Part shown: positions 1 through 64,000 of the stretch, piece by piece | How the letters are laid out: each line of letters begins with the position of its first letter | How positions within the stretch are numbered: the stretch's first letter is position 1 | Position numbers and translations under genes: made by a program | The notes under the pieces: model-generated | Told to the model about the DNA's origin: nothing | Database searches by the model: none | What the model saw: only the letters and a program-made list of their open reading frames with translations | Source of the DNA: a bacterium | GTDB taxonomy: Bacteria > UBP6 > UBA1177 > JAKLFG01 | DNA: 64,000 nucleotides | Direction of reading: 5' to 3' | NCBI GenBank assembly: GCA_022709425.1 | Contig: JAKLIW010000007.1 | Span: 99,465 to 163,464, forward strand

Positions 1-1806
1 CGGGAACAGGGCGCCCACCTTGCGCGGAAGTTCGGCGATGAGTTTTTCCACCTCGTCGTCGGAGAACAGATGCTTGAGCACCACCCGCAGTTTGAATTCG
101 CCGGTCGCCAGTTTGTAGAACAGCACTTGCAGGCGCTGTTCCTTGGGAAGCGAATATTTGTCGGCGATCTCAGCGAACCCATCAAGTGTTTCCAGCCGGT
201 TGAAATCCTGCGTGCGACCCGCCTTTTCGAACAGTTGCCTGACCGTATCGCGACCCGCTCCGACGAGTTGTTCGCGCTCCTGCTGGGTGAGGTGGCGGCG
301 GATGTAGGTCTTCGCTTTGTGGGTCACGACAAAGGTGAGCCAGTCCTGCCGCGGGAACTGCTTTTTCGAGGTCTCTATCGTCACCTCGTCCTTGTTCCCG
401 AGCCGGTAGTAAATGGGAACCTTGCGGCCGTTGACCGTGCCGCCCACGCAGGTATCGCCCAGATCGCCGTGTATCGAATAGGCGAAATCGAGCACCGTCG
501 CCCCCTCGGGCAGCGTCTTGAGTTCACCCTTCGGCGTGAAGACCGATATCTTCTCGAGCGGAATGGCCGACTCTATGTCGTGGACGAAGTCGAGCGGGTT
601 GGACAGATCGGGTATCTCGCCGAGCACCTCCTTGAGCCACTGCATCGCCTTGTCCTTGTTGGATATCTCGTGCTTGTAGGCCCAGTGCGACGCGTTCCCC
701 TCCTCGGCGATGCGGTGCATGTCGCGGGTCCGTATCTGGACCTCCATCGAATACTCGTGGTAGCGCACCACCGTGTGGATCGACTGGTAGTCGTTGGGCT
801 TGGGCCGCGCGATGTAGTCCTTGAAGCGGTCGTTCATCACCGTGAATTCGCTGAAGGAGTGTATCGCCGCCATCACCAGATAACAGTCGTCGCGGTTGTC
901 GGTGTCGAGTATGACGCGCACGCCGATGATGTCGTGGAGCGACCCGATGGACTTGTTCTGCTTGATGGTCTTGTTGTAGATGCTCGGGTAAGACTTGATG
1001 CGGCCGTATATCCGTTCAACCCGACCCGATGACGCCGGGCAGTTCTTTTCGATCGCCTCGCGCACTTTCCCCTGCAACAGATCGAGCACCGCCGCCGGAT
1101 CATGGTGGAACCGCTCCGTTATGTAGCGATCGACCTCCTCCCAGCGGTCGCGGTGGAGATAGTAGAAACTGAGCGCCTCGAGTTCCTCCTTCATCCAGTA
1201 GACGCCGAGCCGGTGGGCGAGCGGCGTGTAGAGCCGCAGTGTCTCGCCCGCGATCCGTTCCTGCTGCTCCTTCGACATCGAATCGATGGTCATCATATTG
1301 TGGAGACGGTCGGCGAGTTTGATGAAGATGACCCATATCCCGTTGCGCGCCGCGTAGGTGATGAGTTTCTGGAAGGCGTGCGCCTGCTTCTCCTCCTTGC
1401 CGAGCGTCAGCCCCGACAGTTTGGTCACGCCGTCGACCAGATTGGAGACCTTTTCGCCGAACAGTTGCTCGATCTCGGCGAGCGTGGTGGTGGTATCCTC
1501 AACGGTGTCGTGCAGGAGCCCCGCGATGACGCACTCGAGACTCGTCTTCATCTTGGCCAGCACGTAGGCGATGGCGTAGGGATGGGTGATGTAGGGCTCG
1601 CCGCTCTTGCGCACGACCCCGTCGTGGGCCGCCGTGGCAAGCACTATCGCGATATTCAACTGTTCGCGCGCAGTCATCTTCTCGGCGTCGGTCAACTGCG
1701 GGTGCGACTCGATGTGCGCTTTGATGATGTCGTTGGGACGGATGATCCGCAGGATATCCATGTGCGGCTTGCGCTTGACGATCTCTTGGAACCGTTTTAC
1801 GTCCAT
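1..1806 (-). CDS. relA/spoT: Bifunctional (p)ppGpp synthetase/hydrolase, Rel/SpoT family (C-terminus cut by window edge)
   Basis: Makes and degrades the stringent-response alarmone (p)ppGpp in the cytoplasm. The first 602 codons are present with no stop. Visible in order: an HD hydrolase domain with ITHP and LLHDTVEDT motifs, a synthetase domain (SIYNK, DIIGVRVI), and a TGS domain beginning VFTPKGELK. The synthetase loop reads RFKD, the RxKD form typical of bifunctional enzymes rather than monofunctional RelA. The usual KPNGYQS motif reads KPNDYQS here, a Gly-to-Asp change. The ATG shares one base with the gmk stop (TGATG), so the two genes are probably translationally coupled. The C-terminal regulatory region lies outside the window. 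Confidence 0.96.
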   Translation of the reverse strand, partial: MDVKRFQEIVKRKPHMDILRIIRPNDIIKAHIESHPQLTDAEKMTAREQLNIAIVLATAAHDGVVRKSGEPYITHPYAIAYVLAKMKTSLECVIAGLLHDTVEDTTTTLAEIEQLFGEKVSNLVDGVTKLSGLTLGKEEKQAHAFQKLITYAARNGIWVIFIKLADRLHNMMTIDSMSKEQQERIAGETLRLYTPLAHRLGVYWMKEELEALSFYYLHRDRWEEVDRYITERFHHDPAAVLDLLQGKVREAIEKNCPASSGRVERIYGRIKSYPSIYNKTIKQNKSIGSLHDIIGVRVILDTDNRDDCYLVMAAIHSFSEFTVMNDRFKDYIARPKPNDYQSIHTVVRYHEYSMEVQIRTRDMHRIAEEGNASHWAYKHEISNKDKAMQWLKEVLGEIPDLSNPLDFVHDIESAIPLEKISVFTPKGELKTLPEGATVLDFAYSIHGDLGDTCVGGTVNGRKVPIYYRLGNKDEVTIETSKKQFPRQDWLTFVVTHKAKTYIRRHLTQQEREQLVGAGRDTVRQLFEKAGRTQDFNRLETLDGFAEIADKYSLPKEQRLQVLFYKLATGEFKLRVVLKHLFSDDEVEKLIAELPRKVGALFP

Positions 1807-2441
1807 CAGGCGAGCATCTTCTCGATGATATCGGCGTTCCAGCGCTTCGAGCAGTGTATCTCGGACGACAGGATACTGCCCAGCAGCGCCGCGGCGTGCT
1901 CCAGTTCGTCGTTGACCACCACATAGTCGTAGTGGATGTAGCGGCGTATCTCGTCGCGCGCCTCTTCGAGACGCCGTTCAATGGCGGCGATGTCGTCGAG
2001 CGCGCGACCGGTGAGTCGCTGTTTAAGCGCCATGATGGAGGGCGGCAGGACGAAGACCAGCACCGCGTCGTCGGGGAGCAGGTCCTTGACCGCGAGCGCC
2101 CCCTGCACGTCGAGCGAACAGATGATGTATTTACCGGCGGCGACGCGCTGGGCGATCCATTCTTTCGGGGTGCCGTAGAGGTGGCCGTAGACCTCGGCCC
2201 ATTCGAAGAAGTAGCCTTCGTCGATGCGATGACGGAATTCCTCGTCGGTCAGGAAAAAGTAATCGCGGCCGTTCTTTTCCCCGGTCCGGGGGCGGCGGGT
2301 GGTGCAGGAGATCGACTGTTCGAGGAAGGGGAAGCGGGCGCGGACGGCGTTCACCAGCGTCGTCTTGCCGGTCCCCGATGGGGCCGAGATGACGAAGACC
2401 ATGCCGCGACGGCCGCCGGCGGCGTTTGCTGTTTTTTTCAT
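1806..2441 (-). CDS. gmk: Guanylate kinase
   Basis: Phosphorylates GMP to GDP with ATP in purine nucleotide salvage and synthesis. The 211-residue protein has the P-loop APSGTGKTT near residue 20 and the guanylate-kinase signature SCTTRRPRTGEKNGRDYFF, at typical family length. The frame extends 37 codons further upstream, but the ATG at 2441 is preceded by GGAGAG at good spacing and by a promoter at 2469-2497, so that is the start chosen. It overlaps rel/spoT by one base. A GMP/GDP enzyme next to an alarmone synthetase is a common bacterial pairing. Confidence 0.96.
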   Translation of the reverse strand: MKKTANAAGGRRGMVFVISAPSGTGKTTLVNAVRARFPFLEQSISCTTRRPRTGEKNGRDYFFLTDEEFRHRIDEGYFFEWAEVYGHLYGTPKEWIAQRVAAGKYIICSLDVQGALAVKDLLPDDAVLVFVLPPSIMALKQRLTGRALDDIAAIERRLEEARDEIRRYIHYDYVVVNDELEHAAALLGSILSSEIHCSKRWNADIIEKMLA

Positions 2442-2468
2442 ATGATCGTTTCTCTCCAAAATCGGGGT

Positions 2469-2497
2469 ACTATATACCAAACGCGCGCGCGATTCAA
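2469..2497 (-). promoter_or_regulatory. Promoter of gmk-rel operon
   Basis: Minus strand: -35 TTGAAT (2492-2497), 17-bp GC-alternating spacer, -10 TATAGT (2469-2474). It faces gmk at 2441. Confidence 0.6.
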
Positions 2498-2533
2498 TAG
2501 TTTCGGTGAACCTTTTTCGGGGTGACCGGATTA

Positions 2534-4598
<2,065 letters not shown>

Positions 4599-4767
4599 CC
4601 AGCAAAAATATCCCCGCTAAACTTTAACAGAAATGTCTCGGACACACCGCGCAAGGCCACCTGTTATGCAGGGGGCTCCACGAATCAACCCTCAACTCCC
4701 GCTCAACTCTCCCGTCACTCTGATAAATGTTCAATGGTAAATGATAAATGGGAAAAAGCGGTCACCC

Positions 4768-6183
4768 CTACTGCCTCACACAACGGGCATAGTAGGTATC
4801 CGTCTTATTGAAGTTGATGATGGTCACATAGCCGTTATTGAAATCTACATACCATGCGTATTGGGTACTGCCCGTACTGGAAGAGGATGACCAGAAACTA
4901 TTCGACGCCATCTGCGGAAATGTGCTCGCGGGGCTGGAACTCGTATCATATATCAATGTTTTCAGTTCATTGATGTTCGGAAGGCGCCAATCGGTATAAC
5001 CACCATAGGTTAGGTTCTCGCAGTAACTGAGCGCACTCTGCCAGTTCAGAGAACTCGCGTATTCTTTTGTCCACTGGAAGCCCGTGACAGTGTCGGTCAC
5101 AATCACTTTGCCCGCTACCGTCGTCTCGGTGAAGGCGCTGTCGAGCAAAGATTCGCCCCTCACACACCGGGCATAGTAAATATTTGACTTATCATAGCCG
5201 TGCACATTGCCATCATTGGCCTTAACATGCCATGCGGCTCCGGCACTGTACGCAAGGGATGAGGAGGACCAGTATGAATCCGTCTGCGGGCCGGAAAATA
5301 TCGTGGCGTCTATCGCCGGACTGTATCTACCGTAATCGGGAAGTGTCGCCAACTCTTTGCGACTCGGCAAGCGCCAATCGGTGTAGCCGCCATAGGTAAG
5401 AGCACCGCAATAATCTATCGCTTGTTGCCATGTACATTTCGCGCCTGTCGGGGACCCGCCAGTGCACCCCGAATAGGTCGTCGGGAGCGTCCTCTGCCAT
5501 ATCAGCCCCGTCACATTATCGGTGACGACATCGTTGCCTGCTGTGCCGCTGACGGTGTAGCCACGCGGCGTACAGTAGTCGCCGAGCGTCGCATACTGCG
5601 CATCCTGACCGTAGAAGGCGTTGCCCTCAGCCGGGCAGGTCATCTCCGCCGTCGCATCGTAGCATTTCGTCTGCCCCGTGCACAGCACCGCCATCGTCGC
5701 GACGACATCATCATCGCTTACAAGGTCATCGTCGATGACGATGACCGCGTCGTCGGTCGGCGTCACATCGACCGCATCGTCGGTCGGGATAACGGAATCA
5801 TCAACATCCGACTGATCCGACGAATCGGTCGGATCGGACTGATCGTCGGCGACATCTTCGTCGGGTTCAATGATCGCATCATCAGCCGTTTCCAGCGTAT
5901 CATCGCTTTCAATGGTCGCATCATCGGTGACGGTCTCATCGGACAGGTCGGTCTGATCATCGGTTCCTTCATCGTCGCCGACCGCCATCTCATCGTCGCT
6001 CTCGCCGATGGCGTCGTCATCGGTCGACGGCATCACACACTTCCCCTCCACGCATTCATACGGCTCCTTGCAGGTATTGTCGAGATAGCAGGCATTCCCC
6101 TCCTTGCCCCGTTCCGTGAAGTTGAGCACATCGCAGGAAGCAAGCAGAAAGACCGTCAAAAGAAATAAAAGCATCTTTCTCAT
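4768..6183 (-). CDS. Lipoprotein with Asp-rich stalk and two DUF1566 domains
   Basis: Signal peptide with lipobox LLASC (Cys16), a short Cys-rich EGF-like segment (CYLDNTCKEPYECVEGKC), an Asp-rich linker of about 110 residues, then two copies of the DUF1566 (Lcl C-terminal-like) fold. Each copy carries GYTDWRLP, a Trp-Ser-Ser-Ser motif and ends YARCVR. The family is common in secreted proteins and its function is not established. The gene starts 1 bp after the stop of the upstream TolB-like gene, so the two are co-transcribed and the pair may work together at the envelope. Confidence 0.85.
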   Translation of the reverse strand: MRKMLLFLLTVFLLASCDVLNFTERGKEGNACYLDNTCKEPYECVEGKCVMPSTDDDAIGESDDEMAVGDDEGTDDQTDLSDETVTDDATIESDDTLETADDAIIEPDEDVADDQSDPTDSSDQSDVDDSVIPTDDAVDVTPTDDAVIVIDDDLVSDDDVVATMAVLCTGQTKCYDATAEMTCPAEGNAFYGQDAQYATLGDYCTPRGYTVSGTAGNDVVTDNVTGLIWQRTLPTTYSGCTGGSPTGAKCTWQQAIDYCGALTYGGYTDWRLPSRKELATLPDYGRYSPAIDATIFSGPQTDSYWSSSSLAYSAGAAWHVKANDGNVHGYDKSNIYYARCVRGESLLDSAFTETTVAGKVIVTDTVTGFQWTKEYASSLNWQSALSYCENLTYGGYTDWRLPNINELKTLIYDTSSSPASTFPQMASNSFWSSSSSTGSTQYAWYVDFNNGYVTIINFNKTDTYYARCVRQ

Positions 6184-6184
6184 A

Positions 6185-7111
6185 TCACCACCTCCCCGTG
6201 AGCGTCAGCATCGCGCCGCCCGGCAAAGGCATCACCGCCGCCTGTACCGGCCTTTCGGCCACAAGGTCCCATATCAGGAGCGCCGCCCCCGTCCCCAGCG
6301 CAAGGCCGCCGACCACATAAGACGCGATCATCGTGCCGCTCCACAGGTCGTAGGTGCTCCGGTCGCTGCCGGTTTTTCCCCAGTCGTAATCCTTTTTCGC
6401 CTCGCCGGTCTGCCAGTGGGCGACACCCGCCAGCGCCATCACGGCGCCGCCCCCCACCAGAAGACCGACCCCGCTCCAGCCGAGCGCGGTCAGTCCGCGC
6501 GACGGTGTCGGCGCTACGCTTTCCTCGACCATCGCGGGGGCCTGCGGCATCGCCCCCGGCGCCGTCCGCGGCGCCGCGGCAGCGGCGGGCGCCGAAGGTG
6601 CGGTCTGAGGCACCGCCGGGGCCGGCTTGGTGACGATCTTGTCGAACAGGTCTCCCACCGCCTGCGGGATCCCCTCGACCAACAGGTTGATATCGCCCTT
6701 CGCCTTGAACTCCGCCCGGCCCAATATCGTCGCATTGCGGACATTAAGCCGCTGAAGGTAGAGCATCCAGTAGTCGCCCAGTTTCGACAGCGTCCCTATC
6801 ACCGATTCGGGCGCCCCGAGCGCCGCGCCGATCTCGGCATAGCAGGCGGTATCGTCGGCACCGCAGGAAAGTTTCTTCTCCTCTCCCACCATGAGTGACT
6901 TCATCTCGGCCTCGCCGATCACCCGTTTCCCCGATATCTTCACCACCTCCATCGCGATTATCGCGCTGACCGCATTGGCATCCTTCTCGGTGACGCCTGT
7001 CTGCGGCTCGATGCGCCACACCACGATCGAATCGGCGTTATCGGCCGCCGCGACGGAGGAACAGGTGAAAGCGAAAAGTGCTAGAAAAAAAATCAGCGAA
7101 GGCTTACTCAT
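6185..7111 (-). CDS. TolB/CsgG-like periplasmic protein with C-terminal membrane anchor
   Basis: 308 residues: signal peptide (cleavage near AAA-DNA), an N-terminal alpha/beta domain of about 130 residues resembling TolB-N/CsgG/FlgO proteins, an Ala/Pro-rich linker, and two hydrophobic stretches near 210-230 and 255-280 that look like membrane helices. The domain has the pair SCGADDTACYAEIG followed by GAPESVIGTL. Two other proteins here (30982-34278 and 55509-57131) share this Cys-pair layout. Such domains are associated with envelope assembly and regulation; the exact role is unknown. First gene of an operon with the DUF1566 lipoprotein. The SD GAGG lies about 10 nt before the ATG. Confidence 0.75.
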   Translation of the reverse strand: MSKPSLIFFLALFAFTCSSVAAADNADSIVVWRIEPQTGVTEKDANAVSAIIAMEVVKISGKRVIGEAEMKSLMVGEEKKLSCGADDTACYAEIGAALGAPESVIGTLSKLGDYWMLYLQRLNVRNATILGRAEFKAKGDINLLVEGIPQAVGDLFDKIVTKPAPAVPQTAPSAPAAAAAPRTAPGAMPQAPAMVEESVAPTPSRGLTALGWSGVGLLVGGGAVMALAGVAHWQTGEAKKDYDWGKTGSDRSTYDLWSGTMIASYVVGGLALGTGAALLIWDLVAERPVQAAVMPLPGGAMLTLTGRW

Positions 7112-7166
7112 GGCTATTTTTCCTCATGCCTTGAATTTGCGCTTGGAGTAGCGGGGAACGCGATTA

Positions 7167-7191
7167 GTCTTGTCTTGTCTTGTCTTGTCTT
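7167..7191. repeat. Pentanucleotide repeat (GTCTT)x5
   Basis: Five perfect copies of a 5-bp unit. On the minus strand they lie as (AAGAC)5 in the predicted 5' leader of the 7111 gene, between its promoter (7236-7264) and its start codon. Such tracts can change length by slippage. Confidence 0.9.
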
Positions 7192-7235
7192 GGTCGATGA
7201 TGACCCGCATTGAATTTCCCCTGTCGTGCGGGGCA

Positions 7236-7264
7236 ATGCTATCCGATTTTTAACGGGAAATCAA
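7236..7264 (-). promoter_or_regulatory. Promoter of TolB-like/DUF1566 operon
   Basis: Minus strand: TTGATT (7259-7264), 17-bp spacer, TAGCAT (7236-7241). It predicts a leader of about 118 nt containing the pentamer repeat. Confidence 0.5.
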
Positions 7265-7292
7265 TTTTATCGGACGGCGGAGGTATAGGCCT

Positions 7293-7336
7293 TACAAGAA
7301 CGATCAGTCAGGCATCAGTGAATCTTCGTCGGGCGC
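7293..7336 (-). pseudogene. Remnant of an Asp-tailed lipoprotein gene (C-terminus only)
   Basis: This 44-bp segment matches 7647-7690 at 38 of 44 positions by eye. On the minus strand it reads APDEDSLMPD-stop, a close counterpart of the APDEDVLLTD-stop tail of the 8809 lipoprotein. An in-frame stop lies just upstream, so only a fragment remains. With 7647-7690 it forms direct repeats flanking the antitoxin-like gene. Confidence 0.65.
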
Positions 7337-7367
7337 TGTTAGTTAGAATGGATTCTTTACGGTGAAT

Positions 7368-7589
7368 CTAGCGTTCATGGGCCTCGTCGCGGTCGAAACG
7401 ATAGTCCTTGGGAAGGTTGAACTGGTGGTCGGCCACGAAAGAAAGATACGCTTTTTTCTTTGCCTTGGCGCTTAGGTTCGCCTGTTCAAAAACGAGAACC
7501 TTGAGCAGGCTGTCGTTCTTCACACCGGCCAATTTCTTTTTCAGCAGCAACGACCCGTCCTTGTAGGTCGCGTCGATGAACATCACCAT
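7368..7589 (-). CDS. Orphan antitoxin-like protein
   Basis: About 73 residues: a short beta-strand-like N-terminus (FIDATYKDGSLLLKKKL) and a C-terminus FDRDEAHER that resembles the tails of type II antitoxins such as Phd/VapB-like proteins. No toxin gene follows; the next 30 bp lead into the lipoprotein remnant. Three ATGs are available (7595, 7589, 7583). The SD GGGAGG lies only 2 nt before the first, so the second is preferred. It has its own promoter at 7617-7645. Family assignment rests on overall pattern only. Confidence 0.5.
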   Translation of the reverse strand: MVMFIDATYKDGSLLLKKKLAGVKNDSLLKVLVFEQANLSAKAKKKAYLSFVADHQFNLPKDYRFDRDEAHER

Positions 7590-7616
7590 AACCATGTCCT
7601 CCCAAGTAGCACGGCC

Positions 7617-7645
7617 ATGATAGCCGGTCTGTCCGCGATTGTCAA
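7617..7645 (-). promoter_or_regulatory. Promoter of antitoxin-like gene
   Basis: Minus strand: TTGACA (7640-7645), 17-bp spacer, TATCAT (7617-7622). It sits in the 60 bp between the antitoxin-like start and the end of the 8809 lipoprotein gene. Confidence 0.65.
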
Positions 7646-7646
7646 C

Positions 7647-7690
7647 TACAAGAACGATCAGTCGGTCAGCAGGACATCTTCGTCGGGCGC
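7647..7690. repeat. Direct repeat copy B (tail of lipoprotein gene)
   Basis: Partner of 7293-7336: 17 and 15 identical bases at the two ends with a diverged 12-bp centre. This copy forms the functional 3' end of the 8809 lipoprotein gene and its downstream bases. Confidence 0.75.
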
Positions 7691-8809
7691 TTCATAGCCC
7701 GGCTCTATGGTCGGATCGGGTTCGGTCATGAGGGTGCAGTAGGCGGGATAGTCGGCGGGCCAGTTCGTTGCGTAGGGAGATACCGTCGTGCCGCGCGGAT
7801 GATCGCGGAAGAACTGGAGCATCTGCTGTGAATTCAGCCCCGCATTGGTGTGACCCAGCGCATGTTCGCAGATGATGACGGTGTGCCCCATCTCGGTCAG
7901 GTAGTTCGCGTCGAACCGCGCCATGTGGTTGAAATTGATGTAAAACCCCGACCCTCCCCATTTGTCGCAATCGGTGGGACCGGTGCAGGCGGTGTCGCCC
8001 TCGGCGCCGTGCATCATCGCCTGCACATATTTATTCGTGACGGTCATCTCGGGCCACGTGATGAAGCCGGAGGCCATCGCGCCGAGATCGGCCTTCGCCT
8101 TCGCATCGCTGAAGTAGGCGCCCGAATAGGTGAATATCGAAGCGATCTGGTCGCCGCGCATCACACCGATGCTGTCGGCCGTTATCGACCCGGCCGAGAA
8201 CCCGGCAAGGTGGATATGCTCCTCATCGACTCCCCATTTCTCCTCGATGCAGGCAAGGATCGCGTCGAACAGCTCCACTTCGATCGAGCCGTTGCCGAGA
8301 TTGAGAATGTCCCAATCGACCCCGGAGGGAAGCGCAATGTCGGTATCTTCGGGGGTGACGAGTATGAAGGGCATCTCAGCGTTGTCCACAAAACCGGAGA
8401 GCAGCCCCTCGAAGTTCGCGGCGGTGTCGCCATAGCCATGGAAATTGAAAATGACCGGCCAACCCTTCTTGCTGTCGACGGTAGTCGGCAGGTTCAGAAG
8501 GAAGGTCCGCGTAAGATCCTTCGACTCGTCGCCGTTGACGATGAGGGTATTCTCGCCCTCCTTGAGACCGGCGCAACCCGGCACGACGGTATCGGTATCG
8601 GTCGCCGCATCACCTTCGACCAGCAGTTCGTCCTCATCGGCGCCGGACTGATCGGCATCAATCAGGGGCTGATCGGCATCGCCCATCACATCCGACTCGG
8701 TCTGTGTGTCGTCGGTAACCAGATCGTTGTCGGCGGTCGTTTTCTTGTTGTCGTCGCACGAAAGTGCGAAAACGCACATGAACAGCGCAAGCATACCCAA
8801 CTTCTTCAT
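7658..8809 (-). CDS. Lipoprotein esterase, PHB-depolymerase/feruloyl-esterase type
   Basis: 383 residues: lipobox ALSC (Cys18), an Asp-rich linker to about residue 80, then an alpha/beta-hydrolase of the Esterase_PHB/LpqC type. Visible are the oxyanion region FNFHGYGDT, the nucleophile motif GFSAGS near residue 200, and a C-terminal His candidate in CEHALGHTN. It likely hydrolyses esters of extracellular polymers; substrate unknown. The protein ends in a second acidic tail, YEAPDEDVLLTD. SD GGGAGG precedes the ATG and a near-consensus promoter lies at 8846-8873. Transcribed divergently from the beta-helix gene. Confidence 0.85.
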   Translation of the reverse strand: MKKLGMLALFMCVFALSCDDNKKTTADNDLVTDDTQTESDVMGDADQPLIDADQSGADEDELLVEGDAATDTDTVVPGCAGLKEGENTLIVNGDESKDLTRTFLLNLPTTVDSKKGWPVIFNFHGYGDTAANFEGLLSGFVDNAEMPFILVTPEDTDIALPSGVDWDILNLGNGSIEVELFDAILACIEEKWGVDEEHIHLAGFSAGSITADSIGVMRGDQIASIFTYSGAYFSDAKAKADLGAMASGFITWPEMTVTNKYVQAMMHGAEGDTACTGPTDCDKWGGSGFYINFNHMARFDANYLTEMGHTVIICEHALGHTNAGLNSQQMLQFFRDHPRGTTVSPYATNWPADYPAYCTLMTEPDPTIEPGYEAPDEDVLLTD

Positions 8810-8845
8810 GATATCCTCCCTTGTTGTATGAACCCGTTCGCGGTG

Positions 8846-8873
8846 ATGATAACAAATTGTTTGCTATTGTCAA
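8846..8873 (-). promoter_or_regulatory. Promoter of esterase lipoprotein
   Basis: Minus strand: TTGACA (8868-8873), 16-bp AT-rich spacer, TATCAT (8846-8851). Confidence 0.7.
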
Positions 8874-8897
8874 AAGAAACGGGGCGTCCCCATCTTC

Positions 8898-8925
8898 TTG
8901 ATTTCTTTATCGGCGATAGTATCAT
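8898..8925 (+). promoter_or_regulatory. Promoter of beta-helix lipoprotein
   Basis: TTGATT (8898-8903), 16-bp spacer, TATCAT (8920-8925), 26 bp before the start codon. Confidence 0.6.
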
Positions 8926-8951
8926 GACGCCGAGATCATGAGGGAGCCCGG

Positions 8952-10367
8952 ATGCCCGTCGCCACGAAAAACCGCCTTTTCCTTATTATCATAGCCGCCC
9001 TTTTCTTGCTCCTGTGTGCCTGCGCCGACGACCACAGCGCGTGGCGGCTTCCCGATGCCTGCAACGGTGACTGTCAGGTGGCGCGCGACGCCGCGACCTT
9101 TGCCGACGCCGTCGCCAACGCGACCGATGCGTGGAATGAGTGCATCTGCGTCGAGAACGCGACGATAACGGCCGCCGTGACCATCGTCAAACCGCTGACG
9201 CTCGTCGGCCGCGGCCCCGCGAGCCGTATCGTCGCCCCGGCGGGACAGAAAGGGCTTATCCTCCGCGCCGACGGCATCACCCTACGCGACATCGAGATAT
9301 CGTCCGATACGGTCGCCCTCGATGTGTCACAGGCACAGCGGGTAACGCTGGAGCGGGTCACCCTTCGGGCGCTTTCCCCGGCCGCCGACCACACGGCGTT
9401 CGCTCTGGCAATGAATGACACCGACCTGACGTTTGTCGACTCGACGCTCACCGGCGACCCCGCTACGGCGACCGCCGTGGGCGATATCTCGGGAGGGAAG
9501 GTCTTCTTTACCGCCGTCACGGCGACCGGATTCGGCGCTCAAGGACTTATCGTCACGGGCGGCGCGACGCTTTCGTGGACCGGCGGCGGAATGAGCGATA
9601 TCCGCACGGAGAACGCGGCGCTCTTCATCGACGACGCGACGGTCGAACTGAGCGATGTAGCCATAGAACAGATAACGACGCCGACAAGCGGGAACATTCT
9701 CTACGGCGGACGCGGCATCATCGCGACCGAGGGAACAACGCTCGATATTACTGACAGCGCGGTGCGCGACTGCTCATCGATCGGTCTCCTCATCGACGGG
9801 ACGGCGCGGGCGATCATCGCCGGGAGCGCCATCGCGGATAACGCGCTCACCGGCATCTGGGTTCAGAACGGCACGGCGGGCGCCGGGCATCTGACCATCT
9901 CCGATTCGACGATCACGGGGAATCGTGCCGCCGGCGTCGCGCTGTTCCGTTCCTGCGGTATCGACATCAGCGACACCCGCATCGAAAAGACCACCGCGAC
10001 CCTGTGGCATGATGACCTCATCGGCGACGGTCTGACCGCCTACGGGAATGAGTTGGCCGATAAGAACTGCCCGCTGAACCTCACCCGCGTCACCTTCGCC
10101 GACAATGTCCGGGCCGGCTTCATCGTCGACGGCGTCGAAGGGACAAGGCCGCTCGCCGGGATTTCATTCTCGGCGGTAAAGGTCGAACGTTCCGCCGCCG
10201 ATGCGCCGGGGAAGTACGGCGTCATCATTCAGAACGGCACCGCGCCCGCGGACCTGATGGCGGGGGTGACCGCCAATCCGTTCAGCGATGCCGATGCTGC
10301 GCTCGACACGCCACTGCCGCTCATGACCGAGGAACAGATAGTGAACGGAACAACATATCAACGATGA
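8952..10367 (+). CDS. Lipoprotein with right-handed parallel beta-helix
   Basis: 471 residues with lipobox LLCAC (Cys24) and no long Asp-rich linker, unusual for this window. The body is a series of roughly 22-residue turns (VTIVKPLTLVGRG, GITLRDIEIS, VTLERVTLRA, LDITDSAVRDCS, LTISDSTITGNRAAGV) typical of PbH1/NosD-like right-handed beta-helices, which often bind or cleave polysaccharides. No catalytic residues can be assigned, so binding or structural function is equally possible. SD GGAG precedes the ATG. It is followed within 13 bp by the Ala/Pro-rich protein and then the small acidic lipoprotein, so a three-gene operon is likely. Confidence 0.8.
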   Translation: MPVATKNRLFLIIIAALFLLLCACADDHSAWRLPDACNGDCQVARDAATFADAVANATDAWNECICVENATITAAVTIVKPLTLVGRGPASRIVAPAGQKGLILRADGITLRDIEISSDTVALDVSQAQRVTLERVTLRALSPAADHTAFALAMNDTDLTFVDSTLTGDPATATAVGDISGGKVFFTAVTATGFGAQGLIVTGGATLSWTGGGMSDIRTENAALFIDDATVELSDVAIEQITTPTSGNILYGGRGIIATEGTTLDITDSAVRDCSSIGLLIDGTARAIIAGSAIADNALTGIWVQNGTAGAGHLTISDSTITGNRAAGVALFRSCGIDISDTRIEKTTATLWHDDLIGDGLTAYGNELADKNCPLNLTRVTFADNVRAGFIVDGVEGTRPLAGISFSAVKVERSAADAPGKYGVIIQNGTAPADLMAGVTANPFSDADAALDTPLPLMTEEQIVNGTTYQR

Positions 10368-10380
10368 ACGAGGCAACACG

Positions 10381-11118
10381 ATGAACGTGCGCATCTTCAT
10401 GGTCTGCGCGGCGCTTTTGCTGACAGCAGGGCTTTTCGCCGAAGAGGCGGCGCCCGCCGCTCCGGCCCCAACACCCGCCGCCGAGCCGACCCCGGCCCCA
10501 GCTCCAGCCACCGAGCCAACACCGGCGGCCGAGCCGGTACCGGCGACCGAACCGGCTCCAGCCCCTGCGCCGACACCGGCCGCCGAACAAACGCCCGAAC
10601 CGAAGCCAGAGGAAAAACCGGCCCCCGCCGTTGAAGAGAAGAAGATAGACACGGCCGCCAAGGAGGCTCCCGAACCGAAAAAGGAACCCGCCGCCGAAGA
10701 AAAGAAAGAGATCGTCCGCCCCTACTTCGGCGTTGCGATAGCCTCCGGCGTCTTTGGCCTGCTCGCTCTTGCCTCGGGATTCTACTTTGACCATCTCGCC
10801 GATGAGAGCTTCAACAGTTACAAAAAAATGGCGTCGCGCGATGCGATCGAAGCGGCGGCCAAAAAACCGGGCTTCATCCCCGAGGAGTATCTCCTGAAGA
10901 CCCGTTCGAAATACGATCAGGGACGGCAACATCTCGATTCACGGAACTACTCCTTCATCGGCGGCGCGATATTCGTCGCGGCGGGCGTGGGGCTGTTCTT
11001 CTGGACCGAGGAAAAGAAACCGGAAGAGGAAAAGAAAGAAGAAACGGTCTCCGACAAAAAGGTCTCGGTCCACTCGGTCGGCGACCGGGTGACGCTCAAC
11101 TTCAGCGGCTCATTCTAG
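10381..11118 (+). CDS. Secreted Ala/Pro-rich protein with two membrane helices
   Basis: 245 residues: signal peptide (cleavage near LFA-EEA), an Ala/Pro/Glu-rich low-complexity stretch of about 90 residues, then two hydrophobic helices near 118-136 and 187-204 separated by a charged loop, and a short C-terminal domain. The layout parallels the end of the 7111 protein (Pro-rich linker plus two helices). No enzyme family is recognised. It may anchor the neighbouring secreted proteins; that is inference from position. The SD is weak (GAGGCAAC). Confidence 0.6.
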   Translation: MNVRIFMVCAALLLTAGLFAEEAAPAAPAPTPAAEPTPAPAPATEPTPAAEPVPATEPAPAPAPTPAAEQTPEPKPEEKPAPAVEEKKIDTAAKEAPEPKKEPAAEEKKEIVRPYFGVAIASGVFGLLALASGFYFDHLADESFNSYKKMASRDAIEAAAKKPGFIPEEYLLKTRSKYDQGRQHLDSRNYSFIGGAIFVAAGVGLFFWTEEKKPEEEKKEETVSDKKVSVHSVGDRVTLNFSGSF

Positions 11119-11128
11119 GGAGGTCATC

Positions 11129-11362
11129 ATGAAAAACATACTGTTCTTCATTCTCGCCATATGTGCCTTTGCCGGATGTACCAAGGAGCCGGACATCATC
11201 AATATCGAAGAGGTGATGGAATCGGTGTTGGCCGAAATGGACTACTGGGGGACCGACGAGGATCTGCTCTTCAACGATGACGATGCGCTCCTCACCGAAG
11301 AGGACCCGACCGACGGCGACATCCTGCTGGATGAGGCCGACGACCTGCTGAGCGACGACTAG
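11129..11362 (+). CDS. Small stalk-only acidic lipoprotein
   Basis: 77 residues: lipobox FAGC (Cys16), a short helix-like segment (IINIEEVMESVLAEMDYW), then only the acidic stalk, with four acidic-x-Leu-Leu-type motifs (DEDLLF, DDALLTEE, DILLDE, DDLLSDD). There is no cargo domain, making it a minimal version of the stalk found on the larger lipoproteins. Strong SD GGGAGG. Its stop lies 3 bp from the convergent rubredoxin stop. Function unknown. Confidence 0.75.
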   Translation: MKNILFFILAICAFAGCTKEPDIINIEEVMESVLAEMDYWGTDEDLLFNDDDALLTEEDPTDGDILLDEADDLLSDD

Positions 11363-11365
11363 AGG

Positions 11366-11524
11366 CTACTCCGCCTCGAAACTATCCTTACCTACACCGC
11401 AGACCGGGCATACCCAGTCGGCCGGAACCTGTTCCCACGGAGTCCCGGGCGCGATGCCGCTATCCTGATCGCCCGCCGCCGGATCGTAGACATAGCCACA
11501 GACTGTGCACACATACTTCTTCAT
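11366..11524 (-). CDS. Rubredoxin
   Basis: 52-residue electron carrier with one iron bound by four cysteines: [12 protein letters not shown] at the N-terminus and [15 protein letters not shown] at the C-terminus, both textbook rubredoxin motifs. It starts at ATG 11524 with SD GGAGG and ends at TAG 11366-11368. Last gene of the oxygen-defence run; 13 bp downstream of the flavodiiron protein, whose usual electron donor is rubredoxin. Probably also donates to rubrerythrin and desulfoferrodoxin. Confidence 0.95.
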
Positions 11525-11537
11525 GGTTTCCTCCAAA

Positions 11538-12746
11538 TTATTCAGGTATCAGTTGTTTGACCCGTTCGGCCACTTTGATCCCCAGTTCGCGACAGGCCGT
11601 CAGTGTCACGGCGTCGGGAACGTACTGCGTCTTCACCTCGCCGATCACTTCGCAACCCATCGAAGCGAGGTATTCCTTGAGCTGAGGCACCCCTTCGCCG
11701 CTCCAGCCGTGTGAGCCGAACGCGGCGCCGATGGGGGTCCCGAACTTGAGCCCGCGCAGATAGGTCAGCGCGTCGGCGAGCGATGGATAGAGGTTGTTGT
11801 TGAGGGTCGGCGTTCCGGCGACGATGGCCGCCGCATCGATCATCATGCTCGCCACATCGCTGCGCGTCGAGCTCCCCAGCGGCATCACCTCGGCCCGCAC
11901 GCCGCCCGCGACGATGCCGTCGGCGATGTAGCGCGCCATCTCTTCGGTCGAATGCCACATAGTGTCGTAGAGGACCACCGCCTTGCGGATGAGCTTCCGC
12001 GACGACCATTTCTTATAGTTCTCCACCATACGGCCGAACCGCGTCATATCGCGCCACACCGGACCGTGGTCGGGGGCGACCATCTTGAACGAAAGTCCCG
12101 ACGCCGCGACCCTCTCCAGCAGTTTCGCCACCTGCGGCGAATAGAGGGTGATGATGTTGGCATAGTAATCGCTACTGAGTCGCTCAAGCAGGTCCCACGG
12201 CAGTTCATCGTCGAACCGTTCGGCCGATGCGAGGTGCATACCGAAGGCGTCTTGACTGAAGAGCAGTTGCTCCTCGACGAGGTAGCTGAACATGCTGTCG
12301 GGCCAGTGGAGCATCCGCGTCTCGATGAAGGCCACCGTCCGGTCGCCGAGCGACAGCGTCTCGCCATCCTTGACCGCCGTGACGGGACACCCGATATCGC
12401 CGAAGTGACGCGCCAGCGTCTTCTGCCCCATGACCGAGGCGAAGACTTTCTCGGGCCGCGCCACACGGACGACCTCGGGCAGACCGGCCGAATGATCGGG
12501 CTCGGAATGGTTCGAGATGATGTAGTCGATCTTCTGCGGGTCGATCACCGAAGCGATCCGTTCGAGCAGTTCGTGCTCGAAACCTTTTTTCACGGTGTCG
12601 ATGAGGGTGATCTTCTTATCCAGTATGAGGTAGGCGTTGTAGGTGGTGCCGCGGTGGGTCGTGTAGCCGTGGAAGTTGCGAACACCCCAGTCCACCGCAC
12701 CTACCCAGTAAACCTTGGGCGCTATCGGTATCGCATGGAGGGTCAT
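11538..12746 (-). CDS. Flavodiiron protein (rubredoxin:oxygen oxidoreductase)
   Basis: 402 residues. The N-terminal metallo-beta-lactamase-like domain carries the diiron ligands (HSEPDHSAG near residue 82, [20 protein letters not shown] near 227). A C-terminal flavodoxin domain of about 150 residues binds FMN ([13 protein letters not shown] near 255; [17 protein letters not shown]). Reduces O2 to water, or NO to N2O in some members, using electrons from rubredoxin encoded next door. Cytoplasmic. SD GAGGGG precedes the ATG; ferritin lies 12 bp upstream. Confidence 0.95.
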
Positions 12747-12758
12747 TGCATCACCCCT

Positions 12759-13271
12759 CTATTCGGCCAGCGGCGGTTCGACGAAAACGCGGGCCGCCAG
12801 TTCCTTGTCGAGCAGATAGATACCCTGACCATCGTTGCCGAGGAGCTCTATCTTCTGGATGATCTCGGTGACATTCTTCTCCTCTTCGACCTGCTCATTG
12901 ACATACCAGTTGTAGAAAACGCTGGTCGCGTGGTCGCCCAGCTTCATCGCCTCGGACTTGATTGCGTTGATGCGCGCGGTCACCGAGTTCTCATGCTTGA
13001 GGGCGTGTTCGAAGGCCGCCTTCGAGGTCTTCCACTCCTTTCCCGGATCGGGGATCGCGATGTAGAAGGGACGGCCCCCCTTTGCCAGAAGATAGAGATA
13101 CATCTTCTTCGCGTGGAAGAGTTCCTCCTGCCACTGGACCTTCATCCAGTTGGCAAAACCGGGAAGTCCCTTCGCGTCGAAGTAGGCGCCCATCGCGAGG
13201 TAGATATAGGCCGAATAGGTCTCATAGTTGATCTGGTCGTTGATCATCTTCTCGAGCTTTTTATCGATCAT
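12759..13271 (-). CDS. ftn: Ferritin (FtnA-like)
   Basis: 170 residues, a non-haem ferritin that oxidises and stores iron. The four-helix-bundle ligands are visible (NDQINYETYSAYIYLAM, WMKVQWQEELFHAKKMY, NEQVEEEKNVTEII). The frame extends 16 codons upstream into the desulfoferrodoxin gene, but MIDKKLEKMINDQ is the family start and is preceded by GGAGG. Storing free iron alongside superoxide and peroxide removal limits Fenton chemistry, which fits its place in this cluster. Confidence 0.93.
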   Translation of the reverse strand: MIDKKLEKMINDQINYETYSAYIYLAMGAYFDAKGLPGFANWMKVQWQEELFHAKKMYLYLLAKGGRPFYIAIPDPGKEWKTSKAAFEHALKHENSVTARINAIKSEAMKLGDHATSVFYNWYVNEQVEEEKNVTEIIQKIELLGNDGQGIYLLDKELAARVFVEPPLAE

Positions 13272-13282
13272 GGTATCCTCCG

Positions 13283-13666
13283 TTACTTGCCGCCTTTCCA
13301 CAGGCCGTGCTTGTTGCAATATTCGCGCAGTATCAAGGTGTCGGCGTAGGGAACATAGAACTCCGCCTCGGGTTTATCGCCCGGCTTGAGATACTTGCGG
13401 TTCACATAGTCGCCGTTGATGATCTCGATCCATTCGATGTAGTGGTCATCGACCATCGGGTGGGCCGTTGAACCGACCTTGACCAGCGTGCCGCTCTGAT
13501 GCGCCTCGGCTATCGGTACATGCTTCTCGTTCTTCCAATCGGCGGTCTGTTCGACCATCAGCTTCATGTTCTGGCCACAGCAGACGAGCGTGCCGGCCGA
13601 GCCGTGGACCATTTCCACGATATTTCCGCACAGTTCGCATTTATACACTTCGAGTCTCTTGGTCAT
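13283..13666 (-). CDS. dfx: Desulfoferrodoxin (superoxide reductase, 2Fe type)
   Basis: 127 residues. The N-terminal desulforedoxin centre (YKCELCG and LVCCGQNM, four Cys) is complete. The C-terminal superoxide reductase centre has KHVPIAE, AHPM, HYIEW and REYCNKHGLW, supplying the four His and one Cys ligands of the catalytic Fe. Reduces superoxide to peroxide without making O2. Peroxide is then handled by the neighbouring rubrerythrin. SD AAGGAG before the ATG at 13666. Confidence 0.96.
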   Translation of the reverse strand: MTKRLEVYKCELCGNIVEMVHGSAGTLVCCGQNMKLMVEQTADWKNEKHVPIAEAHQSGTLVKVGSTAHPMVDDHYIEWIEIINGDYVNRKYLKPGDKPEAEFYVPYADTLILREYCNKHGLWKGGK

Positions 13667-13676
13667 GGCATTCTCC

Positions 13677-13946
13677 TTACTTCGGACAGTTGTCGATCGC
13701 GAGCGTCTCCAGCTTTACATTGAGACACGGCACTTTCTTGAGTGCGTTGAACAGCTCCTGCTGTTTCGCCTTGTCGCCGACGAGTTCCAAAATGATGAGT
13801 CCATCCTCGGAACAAACGCTCTCCGACGCATCGTGCAGACCGAGCCGCGTTTTGATATAGCAACCGTAATCGGTCAGGAGCTTCTGCACCTGCGCCGCCG
13901 ACTCGCGCCGTTTGCCGACGAGCACGAGCATGATGTTCTTCGCCAT
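13677..13946 (-). CDS. Small ACT-like protein (TM1266-type, iron-only hydrogenase system regulator-like)
   Basis: 89 residues with a beta-alpha-beta-beta-alpha-beta pattern resembling the ferredoxin-like ACT/NikR-C fold of TM1266-type proteins, which are often encoded near Fe-only hydrogenase maturation genes. Three cysteines (CYIK, SVCSEDG, DNCPK) could bind metal. Placed between rubrerythrin and desulfoferrodoxin, it may be a metal- or redox-sensing partner; no DNA-binding domain is present. SD GGGAGG. Family call from fold pattern only. Confidence 0.6.
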   Translation of the reverse strand: MAKNIMLVLVGKRRESAAQVQKLLTDYGCYIKTRLGLHDASESVCSEDGLIILELVGDKAKQQELFNALKKVPCLNVKLETLAIDNCPK

Positions 13947-13967
13947 GTGTTTCCTCCCGTTGTGATG

Positions 13968-14543
13968 TTACCAGTGTTTCCCCAGTTCCTCGAACCACGC
14001 CTGCGGATGGGCGCACGCCGGACAGCTTTTGGGCGCGTCGGTCCCTTCATGGATGAAGCCGCAGTTCAGACAGCGCCAGGTGGTCTTGGCCGGTTTCTTG
14101 AAGGTCTCCCCCTTCTCCATTTCGGCAAGCAGCGCGCGATACCGTTCCTCATGATGTTTCTCGGCGTTCGAGATGAAGCGCCACATCGCGGCGGCCGCGG
14201 GGAAGCCCTCCTTCTCGGCCACTTCGGCGAAATGCGGGTAGAGCTTCGTGTGCTCCTCGTGTTCCCCCATCATCGACGCGGTGAGATTCTCTTTGGTCGT
14301 CCCGACCTTCCCCGCGGGATAAGCGGCGTTGATCTCAAGGTCGCCCCCCTCAAGCAGACTGAAGAAGCGTTTCGCGTGCTCCTTTTCCTGACGCGCCGTC
14401 TCCTCAAAGATGAGCGCCACCTTCTCGTAGCCTTCCTTCTTCGCCGCGCTGGCGAAGTAGTCGTAGCGCATCCGCGCCTGCGATTCCCCGGCGAACGACT
14501 TGAGCAGATTCTTTTCGGTCTCGGTCCCTCTGATGCTTCCCAT
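13968..14543 (-). CDS. rbr: Rubrerythrin
   Basis: 191 residues. Ferritin-like diiron domain with two Glu-x-x-His motifs ([10 protein letters not shown] near 55, [10 protein letters not shown] near 130) and a C-terminal rubredoxin-like domain ([12 protein letters not shown] then [12 protein letters not shown]). Reduces hydrogen peroxide to water with rubredoxin as donor. The frame opens at a GTG at 14555 that is part of the Shine-Dalgarno sequence; the ATG at 14543 is preceded by GGAGGAGACC and starts [13 protein letters not shown], the usual family N-terminus. Confidence 0.95.
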
Positions 14544-14578
14544 GGTCTCCTCCACAGTAATGGTTGTTGTTCGATCCG

Positions 14579-15460
14579 TTATGAGGTTTTCTTTCCCTTT
14601 GTATTTTCCTCTTCGGGCGGCCTGAGCGTTCGTTCCGACGAGGTGACCACCATCTCCTTCTGTTCGTCGTAATAATAATGACCGCCGTAGGGTTCCTGCG
14701 GTATCGCCGACATATACCCCTTGCGCACCAACTCTTTCAATTCGCGGTCCGGAGCCTTACCCGTATCGTTCCGGTAACGTTCCGCCGCTTCGGACAGGGC
14801 GATGAGATCGCTGAAGAATCGCACCCGGAGCTCCAACAGAGCGATCATGTTCCGCTCCTTGGCTTCTCCGAGTTGACTGAGGGTATATTCGTAGGCAAGC
14901 CGGTAGCCACCCCCTTTCGTCGCCGCCTTGGTGACCAGCCAGTAGGCGTTCGGCGGCGACCCCGGCATCCGCGCACCCCTATAGAGGAAAGGATATGCCT
15001 TTTCCATGTCGTCGAGGTACATGAAATAGTTCATCCCCTTGCGAAAAACGAAATTCCAATCATCGGGATACAGTTCATGTCCGATGTCAAGCAGGCGGTT
15101 GGCCGCGGCGATCGCTTCCGGTGTATTCATCGATGATATCGCCGCATCGCCGAACAAGAGCGCGATCTTGGGGTCGGGGTTGAGCCGCGCAACCACTTCG
15201 ATCATCTGCTCGAGAAGCGGATAGGTGTGATCGGTTACATAATGACTGCCGAAATAGTAGGCCGCCTTGATGAAAATGAAGTCGGCCGCCATCGCGCTGT
15301 AACCGAGGAACATCACCTTGGCCAGATCGGGCTGAGGATATGCGGCGATCGTCTCGACCATCGGTCGGGGCTGTTCGATAAGTTTCGATCGCGCATGGAT
15401 GAAGAGCGGGAGCGCCGCAACAATAACGACGACCGCTATGATGTTCGATATCCGGCCCAT
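14579..15460 (-). CDS. Membrane-anchored TPR-like protein, function unknown
   Basis: 293 residues from ATG 15460 (a GTG two codons earlier lies within the SD GAGGTG). One N-terminal membrane helix (residues 5-22), then helical repeats resembling TPRs ([24 protein letters not shown] hairpins), with motifs [21 protein letters not shown] and [17 protein letters not shown] that I associate with uncharacterised deltaproteobacterial proteins. The C-terminus is charged. The upstream glycosyltransferase ends 7 bp before it, so it may belong to cell-surface glycan work rather than oxygen defence. Confidence 0.55.
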
Positions 15461-15467
15461 CGGCACC

Positions 15468-16373
15468 TCACTTGCGCTTGGTTATCTCATCCTTCAGACT
15501 GACCACCAACTCGGCGATGAATCCCATGAACAGAAAGATGGTCCCCGACAGGAACATCAGTATCGTGAACAATAGGAGCGGCCGGTTACGGAAGGCATTG
15601 TCGTCCAGAGCAAAAGTAATATAAAGCATCCACGAAACGATGACGACGCTTGCCAACATCTGCAGGCCGCCGAACGAGCCGAACAACCGCATCGGCGCTT
15701 TGGTGAAGGTCAATATGAATTTCACCGCAAGAGCATCAAAGAACGATATCGGGATCCGCGTGAAGCCGAAATGACTCCGGCCGCTTTTACGCGGGTACCA
15801 ATTGACCGGCACCTCGATCACCCGCCACCCCTTGGCGTAGAGTATCTGGGCGATGAACCGGTGCCAATCGCTGCGCAGCTCCAGATCGGGCAGACACTCG
15901 CGCCGGAACGCCTTTATCCAGTTCATGTCGTGCAGACCCATCCCGAAGAGCGCCTGCGATATCTCGTTGTATATCTTACTCAGGAATATCTTCGTTTCAC
16001 GCCGGCCCACCCGACGGCCGCATACCACCTCGACGCCGTCGGTGAATCCGGCCAGCAGTTTCGGAATATCCTCATCGGGATACGATTCGAGGTCGCTCGG
16101 CAGAAAAACGATGATATCGCCGGTACAGGCGGCAAAACCGGTCTTCATCGCCTGCGTCAGGCCGAAATTCGTCCGGTGACGGAAAAGACGGACCCACGGC
16201 TTATCGCGGGCGATCCGCTCCACGATGGCCGCGCCACCGTCACGCGAACCGTCATCGACCATGACCAGTTCCCCTTCGACACCCGCCTTCGCGACGCCCT
16301 CTTCGACCCGCGCGATAAGTTCTTCGAGATTTCCCTGCTCGTTGCAGAACGGGATGAATACCGAGACCTTCAT
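15468..16373 (-). CDS. Family 2 glycosyltransferase (DPM1/ArnC-like) with two C-terminal TM helices
   Basis: 301 residues. GT-A fold motifs: FIPFCNEQGNL at the N-terminus, VDDGSRDGG near 41, and a DxD-like PSDLESYPDED near 94. Two hydrophobic helices near 235-252 and 265-290. Such enzymes transfer a sugar from an activated nucleotide to polyprenyl phosphate or lipid at the inner membrane. The ATG overlaps the yhbY stop (TGATG) with GGAG inside yhbY as ribosome-binding site; the GTG one codon earlier is less likely. Confidence 0.85.
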   Translation of the reverse strand: MKVSVFIPFCNEQGNLEELIARVEEGVAKAGVEGELVMVDDGSRDGGAAIVERIARDKPWVRLFRHRTNFGLTQAMKTGFAACTGDIIVFLPSDLESYPDEDIPKLLAGFTDGVEVVCGRRVGRRETKIFLSKIYNEISQALFGMGLHDMNWIKAFRRECLPDLELRSDWHRFIAQILYAKGWRVIEVPVNWYPRKSGRSHFGFTRIPISFFDALAVKFILTFTKAPMRLFGSFGGLQMLASVVIVSWMLYITFALDDNAFRNRPLLLFTILMFLSGTIFLFMGFIAELVVSLKDEITKRK

Positions 16374-16690
16374 CACTCCTCCGCGCCTATCGCATCAAGG
16401 GATATCCGCCGTTTCTCCGGATCGGGGTGCGGACGATATAGTATCGCGATGTTGCCGATCATCCCGGCCAAATGGCCACTGACCGTCGTCGCCATCGCCG
16501 TCGCCAATTCCTGTTTTTCCTCTTTGTGATCGAGGAATTTCACCTTAATAAGTTCATGGGTGAGCAGTGCCGCGTCAATCGCTTTTATCTGTTCCGGTGT
16601 AAGCCCTTTGGCGCCGATGAGCACCACCGGTTTCAGGGCATGGGCGCGCCCTCTGAGATACTTTCTTTGTTTTCCCGTCAGTTCACGCAT
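16373..16690 (-). CDS. yhbY: YhbY/CRS1-type RNA-binding protein
   Basis: 105 residues, a full-length CRM-domain protein. The start LTGKQRKYLRGRAHALKPVV and the motif VLIGAKGLTPEQIKAIDAAL are diagnostic. Binds pre-50S ribosomal particles in the relatives studied. Overlaps the radical SAM gene upstream by 13 bp and the glycosyltransferase downstream by one base, so it is translated as part of a tightly packed operon. Confidence 0.93.
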   Translation of the reverse strand: MRELTGKQRKYLRGRAHALKPVVLIGAKGLTPEQIKAIDAALLTHELIKVKFLDHKEEKQELATAMATTVSGHLAGMIGNIAILYRPHPDPEKRRISLDAIGAEE

Positions 16691-17610
16691 CCGTTCCTTC
16701 CACAGCCTTGGGTAATGGTATTATTTTTGCAATACTCTTCAAGTTTTTTAAGGAGTTCCTGCGTATTGGAATCCCAACGCGGCGCGATGAGCCGAGCACT
16801 GGGCGCCTCGGTGAAAAAGCGCATCACCACAACCTGCGGCGGCAGCTCCTTTATAACCTCTCCGAGAAGCACGATATGCTCATCTTCTTCGGGCAGGGCA
16901 AACGGCGCGGACTCGAAACGATCGGCAAGCCGCGTCCCGCGGTAGACCTGCAGATGATGTATCTTGACCCCCTGCACCACCGGATGACGCGTCGCGAAGC
17001 GGACCGTTTCCAGCACATCGGCGGAGGTCTCTCCCGGAATGCCGGCGATAAGATGTACCGCCACCTTCACCCGTCCCTCCCCCACCCGATGGATCATGTC
17101 GATCGCCGTATCGTAGGAGGCGACATCGTGTCCCCGTTCAAGGAACGCCAGCGACCGTTCATGCGCCGACTGCAGACCGATCTCGATCCACAGGTCGAAA
17201 TCATTGGAAGGGGCGCTCTGCACGACCTGTCGCACGATCTCTTCGGTCACATAATCGGGTCGCGTCGAAACGATAAGTCCCACCGTGTCCTCCGTACGCG
17301 CCGCCGCCCCGTACATCCGGCCCAGTTTCCGAGGATCACCCGATGTCGAAGTGCCGCTCTGGAAATAGGCCAGATACTTGTGGGCGCCGTAGCGGCCCAC
17401 CATCCGCTTCTTCTGGAAAACGAGCCGGTCGCGCCAACCGCGCCGACCCGGCACGATGGCCCCTCTCGGCACGAACACCGCGTTATCGCAGAAAACACAG
17501 CGACCCCACGGACAGGGAATGCCGGTATCGAAACTGATGCGGGCGACCCGCCCGCCGAACCGCTCCTGCAGGTAACGGTTGAAAGTGTTTATGTATCTAT
17601 CGAGCGGCAC
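16678..17610 (-). CDS. Radical SAM protein, TIGR01212/YhcC family
   Basis: About 310 residues. Starts RYINTFNRYLQERFG, typical of the YhcC family, followed by the 4Fe-4S motif CPWGRCVFC (a short Cx4Cx2C variant). It continues with a radical-SAM barrel (WIEIGLQSAHERSLAFLERGH, HLIAGIPGET) and a C-terminus ending GCGRNGC. Substrate unknown. The frame extends to a TTG at 17661, but the promoter at 17649-17677 would start transcription inside that stretch; the GTG at 17610, behind GAGGGCAGG, is therefore preferred. First gene of the long minus-strand run. Confidence 0.82.
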   Translation of the reverse strand: MPLDRYINTFNRYLQERFGGRVARISFDTGIPCPWGRCVFCDNAVFVPRGAIVPGRRGWRDRLVFQKKRMVGRYGAHKYLAYFQSGTSTSGDPRKLGRMYGAAARTEDTVGLIVSTRPDYVTEEIVRQVVQSAPSNDFDLWIEIGLQSAHERSLAFLERGHDVASYDTAIDMIHRVGEGRVKVAVHLIAGIPGETSADVLETVRFATRHPVVQGVKIHHLQVYRGTRLADRFESAPFALPEEDEHIVLLGEVIKELPPQVVVMRFFTEAPSARLIAPRWDSNTQELLKKLEEYCKNNTITQGCGRNGCVN

Positions 17611-17648
17611 CCTGCCCTCGCAAGAAGTAATAATACTCGCGACTCCAA

Positions 17649-17677
17649 ATAGTAAGCACAATACCCTTCCGCGTCAA
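17649..17677 (-). promoter_or_regulatory. Promoter of radical SAM-yhbY-GT operon
   Basis: Minus strand: TTGACG (17672-17677), 17-bp spacer, TACTAT (17649-17654). Back to back with the tRNA promoter. Confidence 0.6.
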
Positions 17678-17679
17678 GT

Positions 17680-17707
17680 TTGACAAGCAATTATTTTTGA
17701 TTAGTAT
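17680..17707 (+). promoter_or_regulatory. Promoter of tRNA-Thr
   Basis: TTGACA (17680-17685), 16-bp A/T-rich spacer, TAGTAT (17702-17707), ending 11 bp before the mature tRNA. Confidence 0.75.
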
Positions 17708-17718
17708 GCCCCTGCGAT

Positions 17719-17794
17719 GCTGATGTAGCTCAGTCGGTAGAGCAGCTGATTCGTAATCAGCAGGTCGTCGGTTCAAGTCCGACCATCAGCTCCA
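17719..17794 (+). tRNA. tRNA-Thr (anticodon CGT), CCA encoded
   Basis: 76-nt cloverleaf: acceptor GCTGATG pairs with CATCAGC; D-arm AGCTCAGTCGGTAGAGC; anticodon stem CTGAT/ATCAG with loop TTCGTAA, anticodon CGT (reads ACG); T-arm with GGTTCAAGTCC; discriminator T and genomic CCA at 17792-17794. Confidence 0.97.
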
Positions 17795-17803
17795 GTGATT
17801 TCG

Positions 17804-17838
17804 ACGGCTTCGGCCCCAACGGGTCGGAGCCGTTTTTT
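17804..17838 (+). terminator. Rho-independent terminator after tRNA-Thr
   Basis: A 13-bp stem (17804-17816 with 17821-17833, including two G-U pairs), loop CAAC, then six T (17833-17838). It lies 10 bp after the tRNA. Confidence 0.9.
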
Positions 17839-17905
17839 CAAGGGTCGCTCATTCGGGTACTGCGACACCCTGCAGGCCTACGTCGACGCGCATCCCTGAT
17901 TCTTC

Positions 17906-17933
17906 TTGACATCTGTTTTTTCTCAAGGAATAT
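17906..17933 (+). promoter_or_regulatory. Probable promoter of Big_5 lipoprotein
   Basis: TTGACA (17906-17911), 16-bp spacer, weak -10 GAATAT (17928-17933). It lies 33 bp upstream of the chosen start. Confidence 0.45.
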
Positions 17934-17965
17934 GGCTGACGGGTTCAACAATTGTGGAGCATATC

Positions 17966-19624
17966 ATGCGCAAGAAAAATGCGATGCGGTGGCTGTTGAT
18001 GATCATCTCTTCGGCGCTGGTCATGGCATGCGCCGTGGCTGAAGAAGACTGCCTCTGCGATGAAGGATTCACCTGCAACGAACTGGGTGAATGCGTGCCG
18101 ACGGGCGATCTGACCGACCAACCGGCGCTGAACGATGAGCAAAGCGATCAAACAATCGATGAAACGACCGACGATCCGGTCGACACCAACCTTCCCGAAG
18201 AAGACCCCTCCGATGTCACGCCGGTCGTTGATCAGGATCAACCGCTGCCCGACAACGGCCCGCAGGACACCACCGCGCCCACCATCCAGACCGTCACTCC
18301 GGGTGACGGCGCCACCGACATCCTGACCGACGCGAAGATAACGGTTTATTACTCGGAAGCGGTGCAAAAAGAATTGGCGATCTCGCCCGCGAATTTCAAA
18401 GTCGAGATCGACGGGGTCGCCGTCGAAGGGGTGCGCGAATACTTCGCCAGCAGTAACTTCTTCGCCCAGTTCACCCCGACCATTCCCTACACGGCGGGCA
18501 AAACGGTAACGGCGACCGTCACCACGGCGGTCAGGGATCTGGCCGGCAATGCTCTGGCGGAGGAAAAACAGTGGAGTTTCGCCGTCAAGGAGGACAAGGA
18601 GGCGCCCCTCATCAGCAAGGTCTATCCCGAAAAAGATAAGACCGGCGTCGCCCCCTCGACGACGATATCCATCACCTTTAACGAGCCGGTGCAGAACGTC
18701 GATACCGCATCGATATTCTTGATAGAGAACGGAGACACCTCCATTGAATATACCGCCACGCTCGGCGCCGACAACCGCACCGCGTATGTCGCTCCCGCCG
18801 CGACGTACAATGGCGGCAAGCTACTGGAGATGACCAGATATATGGTGAAGGTCAACAACAAGATCACCGATTTCTTCGGCAATGTCATTGATCTCGGCGC
18901 CGACGCGGTCGATGAAGGGAGCGGCGTTATGGCTCTGTCATGGGAATTCACCACCGGCTCCAATGTGTTGCTGTTCGAGGATTTCGAAAGTGCCGATGCG
19001 GCGACCAAGTGGACCGAGGCGAATATCAACAAACTGTTGAATGCCTCCGATCCCTTCCTGTACGATGATCCGCTCTGGGTCATCGGCACACCCGCGACTG
19101 AGGGCATAACGGTCGCCCAATCGGGATCGAAGGTCATGGCGACGCTCCCCACCGAGATGTTGCCCGACCAGTACAACCTCCGTAACGCGCTCTACTACAA
19201 AACACCGTTCATCATTCCCGACAGCGGCCTCGACATAGATTTCTACGCTTACGTCAACTGTCCGAAATATCCCAACGGCAGTTGGCGCGGCGGCATGATC
19301 GTGTACGGCTGCGAGGATACCAACTTCAAGAGCGGCGGCAAATGCAGTCATGTGCAAGGCGATGCGGCCAACACGGCGGTCATGGTCACCCTCACCTCCG
19401 ATCCGGTCGGTTACATCGACACCTTTACCGGTATGTACACCCTTGAGTTCAACAGCGCCGTCACCGGTGCGGCGCCCGATGACACCTATATCCACTTCAC
19501 CGGGTCCATAGGCCCCGAACACAAACAGAAATCACTCTACCTGATGTTTGAGTTCACCAAAGGCAACGATTCCAACACCGCCCCCGGCATCTATATCGAC
19601 GACCTAACGCTGCAAGGCAAGTAA
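17966..19624 (+). CDS. Lipoprotein with Asp-rich stalk and two Big_5 (bacterial Ig-like) domains
   Basis: 552 residues from ATG 17966 (SD GGAG). Lipobox VMAC (Cys22), an EGF-like CLCDEGFTCNELGEC segment, an acidic linker, then two Ig-like Big_5 domains: PTIQTVTPGDGATDI ... AEEKQWSFAV and PLISKVYPEKDKTGV ... SWEFTTG. The C-terminal 210 residues look like a beta-sandwich (LLFEDFESADAATKWTE ... GIYIDDLTLQGK), resembling ligand-binding or jelly-roll modules appended to secreted enzymes. The upstream frame from 17906 would start inside the promoter and is discarded. Likely surface adhesion or binding; no catalytic residues are evident. Confidence 0.8.
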   Translation: MRKKNAMRWLLMIISSALVMACAVAEEDCLCDEGFTCNELGECVPTGDLTDQPALNDEQSDQTIDETTDDPVDTNLPEEDPSDVTPVVDQDQPLPDNGPQDTTAPTIQTVTPGDGATDILTDAKITVYYSEAVQKELAISPANFKVEIDGVAVEGVREYFASSNFFAQFTPTIPYTAGKTVTATVTTAVRDLAGNALAEEKQWSFAVKEDKEAPLISKVYPEKDKTGVAPSTTISITFNEPVQNVDTASIFLIENGDTSIEYTATLGADNRTAYVAPAATYNGGKLLEMTRYMVKVNNKITDFFGNVIDLGADAVDEGSGVMALSWEFTTGSNVLLFEDFESADAATKWTEANINKLLNASDPFLYDDPLWVIGTPATEGITVAQSGSKVMATLPTEMLPDQYNLRNALYYKTPFIIPDSGLDIDFYAYVNCPKYPNGSWRGGMIVYGCEDTNFKSGGKCSHVQGDAANTAVMVTLTSDPVGYIDTFTGMYTLEFNSAVTGAAPDDTYIHFTGSIGPEHKQKSLYLMFEFTKGNDSNTAPGIYIDDLTLQGK

Positions 19625-19635
19625 GAATCACTTTC

Positions 19636-19663
19636 TTGCTTCACGACGCATCTTTGCTACAAT
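19636..19663 (+). promoter_or_regulatory. Promoter of small membrane protein operon
   Basis: TTGCTT (19636-19641), 16-bp spacer, TACAAT (19658-19663). Confidence 0.55.
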
Positions 19664-19689
19664 GATCTGTGTTTTTAAGGGAGGGCCTC

Positions 19690-19932
19690 ATGAGAATGAT
19701 TGGAATGCTTATCGCGTTGATGCTTTCGATGCTACTCATCTATTACTATGTCACCGGGGCGTGGCCGGGATCATCGGCGAAAAAAGAGAATGCGCTGGAA
19801 CGGGCGTCGAAGGAGGCGCAGGTCGAGGGGGGCCCCATCAGTAGCGGGAAAGAGGCCAAAGAGCGCGTCGAGGCGATCCTCAAAAAACAGGAAGAGGATC
19901 AGAAGAAGATGATCGAAGAGGCCTCGAAATAA
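19690..19932 (+). CDS. Small single-pass membrane protein with charged helix
   Basis: 80 residues: one N-terminal membrane helix (IGMLIALMLSMLLIYYYV), then a charged, helix-forming tail (AKERVEAILKKQEEDQKKMIEEAS). SD GGGAGG before ATG 19690. It is followed after 23 bp by the stalked lipoprotein, so the two are probably co-transcribed. Function unknown. Confidence 0.6.
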   Translation: MRMIGMLIALMLSMLLIYYYVTGAWPGSSAKKENALERASKEAQVEGGPISSGKEAKERVEAILKKQEEDQKKMIEEASK

Positions 19933-19955
19933 CACCATTACCGGGGAGGGAACCC

Positions 19956-21005
19956 ATGAAAATGTTATCTGCGTTATTTTGTGCACTGCTGCTTCTGACG
20001 GCGTGCGACGGGACAAAAAGCAACAACAACGACACCGACGCGATGAATGATGAGACGACGGCCGACACGACGACACCCGACACCACAATCACCGACGATG
20101 CGGCGACCGACGACCCGATCACCGACGATCCGCTGCCCGACAACGACGCGGCGGCGACGGGCGGCATGGTGATAGACCACACCATGACCGATCCTTCAGC
20201 CATTCCAGACCTATGGATGATCGCGGCAAAAAACAACCTTCACATCGCCTATCAGCACACCTCGCACGGCAGTCAACTGATCTCCGGGATGAACGCGCTG
20301 ATGGCGCACGCCCCCTTCGGCACGATCTACCAGTGGAGCGACGACGGATCGGTGGGCCTTGACCTCGACGACTACGGCATACCGGGCGACGCGAGCGACC
20401 TGTCGACGGGCGATTCGGAGGATGAGAACGGCGACACGCCGTGGGCGATCCAGACCCGGACGCTGCTCGATGACCCGAACAACTATCACATCAATGTCAT
20501 CCTCTGGTCGTGGTGTTCGATAAACGGCCACAACGCCCAGCGCTATGTCGATAATATGGAAAAGCTCATCGCCGAATACGGCCCCGGCGGCACCAACGCC
20601 CGCGCGGCGGCCCATCCGGTGACCTTCGTGTTCATGACGGGACACTCTGAGGGAACCGGCGAGGATATGGCCGAGAACGGCATCCACTATAACAATACCC
20701 TCATCCGCCAGCACTGCGCCCAACATGAGCGGATACTGTTCGACTTCGCCGATATCGAGGCGCACGATCCCGACGGGAACTACTACTGGGATCAGAATAT
20801 GTACGATAATCTCGCCTACGACGGCGGGAACTGGGCGACCGAGTGGATCGCCGACAATCCCGATTCGGAGCTCGCGACGCTGACCGATCTCTGTACCGAA
20901 TGCGCCCATTCCGACGATCCGGCGCAGGCGAAGCTCAACTGCGTGCTGAAAGGACGCGCGGCGTGGTGGCTCTTCGCCCGTATCGCCGGCTGGGACGGAC
21001 AGTAA
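19956..21005 (+). CDS. Asp-stalked lipoprotein with uncharacterised SGNH-like catalytic-looking domain
   Basis: 349 residues: lipobox LTAC (Cys17), Asp/Thr-rich stalk to about residue 68, then a domain of about 280 residues. Conserved-looking motifs are IAYQHTSHGSQLI, VILWSWCSING, VTFVFMTGHSEGTG, HERILFDFADIEAHD and a C-terminal pair CTECAHSD. The order (His/Ser-Gly cluster, then GH, then DxxxH) recalls SGNH-type hydrolases, but I cannot assign a catalytic triad. SD GGGAGGG. Convergent with the next gene, 9 bp apart. Confidence 0.6.
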   Translation: MKMLSALFCALLLLTACDGTKSNNNDTDAMNDETTADTTTPDTTITDDAATDDPITDDPLPDNDAAATGGMVIDHTMTDPSAIPDLWMIAAKNNLHIAYQHTSHGSQLISGMNALMAHAPFGTIYQWSDDGSVGLDLDDYGIPGDASDLSTGDSEDENGDTPWAIQTRTLLDDPNNYHINVILWSWCSINGHNAQRYVDNMEKLIAEYGPGGTNARAAAHPVTFVFMTGHSEGTGEDMAENGIHYNNTLIRQHCAQHERILFDFADIEAHDPDGNYYWDQNMYDNLAYDGGNWATEWIADNPDSELATLTDLCTECAHSDDPAQAKLNCVLKGRAAWWLFARIAGWDGQ

Positions 21006-21014
21006 GGACCTTTC

Positions 21015-22052
21015 TTACCAGTAATAATGAAAAACCGGCTGGACCTCGGCGCAGGGACGGCACATCGATGAGGGAAGACCGGTGTTGCGCCGGTTACGCC
21101 CCGCCACCGATTTGAAGACGGCGCCCGAGTTCTCCTCGTCACACAGCAGACATTCGTTGAGCGTCCCGTCGGGGTTATGATAGGGATCGTTGACCGCCGT
21201 TATGCATTTGCCATAGCATTTCGACTGCGTGTGTTGGGTATTGTAGTACCATATCTGAGCGCACGGCAGATCGAATCCGAGCCCCTGCAAACACTCGATG
21301 TTGCCGTTCTTGTTGAACATGTTGTCGATACCGCACTGCCGCACCGGATCGGTGAGATCGGGATTGCGCATATAGACCACAAGGTTGGTAAGCGTGGAGC
21401 AGACGCCGCACGCGTCCCAGTGAGTGATATAGGCTCCCGCCGCGCTCGCCGCAGTGTCGCTCGCAAAGGTCTCTAACCGGTAGCCGTTGGTTATCGTGTC
21501 ATCGAGGAACAGGCCGCAGACGCTCCCCGGCAGCGGCTGATGCGCCTCGGGGGTATCGTACGGGTCCACGGTCACCTCGGCGGGCGGGTTGACCGGCACC
21601 ATCGCGAGTAGTTTTGCTATATCATCTTCGGTATAAAAGGGCGGCTGAAAGTACTTCCCCTCGCAGTTGCACAGCGGCTGGCACTGTTCGGTGGTCAGTC
21701 CCGTTTTATCGTTGGGCAATCCGAAGAGCACCGTGCAGGTCTCATTCGATGCGCTGTCCACATCTTCGTCGGGAACGACGAATGCATCTTCATCGGACAA
21801 CTCGTCGACCGCCGTTTCATCGGCCGCAGGGCCCATATCGTCGGTCACCGGATCGGTCTCGGACACGGTCTCATCCTGAACCGTGAGCTGGTCGGCTATG
21901 TCGCCCGGATCGCTCTCATCCTTTTCTCCCTCGTCGGCGATCAGCATACTGTCGATGTTGCTGTCGCTGTCGACCGACTCCTTCCGCGCGCCGTCGTCGT
22001 CGCAGGCAACGACAAGAAGCAGGAACATCAAGGGGATCGTTATTCTCATCAT
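21015..22052 (-). CDS. Asp-stalked cysteine-rich lipoprotein of unknown family
   Basis: 345 residues. Lipobox VVAC (Cys17), acidic stalk to about residue 105, then a domain with about 17 cysteines: CQPLCNCEG, CGVCSTLTNLVVYMRNPDLT, CIEC-like pairs and CAQIWYYNTQHTQSKC. The run CGVCSTL-NLVVYMRNPDLT-PVRQCG resembles a conserved motif I recall from uncharacterised bacterial and algal secreted proteins, with no known activity. Two adjacent ATGs (22052, 22049) follow GGAGGAGGC. The frame from 22109 would start within the promoter and is rejected. Confidence 0.6.
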   Translation of the reverse strand: MMRITIPLMFLLLVVACDDDGARKESVDSDSNIDSMLIADEGEKDESDPGDIADQLTVQDETVSETDPVTDDMGPAADETAVDELSDEDAFVVPDEDVDSASNETCTVLFGLPNDKTGLTTEQCQPLCNCEGKYFQPPFYTEDDIAKLLAMVPVNPPAEVTVDPYDTPEAHQPLPGSVCGLFLDDTITNGYRLETFASDTAASAAGAYITHWDACGVCSTLTNLVVYMRNPDLTDPVRQCGIDNMFNKNGNIECLQGLGFDLPCAQIWYYNTQHTQSKCYGKCITAVNDPYHNPDGTLNECLLCDEENSGAVFKSVAGRNRRNTGLPSSMCRPCAEVQPVFHYYW

Positions 22053-22080
22053 GCCTCCTCCGCTCTTCGTAGGGCGATCT

Positions 22081-22109
22081 TCTTTACCACAGGAAACGCA
22101 CCGAGTCAA
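22081..22109 (-). promoter_or_regulatory. Promoter of cysteine-rich lipoprotein (22052)
   Basis: Minus strand: TTGACT (22104-22109), 17-bp spacer, TAAAGA (22081-22086). Divergent from the ncRNA promoter 15 bp away. Confidence 0.5.
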
Positions 22110-22123
22110 TCACCGGACTATTC

Positions 22124-22152
22124 TTGACAAACAACCGACCCTCAGTTATAAG
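22124..22152 (+). promoter_or_regulatory. Promoter of candidate structured RNA
   Basis: TTGACA (22124-22129), 17-bp spacer, TATAAG (22147-22152). One of the strongest promoter matches in the window, yet no coding sequence follows on this strand. Confidence 0.7.
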
Positions 22153-22158
22153 TTTTCC

Positions 22159-22305
22159 GAATTGAAATCACCCGCCGTGGTAACGAGGGGCATTCGCAGC
22201 AATGCGTGCATAAGGGCTCCATGGCGTTCAATCTACACGGGAGTCTCTCCCGTTCCCGCCTTACATTTTCCCTTAACCCGTCCTTGCCCCTCCTCCTTTT
22301 TCTAC
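22159..22305 (+). ncRNA. Candidate structured non-coding RNA
   Basis: Transcription from 22124-22152 would enter this ORF-less 150-bp stretch. Helices seen: 8 bp 22173-22180 with 22219-22226; 5 bp 22190-22194 with 22201-22205 inside it; 7 bp 22237-22243 with 22247-22253 (loop TCT). An alternative 8-bp pairing joins 22185-22192 to 22285-22292. A T-run lies near 22297-22301. No match to tmRNA, SRP RNA, RNase P, or a 6S RNA I can recognise. Ends are approximate. Downstream the transcript would run antisense to the 3' end of the choice-of-anchor lipoprotein gene. Confidence 0.45.
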
Positions 22306-22311
22306 CGTGTT

Positions 22312-23895
22312 TTAGGGGGCTTCAGTCATACCGGGGCTCACGGTGGCCGCACCCCATTTGAAGTTGTCGATGAGGACCATCGAATCGAGGGTATGGTCGC
22401 CAAGATCCCAAATGGCGAGCCGCAGGGTGATGGTCTCGCCCGGGACGACATTACCCTTAACGGTAAGCCAACCGGTACCACCCTGACCCTCAAAACCGGT
22501 ACCTGCCAACTCTTCGGTCCCTTCACAAGAGGTGACCGCCCAACCGCTGCCGGAAATGTTAGTGCATTGCCTGAACAGACCGGCTGGGGCGAGATTGACG
22601 CCGACCGCATTCCCTTCGAACACAGCGATGTTCTTGTCGGCCGGGTTCTTCTGGGCTTCGACGCTGGAGGTGAAGGTACTGTCAAGAAGGGCGACAAAAA
22701 AATCATTGAACTGCGAGCAGATGTACTGCGAATATTCGACCGACAGGAAATATATGTCGAAAGAAAATGAATGAACGGTGGATGGAACATCCAATTCGAA
22801 CTGTGCCATGACGCCATCATTAGTATTGCCGGTCGTACCGGTACCGGCCCCACAGGCGGGCGAAGAAGGATAGGCATCGCCGTTGGCGGCATACCAATCA
22901 GCAGGCGCGGCCGAAGATGTCTTCTGATCGAACTGGGTACTGGCCGGCGGATTCATCGCTTGCCCCGAGGAAAGGGCAAGCAATTTATCGCCACTGCGCG
23001 GGACGATGACATCGCCGAGCGCCGTCAAGAGGGCGTTTGAGTTGACATTGGCGCCGGTCGTGCCGCTGGGTAGCAGTATTTCAGCCATCGGGACCCCGGC
23101 GCACAGCCCGATCGCTTTGGCGTAATCGTAAGGATCTTTCGTCGATATATCGATCGTCGATTCGCATTCCAGTGGTTTCTCGGTGCAGGTATCGGTGGCG
23201 TAGCCGTTACAATCCTCCAAACAGTATGCCTTGCCGCCGCTGTACAGAAGCGGATCGATGTCGACACAGTTCGCCAGACCGCCGTCGCAGACCTCGATCC
23301 CTTCCCGGATATCGTTGCCGCACTCGGAGGGCTCTATCTCGACACAGCCGGCGATAAGATAGGCCGTGCAGTCATCGTTGCAAGTCGCGGCGCCGCCCTG
23401 ATATTTCTGCGGATCGAGCGTCACACAGGCGATCGTGTCGCCGTCGCACGCCTCCGGACCTTCCTTGATGTTGTTACCGCAGGTGTGGGGGACCTCTTCG
23501 CACGTAACGGTGTTCCATCCAAGGCAGGTGTCAAGACAATATGCCTTCCCGCCTTTATAGAGTTCACTGTCGATGTCGACACAGTTGGCGAGCGTATCGG
23601 TAGTACCGTCGCAGACCTCGCCTCCATCAAGCGCACCGTTGCCGCAGGTCTCGGGCGTTACGTCGGTATCAACCGATGGGTTATCGGTCACCGCATCGTC
23701 GGTCGAAGTATCGTCCCCGCCCGGATCATCGATCGCCGGATCGTCGGTCAGAATGGTGTCGTCATCGGTGACAAGGATCGAATCGTCATCGGACGAAAGG
23801 ATATCCTTGTCCTCCTTCGGCTTATTCGTTTTCGCGCCATCGCAGGCAACGATGAAAAGAGCCGACAAAAGGATCGTGAATAACGTTCGCCTCAT
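22312..23895 (-). CDS. Asp-stalked lipoprotein with three Cys-rich repeats and choice-of-anchor L-like domain
   Basis: 527 residues. Lipobox IVAC (Cys18), Asp-rich stalk to about 80, then three tandem copies of a Cys-rich repeat (CGN..EG.E.CDG....C...D...Y.GGKAYC..DC.G....TC), a variant of the Myxococcus cysteine-rich repeat. The C-terminal 290 residues (AKAIGLCAGVPMAEILLPSG ... DSMVLIDNFKWG) match the choice-of-anchor L type of secreted domain as I know it. Probably surface-exposed. SD GAGAGGGG. It follows the M30-like protease gene after 14 bp, so the two form an operon. Confidence 0.78.
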   Translation of the reverse strand: MRRTLFTILLSALFIVACDGAKTNKPKEDKDILSSDDDSILVTDDDTILTDDPAIDDPGGDDTSTDDAVTDNPSVDTDVTPETCGNGALDGGEVCDGTTDTLANCVDIDSELYKGGKAYCLDTCLGWNTVTCEEVPHTCGNNIKEGPEACDGDTIACVTLDPQKYQGGAATCNDDCTAYLIAGCVEIEPSECGNDIREGIEVCDGGLANCVDIDPLLYSGGKAYCLEDCNGYATDTCTEKPLECESTIDISTKDPYDYAKAIGLCAGVPMAEILLPSGTTGANVNSNALLTALGDVIVPRSGDKLLALSSGQAMNPPASTQFDQKTSSAAPADWYAANGDAYPSSPACGAGTGTTGNTNDGVMAQFELDVPSTVHSFSFDIYFLSVEYSQYICSQFNDFFVALLDSTFTSSVEAQKNPADKNIAVFEGNAVGVNLAPAGLFRQCTNISGSGWAVTSCEGTEELAGTGFEGQGGTGWLTVKGNVVPGETITLRLAIWDLGDHTLDSMVLIDNFKWGAATVSPGMTEAP

Positions 23896-23909
23896 TTTCC
23901 CCTCTCTAT

Positions 23910-26726
23910 TTACTGTGTATCAATACCGACATAACGGATATTAGCGCCCTTATCGACCGGTTCGGTGAAACTGCCCGGTATCGTCAGATAGAGAGCGCCG
24001 CCCCCTTCAAGATTCATGCCGGTCCCGCTATAGTAGCGCGGATAAAATTCCATTCCCGACTCACCATTAAAGCCGTAAGTTCCGGTCGCATCGTTCATCA
24101 GCATCGCTAGGCGGAATTCGATCATGAAACTCGTGAACGTTTTCGTCGCGCCGACACGGCTCTGAATGATATCTTCTACACCCATCCAATTGTTGTCGGC
24201 ATGTTCTATGATCGCCTTGTAAATACCGGTCGCATTGGTCGCTTGACGCCGCAGGTACTGGAAGAAGACATAGGTCAAGGCATAGTCGGAATAGACGCGG
24301 TTATGGTCGTCGTAATCCCACAGCAAAAAACCGTTGCCGGCGGCGACCGGTTGATTATAGGGATCATTGTTGTAGACATAGACCCACGTGTCTTGGGCGC
24401 CTTCGTAAAGGTGCTGCGCGGCGGTCGCGAGTCCTTCGTCTATCCAACGGTTCGCCAGATCGCCCGAATAGTAATCACCCTCGATGAGGTAATTGCGATT
24501 CGAGTAGCACAGATGCTGGAATTCGTGCGCTATCGTACTCAAAGAGTCGGCATCGGCCTGCGCGATCTCGAGATAAACCATGTCCCGTTCATTGGAGTAT
24601 TCGTATTCACTCTGGTCATAGTAATCTCCCTGTGTGAAATAACCGGCGGCGAATCCTCCGAGATCGGCAAAAAGAATCGCGATTTTTCCATCACCGTTGA
24701 TATCCGACTCGGCATGAAAATTGGTCGTGACCAGCGGATGGATGACCGCGTCGAATTCATCGCAGATCGTTTTCGCGCGTGCCTGCGTCAGTGTGGCAGT
24801 GTCCTCGGCCCACACTTCGCACTTGGTCCCGTTGTACTGAAGCGTCGCTGAAGCTTCACGGTTCTGAGAAGTACCAAAATCGTAGACCCAAAAATTCGCC
24901 ACCGTACCGATCGGCGCGGCGGTCGGATAAGGCAACGGCTTGATGCCGGGACGAAGTATCTTTGTCCGGTCGAGATCCCCCGGGACCGGCACTTTTCCGT
25001 CGACGAACAGACGGGAAGGGGTCGGAACGCTCATACTGCGGGAATCTATCGGCAACGTAAGCGGCAAGGTACCCGTCGAGGTCGTCATGCCGCCGTCGGT
25101 ATCGACATTGACCACCAGCAGGGTGTCTCCGCTGTAGACCGGCCCGGAAAAATCGAACCGCGATGCGTTCGGATCGGTCACGCAGGCATCGTCGCGACAG
25201 GTCTTCCCCGACGCGGCGCAGTTCTGCATGGTGACAAATATGCCTTCGGCGCCGCAGGTCTCCAGCACATCCTCGCGACACCGTTTCTCCCCTTCAAGGC
25301 AGAGATCGATCACCTCGGTATCGACCGTAAGACTTCCCGCCGCAAAGGCATGCGCACACTCGATCTGACCGGTCGTCAGATCGTACTCCATCACCCAAAG
25401 CGATGCATGAGCATCGGTCGTCGCAAGGTTGACGACACCCTCATACCCATCGTCAAGGCTGAACATTATGAAGGAGTTGAGCAAATTCGAGGCGCCATCG
25501 TAGTTCGATTCTTGAATATTGTAATACCAGGAACCGTTGTACTCATCATAATACACTAAGGCCGCACCGTCGATCGAACCGTACTCGGTCTGGCCGAAAT
25601 CGCCGGTGAAGAAATGGGTCATATAGTAGGGAGCATTGTCGGTGTCGGCGAATACCTGCACCTGATCCATCGCGACGGTCAACGAACCGTAAGGCGATGC
25701 CGCGCCGGCGACCGGTTGCGGCGTACACGTGGGAAAACTCAATTGGCCGGATATATCACCCGAGCCGGGAACATTGGTCGGATGATACAGGGTCACGGTC
25801 CCGCTGAGGGTCAGATAACGGGCAGTTCTGCCGCAGGTCGCCGTCACCCAGCCATCGCAGTCATCGTTACAGAGAGCCACCCCTTCGGCATAGTTGTCGA
25901 TATCGACGCAATCGATCTGGCCACCGTCGCATAGTTCGCCCGCCTCGACCGTATCGTTACCGCAGATCGGATCAGCGACCCCTTTGCAGACCGCCTTCTC
26001 CCCTTCCATCACACATATCTTTGTCTCGGTCTGGCAATCTTTCACGGAGAACCATAGGCCGCCATCGCACCAACGCACATACCGGTCATCGAGGCACTCC
26101 ATCGCACCGTCGACGCACTCGGGCTCCGGCGGTGTTTTGCAGTCGGCCGTGCCGTCGGCGTCGTCACATATCTGATTCGTATCGGCGCAATTGGCACCGG
26201 CATCCCATCCAGCCCCGTTACAGGTCATGATATAGTCGCCGCCGCATTTGGTGACATTGATCTCACAAATCAGCGTGTCGACATCGTTCTCCACATCGAT
26301 CGTCGCATCATCGGTCACGACGAGGTCGGTCTCTGCGGTATCTACGATATCATCATTGTCGGAAACGGTATCGGTCTGGTCATCCGTCGGATCATCAGCG
26401 GCATCGGAGCTTTCGTCGGTCAGCGGTTCGTCAACAACATCGTCGTCCGGGGTCATCTCATCGGTCACGCTCTCATCAATGTTCTGATCGTCGGCAACGG
26501 ATTGATCGACCTCTGCCTTATCGGCGACCGGATCGTCGCTCTGCGTACCATCGGCCGCGATATCATCCGTCACGGGATCGTCGGTCAACAGCACATCGTT
26601 CGCCGCATCAGCATCGCCGGAGATATCGTTCGCTCCGGTATCGGTATCGTTCGTCGATACCGTCTTAGTCCCTGAACATGAGATAGTGATCCCGAGAAAA
26701 AAAAGGAGGACGAAGAAAAGACGCAT
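23910..26726 (-). CDS. Asp-stalked lipoprotein metalloprotease, M30/hyicolysin-like
   Basis: 938 residues: lipobox TISC (Cys17), an exceptionally long acidic stalk (to about 150), a Cys-rich region with one Myxo-type repeat (CGNDTVEAGELCDGG), a central domain, and a C-terminal zinc-peptidase domain. The active-site helix STIAHEFQHLCYSN supplies HExxH, and RWIDEGLATAAQHLY supplies the downstream Glu of a gluzincin, as in hyicolysin (M30). A calcium-like loop INGDGKIAILFADLGG precedes it. Likely a cell-surface protease. Strong SD GAGGAG; own promoter; first gene of an operon with the choice-of-anchor protein. Confidence 0.82.
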   Translation of the reverse strand: MRLFFVLLFFLGITISCSGTKTVSTNDTDTGANDISGDADAANDVLLTDDPVTDDIAADGTQSDDPVADKAEVDQSVADDQNIDESVTDEMTPDDDVVDEPLTDESSDAADDPTDDQTDTVSDNDDIVDTAETDLVVTDDATIDVENDVDTLICEINVTKCGGDYIMTCNGAGWDAGANCADTNQICDDADGTADCKTPPEPECVDGAMECLDDRYVRWCDGGLWFSVKDCQTETKICVMEGEKAVCKGVADPICGNDTVEAGELCDGGQIDCVDIDNYAEGVALCNDDCDGWVTATCGRTARYLTLSGTVTLYHPTNVPGSGDISGQLSFPTCTPQPVAGAASPYGSLTVAMDQVQVFADTDNAPYYMTHFFTGDFGQTEYGSIDGAALVYYDEYNGSWYYNIQESNYDGASNLLNSFIMFSLDDGYEGVVNLATTDAHASLWVMEYDLTTGQIECAHAFAAGSLTVDTEVIDLCLEGEKRCREDVLETCGAEGIFVTMQNCAASGKTCRDDACVTDPNASRFDFSGPVYSGDTLLVVNVDTDGGMTTSTGTLPLTLPIDSRSMSVPTPSRLFVDGKVPVPGDLDRTKILRPGIKPLPYPTAAPIGTVANFWVYDFGTSQNREASATLQYNGTKCEVWAEDTATLTQARAKTICDEFDAVIHPLVTTNFHAESDINGDGKIAILFADLGGFAAGYFTQGDYYDQSEYEYSNERDMVYLEIAQADADSLSTIAHEFQHLCYSNRNYLIEGDYYSGDLANRWIDEGLATAAQHLYEGAQDTWVYVYNNDPYNQPVAAGNGFLLWDYDDHNRVYSDYALTYVFFQYLRRQATNATGIYKAIIEHADNNWMGVEDIIQSRVGATKTFTSFMIEFRLAMLMNDATGTYGFNGESGMEFYPRYYSGTGMNLEGGGALYLTIPGSFTEPVDKGANIRYVGIDTQ

Positions 26727-26759
26727 CGTATACTCCTCAAAAAGGAAATAACCGGCAGG

Positions 26760-26788
26760 AGTATAGCACCATATACGACTAAAAACAA
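26760..26788 (-). promoter_or_regulatory. Promoter of M30-like protease operon
   Basis: Minus strand: TTGTTT (26783-26788), 17-bp spacer, TATACT (26760-26765). Confidence 0.5.
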
Positions 26789-26790
26789 CC

Positions 26791-27711
26791 TTACCGAAGC
26801 GTTAGTGCAAACCCGGCGGTGACCGCATTCCCGGCGTGTGTGCAAACATGGGATCCGAAGGCGATGCCGGTACGAAGCGCCCGTTCCCAAAGCGCGATGT
26901 CGGTCGCCTCAATGCCGTCAGCGGTCACCCCGGCGCGGTGAAGGGTCAAGAGTACGCCGGCGTTGAACGAATCGCCCGCGCCGACGGTGCTGACGACGGT
27001 GACCGGCGGCACCGGAACGGTGATGCGATGGCGATCGGTGATGAGCGTCGCATCGTGATCGGAACGGGTGTAGAAAAGCACCTTTACGCCGTGAGATCGC
27101 ACGAGTTCCCATGCCGCATCGGCGGTATCAATGCCGAAGAGCAGGCTAAAATCCTCGTCGGACCCCCGGACGATATGGGCTAGGGATAAATTTTCGCGAA
27201 CAAACGGCAGAAGTCGCGACAGTTCGGGCAGATGCGGGCGGCGGAAATTCGGATCGTACATCACCAGCGCCCCTCGCGCGCGCGATACCTTTAAAAAATT
27301 GACCAGCGGTTCACGGACCGCGGCGGTCAATGCGAAGAATGAACCGAAAAGTACCACATCTCCGGTCTCAGGCAACGGCAAGGTCTCTTTCATCCGATCT
27401 TCCGGCATATCCTTGTAAAAGGAGTACTGCGCGTCGCCACGGCTGTCGAGCTCGGCAATGGCTACAGCGCTTTTACGACCGTTATATCTGATGAGATGTG
27501 TCGTATCAACGCCGTCAGCGGCAAGAGCGTTCACTATCCGGTCGCCGGTCGCGTCGCCGCCGAGCTCCCCGATGAACGCTACCGGCGCGCCGCAACGGCC
27601 GAGCGATACCGCCGTGTTGAGCATCGCGCCGCCGGGGGTCGCCGCCAAGGCACCTCCTGCACGGAAGATGATGTCGAGAAGCGCCTCCCCTATCGTGTAG
27701 ATGTACGGCAT
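26791..27711 (-). CDS. PfkB-family sugar kinase (fructokinase-like)
   Basis: 306 residues, complete for the ribokinase/PfkB family. N-terminal GEALLDIIF and the glycine-rich PGGAMLNTAVSLGRCG bind sugar; the C-terminal signature STVGAGDSFNAGVL contains the catalytic Asp. Phosphorylates a hexose or related sugar with ATP; overall pattern closest to fructokinase. Cytoplasmic, an odd neighbour for secreted proteins. It starts 10 bp after the upstream lipoprotein's stop and has a weak SD, so translation may depend on that gene. Confidence 0.88.
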   Translation of the reverse strand: MPYIYTIGEALLDIIFRAGGALAATPGGAMLNTAVSLGRCGAPVAFIGELGGDATGDRIVNALAADGVDTTHLIRYNGRKSAVAIAELDSRGDAQYSFYKDMPEDRMKETLPLPETGDVVLFGSFFALTAAVREPLVNFLKVSRARGALVMYDPNFRRPHLPELSRLLPFVRENLSLAHIVRGSDEDFSLLFGIDTADAAWELVRSHGVKVLFYTRSDHDATLITDRHRITVPVPPVTVVSTVGAGDSFNAGVLLTLHRAGVTADGIEATDIALWERALRTGIAFGSHVCTHAGNAVTAGFALTLR

Positions 27712-27721
27712 CGCACAGTCG

Positions 27722-28966
27722 TCAGGGAAGAGTGAAAGTCTTAGGCGAACCGCTCATTTCAGGGTTGCTCGCCTGAAACTGGTTATTGATGGGGTATGCA
27801 TGTACCACATGTTGGCCTGTCCCGCCAAGTGCGGTAATGTCCTCTGGCGATAAATTATAAGAGAAACGATATCCCGTGTCCCCGCCGCACTGAACATCGA
27901 CCGGAGATTCCGATGCTTGATCCGCCTTCACCACCCGAACAAACCCGGTACCGCTGCCTGGGGTCCCGTCAAAATATAGATGCACATCGATCTTGTAGGG
28001 AGTATCCTTGTCACAGGCCCAACCATTCAGCCCGACATCGGTCGCCGCATCAAGAGAACCGATCGGATCGGTGCCGTAGCAGGTGTGACCGGTCGGATAG
28101 GCATTAACACTCTGATCACCGCAGGCCCATGCCGGGCAGTAGGGTGTCGTCTGGGTATACTGGCAATTAGCGCCGTCACAAGCGCCGCCGGTAAAGAATT
28201 CTATCGAGTCCCCACCAACGCAGTTGCCGGTCTTCACGACGGGACAGGTACCGCACGAACCGCCGCAACCATTATCGCCGCAGGTCTTGCCGTCACAATT
28301 CGGCGTGCAAACGCATTGTCCGGCCCCGGTGCAGGCGATGCTCCCGCCGCATGCCGTCGAAGGACCATAGTGCAGACATCCGTTGTCATTGACGCAAACG
28401 CGGTAATTCGCTACACCGTCACAAACACGAACCCCTTCGATGGCGCAATCGCTGACACAGAGAGCGTCCAGATCGGGTACGATATCGGTTTCGGTAAGCA
28501 AGGCATCACTATCCTCGACGAGCAGGTCGGCCTCATCAGACACTAGATCAGCATCCGCGGGTAGCTCATCGGCGATCATATCGTCCGTATCACTCATCAG
28601 GTCTGTTTCTACCGTATCGACAATCCCGTCATTGTGAAGATCCGCATCATCCGACGCATCGGACAGATCGGGTAATACCGCATCGTTATCCTTCGGCGTA
28701 TCGGTGGAGCGCTCGCACAGACCGGTCGTCAGATCGCAGGTGAACCCATCGGGACAAACCCCCATCGTATCGCGGCATCCCGCCTTCTCAGTACAAACTC
28801 CCGTCGGTTCACCGCTCACGGGGTCGAACTCCGGATCGGTGTCGTCACAATATTGAGTGATCTTACAATCGCCATCGATAAGACAGCGAACCGTTTCTTT
28901 TTCATCAGTACAAGAGATGAGTATCCCTATCATCAGACAAAGGAACAAAATGCGGAAAGGTCGCAT
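27722..28966 (-). CDS. Asp-stalked lipoprotein with Cys-rich modules and Ig-like C-terminal domain
   Basis: 414 residues from ATG 28966 (SD GAGG; the frame from 28999 overlaps the promoter). Lipobox LISC (Cys19), two Cys-rich knots (CLIDGDCKITQYC, CPDGFTCDLTTGLC), an Asp-rich stalk containing DLLVEDSDALLTET, more Cys-rich segments (NCDGKTCGDNGCGGSCGTC), then a domain GWACDKDTPYKIDVHLYFDG ... HVVHAYPINN...SGSPKTFTL. The last domain matches a recurrent module of bacterial secreted proteins, often next to carbohydrate-active enzymes, so glycan binding is a reasonable guess. Confidence 0.72.
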   Translation of the reverse strand: MRPFRILFLCLMIGILISCTDEKETVRCLIDGDCKITQYCDDTDPEFDPVSGEPTGVCTEKAGCRDTMGVCPDGFTCDLTTGLCERSTDTPKDNDAVLPDLSDASDDADLHNDGIVDTVETDLMSDTDDMIADELPADADLVSDEADLLVEDSDALLTETDIVPDLDALCVSDCAIEGVRVCDGVANYRVCVNDNGCLHYGPSTACGGSIACTGAGQCVCTPNCDGKTCGDNGCGGSCGTCPVVKTGNCVGGDSIEFFTGGACDGANCQYTQTTPYCPAWACGDQSVNAYPTGHTCYGTDPIGSLDAATDVGLNGWACDKDTPYKIDVHLYFDGTPGSGTGFVRVVKADQASESPVDVQCGGDTGYRFSYNLSPEDITALGGTGQHVVHAYPINNQFQASNPEMSGSPKTFTLP

Positions 28967-28997
28967 GGGAACCTCGTCAAACCGTTTCGATGAGAGC

Positions 28998-29025
28998 ATG
29001 ATAACAAACTTGACGTCGATGTCAA
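28998..29025 (-). promoter_or_regulatory. Promoter of lipoprotein (28966)-pfkB operon
   Basis: Minus strand: TTGACA (29020-29025), 16-bp spacer, TATCAT (28998-29003). Nearly the same elements as the promoter at 8846-8873. Confidence 0.7.
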
Positions 29026-29034
29026 CTAACTGCC

Positions 29035-29063
29035 TTGACTTACGGGATCCTTTTCGCTAGGAT
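29035..29063 (+). promoter_or_regulatory. Promoter of outer-membrane porin-like gene
   Basis: TTGACT (29035-29040), 17-bp spacer, TAGGAT (29058-29063), 27 bp before the start codon. Confidence 0.55.
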
Positions 29064-29090
29064 GCACCGACCTATCGAGGGAGGATACTG

Positions 29091-30581
29091 ATGAGAATCC
29101 TGTTGATGCTTTTCGTTCTTTGCGGCACATTCCTGCTCTTCGCACAGGAAACCGCCGCCCCCGCGACCCCGACCGTCGGGACCGAACCGACAGAAGTCGT
29201 CCCCGAAGCCTCCGTTCCGGCACAACCGTCCGTCGAAGAACGACTTAAGGCGCTTGAAGACCGAACGCAGAAAGCCGAAGAGGCTCAGACTCGACTCGCC
29301 GAAGAGAACAAAAAATTACAAGAAGAATTGGCGGCGAAGAAAACGGCGGAAGAGACAAAAAAGCCTGAACCTCCCAAAGAGGAAAAGAAGGCGGTCGAAT
29401 TCACCCCGTACGGATTCATTGAGCTTCTGGGGTGGGCGAATGACGCCCTGTTCGTCGGCAACGACCTGACCCTGTATGTATCCAATGAAGGACAAAGCAC
29501 GACCGGCATCACGGCGAAGGGCTCACGTATTGGAACGAAGGTGGCCTTCCCGCGACTGGAAGAAGTGGTTCTCTCGGCCACGATGGAGATCGATTTCGTC
29601 GCGAACATGGCCGACACCGGTTACGCCGAAAGCTATCCGATGATACGGATGCGTCACGCTTACATGGAACTCGCCAAGACATGGGGCAACTCGACGCTCG
29701 GATTCAAGGCCGGTCAGACCTGGGCCACCGCCACCCCGACCATCTGGCCCGCGCTGATAAATCCGGCCGTCGGCTGGGGCATCGGCAACACATGGCAGCG
29801 GATGCCTCTGGTCGAGTTCTCCTTCACGCAGAAGTTCGCCGAGACCTTCGCATTCACCGCGCAGATCGCCGCGGCCCGCGCCATGACCGGCGCATCGGCG
29901 AACCGCAACGGATTCCTCGAAGTGAACATAGACGCAGGCGACGCGTCTCACATACCCCAGATACAAAGCCAGTTATCACTTAAGGGCGCCTTCTCCGGCA
30001 TCGACATGACCGTCGCCGCCGCCGGCGTCTGGGGCCGCGAGAATTACAAAGGCGGCGTCTATCCGAACAACAAAAAGAAAGAACTAAAATATATCGGTGG
30101 CCTCGTCGATGTCGGTATGGTGACCGGCGCACTCAAACTTTCTCATCAGTATGCCGAGATAGCCGGCAAATTCTGGTGGGGACAAAATCTTGATGTCTTC
30201 GGTGTGTTCGGCGGATCGCTCATTACCGAAAATGTTTCCGCCGCAACGGCGACCGCGCCAGAGATAAAACGGGTCATCGGCAGTCAGCGCGCGCTCGGTT
30301 GGTGGGCGCAACTCACCATGAAGCCGCTTAAGGAACTCAACCTGAATGTCGGTTATAGTTCAGAGGATCCCGAAGAAGGGCAGAAGATCGGCAATACGCT
30401 GTGTGCTCCGCTTTATTTCGAGAATGCCGCCCTTTGGGTCTCGGCCTTTTATACTCTTTTTGAGCGTATGACCGTGGGACTTCAATGGACGCAGGTTCAG
30501 ACCAAGGAATTCAATACTGCTGCCGGGCGCGTCTCGCTCACCGGCAATTCCATCATGGGCAACGTTAAGCTCAACTTCTAG
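29091..30581 (+). CDS. Outer-membrane beta-barrel (porin-like) with N-terminal coiled coil
   Basis: 496 residues: signal peptide (cleavage near LFA-QET), a Pro/Ala-rich linker, a coiled coil (VEERLKALEDRTQKAEEAQTRLAEENKKLQEEL), then about 390 residues of alternating beta-strands beginning FTPYGFIELLGWANDALF and ending NVKLNF with C-terminal Phe, the usual outer-membrane insertion signal. The coiled coil ahead of the barrel is seen in DcaP-like and Gram-negative trimeric porins. Probably a diffusion channel; substrate unknown. SD GGGAGG. Confidence 0.8.
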   Translation: MRILLMLFVLCGTFLLFAQETAAPATPTVGTEPTEVVPEASVPAQPSVEERLKALEDRTQKAEEAQTRLAEENKKLQEELAAKKTAEETKKPEPPKEEKKAVEFTPYGFIELLGWANDALFVGNDLTLYVSNEGQSTTGITAKGSRIGTKVAFPRLEEVVLSATMEIDFVANMADTGYAESYPMIRMRHAYMELAKTWGNSTLGFKAGQTWATATPTIWPALINPAVGWGIGNTWQRMPLVEFSFTQKFAETFAFTAQIAAARAMTGASANRNGFLEVNIDAGDASHIPQIQSQLSLKGAFSGIDMTVAAAGVWGRENYKGGVYPNNKKKELKYIGGLVDVGMVTGALKLSHQYAEIAGKFWWGQNLDVFGVFGGSLITENVSAATATAPEIKRVIGSQRALGWWAQLTMKPLKELNLNVGYSSEDPEEGQKIGNTLCAPLYFENAALWVSAFYTLFERMTVGLQWTQVQTKEFNTAAGRVSLTGNSIMGNVKLNF

Positions 30582-30670
30582 CAATAGCCTATCTGCTCAC
30601 CCACCATACGGATCAACATACACCAATAGTGACCGAGAAGTTCGCGTTTGAACTATCGGAAAAAGATTCG

Positions 30671-30695
30671 GAGAAAGGCCGCAGGAAGCGGCCCC
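30671..30695 (-). terminator. Hairpin terminator after H1-like gene
   Basis: Minus strand: GGCCGC stem (30677-30682 with 30688-30693), 5-nt loop, then TTTCTCC. A short, imperfect T-run; it may also serve the convergent porin gene. Confidence 0.5.
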
Positions 30696-30714
30696 TCCGC
30701 GAGAATACCGGGAA

Positions 30715-30915
30715 TTACTTCTTGACGGCCTTCTTGACAGCCTTCTTGACGACCTTCTTGACGGCCTTCTTCGCCGGGGCTTTCTTGGCGACTTTTTTGA
30801 CGACCTTCTTGACCGCCTTCTTGACGACCTTCTTCGCGGGCTTCTTAGCCACTTTCTTCACGGTCTTCTTGACCGCCTTCTTGACGGTCTTCTTCGCGGG
30901 AGCCTTGGCCTTGAG
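30715..30915. repeat. Degenerate 12-bp tandem repeat encoding Lys-rich units
   Basis: On the plus strand the units look like CTTCTTGACGGC and CTTCTTGACGAC in near-tandem order, the coding image of the (V/A)KK(A/V) units. Copy number could vary by slippage. Confidence 0.7.
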
Positions 30916-30954
30916 GGCCGTCGCCTTCTTCGGAGCACAGGTCTTGCACGTCAT
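30715..30954 (-). CDS. Histone H1-like lysine-rich DNA-binding protein
   Basis: 79 residues. N-terminal MTCKTCAPKK with a CxxC pair, then tandem four-residue units of the form Val/Ala-Lys-Lys-(Ala/Val) to the end. This composition is typical of bacterial H1-like/Hc1-like proteins that bind DNA or RNA electrostatically. The first ATG (30966) lies in the SD (GGAGG); the ATG at 30954 is 5 nt downstream of it and is chosen. The encoding DNA is a degenerate 12-bp repeat. It follows the 1098-residue coiled-coil gene by 27 bp. Confidence 0.82.
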   Translation of the reverse strand: MTCKTCAPKKATALKAKAPAKKTVKKAVKKTVKKVAKKPAKKVVKKAVKKVVKKVAKKAPAKKAVKKVVKKAVKKAVKK

Positions 30955-30981
30955 GGTTTCCTCCATTCTGTGGTTGCCGGG

Positions 30982-33900
30982 TTACTTGATCTCCTCGAGA
31001 GCCGTTTTCGCCTTTATGAAATACTCACTACTCGGCATCAAGGTCTTCACGAGCGCCTCAAATACCTTTTGTGCTTCTTTCTTGTTGGTATCACGCATAC
31101 CGTACGCTTTCCAGTACATCGATTTGGCGGTGGTCTCTATCGCCTTAAGTCCATCGGCCGCAGTCTTGCTCTCGCGGTCAAGGTAGATGGCGTTGGCGAA
31201 AGCACGACGAGCCGATATGAGATCCTCTTTCTGCAGATACTGAAGTCCCTGCTTGGCGAGGATATCAGCCTTGAGCGCCTCTATATCTCCCGTTATCTTG
31301 GAGAAAGCAAGTTCGAGTTTTGAGACCTCTTTGGAAACATCGCGGAACTGCGCCTGTATCTGCGCGGTCTCCTCCTCGTTTATCTTCTTGATCTCTTCTT
31401 CGTAGCGTTTTTCTATCTCACGCTTCTTTTCCAACACTTGCGTCTTTTCACCCTTGAGCTCGGCATCGGAATCGGCCTTGAACTTCTCCAGATCCTTTTT
31501 GCGACGTTCCTTGTCGGCCGCCCATTGTTTTTTCATCTCGTCCCATTTGGTCTTCTCATCGTTGAGAACAACCTGACGACTCTCCTTGCGGCGATTTTTC
31601 TCCTTCAAGAGCGTGTCGATATCCTGTTCCAACTTTACCTTCATGTCCTTGTTGGCGTTCTTTTCATCGGTCTCGATCTTTTCGTATTTCTTGATGACGC
31701 CCTCTTTCTTCTCGGTGTAACCCTTTTCAAGAGCTTCACTCCGTTCTTTCCAGCTTGCAGAGAACTTATCGGCCGCTTCCTGCTGTTTCACGCGGAGGTC
31801 TTCCTGTTCCTTTGCCCACTTCGCATTTATCTGTTCGGTCTTCAGAATGATCTCTTCGATCTCTTTGGCGAGGCGTTCCTTCATCTTGCGATCCGGTTCA
31901 AGCCGGCGGTCAAGCGCCTGCTTGTCCTTCTCGCGGTCGCCGGTCCAACTCTGTGAAAGTTTTTCGCGATCTTCTTTTCGTTTAGCGATCTTCGCGTCGC
32001 GTTCCTTCTGGGCCGATTCTATCATTTTCTCGATATTCTTCTTGTAGGCGTCCTTGTCCTTGAGGAACTTCTGGAAATTCTCCTCATAGCGCTTCTTGTC
32101 ATCGAGTTTCTTTTTGCGGAAATCGTTATTGAGTTTGTTGAGCCTATCGTTCTCCTTGGCCTGCCGTGTATCGACATCGGTGAACTTGGCCTCGAAATCC
32201 ATATCAATCGCCATAACCGCGTTCGCGAGCGCTTCTTCCTTGCCTTTTTCGTGAGCAGAAAGATCGGCCGCAACCTTCTTCTGTTCTTTTTCTATCTTCG
32301 CTTTTTCCGACTTACGATCCTTATCTATCTTCGCGGATTCCTTTTTCACATCGTCCGCTTTGTTCGCGGCGAGGAGCTCGCCTTCTTTTTCCTGCTTCAT
32401 CTTATCGGTATCGGCATCCCATGCGGCAAGCTTGGCATCGAGCTCAGTCTTCTTTGCAGTGAGTTCATCCAACTTCGCCTTGTGTTTTGCCTCAAAGTCG
32501 GTCTGCGCGGAAGCCTTCTTTTCGTTATACGCCTTTTCCAAATCGGCGCGTTCTTTTTCCAAGACCTCTTGGAATTTTCCCATCGTCTCGGCATTCTTCG
32601 ACATATAGTCTTCTATCTCTTTGTCGAACTTCGTGAGATCCTCTTTCTTGATGCTTTCCTTCGAGTCGAACTCCGACAAACGCTGGTTGAGTTCGTCGAA
32701 CTTCTTCTGGTATTCTTTCTCGACCTCGACGAGATACTTGCGATCCTCATCTTCATTCTTCATCTTGACCGATTCGTTCGCACCATCCTTTACTTTCCCG
32801 GCCTTGTCGAACTCCTCCTGAGCCGCCTGTATCTTTTTGTCGATCTCGATGATCTTGTCTTCCTTTTCTTTCTTTTGCTTGGCAAGCGCCGCGACATCCT
32901 TTTCGACCTTGTCGCCGCCTTTGCCCGCCTCTTCTTTCTGTTTGTTGAAGAAAGCTTCGCGCTCGGCATCAAGTTTTTTGCGATCTTCTTGATATCTTTT
33001 CTCTACCGCAGCTTGTTCTCCCGCCTTCTCTTTGTCGCGCTTTTCGGTGGACACCTTGATGACGCCTTTCTCTTTTTGCTCCAGCATCGTCACCTTGCTT
33101 TCGATGGCGACTATTTGTTGCTCAAGTTCGCCATCCTCCTTTTCCCACTTGTATTTCATCTCGCCGATACGTTTCTTAAGGTCGGCCTCATATGCTTTTT
33201 CTTTCTGTTCCTGCTCTTTCTCGGCATCGACGATCTGCTTTATCTTGGCTTCGCGAGCCACGATCTTTTCGTTAAGCGCCTTCTCGACCTCGGATATTTT
33301 CTTGACCTTTCCCTGCCGCGCCTCTTCTATCTTTTTCACGAACTTCTGGTGTATGGCGTCGACCTTTTTCATGTCGCTCTGCGAAGGATCCTCATACAGA
33401 ATGCGGGCACGTTTTTCATTGGCGAAAAATCCGTCCTTATTACCGAGGGTGCGAATGCCCAGATCCCTTTTCTGAAGTTCGTCGATAACCCGCATCGCAT
33501 CGTCATAGCGTTTCTGTTCGGCATAGGCATCCGCCTCTTTCTTTTTCTGGGCGATCTCTTTAACCGCGCCCGCTATCTTCTTTGCCGTAACATCACGCTT
33601 GCCGGCCCGTTCAAAATTTTTCTGCGCTGTTTCAAGATCACCATCGCGGTAGGAACGATATCCCTTCTCCAGCAGGTCGCGGGATGAAAGTTCGTCATCG
33701 GTTTCAACCGAATCGACGATGGCGTTAAGTTCTTCGGTATCGCTCTTATATTTTTTCTTGCTCTTGTTGGGCTTCTCTTCCTCGGCGGGAACCTCTTCCC
33801 GCGACTTTGCCGAAGCGCCTTTCTTTGCCATTTTCGATACCCAACCATCGATCAGTTTGACCAGAAGGTTCGCGGTCTTCTTGGGACTTCCCGGACCGAC

Positions 33901-34278
33901 GCGCTCGCCATCGCGCAAGACTTTCTTCGTGTCATAGACCGAAACCTCGAGGATCACTTCGTCGTCCTCTTCGTTATATTTTGCGACTATGGGGATAATG
34001 AAATAATCGGCGCCGTTCTCTTTCACGGCCTTGTGCATACAGGTGACCTCGCCCTCGCAATCGCGCACATCGCGGCGTTCTTTTTTCGAGAGCATTTCTG
34101 AATCGAGGCCCTTGATCGCGCTAAGGCCAGCCTCTGCTTTTTTCTCTACATCGCCGGCCGCCTCTTCTTTCGCCTCGCTGTTGGCGCCGATGGGAAGCAC
34201 CACTATCTTGGGCGCTGCAAGCAGGTTCAGTGACACAAACAGCACTGCGGGGATACACCAGATTTTCGAGAGACTCAA
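30982..34278 (-). CDS. Giant secreted coiled-coil protein with TolB/CsgG-like N-domain
   Basis: 1098 residues. Signal peptide, then a domain KIVVLPIGANSEAK ... CEGEVTCMHKAVKENGADYFIIPIV, with the same Cys-pair layout as the 7111 and 55509 proteins. From about residue 230 to 1010 it is a highly charged Lys/Glu coiled coil, nearly free of Pro and Cys. A short TPR-like end follows (GLQYLQKEDLISARRAFANAIYLD). The start is TTG at 34278, 6 nt behind AGGAGG; no ATG lies near the signal peptide. Likely a long periplasmic rod or spacer. Any role of the neighbouring H1-like protein is unknown. Confidence 0.72.
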   Translation of the reverse strand: MSLSKIWCIPAVLFVSLNLLAAPKIVVLPIGANSEAKEEAAGDVEKKAEAGLSAIKGLDSEMLSKKERRDVRDCEGEVTCMHKAVKENGADYFIIPIVAKYNEEDDEVILEVSVYDTKKVLRDGERVGPGSPKKTANLLVKLIDGWVSKMAKKGASAKSREEVPAEEEKPNKSKKKYKSDTEELNAIVDSVETDDELSSRDLLEKGYRSYRDGDLETAQKNFERAGKRDVTAKKIAGAVKEIAQKKKEADAYAEQKRYDDAMRVIDELQKRDLGIRTLGNKDGFFANEKRARILYEDPSQSDMKKVDAIHQKFVKKIEEARQGKVKKISEVEKALNEKIVAREAKIKQIVDAEKEQEQKEKAYEADLKKRIGEMKYKWEKEDGELEQQIVAIESKVTMLEQKEKGVIKVSTEKRDKEKAGEQAAVEKRYQEDRKKLDAEREAFFNKQKEEAGKGGDKVEKDVAALAKQKKEKEDKIIEIDKKIQAAQEEFDKAGKVKDGANESVKMKNEDEDRKYLVEVEKEYQKKFDELNQRLSEFDSKESIKKEDLTKFDKEIEDYMSKNAETMGKFQEVLEKERADLEKAYNEKKASAQTDFEAKHKAKLDELTAKKTELDAKLAAWDADTDKMKQEKEGELLAANKADDVKKESAKIDKDRKSEKAKIEKEQKKVAADLSAHEKGKEEALANAVMAIDMDFEAKFTDVDTRQAKENDRLNKLNNDFRKKKLDDKKRYEENFQKFLKDKDAYKKNIEKMIESAQKERDAKIAKRKEDREKLSQSWTGDREKDKQALDRRLEPDRKMKERLAKEIEEIILKTEQINAKWAKEQEDLRVKQQEAADKFSASWKERSEALEKGYTEKKEGVIKKYEKIETDEKNANKDMKVKLEQDIDTLLKEKNRRKESRQVVLNDEKTKWDEMKKQWAADKERRKKDLEKFKADSDAELKGEKTQVLEKKREIEKRYEEEIKKINEEETAQIQAQFRDVSKEVSKLELAFSKITGDIEALKADILAKQGLQYLQKEDLISARRAFANAIYLDRESKTAADGLKAIETTAKSMYWKAYGMRDTNKKEAQKVFEALVKTLMPSSEYFIKAKTALEEIK

Positions 34279-34319
34279 GATATTCCTCCTGTCATCGCGA
34301 AGTCAACAAAAGCCGGTTC

Positions 34320-34349
34320 ATACTATCAACCAATAAGAAGCGAAGTCAA
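34320..34349 (-). promoter_or_regulatory. Promoter of coiled-coil gene
   Basis: Minus strand: TTGACT (34344-34349), 18-bp spacer, TAGTAT (34320-34325). Confidence 0.45.
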
Positions 34350-34404
34350 TTTTTTCGCACAACAAACATAACATTTTCACGCGTTCATGGAGCGTTTCGT
34401 TTCC

Positions 34405-34432
34405 TTGACATAGGTCGTTTTCGTGGTATGGT
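34405..34432 (+). promoter_or_regulatory. Promoter of COG2403-arcC-dtd operon
   Basis: TTGACA (34405-34410), 16-bp spacer, TATGGT (34427-34432). Confidence 0.6.
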
Positions 34433-34495
34433 CGCTGTGCCGTTGACAGGGTCCGGCCGTGATTTAAACAACACTTCAACATGACGGAGAAGATC

Positions 34496-35830
34496 ATGGC
34501 GAAGAAGAAAAAGATCATCATCATGGGCGCAGCCGGAAGAGACTTCCACAACTTCAACACCGTCTATCGGAACTGTGAGTCGTGCGAGATCGTCGCGTTC
34601 ACCGCGGCGCAGATCCCCGACATCAACGACCGCAAGTATCCCGCCGAACTTGCCGGTCCGCTCTACCCGAAAGGGATCCCGATATATGACGAATCGGATC
34701 TGCCGAAGCTCATCAAGGAGCACAAGATCGACGAGGTCGTGTTCGCCTACAGCGACGTCACCTACAAGTATGTGATGAACCGCAGCGCTCTGGTCAATGC
34801 GCTCGGCGCCGATTTCAAACTCATCGGTTACGACAAGACAAAGGTGAAGTCGGTCAAGCCGGTCATCAGCATCTGTGCGATCCGCACCGGAAGCGGCAAG
34901 TCGCAGACCACGCGCTTCGTTTATGATATCTTCAAGAAAATGGGTAAAAAGGTTGTCGCAGTACGCCATCCGATGCCCTACGGCGATCTGGTCGCGCAGA
35001 AGGTACAGCGTTACGCCGAGATCGCCGATCTCGAGAAACATCGTTGCACCATCGAGGAAATGGAAGAGTACGAACCGCATATCGCCGCCGGCAACATCAT
35101 CTACTCCGGCGTCGATTATGAAGCGATACTGCGCACCGCCGAGAAGGTCGACAATCCCGATGTCATCCTGTGGGACGGCGGCAACAACGACATGCCGTTC
35201 TTCGACAGCGATCTCAAGATCGTCGTCGTCGATCCGCTCCGTCCGGGCCACGAAGAATACTACTATCCCGGTGAAGCGAACCTCCGCATGGCCGACATCG
35301 TCGTCATCAACAAGATGGACTCGGCGACCCCCGAAGGACTCAAGACCGTGCGCGACAACATCAAGCGGCTTGCTCCCAACGCGCTGGTGGTCGAGGCCGA
35401 TTCCGAACTCACGCTGTCGGGCGACATCAAGGACAAACTGGTGCTCGTGGTCGAGGACGGCCCGACGCTCACCCACGGCGAGATGAAGATCGGCGCCGCG
35501 TCGGTCGCCGCGAAACGTTTCGGCGCGAAGAAGATGGCCGATCCCCGTCCGCACGCCGTCGGCAAGATCAAATACACCTACGAGGTTTATCCGAATATCG
35601 GCGAAGGGATCCTTCCCGCGATGGGCTACTCGGCCGAACAGAAGAAGGACCTTGAGACGACCATCAACAACACGCCGGCCGACATCGTCCTTTCCGGCAC
35701 GCCGATCGACCTTGCGCGGCTCGTCAAGGCGAACAAGCCGATCATCCGCGTCGATTACGCACTCAAGTGCCGTCCCGGTTTCGAGCAGGTCATCGAGAAG
35801 GCGATCAAGGAAAAGCTCTTCAAGAAATAG
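34496..35830 (+). CDS. COG2403-type P-loop GTPase (cyclic 2,3-diphosphoglycerate synthetase-like)
   Basis: 444 residues. N-terminal Rossmann-like part (IIIMGAAGRDFHNFN ... ADFKLIG) and a P-loop domain with AIRTGSGKSQTTR near residue 135, DGGNNDMPF and NKMD. The family is often labelled cyclic 2,3-diphosphoglycerate synthetase from archaeal homology, but most bacterial members are uncharacterised. Family members beside carbamate kinase, as here, suggest a role in carbamoyl-phosphate/ureide catabolism rather than osmolyte synthesis. ATG 34496 is chosen because the upstream ATG (34481) contains the SD GGAG. Confidence 0.78.
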   Translation: MAKKKKIIIMGAAGRDFHNFNTVYRNCESCEIVAFTAAQIPDINDRKYPAELAGPLYPKGIPIYDESDLPKLIKEHKIDEVVFAYSDVTYKYVMNRSALVNALGADFKLIGYDKTKVKSVKPVISICAIRTGSGKSQTTRFVYDIFKKMGKKVVAVRHPMPYGDLVAQKVQRYAEIADLEKHRCTIEEMEEYEPHIAAGNIIYSGVDYEAILRTAEKVDNPDVILWDGGNNDMPFFDSDLKIVVVDPLRPGHEEYYYPGEANLRMADIVVINKMDSATPEGLKTVRDNIKRLAPNALVVEADSELTLSGDIKDKLVLVVEDGPTLTHGEMKIGAASVAAKRFGAKKMADPRPHAVGKIKYTYEVYPNIGEGILPAMGYSAEQKKDLETTINNTPADIVLSGTPIDLARLVKANKPIIRVDYALKCRPGFEQVIEKAIKEKLFKK

Positions 35831-35850
35831 TTTCTCGCAAACGGTTCACG

Positions 35851-35885
35851 GAAAAAAGAGGGTTTCACGGCCCTCTTTTTTCTTT
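35851..35885 (+). terminator. Terminator or attenuator between COG2403 gene and arcC
   Basis: The A-rich arm with GAGGG (35852-35862) pairs with CCCTCTTTTTT (35871-35881), loop of 8, followed by more T. It can work on either strand. It leaves arcC with SD AAGGAGG but no separate promoter that I can see, so read-through is likely. Confidence 0.75.
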
Positions 35886-35903
35886 TTTTGAAGGAGGTCT
35901 TCC

Positions 35904-36842
35904 GTGAAGATAGTGATAGCACTCGGCGGTAACGCCCTCATCAAGCCGGGAGAAAAAGGAACCACCGAAGAGCAACTTCGCAATGTCGAGAATTCGGTCG
36001 ACGGCATCGTCAAGCTCATCACCGAAGGACATCAGGTGGTCGTGACGCACGGCAATGGGCCACAGGCCGGTTCACGACTCATCCGCAACGAGATGGCGGC
36101 GACCGAGGTCCATCCCGATCCGCTGGTGGTATGCGTGGCCGACACGCAGGGCAGTATGGGCTACATGATAGAACAGGGGCTCGTCAACCGTCTCATCAAG
36201 CTCGGGTCGCGGCCGCGCATCGCGACGCTGGTCACCCAGATAGAGGTCAACCCGAACGACCCCGCCTTCACGAAACCCACCAAGCCGGTCGGGCCTTTCT
36301 ATACGCAGGAAAAGGCTATAACGAAGATGCGCGGCGGATGGAAGATGGTCGAAGATGCCGGGCGGGGCTACCGGCGCGTCGTACCCTCGCCTATGCCGCT
36401 GCGGCTCGTGAATCCCGAAGCACTCGCGACGCTTCTTGACAACGGCTTCACCGTCATCACCGGCGGCGGCGGCGGCATACCGGTTTACCGCGACAAGACG
36501 GGACACCTTACCGGTATCGACGCGGTGATCGATAAGGATCTCGCCTCGGTCATGATCGCCAAGACCTTGCAGGCCGACATCGTGGTCATCCTCACCGGCG
36601 TCGAGAAAGTCGCCATCAACTTCAAGTCGGGCAACCCCACGTGGCTCGACCGGATGTCGGTGCGCGAGGCGAAGAGTTATCTCGCGCAAGGCGAATTCCC
36701 GGCGGGCAGCATGGGCCCCAAGATACAGGCGGCAATAGATTTTGTCGAAGCATTCCGCGACCGCAAGGTCATCATCACCAGTGAAACGAAACTTTCCGAA
36801 GCGCTCGCCGGTTCGACCGGCACCATCATCGACAACGGTTGA
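35904..36842 (+). CDS. arcC: Carbamate kinase
   Basis: 312 residues. Amino-acid-kinase fold with ALGGNALIKPGEKG, VTHGNGPQAGSRL, and ITGGGGGIPVYRD, all characteristic of ArcC. Converts carbamoyl phosphate plus ADP to carbamate and ATP, yielding energy from arginine, citrulline or ureide breakdown. Starts at GTG behind AAGGAGG. No arginine deiminase or transcarbamylase gene is in the window. Its stop lies 4 bp before dtd. Confidence 0.95.
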   Translation: MKIVIALGGNALIKPGEKGTTEEQLRNVENSVDGIVKLITEGHQVVVTHGNGPQAGSRLIRNEMAATEVHPDPLVVCVADTQGSMGYMIEQGLVNRLIKLGSRPRIATLVTQIEVNPNDPAFTKPTKPVGPFYTQEKAITKMRGGWKMVEDAGRGYRRVVPSPMPLRLVNPEALATLLDNGFTVITGGGGGIPVYRDKTGHLTGIDAVIDKDLASVMIAKTLQADIVVILTGVEKVAINFKSGNPTWLDRMSVREAKSYLAQGEFPAGSMGPKIQAAIDFVEAFRDRKVIITSETKLSEALAGSTGTIIDNG

Positions 36843-36846
36843 GACC

Positions 36847-37296
36847 ATGATCACCGTCCTTCAGCGCGTTTCCCGCGCGGCGGTCACCGTCGATGGAAAG
36901 ATCGTTTCGCAGATCGGTGCGGGATTGCTTCTTCTCGCGGGACTCGAAAAAGGCGATACCGATAACGATCTGAACTACACCGCCCGCAAGACGGTCGAGT
37001 TGCGCATCTTCCCCGACGATGAAGGAAAAATGAACCGCTCGGTCGTCGAGCACGGCGGCGCGATACTCGCGGTAAGCCAGTTCACGCTTGCGGGAAATAT
37101 CCAGAAGGGTCGGCGCCCCTCGTTCGACACCGCCCTGCCGCCCGATGAGGCACGGATACTCTTCGACCGATTTGTGACCGAACTGACCGCGCTGGGCGTA
37201 TCGGTCTCCACCGGTTCCTTCGGTGCCCACATGGAGGTCTCTCTCCTCAACGACGGACCGGTCACCTTCATCGTCGACAGCCACAAACGGGTCTGA
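36847..37296 (+). CDS. dtd: D-aminoacyl-tRNA deacylase
   Basis: 149 residues, full length. Carries the diagnostic SQFTL motif (near 78) and NDGPVTF (near 137), which form the chiral proofreading site. Removes D-amino acids, and glycine from tRNA-Ala, from mischarged tRNAs. MITVLQRVSRAAVTVDG is the standard N-terminus; the longer upstream frame lies inside arcC. Operonic with arcC. Confidence 0.95.
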   Translation: MITVLQRVSRAAVTVDGKIVSQIGAGLLLLAGLEKGDTDNDLNYTARKTVELRIFPDDEGKMNRSVVEHGGAILAVSQFTLAGNIQKGRRPSFDTALPPDEARILFDRFVTELTALGVSVSTGSFGAHMEVSLLNDGPVTFIVDSHKRV

Positions 37297-37363
37297 TTTT
37301 TCTTTCCCATATATTATAATAAGGAATAGCGGTCCTTCCCGGTCGGAGAGAACCAAATACCGC

Positions 37364-37391
37364 TTGACACGAAACTTTTCATCGCTACGCT
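37364..37391 (+). promoter_or_regulatory. Promoter of FG-GAP lipoprotein (37436)
   Basis: TTGACA (37364-37369), 16-bp spacer, TACGCT (37386-37391). It may drive the following run of secreted-protein genes to 42919. Confidence 0.6.
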
Positions 37392-37435
37392 CGGTCTAGG
37401 TACTGTGTTTTTTTTCTTTTCCGGGAGGAACGGAC

Positions 37436-39049
37436 ATGATCAAAGCTATCCGAATGTTGAGTGTGTTTACGCTCTTACTTATGGCGTTTGTCGCCTGCGA
37501 CGATTCCGGCAACAAGACCGACAACGACACCACCGGTCAAACCGATGACACGGTGAACGACACCGCTACCGACGATCAGACCGACACCACACCGACCGAC
37601 GATGCGATCCCGGCCACTTGCGGCAACGGGACCACCGACACCGGAGAGATGTGCGACGGCGACGCAAAAGACTGTTCGCAGATCGCCGGCTACATCAGCG
37701 GTTGGGCCGAATGCAAATCCGATTGCTCGGGCTACGACACCTCGACCTGCACCGTCGATCCCGACGCCGACATCCCAACGACCGACGACCCCGCGACCGA
37801 CGACCCCGCGACCGACGATGTCGTTTCCGACGCCGACCAGCCCGTGGGCCCGGTCACCTTCCTCAGCACGGTGGTGGACGCCGCCCCCGATAAGCCCGCC
37901 TTTGTCGGCGCGGTCGACATAGACAACGACGGCTACAAAGAACTGATCATCAGCAAATTCGCCAACTCCAGCCCCGTCGGTTCCGGATACCTTGACCTCT
38001 ATAAAATGGCGACACCCGGCAACTATATGACTTGGAACAAGACGCGGCTGATATCCGACATCAAATTCCCGGCCGTGACCTCCTATAAAGATCTCGACGA
38101 CGACGGCGATCTCGACATCATCGTTCCGGGCGGCTTCCTTGCCTGCACTCCGTTCAGCTGCGGTATGCTCGCGTGGCTCGAACAGGATCCGATGGCCCAA
38201 GGCGGCTGGGTGCGGCACAACCTCGTCAGCGGACAGCAGCGCTTCTATCATCATGCCGAACACGCCGACATTGACGGCGACGGCATCAAGGACCTCGTTG
38301 CCTGCGGCGAAGAAAAGGGTATGACCGGTGACGGTTCGACCGAGACCCATTACTTTAAGGGCGACAATACCGCCGACCGTTTCGCCAAGAGCCCGACCAA
38401 GATATTCTCCACCGGCCTCGGATCGGTGCCGACGTTGTATGACATCGACAACGACGGCGACCTTGATCTCTTCTCGGGCGAATACTTCGGTAGCGCCGGT
38501 TCGTTCGCGTGGCTCCGCAATAAGGGCGGCAACGGCGGACAGGAGGACAATTGGGAGAAATTCTATATCGATAATCAGCACGGGAAGGCGATCCAATTCT
38601 CCTTCATCGAGGATCTCTGCGGCGACGGCGTGACCCGTGCGGTCGGCGCCAATCACACCAACACGATGGATACTCCGAGCAGTTCGCCCGAGGCGATCTA
38701 TATGTATGAGATCCCGGCCGATCCGACCCAGCCGTGGCCGTCGACCAAGATATCGGACAATATGCAGTCACGCAAATCGCCTGCGGGTGGCCCGCAGGGA
38801 GCCCCCGGCGTATTCGCCCACGGCGATATCGACGGTGACGGCGACATCGACATCATCGTGAGTGGCGACGGCAATCCGAATTTCTTCTGGCTTGAACAGA
38901 CCGTTGCCTGCACCTTCGTCCAGAAGGTCTTCGCCGAGAACATGCCGCAAGGCGGCGTGGCGATCGCCGATTTCAACAACGACGGCAGACCCGAGGTGGT
39001 CACCAGCAGCTACGAGTCCAATCAGATACTCTTGTGGTATGTGCAATAA
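37436..39049 (+). CDS. Asp-stalked lipoprotein with Cys-rich repeat and FG-GAP/VCBS repeats
   Basis: 537 residues. Lipobox FVAC (Cys21), Asp/Thr stalk, one Myxo-type Cys-rich repeat (CGNGTTDTGEMCDGD), a second acidic spacer, then about six FG-GAP/VCBS-like blades marked by Asp-rich calcium loops: DIDNDGYKELI, DLDDDGDLDII, DIDGDGIKDLV, DIDNDGDLDLF, DIDGDGDIDII, DFNNDGRPEVV. Such propellers resemble integrin-alpha blades and bind calcium and ligands. SD GGGAGG. Likely a surface-binding protein. Confidence 0.83.
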   Translation: MIKAIRMLSVFTLLLMAFVACDDSGNKTDNDTTGQTDDTVNDTATDDQTDTTPTDDAIPATCGNGTTDTGEMCDGDAKDCSQIAGYISGWAECKSDCSGYDTSTCTVDPDADIPTTDDPATDDPATDDVVSDADQPVGPVTFLSTVVDAAPDKPAFVGAVDIDNDGYKELIISKFANSSPVGSGYLDLYKMATPGNYMTWNKTRLISDIKFPAVTSYKDLDDDGDLDIIVPGGFLACTPFSCGMLAWLEQDPMAQGGWVRHNLVSGQQRFYHHAEHADIDGDGIKDLVACGEEKGMTGDGSTETHYFKGDNTADRFAKSPTKIFSTGLGSVPTLYDIDNDGDLDLFSGEYFGSAGSFAWLRNKGGNGGQEDNWEKFYIDNQHGKAIQFSFIEDLCGDGVTRAVGANHTNTMDTPSSSPEAIYMYEIPADPTQPWPSTKISDNMQSRKSPAGGPQGAPGVFAHGDIDGDGDIDIIVSGDGNPNFFWLEQTVACTFVQKVFAENMPQGGVAIADFNNDGRPEVVTSSYESNQILLWYVQ

Positions 39050-39112
39050 TGTGATATGAATTCGTAAGGGCGGAGAGGGATCGGTACTGTAAACGATTTT
39101 CCGGAGGTCACG

Positions 39113-40369
39113 ATGCGTTGCCTACCGACGATCTCATGGATCCTGTTTTTGATCCCTCTCTTTCTTCTTTCCTGCGAGGACGGCAAAACCAAACGGGTGG
39201 ACGCCGACGAGTCCGCATCCGACGAAGTCGTTGTGGTCGACGATGCGATGACCCCGGATGAAGCGGTCGATACACCGCAAGGCAATACTGACGATCCGGC
39301 CCTGCCGGATAATGATTCAACGGGACCCTCGTGCGGTAACGGCATTGTGGAAACGGGGGAAGCCTGTGATTCAAATGCGATGAACTGTGCGGATCTCGAT
39401 CCGTCCTATACCGGCGGCGTGGCAGAATGCATGGCTGATTGCACGTGGGACGCATCGCTCTGTGTTGAAGAGACTAACGACGAGGATGTGATCACCGCCT
39501 GCGACGCCGCCATCTTCTCTCCGGGCAACATCCCCGTATCAACGATCAACATTAAAGAAGGTGATGGCGGCGCGCCCAAAGCGATGATCATCTACGCGCC
39601 CAACGATCAAGAGACCCACCCGGTCGTATTCCTCTTTCACGGATTCCTCTGTTCCTCCACTTGGTTCGAGAACATTCTCTTCCACTTGGCGACCCATGGC
39701 TTCATCGCGGTAGCACCGCAGATGTACAAAGCCGATGGCCTGCCGATCGGAAAACCCAAAGCGGCCGAAGAGGCGACCGACGGTATCGCGGTGGTGCAGT
39801 GGGCCGAAACGGCGCTTGACGCCGCGGTTCCGGGCACGCCCGATTTCACCAAGGTCGGGTTCGCCGGTCATTCGCGCGGCGGCAAGGTCATCTGGCTCAT
39901 GATCCAGCAGATACCGCAATATTTCTCCGCCATCGCCGGCATCGACCCGGTCGACGGGACCGGCGGCCCGTTCGGCGGCGAGGCCGAAGCGCTTCCGGGA
40001 CCGATAACTTACACGGCGCCATCACTGGTGCTCGGCACCGGACGCGGCCCCACGGGAACTTCGGCGTGCGCGCCGGCCGACGACGGCTACGCCCATTTCT
40101 ACGCGAACATTCCCACCCCGGCATGGCAGATCGTCGCGACCGATTTCGGCCACATGGAGATGATAGACACCGACGATGTGTCGGCCTGCGGGACCACCTG
40201 CAGTCTCTGTGCCAAATCGGACGGCCTGCACCGCGAGGAGTTCCAGCAAACGGTCCGCGGCTCACTTGCCGCATTCTTTAAGAACGCGCTTCTCGGCGAC
40301 AACGCCTTCATGCCTTGCCTGACCGATGCGGCGGCAATGCCGGTAGCGGTCACCATGCAGAACAAATAA
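39113..40369 (+). CDS. Asp-stalked lipoprotein hydrolase, chlorophyllase-like
   Basis: 418 residues. Lipobox LLSC (Cys20), acidic stalk, one Cys-rich repeat (CGNGIVETGEACDSN), then an alpha/beta-hydrolase: LFHGFLCSSTW, nucleophile GHSRGGKV near residue 260, and a C-terminal GHMEMIDTDD. GHSRGG and the C-terminal layout are what I know from the chlorophyllase family, though PAF-acetylhydrolase-like relatives share them. Substrate is probably an ester in the environment, not necessarily chlorophyll. SD GGAGG. Confidence 0.75.
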   Translation: MRCLPTISWILFLIPLFLLSCEDGKTKRVDADESASDEVVVVDDAMTPDEAVDTPQGNTDDPALPDNDSTGPSCGNGIVETGEACDSNAMNCADLDPSYTGGVAECMADCTWDASLCVEETNDEDVITACDAAIFSPGNIPVSTINIKEGDGGAPKAMIIYAPNDQETHPVVFLFHGFLCSSTWFENILFHLATHGFIAVAPQMYKADGLPIGKPKAAEEATDGIAVVQWAETALDAAVPGTPDFTKVGFAGHSRGGKVIWLMIQQIPQYFSAIAGIDPVDGTGGPFGGEAEALPGPITYTAPSLVLGTGRGPTGTSACAPADDGYAHFYANIPTPAWQIVATDFGHMEMIDTDDVSACGTTCSLCAKSDGLHREEFQQTVRGSLAAFFKNALLGDNAFMPCLTDAAAMPVAVTMQNK

Positions 40370-40410
40370 TGATCACAAGAATCCTTACAAGGATCAATGG
40401 AGTGTATGTC

Positions 40411-41040
40411 ATGTTTTTCCGGAGCATCTCTCTTCTTGCGTTCGCGACGCTATTTTGCTTTGCTTGCGCGGAAAAAAACGATTCAACGACCGACGCTGAC
40501 CAAGTGACCGACACCGATGAAACGTCGGATCAAGCAACCGATGTGACCAACGACGAACTTCTGTCTGATAACGATATCGTTTCCGAACCGCTGGCCATAA
40601 CCCCCGGCGAAGGGATCGGCGCGGTAAAGGTCGGCATGACCTATGCAGAGGTCAAAGCGGCCATCGGCACCACCGAGGATGTGATGATATACAACCGCTT
40701 GGCCATCGTCACTTATCCCGAACTCGCGCTGGAAATGCTATTCACCTCGCCGGAAGATTTCACGCTGGTCGATTCGGGCCGCCTTATCGCCGTCGGCGCC
40801 AAAACGGACGGACAATTCGACTTCGCTGTCACGCACGGTATGACCAAAGAAGCGGCGCTCGCCGCCATTGACGAGTCGGGCGAAGATGTCGGCAAACGGA
40901 TCTATTTCCCTTCTGGATTCTCGTTGGAATTCGATGACGCCGAACTCGTATCGCTTATCGGCGTATTCAAGCCGTATGTCCCCAAGTTGGAGCCGCCCGA
41001 AATGGAACCGTGCGCTTCGACCAAGCCGGCGTTGAGATAA
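40411..41040 (+). CDS. Small Asp-stalked lipoprotein, unknown domain
   Basis: 209 residues from ATG 40411 (SD GGAG; the upstream frame lies in the previous gene). Lipobox CFAC (Cys18), stalk with NDELLSDND, then a domain of about 145 residues beginning ITPGEGIGAVKVGMTYAEVKAAIG. That start resembles the SmpA/OmlA-type opening of small envelope proteins, and a second GMTKEAALAAI repeats the pattern. Function unknown. Followed after 10 bp by the amidohydrolase. Confidence 0.6.
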   Translation: MFFRSISLLAFATLFCFACAEKNDSTTDADQVTDTDETSDQATDVTNDELLSDNDIVSEPLAITPGEGIGAVKVGMTYAEVKAAIGTTEDVMIYNRLAIVTYPELALEMLFTSPEDFTLVDSGRLIAVGAKTDGQFDFAVTHGMTKEAALAAIDESGEDVGKRIYFPSGFSLEFDDAELVSLIGVFKPYVPKLEPPEMEPCASTKPALR

Positions 41041-41050
41041 GGAGGTGATC

Positions 41051-42190
41051 ATGCGTACTCTATATACTGCCATCTTTGCTACCCTGTTGCTCTCTTTCTT
41101 CCCGCTCAACGCCGCCGTCACCATCGACGGGGAAGAGTATGAGGTCATTGACCCACACCTTCATGTTGGCGAATTCGGCGCCATGCCGCTGGGAGGAAAA
41201 CAGTTCCTGAGTAATTTTATCTTCCTCGGGGCCGCTTATTTGCCGGCGCTCATCAATGATGTTTCGCAGCCGTACGGCGAAAACATCGGCATAGCCGGCA
41301 ACATGGATATCGCCGGGATCGATACCGGCTTTCTGTTGGGGGTCTATACAAGGACCGTCGGTTATGCAACCAACAGTCAGCTGGAAACCTTGCTGACCGA
41401 TGACCGGAATGACGACGGAAACGGCAATAAACGCTTCTATGGCCTTGCCAGCATCAATTTCGAAGGCTACGACGCCCCCGGCGTTGCCGATACTCGCCTA
41501 GCGGCCCTCGCCACCTACTTCGATCAACGGCCCGACCTCTTCGTCGGCTTGAAACTGGCTCATGCCCACATGGGATTCGCCTTCAACGAAGTGCTCTATC
41601 AGAACGTGTACGAGGTCGCGGCCGAATATCAGGTCCCGGTGCTTCTCCACAGTGGATTCTCACCGTTCCCGGGATCGGAAGATACGCCCGAATACTATGA
41701 CCCGATCTACATGGAGGATGTCATCGCCCGTTACGACGGTCTGGACGAGCAGGGACAACCCGACGCCAATGAACGGCCGGTCACCTTCGTCTTCGCCCAT
41801 GTCGGACAGGGGGATAAACAGGCTATCAAGCACTCGCTCGAATTGGCGCAGAAGTATCCCAATGTCTACTTTGACCTGAGCGCCTTAAAACGCCCATTCC
41901 TCCGCGACATCAACGGTGTCGACATCCCCGAGGAGGATCAGCAGACCGATGAGGACTACGACAAAGACCTCGGTCAGATACCCTATGTCCTCACCCTCAT
42001 AAAGGATATGGGCCTCATCGACCGAGTCATGTTCGCGACCGATGGACCACAATACGCCGGGATGCTGAAAAGTTACCTCGACGCCATGATCAAAGGGATG
42101 CAACAGGTGGGTTATACGACCGAGGAGATGCACTCGGTCCTCGCGGAAAAGGCTAAAGAGGTCTTTTTCGGCGCCACGAAGAAAAACTGA
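41051..42190 (+). CDS. Secreted amidohydrolase-2 family metal-dependent hydrolase
   Basis: 379 residues. Signal peptide (FFPLNA), then a TIM-barrel hydrolase with metal-binding DPHLH near residue 31, HAHMGF, PVLLHSGFSP, FVFAHVGQGD and a C-terminal MFATDGPQYAG (catalytic Asp). Amidohydrolase-2 enzymes are usually cytoplasmic, so secretion is unusual. There is no lipobox and no acidic stalk. ATG 41051 is chosen; the GTG at 41045 lies within the strong SD AAGGAGGTGATC. Co-oriented with the small lipoproteins on both sides. Confidence 0.8.
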   Translation: MRTLYTAIFATLLLSFFPLNAAVTIDGEEYEVIDPHLHVGEFGAMPLGGKQFLSNFIFLGAAYLPALINDVSQPYGENIGIAGNMDIAGIDTGFLLGVYTRTVGYATNSQLETLLTDDRNDDGNGNKRFYGLASINFEGYDAPGVADTRLAALATYFDQRPDLFVGLKLAHAHMGFAFNEVLYQNVYEVAAEYQVPVLLHSGFSPFPGSEDTPEYYDPIYMEDVIARYDGLDEQGQPDANERPVTFVFAHVGQGDKQAIKHSLELAQKYPNVYFDLSALKRPFLRDINGVDIPEEDQQTDEDYDKDLGQIPYVLTLIKDMGLIDRVMFATDGPQYAGMLKSYLDAMIKGMQQVGYTTEEMHSVLAEKAKEVFFGATKKN

Positions 42191-42220
42191 TCACCGATAT
42201 CCAATAGGAGGAGAACGACC

Positions 42221-42919
42221 ATGAAACTTTTCTTTGCGATCCTTGTTTCGATGCTGTTTTTCATTGCCTGTGGCGACGACACCGACAAGACTCCGGTCGA
42301 CAATAACACGACCCCCGACAACACGGTGACCGATGACACCGTCACCGACAACGCCGTTCCCGATGACACAGCGACCGACAATGCACAGCCGACCGATGAC
42401 GATGTTTCCACCGCCGTCTGCGGCAACAGCATGACTGAAACAGGCGAAGCTTGTGACGGCGACGTGAAGGATTGCACACAGATCGATGCGAACTATACCG
42501 GCGGTCTGGCCGAATGTAAGGCCGACTGTTCCGGTTATGACCTCACCGCTTGCACCACCGGAACCTACGACGATGAACCATTGACCGACGACACTCCAAC
42601 TGACGAAACGGAGCTCCCCGATGAGGCTCCGTTCCCCACCGTTTGCAAATACACCGGTAAATATTCGGGCGGCGAGGAGTGCATCGATTATATCGGTCCG
42701 TGGACCGAAGAGGAGAAGAACACCGATTGCACCGCCGTATCGACCAGCGGCGCTCCGGCCGCGCTTAGCGCCGGTCCCTGCCCGACCGAAGGGGCCGCCG
42801 GCTACTGCACCGTCGACGAAGGCAACGGCAAGAGCACCAACACCTATATGTACAAAGCCAGCGCCCAGAACAAGATGGCCTGCGAGACCTTCGCGCAGGG
42901 CACGTGGACCCAGTTCTAA
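42221..42919 (+). CDS. Asp-stalked lipoprotein with one Cys-rich repeat
   Basis: 232 residues: lipobox FIAC (Cys17), Asp/Thr/Asn stalk, one repeat CGNSMTETGEACDGD...DCTQIDANYTGGLAECKADCSGYDLTAC, a second acidic spacer, and a C-terminal Cys-rich module (VCKYTGKYSGGEECIDY ... MACETFAQGTWTQF). No enzyme is recognised. SD GGAGGAG. Last of the co-oriented secreted cluster. Confidence 0.7.
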   Translation: MKLFFAILVSMLFFIACGDDTDKTPVDNNTTPDNTVTDDTVTDNAVPDDTATDNAQPTDDDVSTAVCGNSMTETGEACDGDVKDCTQIDANYTGGLAECKADCSGYDLTACTTGTYDDEPLTDDTPTDETELPDEAPFPTVCKYTGKYSGGEECIDYIGPWTEEEKNTDCTAVSTSGAPAALSAGPCPTEGAAGYCTVDEGNGKSTNTYMYKASAQNKMACETFAQGTWTQF

Positions 42920-42941
42920 GGGCCCCTTCTTCCCCTAAAAT

Positions 42942-42970
42942 TTGACTTCATAGCGGTCCGCCGCGATACT
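42942..42970 (+). promoter_or_regulatory. Promoter of GT4 gene
   Basis: TTGACT (42942-42947), 17-bp spacer, GATACT (42965-42970). Confidence 0.5.
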
Positions 42971-42993
42971 GCTCCGTTGTCGGAGGTGATCAT

Positions 42994-44214
42994 ATGCGCA
43001 TCCTGTTCATCAATAAAAGCGACGCGGGCGGCGGCGCGGCGACCGCGATGATGCGCATCGCCGACGGCCTCGCGAACCTCGGCACCGAGAACTATTTCGT
43101 CGTCGCCAAGCGCAAAAGCGGACGGCCGAACGTCTATGCCACGCGCGGTTTCTACGGCTGGCTCATCGAAGAGGCGATCGACCGCGCGACGCGCCGGTTC
43201 GGTGCCGAAGGCCTCTGCTTCCCCTTCTCCGGCCCGGCGATACGACGCATGACACGCGCGCTCAAACCCGACCTCATCGTCCTCAACAACATCCATAGTG
43301 GTTACTTCCCGCTGTCGCTTTTGCCCGAACTGGCGCGCATTGCGCCGCTCTATTGGCTCGTCCACGATCTGTGGCCCGTCACCGGCCACTGCATGGCGCC
43401 GCTCGACTGCATGAACTGGCAGGCTGCCTGCGGGAACTGCCCGCACCTCGGCACCTACCCATCGCTCGGCAGCGACCGGACGAAAAAACTCGCCGAACGG
43501 AAACGGCGCCTCTATAACGAGGCGAAACCGCTCTTCATCGTTGCCTCGCGTTGGATGGAAAATATCCTTCACCAGAGTCCGCTCACCGCCCCTCACCGCA
43601 TCGTTCGGATACCGCACGGCATACCGGCCGATATCTTCAACCCGCGCGATAAAAGCGCGGCGCGTAAACGCTTCGGCATCGAAGGCAACGCGCCGACGCT
43701 CCTGTTCGCCGCCGAACATCTCGACAATCGGCTCAAGGGGGGCGACCTCCTGCGCGACCTTCTACTGCGACTTGATGAACAACTCGCCACGCCGGTCCAT
43801 CTCATCGCGTCGGGCAAGGGAAAACTCCCCTTCCCGACCGACTACCGCCATATCAGACTTCACGCGACCGGCTATCTGCCGACGGCCGATCTGCCGTATC
43901 TGTACAGCGCGGCCGACATCCTGCTGTTCCCGTCGCAGGCCGAGAGTTTCGGTTTGACACCGCTCGAGGCCTCTTCCTGCGGCGCGGTGCCGGTGGTATT
44001 CGGTGTGGGTCCGCTCGCCGAGAACATCATCGACGGAGTGACCGGCGTGGTGGTACCGCCGTTCGACACCGCCTTCTTCGCGGCGAAGGTCGCGGCGCTC
44101 CTTAACGATACCGAAGCACGCGCCCGCCTTTCAACGGCGGGCCGCGAACATATCATAAAAGAGTTCGCCCCCGAAACGGTGGCCAAGAGTTATTTCGAAC
44201 TGTTCGGGAAGTAG
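42994..44214 (+). CDS. Family 4 glycosyltransferase
   Basis: 406 residues with a GT-B fold. The N-terminus FINKSDAGGGAATAMMRIADGL is the usual acceptor-side Gly-rich loop. The C-terminal half has RIPHGIPADIFNPRDK and the donor-binding ESFGLTPLEASSCGAVPVVF. A Cys-rich insert (MAPLDCMNWQAACGNCPHLG) is common in a subgroup acting on surface polysaccharides. SD GGAGGTGATC. Single gene, convergent with the giant lipoprotein. Confidence 0.9.
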   Translation: MRILFINKSDAGGGAATAMMRIADGLANLGTENYFVVAKRKSGRPNVYATRGFYGWLIEEAIDRATRRFGAEGLCFPFSGPAIRRMTRALKPDLIVLNNIHSGYFPLSLLPELARIAPLYWLVHDLWPVTGHCMAPLDCMNWQAACGNCPHLGTYPSLGSDRTKKLAERKRRLYNEAKPLFIVASRWMENILHQSPLTAPHRIVRIPHGIPADIFNPRDKSAARKRFGIEGNAPTLLFAAEHLDNRLKGGDLLRDLLLRLDEQLATPVHLIASGKGKLPFPTDYRHIRLHATGYLPTADLPYLYSAADILLFPSQAESFGLTPLEASSCGAVPVVFGVGPLAENIIDGVTGVVVPPFDTAFFAAKVAALLNDTEARARLSTAGREHIIKEFAPETVAKSYFELFGK

Positions 44215-44217
44215 AAA

Positions 44218-47200
44218 CTACAGACAGGAATTTGCCGCACCCGGCGTCGGGGTCGCCAATATGAAATCGACACCGTTGTCGTCAGTGTCGGCACCATTCG
44301 GGCAACGAGAGAGAGAAAAATTACCCAAAGCAGGATCATCGGTAGGCGCAGCGGAACCTTCTCCGACACCCAACATAACATTTTCATAGTGAAGACCATC
44401 GACAAGCACAGAGTCATCCAGAAGTTTCATTCCATCAGGCTGACCACCCGGCATTGTGTCTCCATTCTGAATAGCGTTGCTAACTGGCAAAACCTGCAAA
44501 GAAATCGATCCCGATGCTGGCGTCACGCCAACACTGTGTACTACTAGGAGGCCGCCGGCCTCTAAAGATCCGATAGAGGCAAGATTGTAGGTGGCATATA
44601 CAGCATTAACGCTCCCATTCCAGAATTCAATCGTGACTCCTGTCATATCATACGACATTTCGCCGCTGTTGAATATCTCGACATACTCAGCGTAATCGGT
44701 GCCGGACTGGTCATAATCGACCTCGTTGATGACCAGTTTGCCCGGCAGTTTGCAGAGGTTGACCGGTTCGTCGCACACCTTGCCATCGGTGCAATCGCCA
44801 TCGCCGACACACTCGACGCAGGTATAGGTCGCGGCGGTATCGCAGATCAGGCCATCGCCGCACTCACTGTCCTGCGTACATTCGACACACAAATTCATCG
44901 GCCCGCATAACGGCGTGTCGGCGTTGTCGGTGCAATCGTCACTACCGGCACATTGTACCGTCAAAGCGCCGATGCCGGTACAGTAGGTCCACGTCTGACC
45001 GCTGTCACCCGAGAAGCGGTAGGCATAGTCGTACTCCCCGGGGTAGATATCCAAGATCGCCGCCGCCTCATACTCGTCACGGGGATCGACATCCTGATAG
45101 GGCGCCGCATCCATCCAAGTGTCGCCCCACAGCATCGGATCGACAGCCCGCGGACCCGCGCCCAACTGCCCCAGCAGCTGCGGCAAAGAAACCGTGATGG
45201 CGTTGCTGTCGGTCACGCCGGTTATCAGTACCCGGCCGTACACATCGACACCGCTTCCGCGAAGGCCGGTGTGGGTTAGCGGCGACTCCAGATTGCATTC
45301 ATCGATGGTCAGGGTCAGCAGGCACTCGTTGAGATCGAGATTCTCGTGATAAAGCGGATCGGTGCACGCCCACGGACAGGTGTCGGTGTCGGGCGTCCAA
45401 TCGTCGTCACCGGGGCCGACCCATGTCTGGGTAAGATGCCCAAGCCCATCATAAACACCCGCCTCGACCCAATCGGCGCCGTCGGGAAGGTCGTTGGTGC
45501 ACAGCCGGCCGATGGTGTTGGTCACACAGGCATTGCTGGAGGTCTCGTAATGCGTGTCGACCGGACAATGCCACTTACAGGTATCGGTCGCCGGCGTCCA
45601 GTCGTCATCGCCGGGGCCGACCCATGTCTGTATCAGATTGCCGTTCCCGTCGTAGGGGTCTTCGGCCGTCCAGAGAGAATCGGTCGGCTTCGTGTTGGTG
45701 CACAGCCGTCCGATGGTGTTGCTGACGCACTTTTCGCTGGACGTTTCGTAGTGATACGTCTCATCGCAATCCGACGGACAGGTGTCGGTGGCCGGCTCGT
45801 AGCTGTCACCATCCCAGGTCTGCGTCAGTTTGCCACCGCCATACACCCCTTCCGTACGCCACACGGCGTTGTCGGGAAGCGTGTTGGTGCACGCAACCAA
45901 CTGCGTGTCGGGATCGCAGAACTGACCAAACATCGGATCCCATCTGACATGATGGTCGACATCGCATGCCCACGGACACTCGTCGGCCGGCGGCTGCCAA
46001 CCATCGGCCAGCGTCCAGTTCTGCAGGACCGTACCATCGCCGTTATAGTTGCCCTGAGGTATCCAGTGGCTGTTGGTCGGCTTGTTTTCGGTGCAATTCT
46101 CTAAGCGTGTATTGGAAACACAAGAGTCACCTTCCTTGTGATAGCCACCGTAGCAATCGATCGGGCAGAAGTCTTCCGACGGGAGCCATGCCTCCCCGCT
46201 CCATGTCTGGGCAACATTGCCATCGCCGTCATGCTCCTCGTCTGTTCCCCAATAGGCGTTGGCCGGGAGCTCGCTGGTGCAGGCAACGGTTCTCGTATCG
46301 GCCGTGCAATTGCCGCCGTCATCATGATAGTTCTCGTCGCAGGAGCAGGTGTAGAATGGCTCATTGTCGCTGTCGGCGCAGACCGATTTGTTCGGCTCCA
46401 CGCAGAAACCTTCGCCGCAGGGGCTGACCACGGTGAAATGGCCGTTCTTCAGATAATCGTACGGTTCGGTGTCATCGGTGCCGTTGTACTCCGGCGAACG
46501 ATTCGCGTTACAGTAGGTCCACGTCGCGCCGCTGTCGCCCGACACGCGGACCGACATATCCCAATCACCAAGGGTCTCGGTGACCGGACCGATGTACTGA
46601 TATTCGTCGTTGTCGCCGATGCCGGGGATCAGATAATTGTCTGGGTTCGGATCCATCGGACCCCACTGGTCCCCCCAACCGGTGGCGCTCGTCTCCGCGG
46701 CTCCCGACCCGACCTGCACAAGAAGTTGCGGCATCGTATCGACATCGGCGGTCTGGTCGGTCACGCCGATGACCCTGACACGACCGTAGACCGCGACCGT
46801 TTCTCCCCGATAGAAAGTAATATCGGTCGGCGTTTCGAGGTTGCACCAGTCGATGGTCAGCGTCTCGAGACATTCTTCGACATCGTCGTTCCAATGATAG
46901 CCGTCGTCGCAGCCGCATTCCTCGACGCCGTCGAGGTTCTCATCGGTGCAGACGGTCTGGTTCTCCTCCGTACACGGATTTTCCGGCGCACAGGGATCGA
47001 CATAACCTCCGGTCACGGTCAAGCGCCCATGCTTCAGCGGATCGTAGGGATTCTCCGCGTCGGTACCGTTGTATGCCGGCAGGCGGTTGGCGTTGCAATA
47101 GGTCCAAGTATTGCCGCTGTCGCCCGAGAAACGGACCGTGATATCCATCTCGATCGGATCGGTCATCATCGGCACCGTGAGGAGATACTCGTCGGTGTCG

Positions 47201-48723
47201 CCGATACCGACCGCCGATTCGTTGTCGGGATTCGGGTCGAGATCCATCCACCCGTCCCACGGCCATGTCGCCGCATCAACGCCGTGCGAGGGATTGCCGC
47301 TCAACTGACCGATGATCTGGGGCATTACATCAACCTCTGCGCTCAGGTCGGTCACGCCGATGACCCTGACACGACCGTAGACCGTCAAATCGGCCCCCTG
47401 CGCCAGCGTGATGTCGGCCGGCGCCTCAAGATTGCACCAGTCAATGGTCAGAATCTCGAGACATTCTTCGACATCTTCGTTCCAGTGGTAGCCGTCGTTG
47501 CAGTCCCAGTCACAAAAATCGGGAGCGCCCCACGTTTCCCCCACGAAGAATATCGTCACCTTCTCGATAATATCATGGCTGTTGGCCGGTTTCGCCGGAT
47601 TCGCCGCGCAGTCAACCTGCTTCTCATTGATACAGACGCCTCCCTCAAGCGTATAATCGGTGTTGCATCCCTGCGGACAGAAATCGGCCGTCGGTGCGAA
47701 TTGGGTCCCGTCCCATGTCTGCGTGACATGACCATCGCCGCTATAGGGAGCGCTGGGCAGCCAATGACTGTTCGCCTTCAACTCATTGGTACAGGCGACC
47801 GTCTGAATATCGGGTTCACAGGTGCCGTCCATGTCGTCGTCGTTGTAGTGCTCATCACAGGAGCAGACCGGATTGCCGTCGCCGTCGTCGGCGCAGGCAT
47901 GCTTATGCTCCTCGGTGCAGGGGCTGTCGGCGCAGGGACCAGCGGCAAGCACGCAGGCGTTGTAATTATCCTCGATGTAGTCGGTATCGCATTCCCATAC
48001 ACAGTCGGCGGGCAGTTCCCATTCACCGTCGGCATAGTTGACCGTCACATCATCGACGATGTCACTCGAGTTTTCCGGGTTGTCGTTATCGGTATCGCAG
48101 GGGACTTCCTTCTGGTTGATGCAGATCGAGCCGCCGTCAAAGGTGTAACCGTCATCGCACCCGCATTCCTCGACGCCGTCGAGGTTCGCATCGGTGCAAA
48201 CGCCTTGATTCAATGTGGTGCAGGGGTTGTCGGGCAGGCAGGGATCGACATAGACGATGATGTCGTCGTCGTTGAGCAGTTCGTCGCCGTCGGCCACGAT
48301 ATCGTCGGTCGTCACATCGTCGGTAGCAATGTCATCGGTCACCACATCGTCGGTCACCACATCATCGGTAGTGATATCGTCGGTGACCACCGCATCCTCA
48401 TCGGTCACCACGGCGGTATCATCGGGTTCCACCGTCGCGTCGTCGGTCACCACGGTACCGTCATCCGGCTCCACCGTACCGTCGTCGGTCACCACCGGAC
48501 CATCATCCTTCACGACGTTATCCTTATCGGTCTTCTGGTCGACATCCGCTTCCCCTTCGGGTTCCTCGTCGATCGGCGTGATGCCGTCCTCGTCAACGAG
48601 CAGGTTGTCATCGGCCACGGTGACCGTGTCGTCGTCTTTTTTGTTGTTGCTGTTGTTCCCTTCGCAGGCAACGAAGAACAACGCCAACAGCACCCATGCA
48701 ACGATCATCAAAAAATGTTTCAT
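44218..48723 (-). CDS. Giant Asp-stalked lipoprotein with EGF-like repeats, Ig-like repeats and lamin-tail domain
   Basis: 1501 residues. Lipobox FVAC (Cys20), long acidic stalk (about 28-155), EGF-like Cys repeats (CTxANLDGVEECGCDDGY), three copies of a domain of about 140 residues (near 424-568, 621-761, 1138-1258) with WCNLE, VYGRVRVIGVTD, RFSGDSG.TWTYCNANR, many copies of a module C..xLP.N..W...YxGxGxxTQTW.G....CP..C, and a C-terminal lamin-tail domain (LVINEVDYDQSGTDYAEYVEIFN) near 1328-1501. Probably a large surface or adhesion protein. The start is ATG 48723 behind GGGGGA. Confidence 0.85.
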   Translation of the reverse strand: MKHFLMIVAWVLLALFFVACEGNNSNNKKDDDTVTVADDNLLVDEDGITPIDEEPEGEADVDQKTDKDNVVKDDGPVVTDDGTVEPDDGTVVTDDATVEPDDTAVVTDEDAVVTDDITTDDVVTDDVVTDDIATDDVTTDDIVADGDELLNDDDIIVYVDPCLPDNPCTTLNQGVCTDANLDGVEECGCDDGYTFDGGSICINQKEVPCDTDNDNPENSSDIVDDVTVNYADGEWELPADCVWECDTDYIEDNYNACVLAAGPCADSPCTEEHKHACADDGDGNPVCSCDEHYNDDDMDGTCEPDIQTVACTNELKANSHWLPSAPYSGDGHVTQTWDGTQFAPTADFCPQGCNTDYTLEGGVCINEKQVDCAANPAKPANSHDIIEKVTIFFVGETWGAPDFCDWDCNDGYHWNEDVEECLEILTIDWCNLEAPADITLAQGADLTVYGRVRVIGVTDLSAEVDVMPQIIGQLSGNPSHGVDAATWPWDGWMDLDPNPDNESAVGIGDTDEYLLTVPMMTDPIEMDITVRFSGDSGNTWTYCNANRLPAYNGTDAENPYDPLKHGRLTVTGGYVDPCAPENPCTEENQTVCTDENLDGVEECGCDDGYHWNDDVEECLETLTIDWCNLETPTDITFYRGETVAVYGRVRVIGVTDQTADVDTMPQLLVQVGSGAAETSATGWGDQWGPMDPNPDNYLIPGIGDNDEYQYIGPVTETLGDWDMSVRVSGDSGATWTYCNANRSPEYNGTDDTEPYDYLKNGHFTVVSPCGEGFCVEPNKSVCADSDNEPFYTCSCDENYHDDGGNCTADTRTVACTSELPANAYWGTDEEHDGDGNVAQTWSGEAWLPSEDFCPIDCYGGYHKEGDSCVSNTRLENCTENKPTNSHWIPQGNYNGDGTVLQNWTLADGWQPPADECPWACDVDHHVRWDPMFGQFCDPDTQLVACTNTLPDNAVWRTEGVYGGGKLTQTWDGDSYEPATDTCPSDCDETYHYETSSEKCVSNTIGRLCTNTKPTDSLWTAEDPYDGNGNLIQTWVGPGDDDWTPATDTCKWHCPVDTHYETSSNACVTNTIGRLCTNDLPDGADWVEAGVYDGLGHLTQTWVGPGDDDWTPDTDTCPWACTDPLYHENLDLNECLLTLTIDECNLESPLTHTGLRGSGVDVYGRVLITGVTDSNAITVSLPQLLGQLGAGPRAVDPMLWGDTWMDAAPYQDVDPRDEYEAAAILDIYPGEYDYAYRFSGDSGQTWTYCTGIGALTVQCAGSDDCTDNADTPLCGPMNLCVECTQDSECGDGLICDTAATYTCVECVGDGDCTDGKVCDEPVNLCKLPGKLVINEVDYDQSGTDYAEYVEIFNSGEMSYDMTGVTIEFWNGSVNAVYATYNLASIGSLEAGGLLVVHSVGVTPASGSISLQVLPVSNAIQNGDTMPGGQPDGMKLLDDSVLVDGLHYENVMLGVGEGSAAPTDDPALGNFSLSRCPNGADTDDNGVDFILATPTPGAANSCL
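48295..48510. repeat. Low-complexity repeat encoding the Asp-rich stalk
   Basis: Degenerate tandem units encoding TDDxV and VEPDD blocks. Protein blocks such as VTDDVVTDDIATDD recur at 5-residue (15-bp) spacing, which may allow length change by recombination. Confidence 0.7.
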
Positions 48724-48763
48724 GGCATCCCCCATGCAATGAGTTTCTCAAAACGAACGGTCG

Positions 48764-48791
48764 AGTATATCACAAAAAAAAACAAGTTCAA
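48764..48791 (-). promoter_or_regulatory. Promoter of giant lipoprotein gene
   Basis: Minus strand: TTGAAC (48786-48791), 16-bp T-rich spacer, TATACT (48764-48769). Confidence 0.65.
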
Positions 48792-48823
48792 CCAAAATTT
48801 TCATGCAAGAGAAGCCCTTCTAT

Positions 48824-48852
48824 TTGCAAAAACAAACACATCGAAGTATAGT
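48824..48852 (+). promoter_or_regulatory. Promoter of FG-GAP/UnbV lipoprotein
   Basis: TTGCAA (48824-48829), 17-bp spacer, TATAGT (48847-48852). Same two elements as the promoter at 55445-55473. Confidence 0.65.
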
Positions 48853-48879
48853 TGGCCATTCAATCGTCGGGAGGTCGCC

Positions 48880-50862
48880 ATGAAGATCGCTCTTTTCTGT
48901 TCGCTCTCCGTTTTTATCTTGTCAATAGTCGCCTGCGGGAATGCCGACAAAGAAACTCCCCCGCAGGACAGCGACGAACTTCTTTCCGACGGCGACGCCC
49001 TTCCCGCGCCGGTCTGTCTGACACCCGGGGATGGCCCCTATCCGCTCGTGTTCACTGATGTTACCGATGAAATAGGCTTCAGCGAAGAGGGACTGGTGGT
49101 CGCCGGTTCAACCATCACCACCGCCGATATCAATAACGACGGATGGCCCGACCTCTATATATCTAAAGGAGGGAAGACCCGCGAGAACTCCGAACTGCCG
49201 ACCGGCCTCTACCGGTTACTCCTCAACAACAAGGGGACCGGCTTTACCGAGGTCACTTGGACATCGGGCCTTTTCAAGACCCGTGAAGGCGAAGAGGGTC
49301 GCGTCTCCTCGTTCGTCATCTGGGGCGACGTCAACAACGATGGATTCGTCGATGCCTTCAACACCGCCTACCTCGACTCCGACACCGAAGATACCGGCGA
49401 CCGTAGCTCTCTGTTCCTCGGCAAAGGCGACGGCACCTTCACCATCGCTCCTCACCATCAATTCTTCGCCGTCTATCTCGATCCGCTCGCCGGCGCATCA
49501 TTCCTCGATTACGACCGTGACGGAAAACTCGATCTGTTCGCCGGCCATCACTACGGCACATACGGCTATCCCGAGAACGCTGAGATGGATACCCTGCACC
49601 GCGGCGGCGGTAACGGAAAGTTCACCAACGTGACCAAAGAGACGGGCCTCGCCACCCTCAAGCCGACCGAAGAAACCATTAAAGCAGGGACAAATCATAA
49701 ACCGACGTGGGGTGTCACCGCCTGCGATGTCGACGGCGACGGTTGGCAGGACCTCATGACCACCACCTACGGCCGCGGCTTCAATATGTTCTGGCGCAAC
49801 ATGGGGGGCACCTTCGAAGATCTTTCGCTCTCCTCCAAGTTCGCCGAGGACGAGAATCTCGACTATGCGGACGACCAGTGGTTCCTCTGCTACTGTAAAA
49901 GCCACACCGACGCGGGCGACTACTGCGCCGATGCCGCGAACCCCTCGATAACCTGCACCGGACTTGAAGATGCGTGGGAACCGGGCTACAGCGACCATCC
50001 TGCACGCCTCGGCGGCAACAGCTCCGGCACCGTTTGTGCCGATATCGACAACGACGGCGACCTCGACCTGCTCGGCGTCGAACTCGCCCACTGGCATATC
50101 GGTCAGGCTAGCGATAAGACCGAGCTCCTGCGCAACGACGGTTTTCCCGCGAAACCATTCACCCGTCCCGGCCGCGAGGCGACCGGCATCCTTCGGACCC
50201 ATATCTCCGGGTGGAACGAAGGCGATCTCGGCGCACTGGCGGGCGACCTCGACAACGACGGCCGCATCGATCTTTATGTATTGAGTTCAGATTATCCCGG
50301 CACCTATGCCCTTCTGTACCAACAACAGGATGACGGAACTTTTAAGGAAGTGGGGAAAGATACCGGTACTCGTGTCATCCGTTCACACGGGGCCACCCTC
50401 ATCGACTACGACCGCGACGGCGACTATGATTTGGTCGTCGGTTCGTCGCTGATGCGCTGGAGCGCCACCGATATCCCCCCGGCGCCGACCCAACCGTGGG
50501 TGAAAGTGCTCCGCAACGATACCGGCCAGAACGCCAACCGCTTCCTGTTCTCTCTAGAGGGTTCGGGAAAAAGCGACGGCGCCAACCGGATGGCCATCGG
50601 CGCGCGCATTACCATAAAAGCGGGCGGAAAGACATTTGTCCATGAAGTTCAAGGGGGTTACGGGCTCTTTGGCTTCCAGAACGACCCGCTGGTAATTATC
50701 GGCGCGGGTGACGCCTGTATCGCTGAAGAGATCAAGGTCCGCTGGCCCAATAAGACAGGAAATATAAGTATATTCAAAGATGTATCAGCGAATCAAGTTC
50801 TCAAGATACACGAAGAGAACGGGGTGACCACCCAGACCTTGGAAGAATTCGCCGCTCGCTGA
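48880..50862 (+). CDS. Lipoprotein with FG-GAP repeats and C-terminal ASPIC/UnbV domain
   Basis: 660 residues. Lipobox IVAC (Cys19) with a short stalk (DSDELLSDGD), then FG-GAP/VCBS blades with Asp loops (DINNDGWPDLY, DVNNDGFVDAF, DYDRDGKLDLF, DVDGDGWQDLM, DIDNDGDLDLL, DLDNDGRIDLY, DYDRDGDYDLV). The C-terminal ASPIC/UnbV domain has ANRMAIGARITI and EEIKVRWPNKTG. This architecture is that of CRTAC1/ASPIC-like secreted proteins; function is likely ligand or matrix binding. The open frame runs far upstream antisense to the giant lipoprotein, but the promoter, SD GGGAGG and lipobox fix the start at 48880. Confidence 0.88.
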   Translation: MKIALFCSLSVFILSIVACGNADKETPPQDSDELLSDGDALPAPVCLTPGDGPYPLVFTDVTDEIGFSEEGLVVAGSTITTADINNDGWPDLYISKGGKTRENSELPTGLYRLLLNNKGTGFTEVTWTSGLFKTREGEEGRVSSFVIWGDVNNDGFVDAFNTAYLDSDTEDTGDRSSLFLGKGDGTFTIAPHHQFFAVYLDPLAGASFLDYDRDGKLDLFAGHHYGTYGYPENAEMDTLHRGGGNGKFTNVTKETGLATLKPTEETIKAGTNHKPTWGVTACDVDGDGWQDLMTTTYGRGFNMFWRNMGGTFEDLSLSSKFAEDENLDYADDQWFLCYCKSHTDAGDYCADAANPSITCTGLEDAWEPGYSDHPARLGGNSSGTVCADIDNDGDLDLLGVELAHWHIGQASDKTELLRNDGFPAKPFTRPGREATGILRTHISGWNEGDLGALAGDLDNDGRIDLYVLSSDYPGTYALLYQQQDDGTFKEVGKDTGTRVIRSHGATLIDYDRDGDYDLVVGSSLMRWSATDIPPAPTQPWVKVLRNDTGQNANRFLFSLEGSGKSDGANRMAIGARITIKAGGKTFVHEVQGGYGLFGFQNDPLVIIGAGDACIAEEIKVRWPNKTGNISIFKDVSANQVLKIHEENGVTTQTLEEFAAR

Positions 50863-51110
50863 CCATTCACAAATCGTATCACTCCCTTTGCTTGCCAAAA
50901 TGTCAACCCCTCGTATGTAGGGACGATATTCTTTTGAAAGCATCAGATGCCCATAACTTTCTATGCTATAGTTTCTGTTACATAACGCATCCTATTTTCA
51001 ACATAACGACTTGAAAATCCAAAGTATTTTCAGAATTTTCTTGACTTCACCAATGCCGCTGGCTACATTGACTGGTGCTCTTACGAATCTCTCACATGGA
51101 GGTTCCCGTG
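50863..51110. other. AT-rich intergenic region upstream of carD
   Basis: A 248-bp stretch without a gene, richer in A/T than its surroundings. It holds the carD promoter near its end; a second -10-like TATAGT near 50970 lacks a good -35. Confidence 0.5.
51041..51069 (+). promoter_or_regulatory. Promoter of carD
   Basis: TTGACT (51041-51046), 17-bp spacer, TACATT (51064-51069). It predicts a start just after the in-frame upstream codon at 51075. Confidence 0.55.
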
Positions 51111-51620
51111 ATGCATTTCAAGAAAGGCGATTTGGCTGTGTACCCCAACTACGGTGTAGGCGAGATCGTCTCCATCGAAGACAAGGCGCTCGGCACCGAC
51201 AAGGTCAAGTGTTATGTGGTGAACATGGTCCATTCGGGATCCAAGGTCTTCGTGCCGGTCGATTCGGCCTCGCGCATGGGACTGCGGAATGTCGTGGAAA
51301 AGACCTCGACCACCGATGTCTACACCTGCCTGCGTGAACGGAATCCGCTCCTGCTGAAGATGAACTGGAACAAACGCTTCCGCTACTTTCAGGACAAGAT
51401 GAAGACCGGCAAAGCGACCGATGTGGCGCTGGTCATTTCCGATCTGCTTTTCTTGAAACGCAAGAAAGGTCTTAGTTACGGCGAAGAGAAACTGCTGCAG
51501 GACGCCGAAGAGATACTGGCCACCGAACTTTCCATCGCCGAGAAGTCGGACAAGGAGAATATCCGCAAAAAGATATACCGCCTTGTCGAATCATCGGTCA
51601 AGCCGGCGCTCCCTCGCTAA
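51111..51620 (+). CDS. carD: CarD/CdnL-family transcription regulator
   Basis: 169 residues. The N-terminal Tudor-like RNA-polymerase-interacting domain starts FKKGDLAVYPNYGVGEIVSIE, the CarD signature. The C-terminal helical domain (FLKRKKGLSYGEEKLLQDAEEILATELSI) contacts promoter DNA near the -10 bubble in known members. Binds RNA polymerase beta subunit and stabilises open complexes, notably at rRNA promoters. GTG 51108 or ATG 51111 after GGAGG; ATG chosen. Single-gene unit with its own promoter. Confidence 0.94.
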   Translation: MHFKKGDLAVYPNYGVGEIVSIEDKALGTDKVKCYVVNMVHSGSKVFVPVDSASRMGLRNVVEKTSTTDVYTCLRERNPLLLKMNWNKRFRYFQDKMKTGKATDVALVISDLLFLKRKKGLSYGEEKLLQDAEEILATELSIAEKSDKENIRKKIYRLVESSVKPALPR

Positions 51621-51720
51621 CCTCTTTTTTCAGAATTTTTAGCGGTTATCAGAAAATCGTGTTATGCCTCCCACTAAAGAGTGCATTCGTATGTGTTTAG
51701 CACATAAGGGAGAACTGCCC

Positions 51721-52863
51721 ATGAAAAAGACATTTTCGGTATTTTTCGTTGTCTTGTTGTTCCTTGCCGCCTGTGACGAGGGCTCTTTCCAAAAGCCGGG
51801 ACCCGACAACGGGATCGCAGACAAGGACCAGATCGGCGGCAACGACGACCCGCTGAACGACGACGACCTTTTCCCGAGCGACGACGGTCAGATCATCACC
51901 GACGATGACGGAATCATCACCGACGACGGTCAGATTGTCACCGACGACGACGGAACCATCACCGACGAAACGAAGCCCGATAGCGATCTCCCGACGGGCG
52001 AGTGCGCAGTCAACAAAGATTGCGAGACCGATTTCTGCCAGAAAGCGACAGGAGCTTGCAAGGAAGGAACCGGTTCATGCGCGGCGCGTCCCGAAGGGTG
52101 CCCCGAGCTCTATGCGCCGGTCTGCGGCTGTGACGAGGTTACCTACGATAACGAATGCATGGCCCACGCCTACGGGGTGAATGTGCTCCACGAAGGCGAA
52201 TGCGACTCGGCGCCCTCCTGCACGACCGATCAGGAATGCGGTGATTTCGTGGCGATGCTCTGCCAGAAGGCAACCGGCGTCTGTGAGAATGGCGCCGGCA
52301 CGTGCGTGATACCGGAGACCGGTTGCGACATGATGTACGCCCCGGTCTGCGGCTGCGACGGCAACACCTACGGCAACGAGTGCGAAGCGCACGCCAACTT
52401 CATGAATGTCGCCTACGAAGGCGAATGCGGCGGCGAGACGAAATACTCCACGATCTCTTACTATTACGATGCGAGCACCGACGAACCGCCGATGGCCTCG
52501 GCAGTCATCCTCAACGGCGATGAAACGGTCACTTTCGAAGGGGCCGACCTCATGACGCGAACGCCCTTCGACGGCGGCGTAACGATCACCACCACCTTCT
52601 ACGGACCCGACGGCGGCGGGGTCATCAACCTTCAGTTGACGCTCTACAGCAACGGCTTTTCGCTCCCCTACACCGTGACACTCGACGGCGCCGAGAACTT
52701 CGCCCAGTGGACCAATTTCTCCGGCGGCGGACCGACCCAACTGCTCGGCGATCTGAATGGCGAAGTGACGATATCGCAGTACCAGAAGAACAATAGCGGA
52801 ACGGTCGTTCTTGTCGAACTTGCAGGAAATCAATTGACTTTTATTCCATTACCGCCACAATGA
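51721..52863 (+). CDS. Asp-stalked lipoprotein with two Kazal domains
   Basis: 380 residues. Lipobox LAAC (Cys18), acidic stalk with repeated DDGQIxTDDDG, two Kazal-type units (CPELYAPVCGCDEVTYDNEC and CDMMYAPVCGCDGNTYGNEC, each with two flanking Cys), then a 130-residue C-terminal domain starting STISYYYDASTDEPP. Kazal domains inhibit serine proteases by a canonical loop or act as structural modules. The C-terminal domain is shared with the next gene and otherwise unrecognised. SD GGGAG before ATG 51721. The two genes are tandem paralogues. Confidence 0.85.
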   Translation: MKKTFSVFFVVLLFLAACDEGSFQKPGPDNGIADKDQIGGNDDPLNDDDLFPSDDGQIITDDDGIITDDGQIVTDDDGTITDETKPDSDLPTGECAVNKDCETDFCQKATGACKEGTGSCAARPEGCPELYAPVCGCDEVTYDNECMAHAYGVNVLHEGECDSAPSCTTDQECGDFVAMLCQKATGVCENGAGTCVIPETGCDMMYAPVCGCDGNTYGNECEAHANFMNVAYEGECGGETKYSTISYYYDASTDEPPMASAVILNGDETVTFEGADLMTRTPFDGGVTITTTFYGPDGGGVINLQLTLYSNGFSLPYTVTLDGAENFAQWTNFSGGGPTQLLGDLNGEVTISQYQKNNSGTVVLVELAGNQLTFIPLPPQ

Positions 52864-52895
52864 ATCGTTAAGAGAATTGCTGGTTGGAGGATGCC

Positions 52896-53978
52896 ATGTT
52901 CAGACTAGTGTCGGTGTTTTGTCTTTTAGCTTTCCTGATCGCCTGCGACGAAGGCGCGACCATCAAAAAGTTTGGTCCCGACATGAACACAGCGGACCAA
53001 GACCTGATCGCCGGCGGCGATGAGGATGAACTCACCGGGGATGAACCGTTGAGCGACGACGGTCAACTCATCAACGACGATGGTCCGTTCGTCAACGATG
53101 ACGGACAGATCGTGTATGACGACGGCGAAATCGTTCCCGATGATAACGAATGGACCGACGACGGTACGGTGTGGCCCGACGACCACGAGTGGACCGATGA
53201 CGGCACCGTCTGGCCCGATGACAACGAGTGGACCGACGACGGCACCGTCTGGCCCGATGACGGCCCGATACCGCACGATGACGGCGTCATCGGCCCCGAT
53301 CAGGATTGGACCGACGATGTGAAACCCGACAGTGACGCGGTCCCCACCTACTGCGGTGCGAACTTCGACTGTGGCGATACCGAATACTGCGCCAAGGACA
53401 CCTGTGATCCCATGGCGGTCGGCCAGTGCGCCACGAAGCCCGAGATGTGTCCGCCGCTCTATTCGCCGGTCTGCGGTTGCGACGGCACCACCTACGGCAG
53501 TGAATGTGACGCGCAGGCGGCCGGAGAGAATGTCGACTATGCGGGCGAATGCGGCGGCGAGGAGAAATTCTCGACGCTGTATTACTATTACGATCAAGCC
53601 ACCATGAGCGCGCCCGAAGCGAAGATCGTCATCATCAACGGCGAGGATACGGTCGAGTTCATCGGAGCCGACCTCATGACCCGCTCCACCTCCGGCTTCA
53701 CGACGATCTATCTGGATACCAAGTTCTACGGCCTGACCGACGACGGCAGTCAGATCGAATTCCATCTTAAGGTCTCCAGCATTGGATGGTCGATCCCGAA
53801 GACCGTAACGCTCGACGGCGGCGACAATTACGCCCGCTGGACACGGCTCGGGCCCGAAATGGTGGGCGAACTCTACGGCGAGGTGACGATACAGCAGTAT
53901 GACCGCGAAGACACCGTCATCACCCTCATCGAGATAAACGGCGACGCGCTGACATTCACGCCCGTCCCCGTCCCGTAG
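52896..53978 (+). CDS. Asp-stalked lipoprotein with one Kazal domain (paralogue of 51721 gene)
   Basis: 360 residues. Lipobox LIAC (Cys17), a longer acidic stalk containing three exact-to-near copies of a 13-residue unit (EWTDDGTVWPDDx), one Kazal domain (CPPLYSPVCGCDGTTYGSEC), and the same C-terminal domain as its neighbour (STLYYYYDQATMSAPE ... LIEINGDALTFTP). The stalk and Kazal count differ between the two copies while the ends match, suggesting duplication followed by module change. SD GGAGG; start ATG 52896. Confidence 0.85.
   Translation: MFRLVSVFCLLAFLIACDEGATIKKFGPDMNTADQDLIAGGDEDELTGDEPLSDDGQLINDDGPFVNDDGQIVYDDGEIVPDDNEWTDDGTVWPDDHEWTDDGTVWPDDNEWTDDGTVWPDDGPIPHDDGVIGPDQDWTDDVKPDSDAVPTYCGANFDCGDTEYCAKDTCDPMAVGQCATKPEMCPPLYSPVCGCDGTTYGSECDAQAAGENVDYAGECGGEEKFSTLYYYYDQATMSAPEAKIVIINGEDTVEFIGADLMTRSTSGFTTIYLDTKFYGLTDDGSQIEFHLKVSSIGWSIPKTVTLDGGDNYARWTRLGPEMVGELYGEVTIQQYDREDTVITLIEINGDALTFTPVPVP
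53148..53264 (+). repeat. Three tandem 39-bp units in the stalk
   Basis: Units at 53148-53186, 53187-53225 and 53226-53264, in frame, each encoding EWTDDGTVWPDD plus His, Asn or Gly. Differences are mostly silent (GACGAC/GATGAC). Confidence 0.9.
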
Positions 53979-54000
53979 ACTTTTTCCGAGATACTTCTTT

Positions 54001-55365
54001 CTAGAATACCCACCCCATACGATAGGGCACCGTGCGGATATCGAGTTCGCCGGGACGCCATGACTGCATGACCGGCGCGGCGGGACAGCTCTTGTCGTTC
54101 AGATACGCGAGGGCGGCGGCGAGCGACTCTTCCAGCGGATCGCCGAAATCGTGCGTCACATCATCGGCGGCGGCGCAATCGGCCGGCAGGCCGTCGTAGT
54201 AATCACCGTATCCCTCTGAGTTCGCGAGCTTGAAGGTGATGGGGACCAGCGTATAGTCGCAGTGCTCCATCGGATTCATCCCGACCGGTTTGCCGTAGGT
54301 GGTATCGCCGATGATGGCGACCTCGATGTATGACTTGAGTCCGTTGATGACCACTTCGCTGGCCGACGCGGTGCCGCCGGTCGCAATAAAAACGACTTTC
54401 TGGAGACCGAGGCTCTGGCTGTGATCCTTGAAGTTGTAATCGCTGTTGTAGTCCTGATGTTTGTCGTTATAGGTAAGCCGCGTGAAGAGCTTATCCTTGA
54501 GTTCGCCGCCGGTGATGAGGCTCGCGAGATGCTCCGAACCGTTCAGCAGGCCGCCGCCGTTGTAACGCAGATCGACCACCAGTTCGGTCACTCCGTCGGC
54601 CTTGAACTTGGTGAAGGCCGCGTCTAGTTCTCCGTTGGTCGAGTTGATGAACGACTTGAGCATGAGATAGCCGACCTTTTTCTCGCCCGCATCGAGGGTC
54701 GCCGTTTTGAGTATCGACGGGGTGGTCACATCGTCGGCATAGAGCGTAAGCGTCTTCTGTTCCCCGTTCTCTTCAACGACATATTCTATAGGTATCTCCT
54801 TTTCGTCCTCCGGGCGCGAGGTGACCGAGCCCCAGAGGTTCTGGTCCTCTATCTCCTGTACCGTCTTGCCGTCTATCGCAACGATACGCTGGCCGCGCCG
54901 CATGCCGCCTTCGTCGGCGGGACTGCCGGGATAGACCATCGTCACATAGACCACATAGTCGGGCAGTTTACGGAACGAGAAGCCGAATCCGTAATATTTG
55001 CCGCTGTAGTAATTGTCGTGATCCTCTTTCTTGGAGATATAACTGAAATGATCGGCATCGGGATATTTCAGCGTGTTCAGGAAATCGCCGGGTTCGGCAA
55101 AACCGCGAAAGTCGATGTCGGTGGCCAGATGATCGTACCACAGATACATATCCCACATCGTGTCGAGGATCCACAGGTTCACCTCTTCGACCGAACAGGC
55201 GTCGAGCGACGGTTTCTTTTCGGGTATCCCGGCCGCGTTCGCGGTCCAGTCGTACCCGTTCCCTTTGCCGTAATATGAATCGCCCCCCCAGACCGCGCTC
55301 TCCTCTTCGCACGCCGCAATGAACGCCACCGCTACAGCAATAAATATCCCGATGAACCACCGCAT
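54001..55365 (-). CDS. Lipoprotein S41-family (tail-specific/CtpA-like) protease with PDZ domain
   Basis: 454 residues from ATG 55365 (SD GGGAGG). Lipobox IAAC (Cys19), no acidic stalk. N-terminal helical cap, a PDZ domain (VVYVTMVYPGSPADEGGMRRGQ), then the S41 core: LVVDLRYNGGG near 270 and ATGGTASASEVVINGL near 340, which carries the catalytic Ser. Cleaves C-terminal tails of envelope proteins in known relatives; outer-membrane or periplasmic location expected from the lipid anchor. Divergent from the CsgG-FGE gene. Confidence 0.88.
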   Translation of the reverse strand: MRWFIGIFIAVAVAFIAACEEESAVWGGDSYYGKGNGYDWTANAAGIPEKKPSLDACSVEEVNLWILDTMWDMYLWYDHLATDIDFRGFAEPGDFLNTLKYPDADHFSYISKKEDHDNYYSGKYYGFGFSFRKLPDYVVYVTMVYPGSPADEGGMRRGQRIVAIDGKTVQEIEDQNLWGSVTSRPEDEKEIPIEYVVEENGEQKTLTLYADDVTTPSILKTATLDAGEKKVGYLMLKSFINSTNGELDAAFTKFKADGVTELVVDLRYNGGGLLNGSEHLASLITGGELKDKLFTRLTYNDKHQDYNSDYNFKDHSQSLGLQKVVFIATGGTASASEVVINGLKSYIEVAIIGDTTYGKPVGMNPMEHCDYTLVPITFKLANSEGYGDYYDGLPADCAAADDVTHDFGDPLEESLAAALAYLNDKSCPAAPVMQSWRPGELDIRTVPYRMGWVF

Positions 55366-55399
55366 GAAATCCTCCCTTACTCCTCGGATCAACGGCGTT

Positions 55400-55427
55400 A
55401 TTCTACCGCATCGCGCGCCGATTGCAA
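55400..55427 (-). promoter_or_regulatory. Promoter of S41 protease gene
   Basis: Minus strand: TTGCAA (55422-55427), 16-bp spacer, TAGAAT (55400-55405). Confidence 0.55.
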
Positions 55428-55444
55428 GAGCGCGCCCTCAAAGA

Positions 55445-55473
55445 TTGCAAACGGCCGGGCTCTGTGCTATAGT
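55445..55473 (+). promoter_or_regulatory. Promoter of CsgG-FGE/bioA operon
   Basis: TTGCAA (55445-55450), 17-bp spacer, TATAGT (55468-55473). Divergent from the protease promoter 17 bp away. Confidence 0.65.
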
Positions 55474-55508
55474 GCCCCGTATTGGTTGATTTTCTTTGAG
55501 GGTTCGCT

Positions 55509-57131
55509 ATGAGAAAAGCCCTTTTTGCGGTTGTGGTGGTTGCGCTGGCGCTGGTGCCGGTCATGACGCTCACGGCGGCCAAGAAGAAACCCAAGGTCGC
55601 GGTGATGGAGATCGAGGACCGCTCGAAGAAGTTCGACGCCGACACGATGGCCAACGCCACCGACATCTTCCGCTCCGAACTTTCGGCCTCTCAACGCTTC
55701 GTAGTCATCGACAAGACCAGCCAGCAGGCGAAGATGAAAGAGGCGATCAAGGCGGGCAAGAAGGAATCGTTCGAGAAGTGTCAGGGACGCAACTGCGAGA
55801 TACCGCTCGGACAGACGCTCGCCGCCGACAACATCCTCAAGGCGACGGTATCGTGCCTCGGCAAACGCTGTACGCTGGCGGCCGAGATGATCAGCATCGC
55901 CAAGGAGGCGACCGTCGCGGGGGCGACCGGCGAATTCGACGGAACGCCCGAAGGGATGCTCCCCGCCATCAAAAAGGTGGTGCGCGAGATGGCCGAAACG
56001 GCGGGCGGCGATTACAACGTCGAAGAACTCGACGTCAAGACGCTCTACGAGCAGGCGATGGAGGCCGACAAGAACGGCACCGACGAACCCGAGAAGGCGA
56101 TAGAGGCGTGGAAAAAGGTCGAGGAGATAGACTCGAACAACCCCTATAAGACGCTCGCCAAGACCAAGGCGCGCGAATGGCAGACCTACATTAATCAGAA
56201 GGCGGAGCTTGAGAAGGCGCACGACGAGGATGTGGGCAAACTCATCATGCTCCTCCCCGATATGTCGGTCGGTTTCGAGGCGAAGAAAAAGGCGCTCCTC
56301 GCCTTCAAAGAAAAGTACGCAAAGGTCTACGGCGAGAACGACTATCAGACGGTGCTGATGGCGGTCGCCGACCAGAAACTGCGCCAGCGGCTCGAAAAGG
56401 CGATGCTCCCCGGCGCCGCCGACGAGGCGGCCAACTCCGACGCCGACATGGTGACCGTTCCGGCCGGCGCCTTTACCATGGGCTGTAAAGGAGACGGTTG
56501 TCCCAAAGACGCGCAACCGCCGCACAAGGTATATCTGGCTGAGTACAAGATAGATAAATACGAGGTCAGTCAGGAAAAATACCGCGCCTGCGTCGATGCC
56601 GGAAAATGCCCCGCCCCGGCCGATTTCAAGGACTGCAACTGGGCGGCCCAGACCCGCGAGGACCATCCGGTCAACTGCGTCGCATGGAAAGATGCCGATG
56701 CCTTCTGCAAATGGCAGGGGAAACGTCTGCCGACCGAGGCAGAATGGGAAAAGGCGGCGCGCGGCGAGAAGAATCTCGTCTATCCGTGGGGCGAACAGAC
56801 GGCCGAATGCCGCTACGCCGTCATAGACATGGGAACTCCCGGCTGTCAGAAGAACAGCACCCATGAGATAAAAGCCAAGGATCGCGGTCAGAGCCCTTAT
56901 GGTCTGTTCAACATGATCGGGAATGTGGCCGAATGGGTCGCCGATTGGTACGACGACGACTATCCCTCGGGCGATCTCAAGAATCCGACCGGCCCCAAGA
57001 GCGGCAAGGAGCGCATTCTGCGCGGCGGCTCGTGGAAAAGCTCGGTGCAGGAAAAACTCAAAGGCTATTCCCGCGAAAAGGCGACCCCCGGCACGAAGAC
57101 ACCCGAGACCGGCATCCGTTGCGCCAAATAA
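55509..57131 (+). CDS. TolB/CsgG-like N-domain fused to FGE-sulfatase (SUMF1-like) domain
   Basis: 540 residues. Signal peptide (MTLTA-AKK), an N-terminal domain KVAVMEIEDRSKKFD ... EKCQGRNCEIPLGQTLAADNILKATVSCLGKRCTLAAEM, a linker of helices, and a C-terminal FGE-sulfatase domain from about 310: DMVTVPAGAFTMGC, PPHKVYLAEYKIDKYEVSQ, RLPTEAEWEKAARG, YGLFNMIGNVAEWVADW, ILRGGSWKS. The FGE fold is used both for formylglycine generation and, more often in such contexts, for binding or recruitment. The stop overlaps the bioA start (TAATG), so the pair is translationally coupled. Confidence 0.82.
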   Translation: MRKALFAVVVVALALVPVMTLTAAKKKPKVAVMEIEDRSKKFDADTMANATDIFRSELSASQRFVVIDKTSQQAKMKEAIKAGKKESFEKCQGRNCEIPLGQTLAADNILKATVSCLGKRCTLAAEMISIAKEATVAGATGEFDGTPEGMLPAIKKVVREMAETAGGDYNVEELDVKTLYEQAMEADKNGTDEPEKAIEAWKKVEEIDSNNPYKTLAKTKAREWQTYINQKAELEKAHDEDVGKLIMLLPDMSVGFEAKKKALLAFKEKYAKVYGENDYQTVLMAVADQKLRQRLEKAMLPGAADEAANSDADMVTVPAGAFTMGCKGDGCPKDAQPPHKVYLAEYKIDKYEVSQEKYRACVDAGKCPAPADFKDCNWAAQTREDHPVNCVAWKDADAFCKWQGKRLPTEAEWEKAARGEKNLVYPWGEQTAECRYAVIDMGTPGCQKNSTHEIKAKDRGQSPYGLFNMIGNVAEWVADWYDDDYPSGDLKNPTGPKSGKERILRGGSWKSSVQEKLKGYSREKATPGTKTPETGIRCAK

Positions 57132-58429
57132 TGAGCTCTTCACTTTTTCATCCCTGCTCCCAAATGAAAGACTACGAATCGTTCGAACCGCTGGAGATAG
57201 TCCGCGCCGAAGGTTCGTATCTGTATACCGCCGACGGGAAACGGCTCATCGACCCGCTCTCGTCGTGGTGGTGCAAATCGCTCGGCCACGGTCATCCGCG
57301 CATCAGGGCGGCGGTCGCGGGGCAGATGGAAAAGTTCGAGCATGTCATCCTCGCCAACACGGTGAACCGCACCATCGCAGCTTTATCGGAGCGGCTTGCG
57401 GCGCTTCTACCGGGGCGGCGGCATCTGTTCTACGGCGGCGACGGATCGACCGCTGTCGAGATAGCGCTCAAAATGTCACTCCACGCCATGCTGATACGCG
57501 GTGAGACGAAGCGCACCCGCTTCATGGCGCTCGAGAACGGTTACCACGGCGAAACGGCGCTCACGCTCGCCGTCTCCGACCTCGGCATCTATAAAGAACC
57601 TTACCGGGCGCTTGCCCCCGACTACCCGATGCTCAAAGGGATCCCCTACTGCACCGGCGTGAACGACCCGCTCTTCACCGACTGCGGTGCGGCGTGGCCC
57701 GCGCTCGAAGTACAATTGGAACGGGAGAAGGATACGCTCTGCGCCGTCATCGTCGAACCTATTGTGCAGGGGGCCGGCGGGATGCTCATCTACAGCGCCG
57801 ATCTGCTGCGGCGTTTGCGTACTTGGACCGAAAAGAATGGCATCTACCTCATCGCCGACGAGATCATGACCGGTTTTTACCGCACCGGGACGCCGCTTGC
57901 CGGCGACCATGCCGGTATCGCTCCCGACCTTGTCTGCCTCTCAAAAGGGCTTACCGCCGGATGGGCGGCGATGTCGGCGGTGGTGCTGTCAGGCGAACTC
58001 TACAATCTTTTCTATGCCGACTACGGCACCGGGCGCGATTTTCTCCATTCGAACACCTACGCCGGGAACGCACTCGCGGCGGCGGCGGCGCTTGAAGCGC
58101 AGAAGATATATGAAGATGACGGTATCGCCGCGCGGGTCGCCGCCACCGCTCCGGTGCTCCAACGGCTCATGCGGGAGACGGCGAAGGAAACAAACCTGCT
58201 CACCAATGTTCGCGGCATCGGGATGATCGCCGCCGCCGACATAAAACCTGAATTCATCAAAGCACCGCGTACCGGCTACCGCGTCTATCGCCGCGCGATA
58301 GAACTCGGCGCACTGTTGCGGCCGCTCGGCAACACCATCTACTGGCTACCGCCGCTCAACATTTCACTTCAAACGCTCGAAGAACTCAAATCGATAACGG
58401 TCCGGGCGCTCCGGGACACCTTGTTGTAG
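57131..58429 (+). CDS. bioA: Adenosylmethionine-8-amino-7-oxononanoate aminotransferase (BioA)
   Basis: 432 residues, class III PLP aminotransferase. DPLSSWWCKSLGHGHP, HLFYGGDGSTAVEIALKM and the PLP-lysine segment DLVCLSKGLTAGW are diagnostic for BioA. Makes 7,8-diaminopelargonic acid for biotin synthesis using SAM as amino donor. The ATG at 57131 overlaps the preceding stop by one base; the long upstream open frame (from 56933) lies inside the FGE domain and is rejected. bioC and a bioH-like gene lie 2-3 kb away on the other strand; bioB, bioD and bioF are not in the window. Confidence 0.95.
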   Translation: MSSSLFHPCSQMKDYESFEPLEIVRAEGSYLYTADGKRLIDPLSSWWCKSLGHGHPRIRAAVAGQMEKFEHVILANTVNRTIAALSERLAALLPGRRHLFYGGDGSTAVEIALKMSLHAMLIRGETKRTRFMALENGYHGETALTLAVSDLGIYKEPYRALAPDYPMLKGIPYCTGVNDPLFTDCGAAWPALEVQLEREKDTLCAVIVEPIVQGAGGMLIYSADLLRRLRTWTEKNGIYLIADEIMTGFYRTGTPLAGDHAGIAPDLVCLSKGLTAGWAAMSAVVLSGELYNLFYADYGTGRDFLHSNTYAGNALAAAAALEAQKIYEDDGIAARVAATAPVLQRLMRETAKETNLLTNVRGIGMIAAADIKPEFIKAPRTGYRVYRRAIELGALLRPLGNTIYWLPPLNISLQTLEELKSITVRALRDTLL

Positions 58430-58483
58430 GGGCGTTCCCATCGGGACGCCCTGAATGCGGGCGTGCCGTTGGCGCGCCCCTAC
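58426..58483. repeat. GC-rich inverted-repeat element between bioA and ribF
   Basis: Outer arms GTAGGGGCG (58426-58434) and CGCCCCTAC (58475-58483) are perfect complements. Inside are a hairpin near 58432-58449 and another with arms 58460-58468 and 58471-58479 (9 bp, loop GT). No T-run. The left arm includes the bioA stop. It may be a bidirectional terminator or a REP-like palindromic element. Confidence 0.7.
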
Positions 58484-59427
58484 GATATGGTTATTTCAGG
58501 AAGTCCCTTCAGGTCGATCCCGGCGAGCCGTTCCTGCGCAACGACGATGTCCTGCGCTATCTTCTCCCGCAGTTTGTCGCGTGAACTGAACCGTATCTCG
58601 CGCCGTATCCGTTTGAGGAAATAGAGCGCCATCTTCTCGTCGTAAAGGTCGGGGAGCGTCACGCCCGGGATGTGGGTCTCTATCGTCCGGAGCGATCCTT
58701 CGGCGTCGATGGTCGGGTTGGTGCCGATGTTGGTGACGGCCGGATACCGGACGCCGCGCAGTACCGCCGCGGTCGCGTAGACCCCGTCGGGCGGCAGGAG
58801 TTTGTCGGGCGGCAGGAGGTTGAGCGTCGGGAAGCCGAGTTCGCCGCCGACCTTGCGGCCGCGCTTCACCGTGCCGGTGACGACATAGGGATAGACGAGC
58901 AGTTCGCCCGCCCGTTCCATCTCGCCGTTCAGGATATATTCACGCACGGCGCTCGAACTCACCCGCATCGCGCCGTGGAGCACCGGCGGCACCACGCGCG
59001 CCGTGATCGCCGTCCCCTTCGCCCACCACAGCAGGATATCGGTGTTCCCCTCCTGACCGCGGCCGAAGTTGAAGTTGAAGCCGACGGTCAGGGCGGTGAG
59101 CGCAAGCGACCGGTTGAGAAGATCGAGGAACTCGACCGCCGCCAGCGGCCGGAGCGGTTCGAAGGGGAGCGCGAATACCGCCTCGACGCCGAGCGCCGCG
59201 AAGAAGGCGAGCCGTTCGTCGAAGGTGGTCAACATCCGCGGCGCATAGCCGGGCTGGAGAACGGTGCGCGGATGGGGATCGAAGGTGATGACGGCAAGCG
59301 TGCCGTCATGCCGCTGCGCCTCGTCGAATATCGCGCGGTGGCCGATGTGGATGCCGTCAAAGTTACCGATGACCGCCGAGAAGCGTTCTTCTTTAGGCGC
59401 GTCGGAAAGTGAGCGATAGATGCGCAT
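58480..59427 (-). CDS. ribF: Bifunctional riboflavin kinase/FAD synthetase
   Basis: 315 residues. The N-terminal FAD synthetase nucleotidyltransferase domain (VIGNFDGIHIGHRAIF, ITFDPHPRTVL, VGFNFNFGRGQEG) is followed by a C-terminal flavokinase domain (VTGTVKRGRKVGGELGFPTLNL). Makes FMN and FAD from riboflavin. Starts at ATG 59427, sharing one base with the fba stop (TGATG). Its last bases overlap the inverted-repeat element. Confidence 0.95.
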   Translation of the reverse strand: MRIYRSLSDAPKEERFSAVIGNFDGIHIGHRAIFDEAQRHDGTLAVITFDPHPRTVLQPGYAPRMLTTFDERLAFFAALGVEAVFALPFEPLRPLAAVEFLDLLNRSLALTALTVGFNFNFGRGQEGNTDILLWWAKGTAITARVVPPVLHGAMRVSSSAVREYILNGEMERAGELLVYPYVVTGTVKRGRKVGGELGFPTLNLLPPDKLLPPDGVYATAAVLRGVRYPAVTNIGTNPTIDAEGSLRTIETHIPGVTLPDLYDEKMALYFLKRIRREIRFSSRDKLREKIAQDIVVAQERLAGIDLKGLPEITIS

Positions 59428-60422
59428 CAAACCCGGTTGGCCGAACCGAGGACATTGATATTCTTGTGCTTGTAAAGCTCCTTGAGGGCGTCGCGAGCGG
59501 GACCGAGGTATTTGCGCGGATCGAATTCCGATGGCTTCTCGGCGAAGACCTTGCGGATGGCCGCCGTCATCGCGAGCCGCCCGTCGGAGTCGATGTTTAT
59601 CTTGCAGACCGCCGACGATGCCGCCTTACGCAACTGTTCTTCCGGTATGCCGACGGCGTCCTTCATCTTGCCGCCGTACTGGTTGATGATCTTCACCTGC
59701 TCGACCGGCACCGACGATGAGCCGTGCAGGACTATCGGGAAGCCGGGAAGCCGTTTCTCTATCTCTTCGAGGATATCGAACCGGAGCGGCGGCGGGATGA
59801 GTATCCCGTCGGGCGAGAGGGTGCACTGTTCCGGCTTGAACTTGGTCGCGCCGTGCGAGGTGCCGATCGATATCGCGAGCGAATCGACGCCGGTCTTCGA
59901 CACGAAGTCGACCACCTCGTCGGGCCGCGTGTAGGTCGAATGTTCGGCCGATACCTCGTCCTCGATGCCGGCGAGCTGCCCCAATTCGCCCTCGACGGTA
60001 ACATCGAATTTATGGGCATATTCGACCACCTGACGGGTCAGTTCGATGTTCTTTTCGTAGGGATGGTGCGAGCCGTCTATCATGACCGACGAGAAGCCGC
60101 TGTCGACGCAGTCCTTGCACAGTTCGAGCGTGTCGCCGTGGTCGAGATGGAGCGTGATCGGTATCTCGACGCCCAGTTTCTTGGCATATTCGACCGCCCC
60201 TTTGGCCATGTAGCGCAGAAGCGTCGCGTCGGCGTATTTCCGGGCGCCCGACGAGACCTGCAGGATGACCGGCGACCGGGTCTCGACGCAGGCCGCGATG
60301 ATCGCCTGCAGCTGTTCCATGTTGTTGAAGTTGTAGGCGGGAACGGCATACTTGCCCGCCATCGCCTTCTTGAACACCTCGCGGGTGTTGCAGAGCCCCA
60401 GTTCACGATAACTGACCGCCAT
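59427..60422 (-). CDS. fba: Class II fructose-bisphosphate aldolase
   Basis: 331 residues. Class II (zinc) aldolase motifs: VPAYNFNNMEQLQAI, LHLDHGDTLELCKDC (zinc ligand and catalytic Asp), VEGELGQLAG, GTSHGATK, LHGSSSVP and NIDSDGRLA. Cleaves fructose-1,6-bisphosphate or condenses the trioses in glycolysis/gluconeogenesis. SD GGGAGG. Lies 17 bp after bioC and overlaps ribF, an unusual operon mixture. Confidence 0.96.
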   Translation of the reverse strand: MAVSYRELGLCNTREVFKKAMAGKYAVPAYNFNNMEQLQAIIAACVETRSPVILQVSSGARKYADATLLRYMAKGAVEYAKKLGVEIPITLHLDHGDTLELCKDCVDSGFSSVMIDGSHHPYEKNIELTRQVVEYAHKFDVTVEGELGQLAGIEDEVSAEHSTYTRPDEVVDFVSKTGVDSLAISIGTSHGATKFKPEQCTLSPDGILIPPPLRFDILEEIEKRLPGFPIVLHGSSSVPVEQVKIINQYGGKMKDAVGIPEEQLRKAASSAVCKINIDSDGRLAMTAAIRKVFAEKPSEFDPRKYLGPARDALKELYKHKNINVLGSANRV

Positions 60423-60439
60423 GAGAGCCTCCCTTACGG

Positions 60440-61237
60440 TTATTGCGTACCTCTTTTTCGTCCCAGCACGAAGAGTGTCGTATAGGTCGCCGTCACGCCG
60501 TCGGCGCGCCGGTGTTCGGTATCGTAACGGTTAATGACCCGTTTGAGTTCCTGCGGCGCCAAAAGTTCGCCGCGGGCGTTGGTCGCACCGATCGCCTTTA
60601 TCGCCTTGAAGAACTGCAGCGTGTCGGGATAGTGGACCGGCGCGTCGAGCACCGAGAAATGCTCCACCGTGAAGCCGCTGTCGCGCATCGTGCGGACCAC
60701 GTCGTTCGCATCGAACAGCCGGTGTCCCGGATAGGGACAACCGACCGCGCTGACTACATGGCGCAGTTCGCGGAAGGTGCCGTCGACGAACATGCAGAAG
60801 GCGAACAATCCGTCGCGTTCCAAATGGCGGCGGATATTCAGGAAGGGGTCGAGAAGCGAAGAGAACCACTGGAAGGTCGAAGAGGAAAGCACCGCATTGA
60901 ACCGGTCGCCGAGAGAGAAACGTTCGCCGTCAAGTTCGCGGACGGCCAACTCGGGGAAGTCGCCGTAACTTTTCCTAAGCGTGCCGACCATCGCCGGGGC
61001 GATATCGGTCACCAAGCCGCGCGAAACGCCGAGCTGGATGAGATATTCGGTCAGGAAGCCGGTCCCGGCGCCGATCTCGAGGAACGGGGCCAGACCTTTG
61101 GTTTCGGGACAGTGGGTCTTGACGATGGCGGCCAGTTGCTGGGCATTGCGCCGCTGGACGACCGCCGCCGTATCGTAGCTCTCTGCGGCGCGGGAAAAAC
61201 CCGCGACGACCTTATCTTTGCGGACCTTATGCTCCAT
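60440..61237 (-). CDS. bioC: Malonyl-ACP O-methyltransferase (BioC)
   Basis: 265 residues. SAM-binding FLEIGAGTGFLTEYLI near residue 50 and the BioC-like N-terminus KVRKDKVVAGFSRAAESYDTAA. Methylates malonyl-ACP to disguise it as a fatty-acid primer for pimelate synthesis. ATG 61237 has SD GAGG; the frame further upstream lies in the hydrolase gene. It overlaps the bioH-like gene by 11 bp, supporting joint function. Confidence 0.92.
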   Translation of the reverse strand: MEHKVRKDKVVAGFSRAAESYDTAAVVQRRNAQQLAAIVKTHCPETKGLAPFLEIGAGTGFLTEYLIQLGVSRGLVTDIAPAMVGTLRKSYGDFPELAVRELDGERFSLGDRFNAVLSSSTFQWFSSLLDPFLNIRRHLERDGLFAFCMFVDGTFRELRHVVSAVGCPYPGHRLFDANDVVRTMRDSGFTVEHFSVLDAPVHYPDTLQFFKAIKAIGATNARGELLAPQELKRVINRYDTEHRRADGVTATYTTLFVLGRKRGTQ

Positions 61238-61913
61238 GGGTACCTCGCAGTGCGGTGAGTGTGGAGATGATGAGCGGCCGGTGAACAAAGGGTATTGCAT
61301 GGCCCGCGTCGGTCACGATCGTCGTCGCGTGCGGTAACAGCCGCCGCCACGCCGTGGCCGCCGAGGGTGCGACGATGGCGTCGCCGGTACCGTGCAGTAT
61401 CGTCGCCGGCGTCACAGGAAGTTCCGCCGGGGCGCGATAGGTCTCAAGGAACGATAGTTGGGAACGGAGTATCGCCGGATCGGTCGGGAGCGACGGCCCG
61501 ATCTCGCGGCGGAATCGGTTCAGCCACCCGTCGCGTATCTCGGCGGCGGTGAAAAGCTGTTTCTGAAAACTCTGGAGCGTCTTCGCGTCGCCGCTTGTGA
61601 TGGCATCACGCAGTTCACGGACCGCCGAGAGCGCTTTTCCTTCGGGGAAGATGTCGCTTGCGACATACGACGGTGAGGAAGATACGAGCAGAAGCCCCTT
61701 CACGAACTGAGGTTGACGGCGCAGCATCTCGATCGCGATCATCCCGCCCATCGACCAGCCGACGAGGATGGCCGGTCCGGTCAGTTCGGGAAGCACAGGC
61801 GTTCCATTATCGGAAAATTGAAGCGTCGGCATGAGGGCGTCGGCGAATTCAGGACGGTAAGAGTCCCATATCGCGCCACCCGCCGCGAAACCGTGTAGGA
61901 AAACTATCTGCAT
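61227..61913 (-). CDS. Alpha/beta hydrolase, BioH-like pimeloyl-ACP methyl ester carboxylesterase
   Basis: 228 residues. FLHGFAAGGAIWD (oxyanion loop), nucleophile GWSMGGMIA near residue 53, the acid in HGTGDAIVAP, and the catalytic His in DAGHAIPF. Expected to remove the methyl group installed by BioC once the pimeloyl chain is complete. Its overlap with bioC supports this, though BioH, BioG and other esterases cannot be told apart here. The SD is weak; a promoter lies at 61943-61970. Confidence 0.85.
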   Translation of the reverse strand: MQIVFLHGFAAGGAIWDSYRPEFADALMPTLQFSDNGTPVLPELTGPAILVGWSMGGMIAIEMLRRQPQFVKGLLLVSSSPSYVASDIFPEGKALSAVRELRDAITSGDAKTLQSFQKQLFTAAEIRDGWLNRFRREIGPSLPTDPAILRSQLSFLETYRAPAELPVTPATILHGTGDAIVAPSAATAWRRLLPHATTIVTDAGHAIPFVHRPLIISTLTALRGTHGA

Positions 61914-61942
61914 CGTCGCTCACACACCGTTCAGCCCGCCGC

Positions 61943-61970
61943 AGTATAACATATTAAAGACAAAGGGCAA
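61943..61970 (-). promoter_or_regulatory. Promoter of bioH-bioC-fba-ribF operon
   Basis: Minus strand: TTGCCC (61965-61970), 16-bp spacer, TATACT (61943-61948). Confidence 0.5.
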
Positions 61971-61999
61971 CATATATCGAGGGAAAAGTATGTGCGCGG

Positions 62000-62461
62000 T
62001 TATTTCGGCGCGGGTCTCACGCCGTCGATGTACTTGATCGCCTCGGCCGCCGCCTTGAACGGGGTGTCGGCACTGATGACGGCGATGATCTCCTCATTCC
62101 CCTTGATCCCCGGTTTAAGCAGATAAATGCTGGTGAGCAGGGACATCAGTTTGCGGTGCGCCTTTATCTGAAGACCGGGGTTGTCGTAGGTGATCGATTC
62201 GCCGGTGTCGATGATACACTCCACTCCGCGCGGCGACAGAAGGGCCGTGAGTTCGTTCACCGCATCCTTCTCATCCTGCGAATTGACCGTCTCGGTGTAA
62301 AGATACACCTTGGCAAGACCGCTGAAATCCCACGCGGCATCGCGGACGTCGATAACGATGTCCTTCTGCATCGATATCCCCGGTTTTCGGTCGTGACTTG
62401 CGCAGGCGACGCAGAACAGCACCAGAAGGCATAGTATCCCGGCGATAGCAGATCGGTTCAT
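62000..62461 (-). CDS. Small lipoprotein of unknown function
   Basis: 153 residues. Lipobox CVAC (Cys20), no acidic stalk. The body is a compact alpha/beta-looking domain (MQKDIVIDVRDAAWDFSGLAKVYLY ... EEIIAVISADTPFKAAAEAIKYI). No family recognised. Strong SD GGGAGG and a near-consensus promoter just upstream. Monocistronic. Confidence 0.7.
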   Translation of the reverse strand: MNRSAIAGILCLLVLFCVACASHDRKPGISMQKDIVIDVRDAAWDFSGLAKVYLYTETVNSQDEKDAVNELTALLSPRGVECIIDTGESITYDNPGLQIKAHRKLMSLLTSIYLLKPGIKGNEEIIAVISADTPFKAAAEAIKYIDGVRPAPK

Positions 62462-62493
62462 GTTCTTCCTCCCTTTTAATGAACAACGAAGCG

Positions 62494-62522
62494 ATTATAG
62501 GCCTGCGGTCAGGCGAAGTCAA
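62494..62522 (-). promoter_or_regulatory. Promoter of small lipoprotein (62461)
   Basis: Minus strand: TTGACT (62517-62522), 17-bp spacer, TATAAT (62494-62499). Confidence 0.7.
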
Positions 62523-62547
62523 TGCAAAAAACCTTTCTTTTTTCCTA

Positions 62548-62575
62548 TTGATTTCTGAAAAACACCCACTATAAT
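62548..62575 (+). promoter_or_regulatory. Promoter of VWA lipoprotein
   Basis: TTGATT (62548-62553), 16-bp spacer, TATAAT (62570-62575). Confidence 0.7.
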
Positions 62576-62626
62576 CGCTTTTGTATGTGTGACAATAGAC
62601 CGCAAAAACTATATTTGGAGGCTTCC

Positions 62627-64000
62627 ATGATGCGCCCTTTCTGTATCCTCGCGACCGGCATGTTTCTTTTTCTCGCCGCCTGCTCGACCGACGGCGACAA
62701 CGGGGATCCATACATCGGCCCCGGCGAGTTCTGTTCGGGTGACGGCCTGATCTGTTCGTCGGATGGCGATGATCTGCTGAAGTGCGTGGGTGGAACGCTC
62801 ACCCTGTTTGAGGACTGCGCGGCGGCGAACAAGGATTGTAAAAATAATGCCTGTGTGGAGCGCGCTGGCGAAGGAGACGATTGTACCGGCACCGCCTCCA
62901 TCTGCTCCGGCGACAAGATACTTTCTTGTCAGGAAGGCAAGTATGTAGAAACCTTCGACTGCACGACGCAGAACAAGGATTGCAAAGAGGAGGACGGCGC
63001 GGCGGTCTGCACCGATAAGATAGCGCCAACCGACAACACCCCCCAGCCCGACGATACGACCGACGCCGTCACCGACGATCCGGGCAGCGACGGCGAACTG
63101 GTCGATGAAACGACCGGTCCCGACACCGACTGGGGCGAGATCGACCCGAAAGGCGACGAGGACGGCGACGGCATTCCCAACGAGGTCGAAGGACAGGATG
63201 ATCGCGATCATGACGGCATCCCCAACTTCTTGGACGGGGATTCGGATTCCGATGGACTGGGAGATGCCGAAGAATGCCCGACTCAGCCATGCCAGAATAG
63301 CGACATGGACGAAACCCCCGACTTTTTGGATAAGGATTCGGACAACGACGGTCTGGCCGATGTCGATGAGATCGCTATCGGCACCGACCCCTACGACAAG
63401 GATTCCGATGACGACAACTCGGACGATCTGGCCGAGATCGTCTACGGTTCCAACCCGAAAGATCCGAACGACACCATCCCGGCGGGACTCTTCTTCGTGG
63501 TGCTTCCCTACGGCGCCCCCGAGGATGTGACGCGCAACCTGATGTTCTCGACCGACTTCTCGACGGTCGATATCGCCGTCCTGCTCGACATGTCGGGATC
63601 GATGGATCAGGAGATGGCGAACCTGAAGGAAGAGATAAAGACCAAGATCATACAGGGCATCCCGCAAAAGGTGCCGGGACTCGATGTGGCGACCGGCTTC
63701 GCGCATTTCATGGATATGGAGAACGGCAAGCTTTTCGTCGTTGATCACATGGTCACCGCCAACGGCGACGATGTGCAGACCGCCGTGAACAACCTGCCCG
63801 AAACCTATGGCGGCACCGAACCGCATCAGGAGGTGCTCTATCAGGCGGCGACCGGCGAAGGACTGATGACTCAATATTACACCGACCCCATCGGCATGTT
63901 CGCCTCTAATATCAACATACCCCCGGCCGATTGCACGGGTCAATTGGGAACGGTAGGCGGACTCTGCTTCCGCGAACTGGCGCTCAAGATATTCATCATG
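62627..64000 (+). CDS. Asp-stalked lipoprotein with TSP3-like repeats and VWA domain (C-terminus cut by window edge)
   Basis: 458 codons present with no stop. Lipobox LAAC (Cys19), two Cys-rich knots (CSGDGLICSSDGDDLLKC ... CSGDKILSC), an acidic linker, then calcium-binding thrombospondin type-3-like repeats (DEDGDGIPNEVEG, DRDHDGIPNFLDG, DSDSDGLGDAEEC, DKDSDNDGLADVDE, DKDSDDDNSDDLAE). A von Willebrand A domain follows, starting near residue 300 with the MIDAS motif DMSGSMD. VWA domains bind protein ligands through a metal. The first of two adjacent ATGs, 5 nt after GGAGG, is chosen. Confidence 0.85.
   Translation, partial: MMRPFCILATGMFLFLAACSTDGDNGDPYIGPGEFCSGDGLICSSDGDDLLKCVGGTLTLFEDCAAANKDCKNNACVERAGEGDDCTGTASICSGDKILSCQEGKYVETFDCTTQNKDCKEEDGAAVCTDKIAPTDNTPQPDDTTDAVTDDPGSDGELVDETTGPDTDWGEIDPKGDEDGDGIPNEVEGQDDRDHDGIPNFLDGDSDSDGLGDAEECPTQPCQNSDMDETPDFLDKDSDNDGLADVDEIAIGTDPYDKDSDDDNSDDLAEIVYGSNPKDPNDTIPAGLFFVVLPYGAPEDVTRNLMFSTDFSTVDIAVLLDMSGSMDQEMANLKEEIKTKIIQGIPQKVPGLDVATGFAHFMDMENGKLFVVDHMVTANGDDVQTAVNNLPETYGGTEPHQEVLYQAATGEGLMTQYYTDPIGMFASNINIPPADCTGQLGTVGGLCFRELALKIFIM

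Follow-up and report, generated by a model that had tools for sequence, protein, structure and literature searches.

An Asp-rich stalk beside the lipoprotein Cys is confirmed as a real pattern in this genome, above chance. In a genome sample of 50 stretches of at least 2 kb (902,646 bp; the 45 of 95 stretches shorter than 2 kb lie outside it), a segment with at least 20% Asp over 60 residues occurs in 50 of 109 lipobox-class proteins versus 10 of 477 proteins without an export signal, the lipobox being called by our own regular expression, which admits false positives (ABC-3, RnfD and MCP proteins in the unstalked set) as well as misses. With complete C-termini only, the counts are 49/105 predicted lipoproteins and 10/463 no-signal proteins (Fisher p about 3e-31). 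The sequence-only reading had staked its proposal on stalks being commoner in lipoproteins than in cytoplasmic proteins, and with this enrichment it survives. We consider it probable that the stalk serves surface display as a disordered spacer, placed near a lipid-anchor Cys at one or the other end of the protein, and that a short Gly-Cys motif found at some C-termini is a tail-less variant of MYXO-CTERM, nearly as small as a CaaX box; lipidation, cleavage and surface location are what we infer from these sequences.

Stalked lipoproteins of the window and their cargo

The window, that is, the whole 64,000-nucleotide stretch analyzed, encodes 21 proteins with a signal peptidase II-type lipobox (a Cys after a hydrophobic core, called here by regular expression and by eye). 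An Asp-rich 60-residue segment follows the Cys in 17 of the 21; that of the 48880 protein consists of FG-GAP repeats and is no stalk, leaving 16 true stalks. Two short ones (40411, 17% Asp; 48880, about 25 residues, by eye) bring the total to 18, the number originally read from the sequence, and the three proteins named then as unstalked contrasts indeed have none. The stalk of the 26726 protein (23910-26726), put earlier at up to about 130 residues, measures 115 by our boundary rule, and the longest region, at 145 residues with DxDxDG-like repeats counted in, belongs instead to the 62627-64000 protein. The features, with stalk limits by the same rule, are:

5707..6015, minus strand: stalk of the Lcl_C lipoprotein 4768-6183, preceded by a small Cys-rich module
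8579..8758, minus strand: stalk of the Abhydrolase_2-type esterase lipoprotein 7658-8809
11180..11359, plus strand: stalk of the small lipoprotein 11129-11362 (77 aa, almost no cargo)
18089..18268, plus strand: stalk of the Big_5 (Ig-like) lipoprotein 17966-19624
20031..20210, plus strand: stalk of lipoprotein 19956-21005, with 15/30-bp repeat arrays at 20076-20142
21756..21995, minus strand: stalk of the Cys-rich lipoprotein 21015-22052
23662..23841, minus strand: stalk of the CGNG-repeat lipoprotein 22312-23895
26283..26627, minus strand: stalk of the HEFQH-bearing lipoprotein 23910-26726 (M30 is the earlier label; no Pfam match to E 0.01)
28466..28705, minus strand: stalk of lipoprotein 27722-28999
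37496..37675, plus strand: stalk of the FG-GAP lipoprotein 37436-39049, extending into a CGNG module; orthologue compared
39173..39370, plus strand: stalk of the chlorophyllase-type esterase lipoprotein 39113-40369, extending into a CGNG module
40465..40644, plus strand: short stalk (17% Asp) of lipoprotein 40411-41040
42269..42463, plus strand: stalk of the CGNG-repeat lipoprotein 42221-42919, with a repeat array
48262..48630, minus strand: stalk of the lamin-tail-domain lipoprotein 44218-48735, with 15/21/30/42/45-bp repeat arrays
48937..49011, plus strand: short stalk, by eye, of the FG-GAP/UnbV lipoprotein 48880-50862
51802..51987, plus strand: stalk of the double-Kazal lipoprotein 51721-52863, with a 42-bp repeat (91% match)
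52995..53336, plus strand: stalk of the Kazal lipoprotein 52896-53978, with a 39-bp repeat
62993..63427, plus strand: stalk region, DxDxDG-like repeats included, of the VWA-type lipoprotein 62627-64000, truncated where the contig stops (VWA is the earlier label)
8952..10367, plus strand: beta-helix lipoprotein, contrast without stalk
54001..55365, minus strand: S41 peptidase lipoprotein, contrast without stalk
62000..62461, minus strand: small lipoprotein, contrast without stalk

By Pfam, the cargo in the window is unrelated from protein to protein (Lcl_C, Abhydrolase_2, Chlorophyllase, Big_5, FG-GAP, Kazal, LTD), as had been proposed, although M30 did not reach E 0.01 and the EGF-like assignment fell below cut-off. 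Among the families listed (up to 25 for each group), stalked lipoproteins carry mostly surface-type ones (C-type lectin, arylsulfotransferase, peptidase M28, lipase, EGF); those on unstalked lipoproteins form a mixture (LRR, Kelch) in which periplasm-type families also occur (SPOR/DPBB, FKBP, HlyD-type, ApbE, S49, TPR). Of the roles first suggested for the stalk, extension of cargo from the surface fits this surface-type cargo best. In 8/21 window lipoproteins the residue at +2 is Asp, which in E. coli signals retention in the inner membrane; this counts against surface display. An OmpA domain on one stalked lipoprotein, among the matches listed, suggests a periplasmic location and likewise counts against display.

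Composition, placement and alternative roles of the stalk

In the genome sample, stretches of Glu, Ser, Pro, Asn, Gln and Lys show no enrichment in lipoproteins like that of Asp; Ser is slightly enriched (6/109 lipobox-class versus 5/477 no-signal proteins), and Thr stretches are enriched more weakly than Asp (20/109 versus 6/477). By charge/hydropathy plot, 64 of 67 Asp-rich segments are disordered versus 33 of 352 control blocks. On the spacer reading, the stalk would give the cargo reach and room to move next to its anchor, at whichever end this lies, and its acidity and lack of Lys and Arg would keep the chain soluble, stretched out and away from the membrane. The D[ST][AILMVT] motif of Bacteroides O-glycosylation, found 128 times versus 95 in shuffles, was rejected as too weak and confounded by repeats.

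In 45 of 50 stalked lipoproteins the richest Asp window begins no more than 150 residues from the Cys, and in 5 it lies deeper; the first residue of the Asp-rich part itself varies between 1 and 136 (Cys = 1), and in some proteins, such as that at 4768, a Cys-rich module intervenes. This placement bears on whether the stretch is an export address that a surface flippase recognizes, as with the acidic export signal of Bacteroidota lipoproteins, which we doubt. Acidic residues at +2 and +3 are indeed commoner in stalked (0.36 and 0.26) than in unstalked (0.17 and 0.08) lipoproteins, and the available part of Lauber 2016 (PMC5080379) describes surface export in Capnocytophaga driven by acidic residues after the lipidated Cys; there, however, the signal is a few residues long, must lie close to +3 and works with either Asp or Glu, whereas the host stretch runs from tens to more than 100 residues, uses Asp only, varies in start and is also found at C-termini. 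Lys or Arg occupies +3 in only 8% of the 50 stalked lipoproteins, and a fixed LES-like motif, C-X-K-(D/E)2, was rejected by position on this count and on the range of starts. With its start so scattered, the "sorting tag" of the sequence-only reading draws little support.

It is also improbable that the stalk acts as a putative calcium or metal binder, or as a contact surface for minerals or polysaccharides, with reach secondary. The preference for Asp over Glu would fit such a role, as would thrombospondin type 3 repeats in 2/49 and MopE metal-binding motifs in 4/49 stalked proteins (among the matches listed), but the 35 DxDxDG-like sites are confined to 8 of 61 stalks, which makes calcium less likely. 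Moreover, the commonest unit is TDD/VTD, DDD runs are rarer than in shuffled sequences (49 versus 128), and Gly/Asn/Thr/Pro repeats take the place of the stalk in relatives.

The 15-, 21-, 30- and 42-bp arrays within several stalks raise the further alternative of functionless neutral filler, generated by minisatellite slippage and tolerated beside anchors. In four orthologue pairs the stalk sequence diverges faster than the cargo, as filler might, yet the stalk is kept in 4/4; it is rare in no-signal proteins, and its composition, with Asp over Glu, is alike in independent genes and at both protein ends. We regard neutral filler as very unlikely.

A Gly-Cys motif at the C-terminus

A stalk shared by lipoproteins, as first described, holds for those proteins and is too narrow a description, since a similar stalk adjoins a terminal Cys motif in proteins without a lipobox. 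These signal-peptide proteins, many of them proteases, end in a stalk of similar composition and then a short Gly-Cys motif such as GCGCSLI or SGCSLTVI. Twelve of the 16 host motif proteins fall in the signal-peptide class (the other four: 5' end cut off, start at a stretch end, start miscalled, classed as lipobox). The final Cys has a Gly before it in 14 of 16 host tails and in all 19 tails from f2, one of the families of the phylum compared (f1-f4). The stop follows 3-7 residues after the Cys in all 35 tails tallied (16 host, 19 f2); among the host tails, two have three residues, six have four, seven have five and one has six. The tail residues are mostly uncharged and hydrophobic, and no transmembrane helix follows the motif in the host's proteins. 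A single f2 tail has two Arg as its final residues. GCGCS matches occur in 6 of 61 genomes.

Stalk and motif appear separable, because the S8 homologues of f2 carry the motif mostly without an Asp-rich stalk and the TDD pattern is rare in f2 and f3. In the genome sample, 5 of 14 signal-peptide motif proteins lack an Asp-rich stretch (two of these look like chance motif matches), and 5 of 127 signal-peptide proteins without the motif have one; among the latter, L016:17967 is lipobox-like, lacks a terminal Cys and has its Asp-rich part C-terminally. These exceptions weigh against the spacer reading. Homologous proteases in f4, and only there, end in Cys, helix and basic residues, the MYXO-CTERM layout of myxobacteria. 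The NCBI MYXO-CTERM model (TIGR03901) gave no match among the 13 host and 4 f4 proteins scanned. The host tail resembles a reduced, related form of the signal that sorts myxobacterial proteins to the surface.

Candidate machinery and likeness to known systems

One gene close to the myxosortases, with an Rce1-like fold, is present in 27 of 28 phylum genomes. Its CPBP product has the Rce1 fold and the catalytic EExxxR, FxxxH and HxxxN, and scores 84.2 bits against NF040914 (Mrt_core), below the curated cut-off of 100 bits; scores are 78-87 bits in f1-f3 and 93-104 in f4, where one match exceeds the cut-off, and matches of the same range occur in four unrelated genomes. A PDB sequence search gave no match, nor did Foldseek at E 0.001; in a VIA-align comparison over Foldseek's own list, SpdC and Rce1 ranked far above all others. 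In genomes G001 and G004 the Mrt-like gene has a GCGCSVVW gene no more than 3 kb away, G004 having a second ending in CACSVVW; no motif gene lies within 3 kb of it in G000, where a weaker second CPBP gene is about 2 kb from a GCGCSLVM gene. Because motif genes are common, this proximity is only suggestive of an operon link. Three or more Lgt-family matches are found in all 28 phylum genomes, and the type II secretion system, read here from GspD alone, is represented at 452 bits in G000:C10:24367-26196 and above cut-off in 25 of 29 genomes.

From these parts a route can be proposed. The lipobox Cys would be lipidated by the ordinary Lgt/LspA pathway, whereas proteins of the second class, processed by signal peptidase I, would keep their C-terminal Cys, which a candidate Lgt-family enzyme may lipidate; the myxosortase-like protease is then predicted to remove the tail of 3-6 residues, so that the protein ends up anchored through its C-terminus, and type II secretion may carry both classes over the outer membrane. 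A stronger form, which we offer tentatively and think less likely to be right than wrong, is that this taxonomic order of uncultured bacteria has an extracytoplasmic CaaX-like box: in exported proteins an Lgt-family paralogue would lipidate the C-terminal Cys and the myxosortase-like Rce1-fold protease would trim the 3-6 residue tail, a C-terminal transmembrane helix being absent throughout and the Asp-rich stalk acting as common spacer for N- and C-terminal anchors.

The motif could instead stay unlipidated and have no relation to MYXO-CTERM, forming a disulfide or directing soluble enzymes to type II secretion. No helix follows it, so that the sequence forces no membrane step; it matches no model, and the CPBP neighbourhood forms no clear operon with a target. 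Set against this are the GCGC signature as in MYXO-CTERM, the Cys-helix-basic ends of the f4 homologues, the single Mrt-like gene per genome beside extra Lgt-family genes, and the short, mostly uncharged and hydrophobic tail, and we judge such a role unlikely.

Neither the tail-less Gly-Cys motif nor the Asp-rich stalk was found in the literature searched (titles and abstract openings, few subscription journals). If the anchored-spacer reading is right, one spacer serves lipid anchors at both protein ends, and the stalk marks surface-displayed proteins in this uncultured lineage. A MYXO-CTERM helix can, we infer, itself hold a protein in the membrane, so that the presumed Cys lipid is hard to separate from it; with no C-terminal helix here, any membrane retention at that end would have to be due to the Cys. 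In the available part of Guo, Haft and Wall 2025 (PMC11980579), the acyltransferase for MYXO-CTERM is called unidentified, and the extra Lgt-family genes would be concrete candidates for it.

As far as that part describes it, the MYXO-CTERM/myxosortase (MrtX) system has in common with the host an N-terminal signal peptide, surface-type enzymes, a Gly-Cys or GCGC signature whose Cys is invariant, an Mrt-clade CPBP protease and a disordered region adjoining the tag; type II carriage is shown for MYXO-CTERM (PMC11980579) and matched here by the presence of GspD. In f1 and f2, unlike MYXO-CTERM, the helix and basic (Arg-rich) cluster are absent and the stop comes 3-7 residues past the Cys; unlike myxosortases, the protease scores below the Mrt_core cut-off, and the Asp-rich stalk is special to f1. 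Tethers of surface lipoproteins (Borrelia Osp; disorder in Lol sorting) likewise separate the folded domain from the lipidated Cys by a disordered linker of low complexity, although these tethers are shorter and not known to consist of Asp/Thr repeats, and we know of no disordered lipoprotein tether that also precedes a C-terminal anchor. Unlike CaaX proteins, those of the host are exported, and exactly three residues follow the Cys in just 2 of 16 tails; the two systems nonetheless have in common a Cys, a few mostly uncharged residues and a stop, together with a CPBP protease of the Rce1 fold (structure 4cad) bearing the catalytic residues.

Asp-rich stalks and their cargo

We read all 21 lipobox proteins of the window, which forms the final 64 kb of contig C67 in a draft genome of 3.01 Mb and 75 contigs. 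A stalk, that is, an Asp-rich, predicted-disordered segment near the predicted lipid-anchor Cys, has an Asp content of 20% or more across 60 residues in 16 of these proteins, is short in two and is absent from three, bearing out the 18 stalked among 21 lipoproteins counted in the sequence-only reading. The labels that reading gave to the cargo (the rest of each protein) mostly stand by Pfam; the M30 protease found no support at E 0.01, and the EGF-like match lies below the cut-off. The DNA of several window stalks consists of 15-, 21-, 30- or 42-bp arrays, and one 77-aa lipoprotein (window 11129-11362) is almost entirely stalk, with no Pfam cargo.

We sampled the genome as the first 20 kb of each contig plus 20 additional stretches; the 50 stretches of at least 2 kb were analyzed (902,646 bp, ~30% of the genome) and 45 shorter ones omitted. 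A simple home-made caller yielded 753 genes, and lipobox calls were likewise home-made. An Asp-rich 60-residue stretch occurs in 50/109 lipobox proteins versus 10/477 lacking an N-terminal hydrophobic segment (the no-signal class), in 15/148 with another such segment (the SP class) and in 1/19 genes cut by a stretch end. By eye, four of the ten no-signal cases resemble lipobox or C-terminal motif proteins missed by the script, and three resemble spurious reading frames. For 45 of the 50 lipobox cases, no more than 150 residues separate the Cys from the start of the richest Asp window.

In 61 cleaned stalks, whose boundaries are threshold-defined and in places extend into an adjoining module, the Asp content is 29%, versus 6% in the no-signal class; Glu is equal in both (7%), and Lys plus Arg falls from 12% in the no-signal class to 3% in stalks. 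Counted on 67 segments, including the FG-GAP case and five deep ones, DDD occurs less often than in shuffled stalks (49 vs. 128), whereas TDD (113 vs. 51) and VTD (57 vs. 13) occur more often; the stalk is therefore not poly-Asp.

Among the 25 of 28 Pfam families listed for the 49 stalked sample lipoproteins, we find MopE (four), SBBP and C-type lectin (three each), arylsulfotransferase, Big_5, Lcl_C and TSP3 (two each), and M28, lipase, amidohydrolase and EGF, with OmpA on one protein as an exception; the deiminase in this set is L107:10946, itself a motif protein, and many of the 49 match no family. The 56 unstalked lipoproteins, which contain some membrane proteins mistaken for lipoproteins by the regular expression, match LRR, Kelch, Sel1, TPR, SPOR/DPBB, FKBP, HlyD-type, ApbE and S49 among the 25 of 50 families listed. 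The split in cargo is a tendency, not a rule.

Several other genes were seen. The sample holds a tandem of five small similar lipobox genes (L117:9768-11875), with CATMKN or CATMRN following the lipobox, and recurring similar lipobox proteins of 71-77 aa with CTGCD in that place (L010:517, L097:43, L099:8526, L103:1728 and L103:2637). On contig C12 of this genome (G000), L213:2967-6725 (minus strand) encodes a 1,252-aa protein with an N-terminal Lgt-like domain and a C-terminus that reads as AraC-type DNA-binding; comparably long frames in genomes G001, G002 and G004 also contain an Lgt match. By eye, window 30715-30966 encodes an 83-aa Lys/Ala-rich, histone-H1-like protein whose coding DNA is a 12-bp repeat array, and the gene run at window 11538-14555 resembles flavodiiron protein, ferritin, desulfoferrodoxin and rubrerythrin, a hint that this bacterium may be an anaerobe.

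A Gly-Cys motif at the C-terminus

In most Asp-rich SP-class proteins, the stretch lies near the C-terminus and is followed by a short terminal Cys motif without a transmembrane helix, for example GCGCSLI, SGCSLTVI, GGCSIVI, GCGCSVIF or GGCALVTL. A single regular expression, applied to complete ends, finds this motif in 14/141 SP-class versus 4/463 no-signal proteins (p 1e-6) and in 3/105 lipobox proteins; 1/19 cut proteins also match. Within the SP class, an Asp-rich stretch is present in 9/14 proteins with the motif versus 5/127 without it (p 7e-8); two of the 14 (L005:9634 and L107:5017) resemble chance matches. The three lipobox-class matches in the sample include no clear protein with both anchors, since L107:10946 seems to have a normal signal peptide whose core contains a Cys, and L103:2637 and L114:5359 resemble chance.

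Our set of 16 motif proteins combines the 12 SP-class ones left after setting aside the two likely chance matches with four that the script assigned to other classes. Ten of them were searched against Pfam: three are S8 proteases, one each is trypsin, C25, M14, DUF11 and M4-type (the propeptide motif is present, the M4 match itself below the cut-off), and two have no match. L107:10946, another of the 16, is a peptidyl-arginine-deiminase homologue. None of the window proteins listed carries the motif.

Motif and stalk across related genomes

We searched 61 genomes, including 28 of the phylum (families f1-f4, f1 being that of this genome). The DNA pattern for GCGCS, then a pair of hydrophobic residues and either a stop or Trp, gave 17 matches, all of them in the five genomes of f1 and a single one of f2; the 55 others have none, and the reversed pattern matches nowhere. 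All 17 are C-terminal, and an acidic stretch precedes nearly all. An SGC[SA]-tail pattern matches 3-8 times per genome in all 20 f2/f3 genomes (reversed, 0 there) and 28 times in total in the other 41 (0-3 each), versus 16 reversed. Taking one best S8 homologue per genome, with ends cut off in G003 (f1) and G006 (f3), we find that four in f1 and 19 in f2 with intact ends finish in the helix-less motif. Three f4 homologues end in Cys, helix and basic residues, as does another f4 protein adjoining an S8 gene; the end of a distant homologue outside the phylum lacks the motif. Together, these distributions indicate that the tail-less Cys motif belongs to the whole order.

The TDDxxTDD pattern, by comparison, matches 28, 26, 45, 1 and 46 times in the five f1 genomes, the single match being in a 65%-complete genome; outside f1 it matches 0-2 times in f2/f3, never in f4 and never elsewhere except for one array of five (reversed control, 0-3 per genome, five in total). 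The TDD-type stalk thus belongs to f1. In esterase orthologues, Asp units are replaced by (GDTGNT)n or (DPT)n. Between the genus's two genomes, identity in four lipoprotein pairs is 23/33, 28/48, 20/39 and 34/43 over the stalk and, in the same order, 402/477, 302/348, 142/151 and 154/170 over the cargo.

A probable spacer and a possible sorting signal

Judged from sequence, the stalk is the element shared by proteins predicted to be lipid-anchored through one Cys, at either end. Its composition predicts disorder, and its letters turn over while its place stays; this is how a spacer would look, and it argues against a precise signal. Both stalk and motif proteins would be lipidated and located at the surface, and the tails of the motif proteins would be trimmed. 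At the C-terminus, the motif may act in the manner of MYXO-CTERM, the myxobacterial surface-sorting signal of Cys, helix and basic end; however, it lacks both helix and basic end and none of the 13 proteins of this genome and four of f4 that were scanned matches the MYXO-CTERM model, so that by definition it is not a member. If true, what would be new is a tail-less signal and the use of one stalk at both protein ends.
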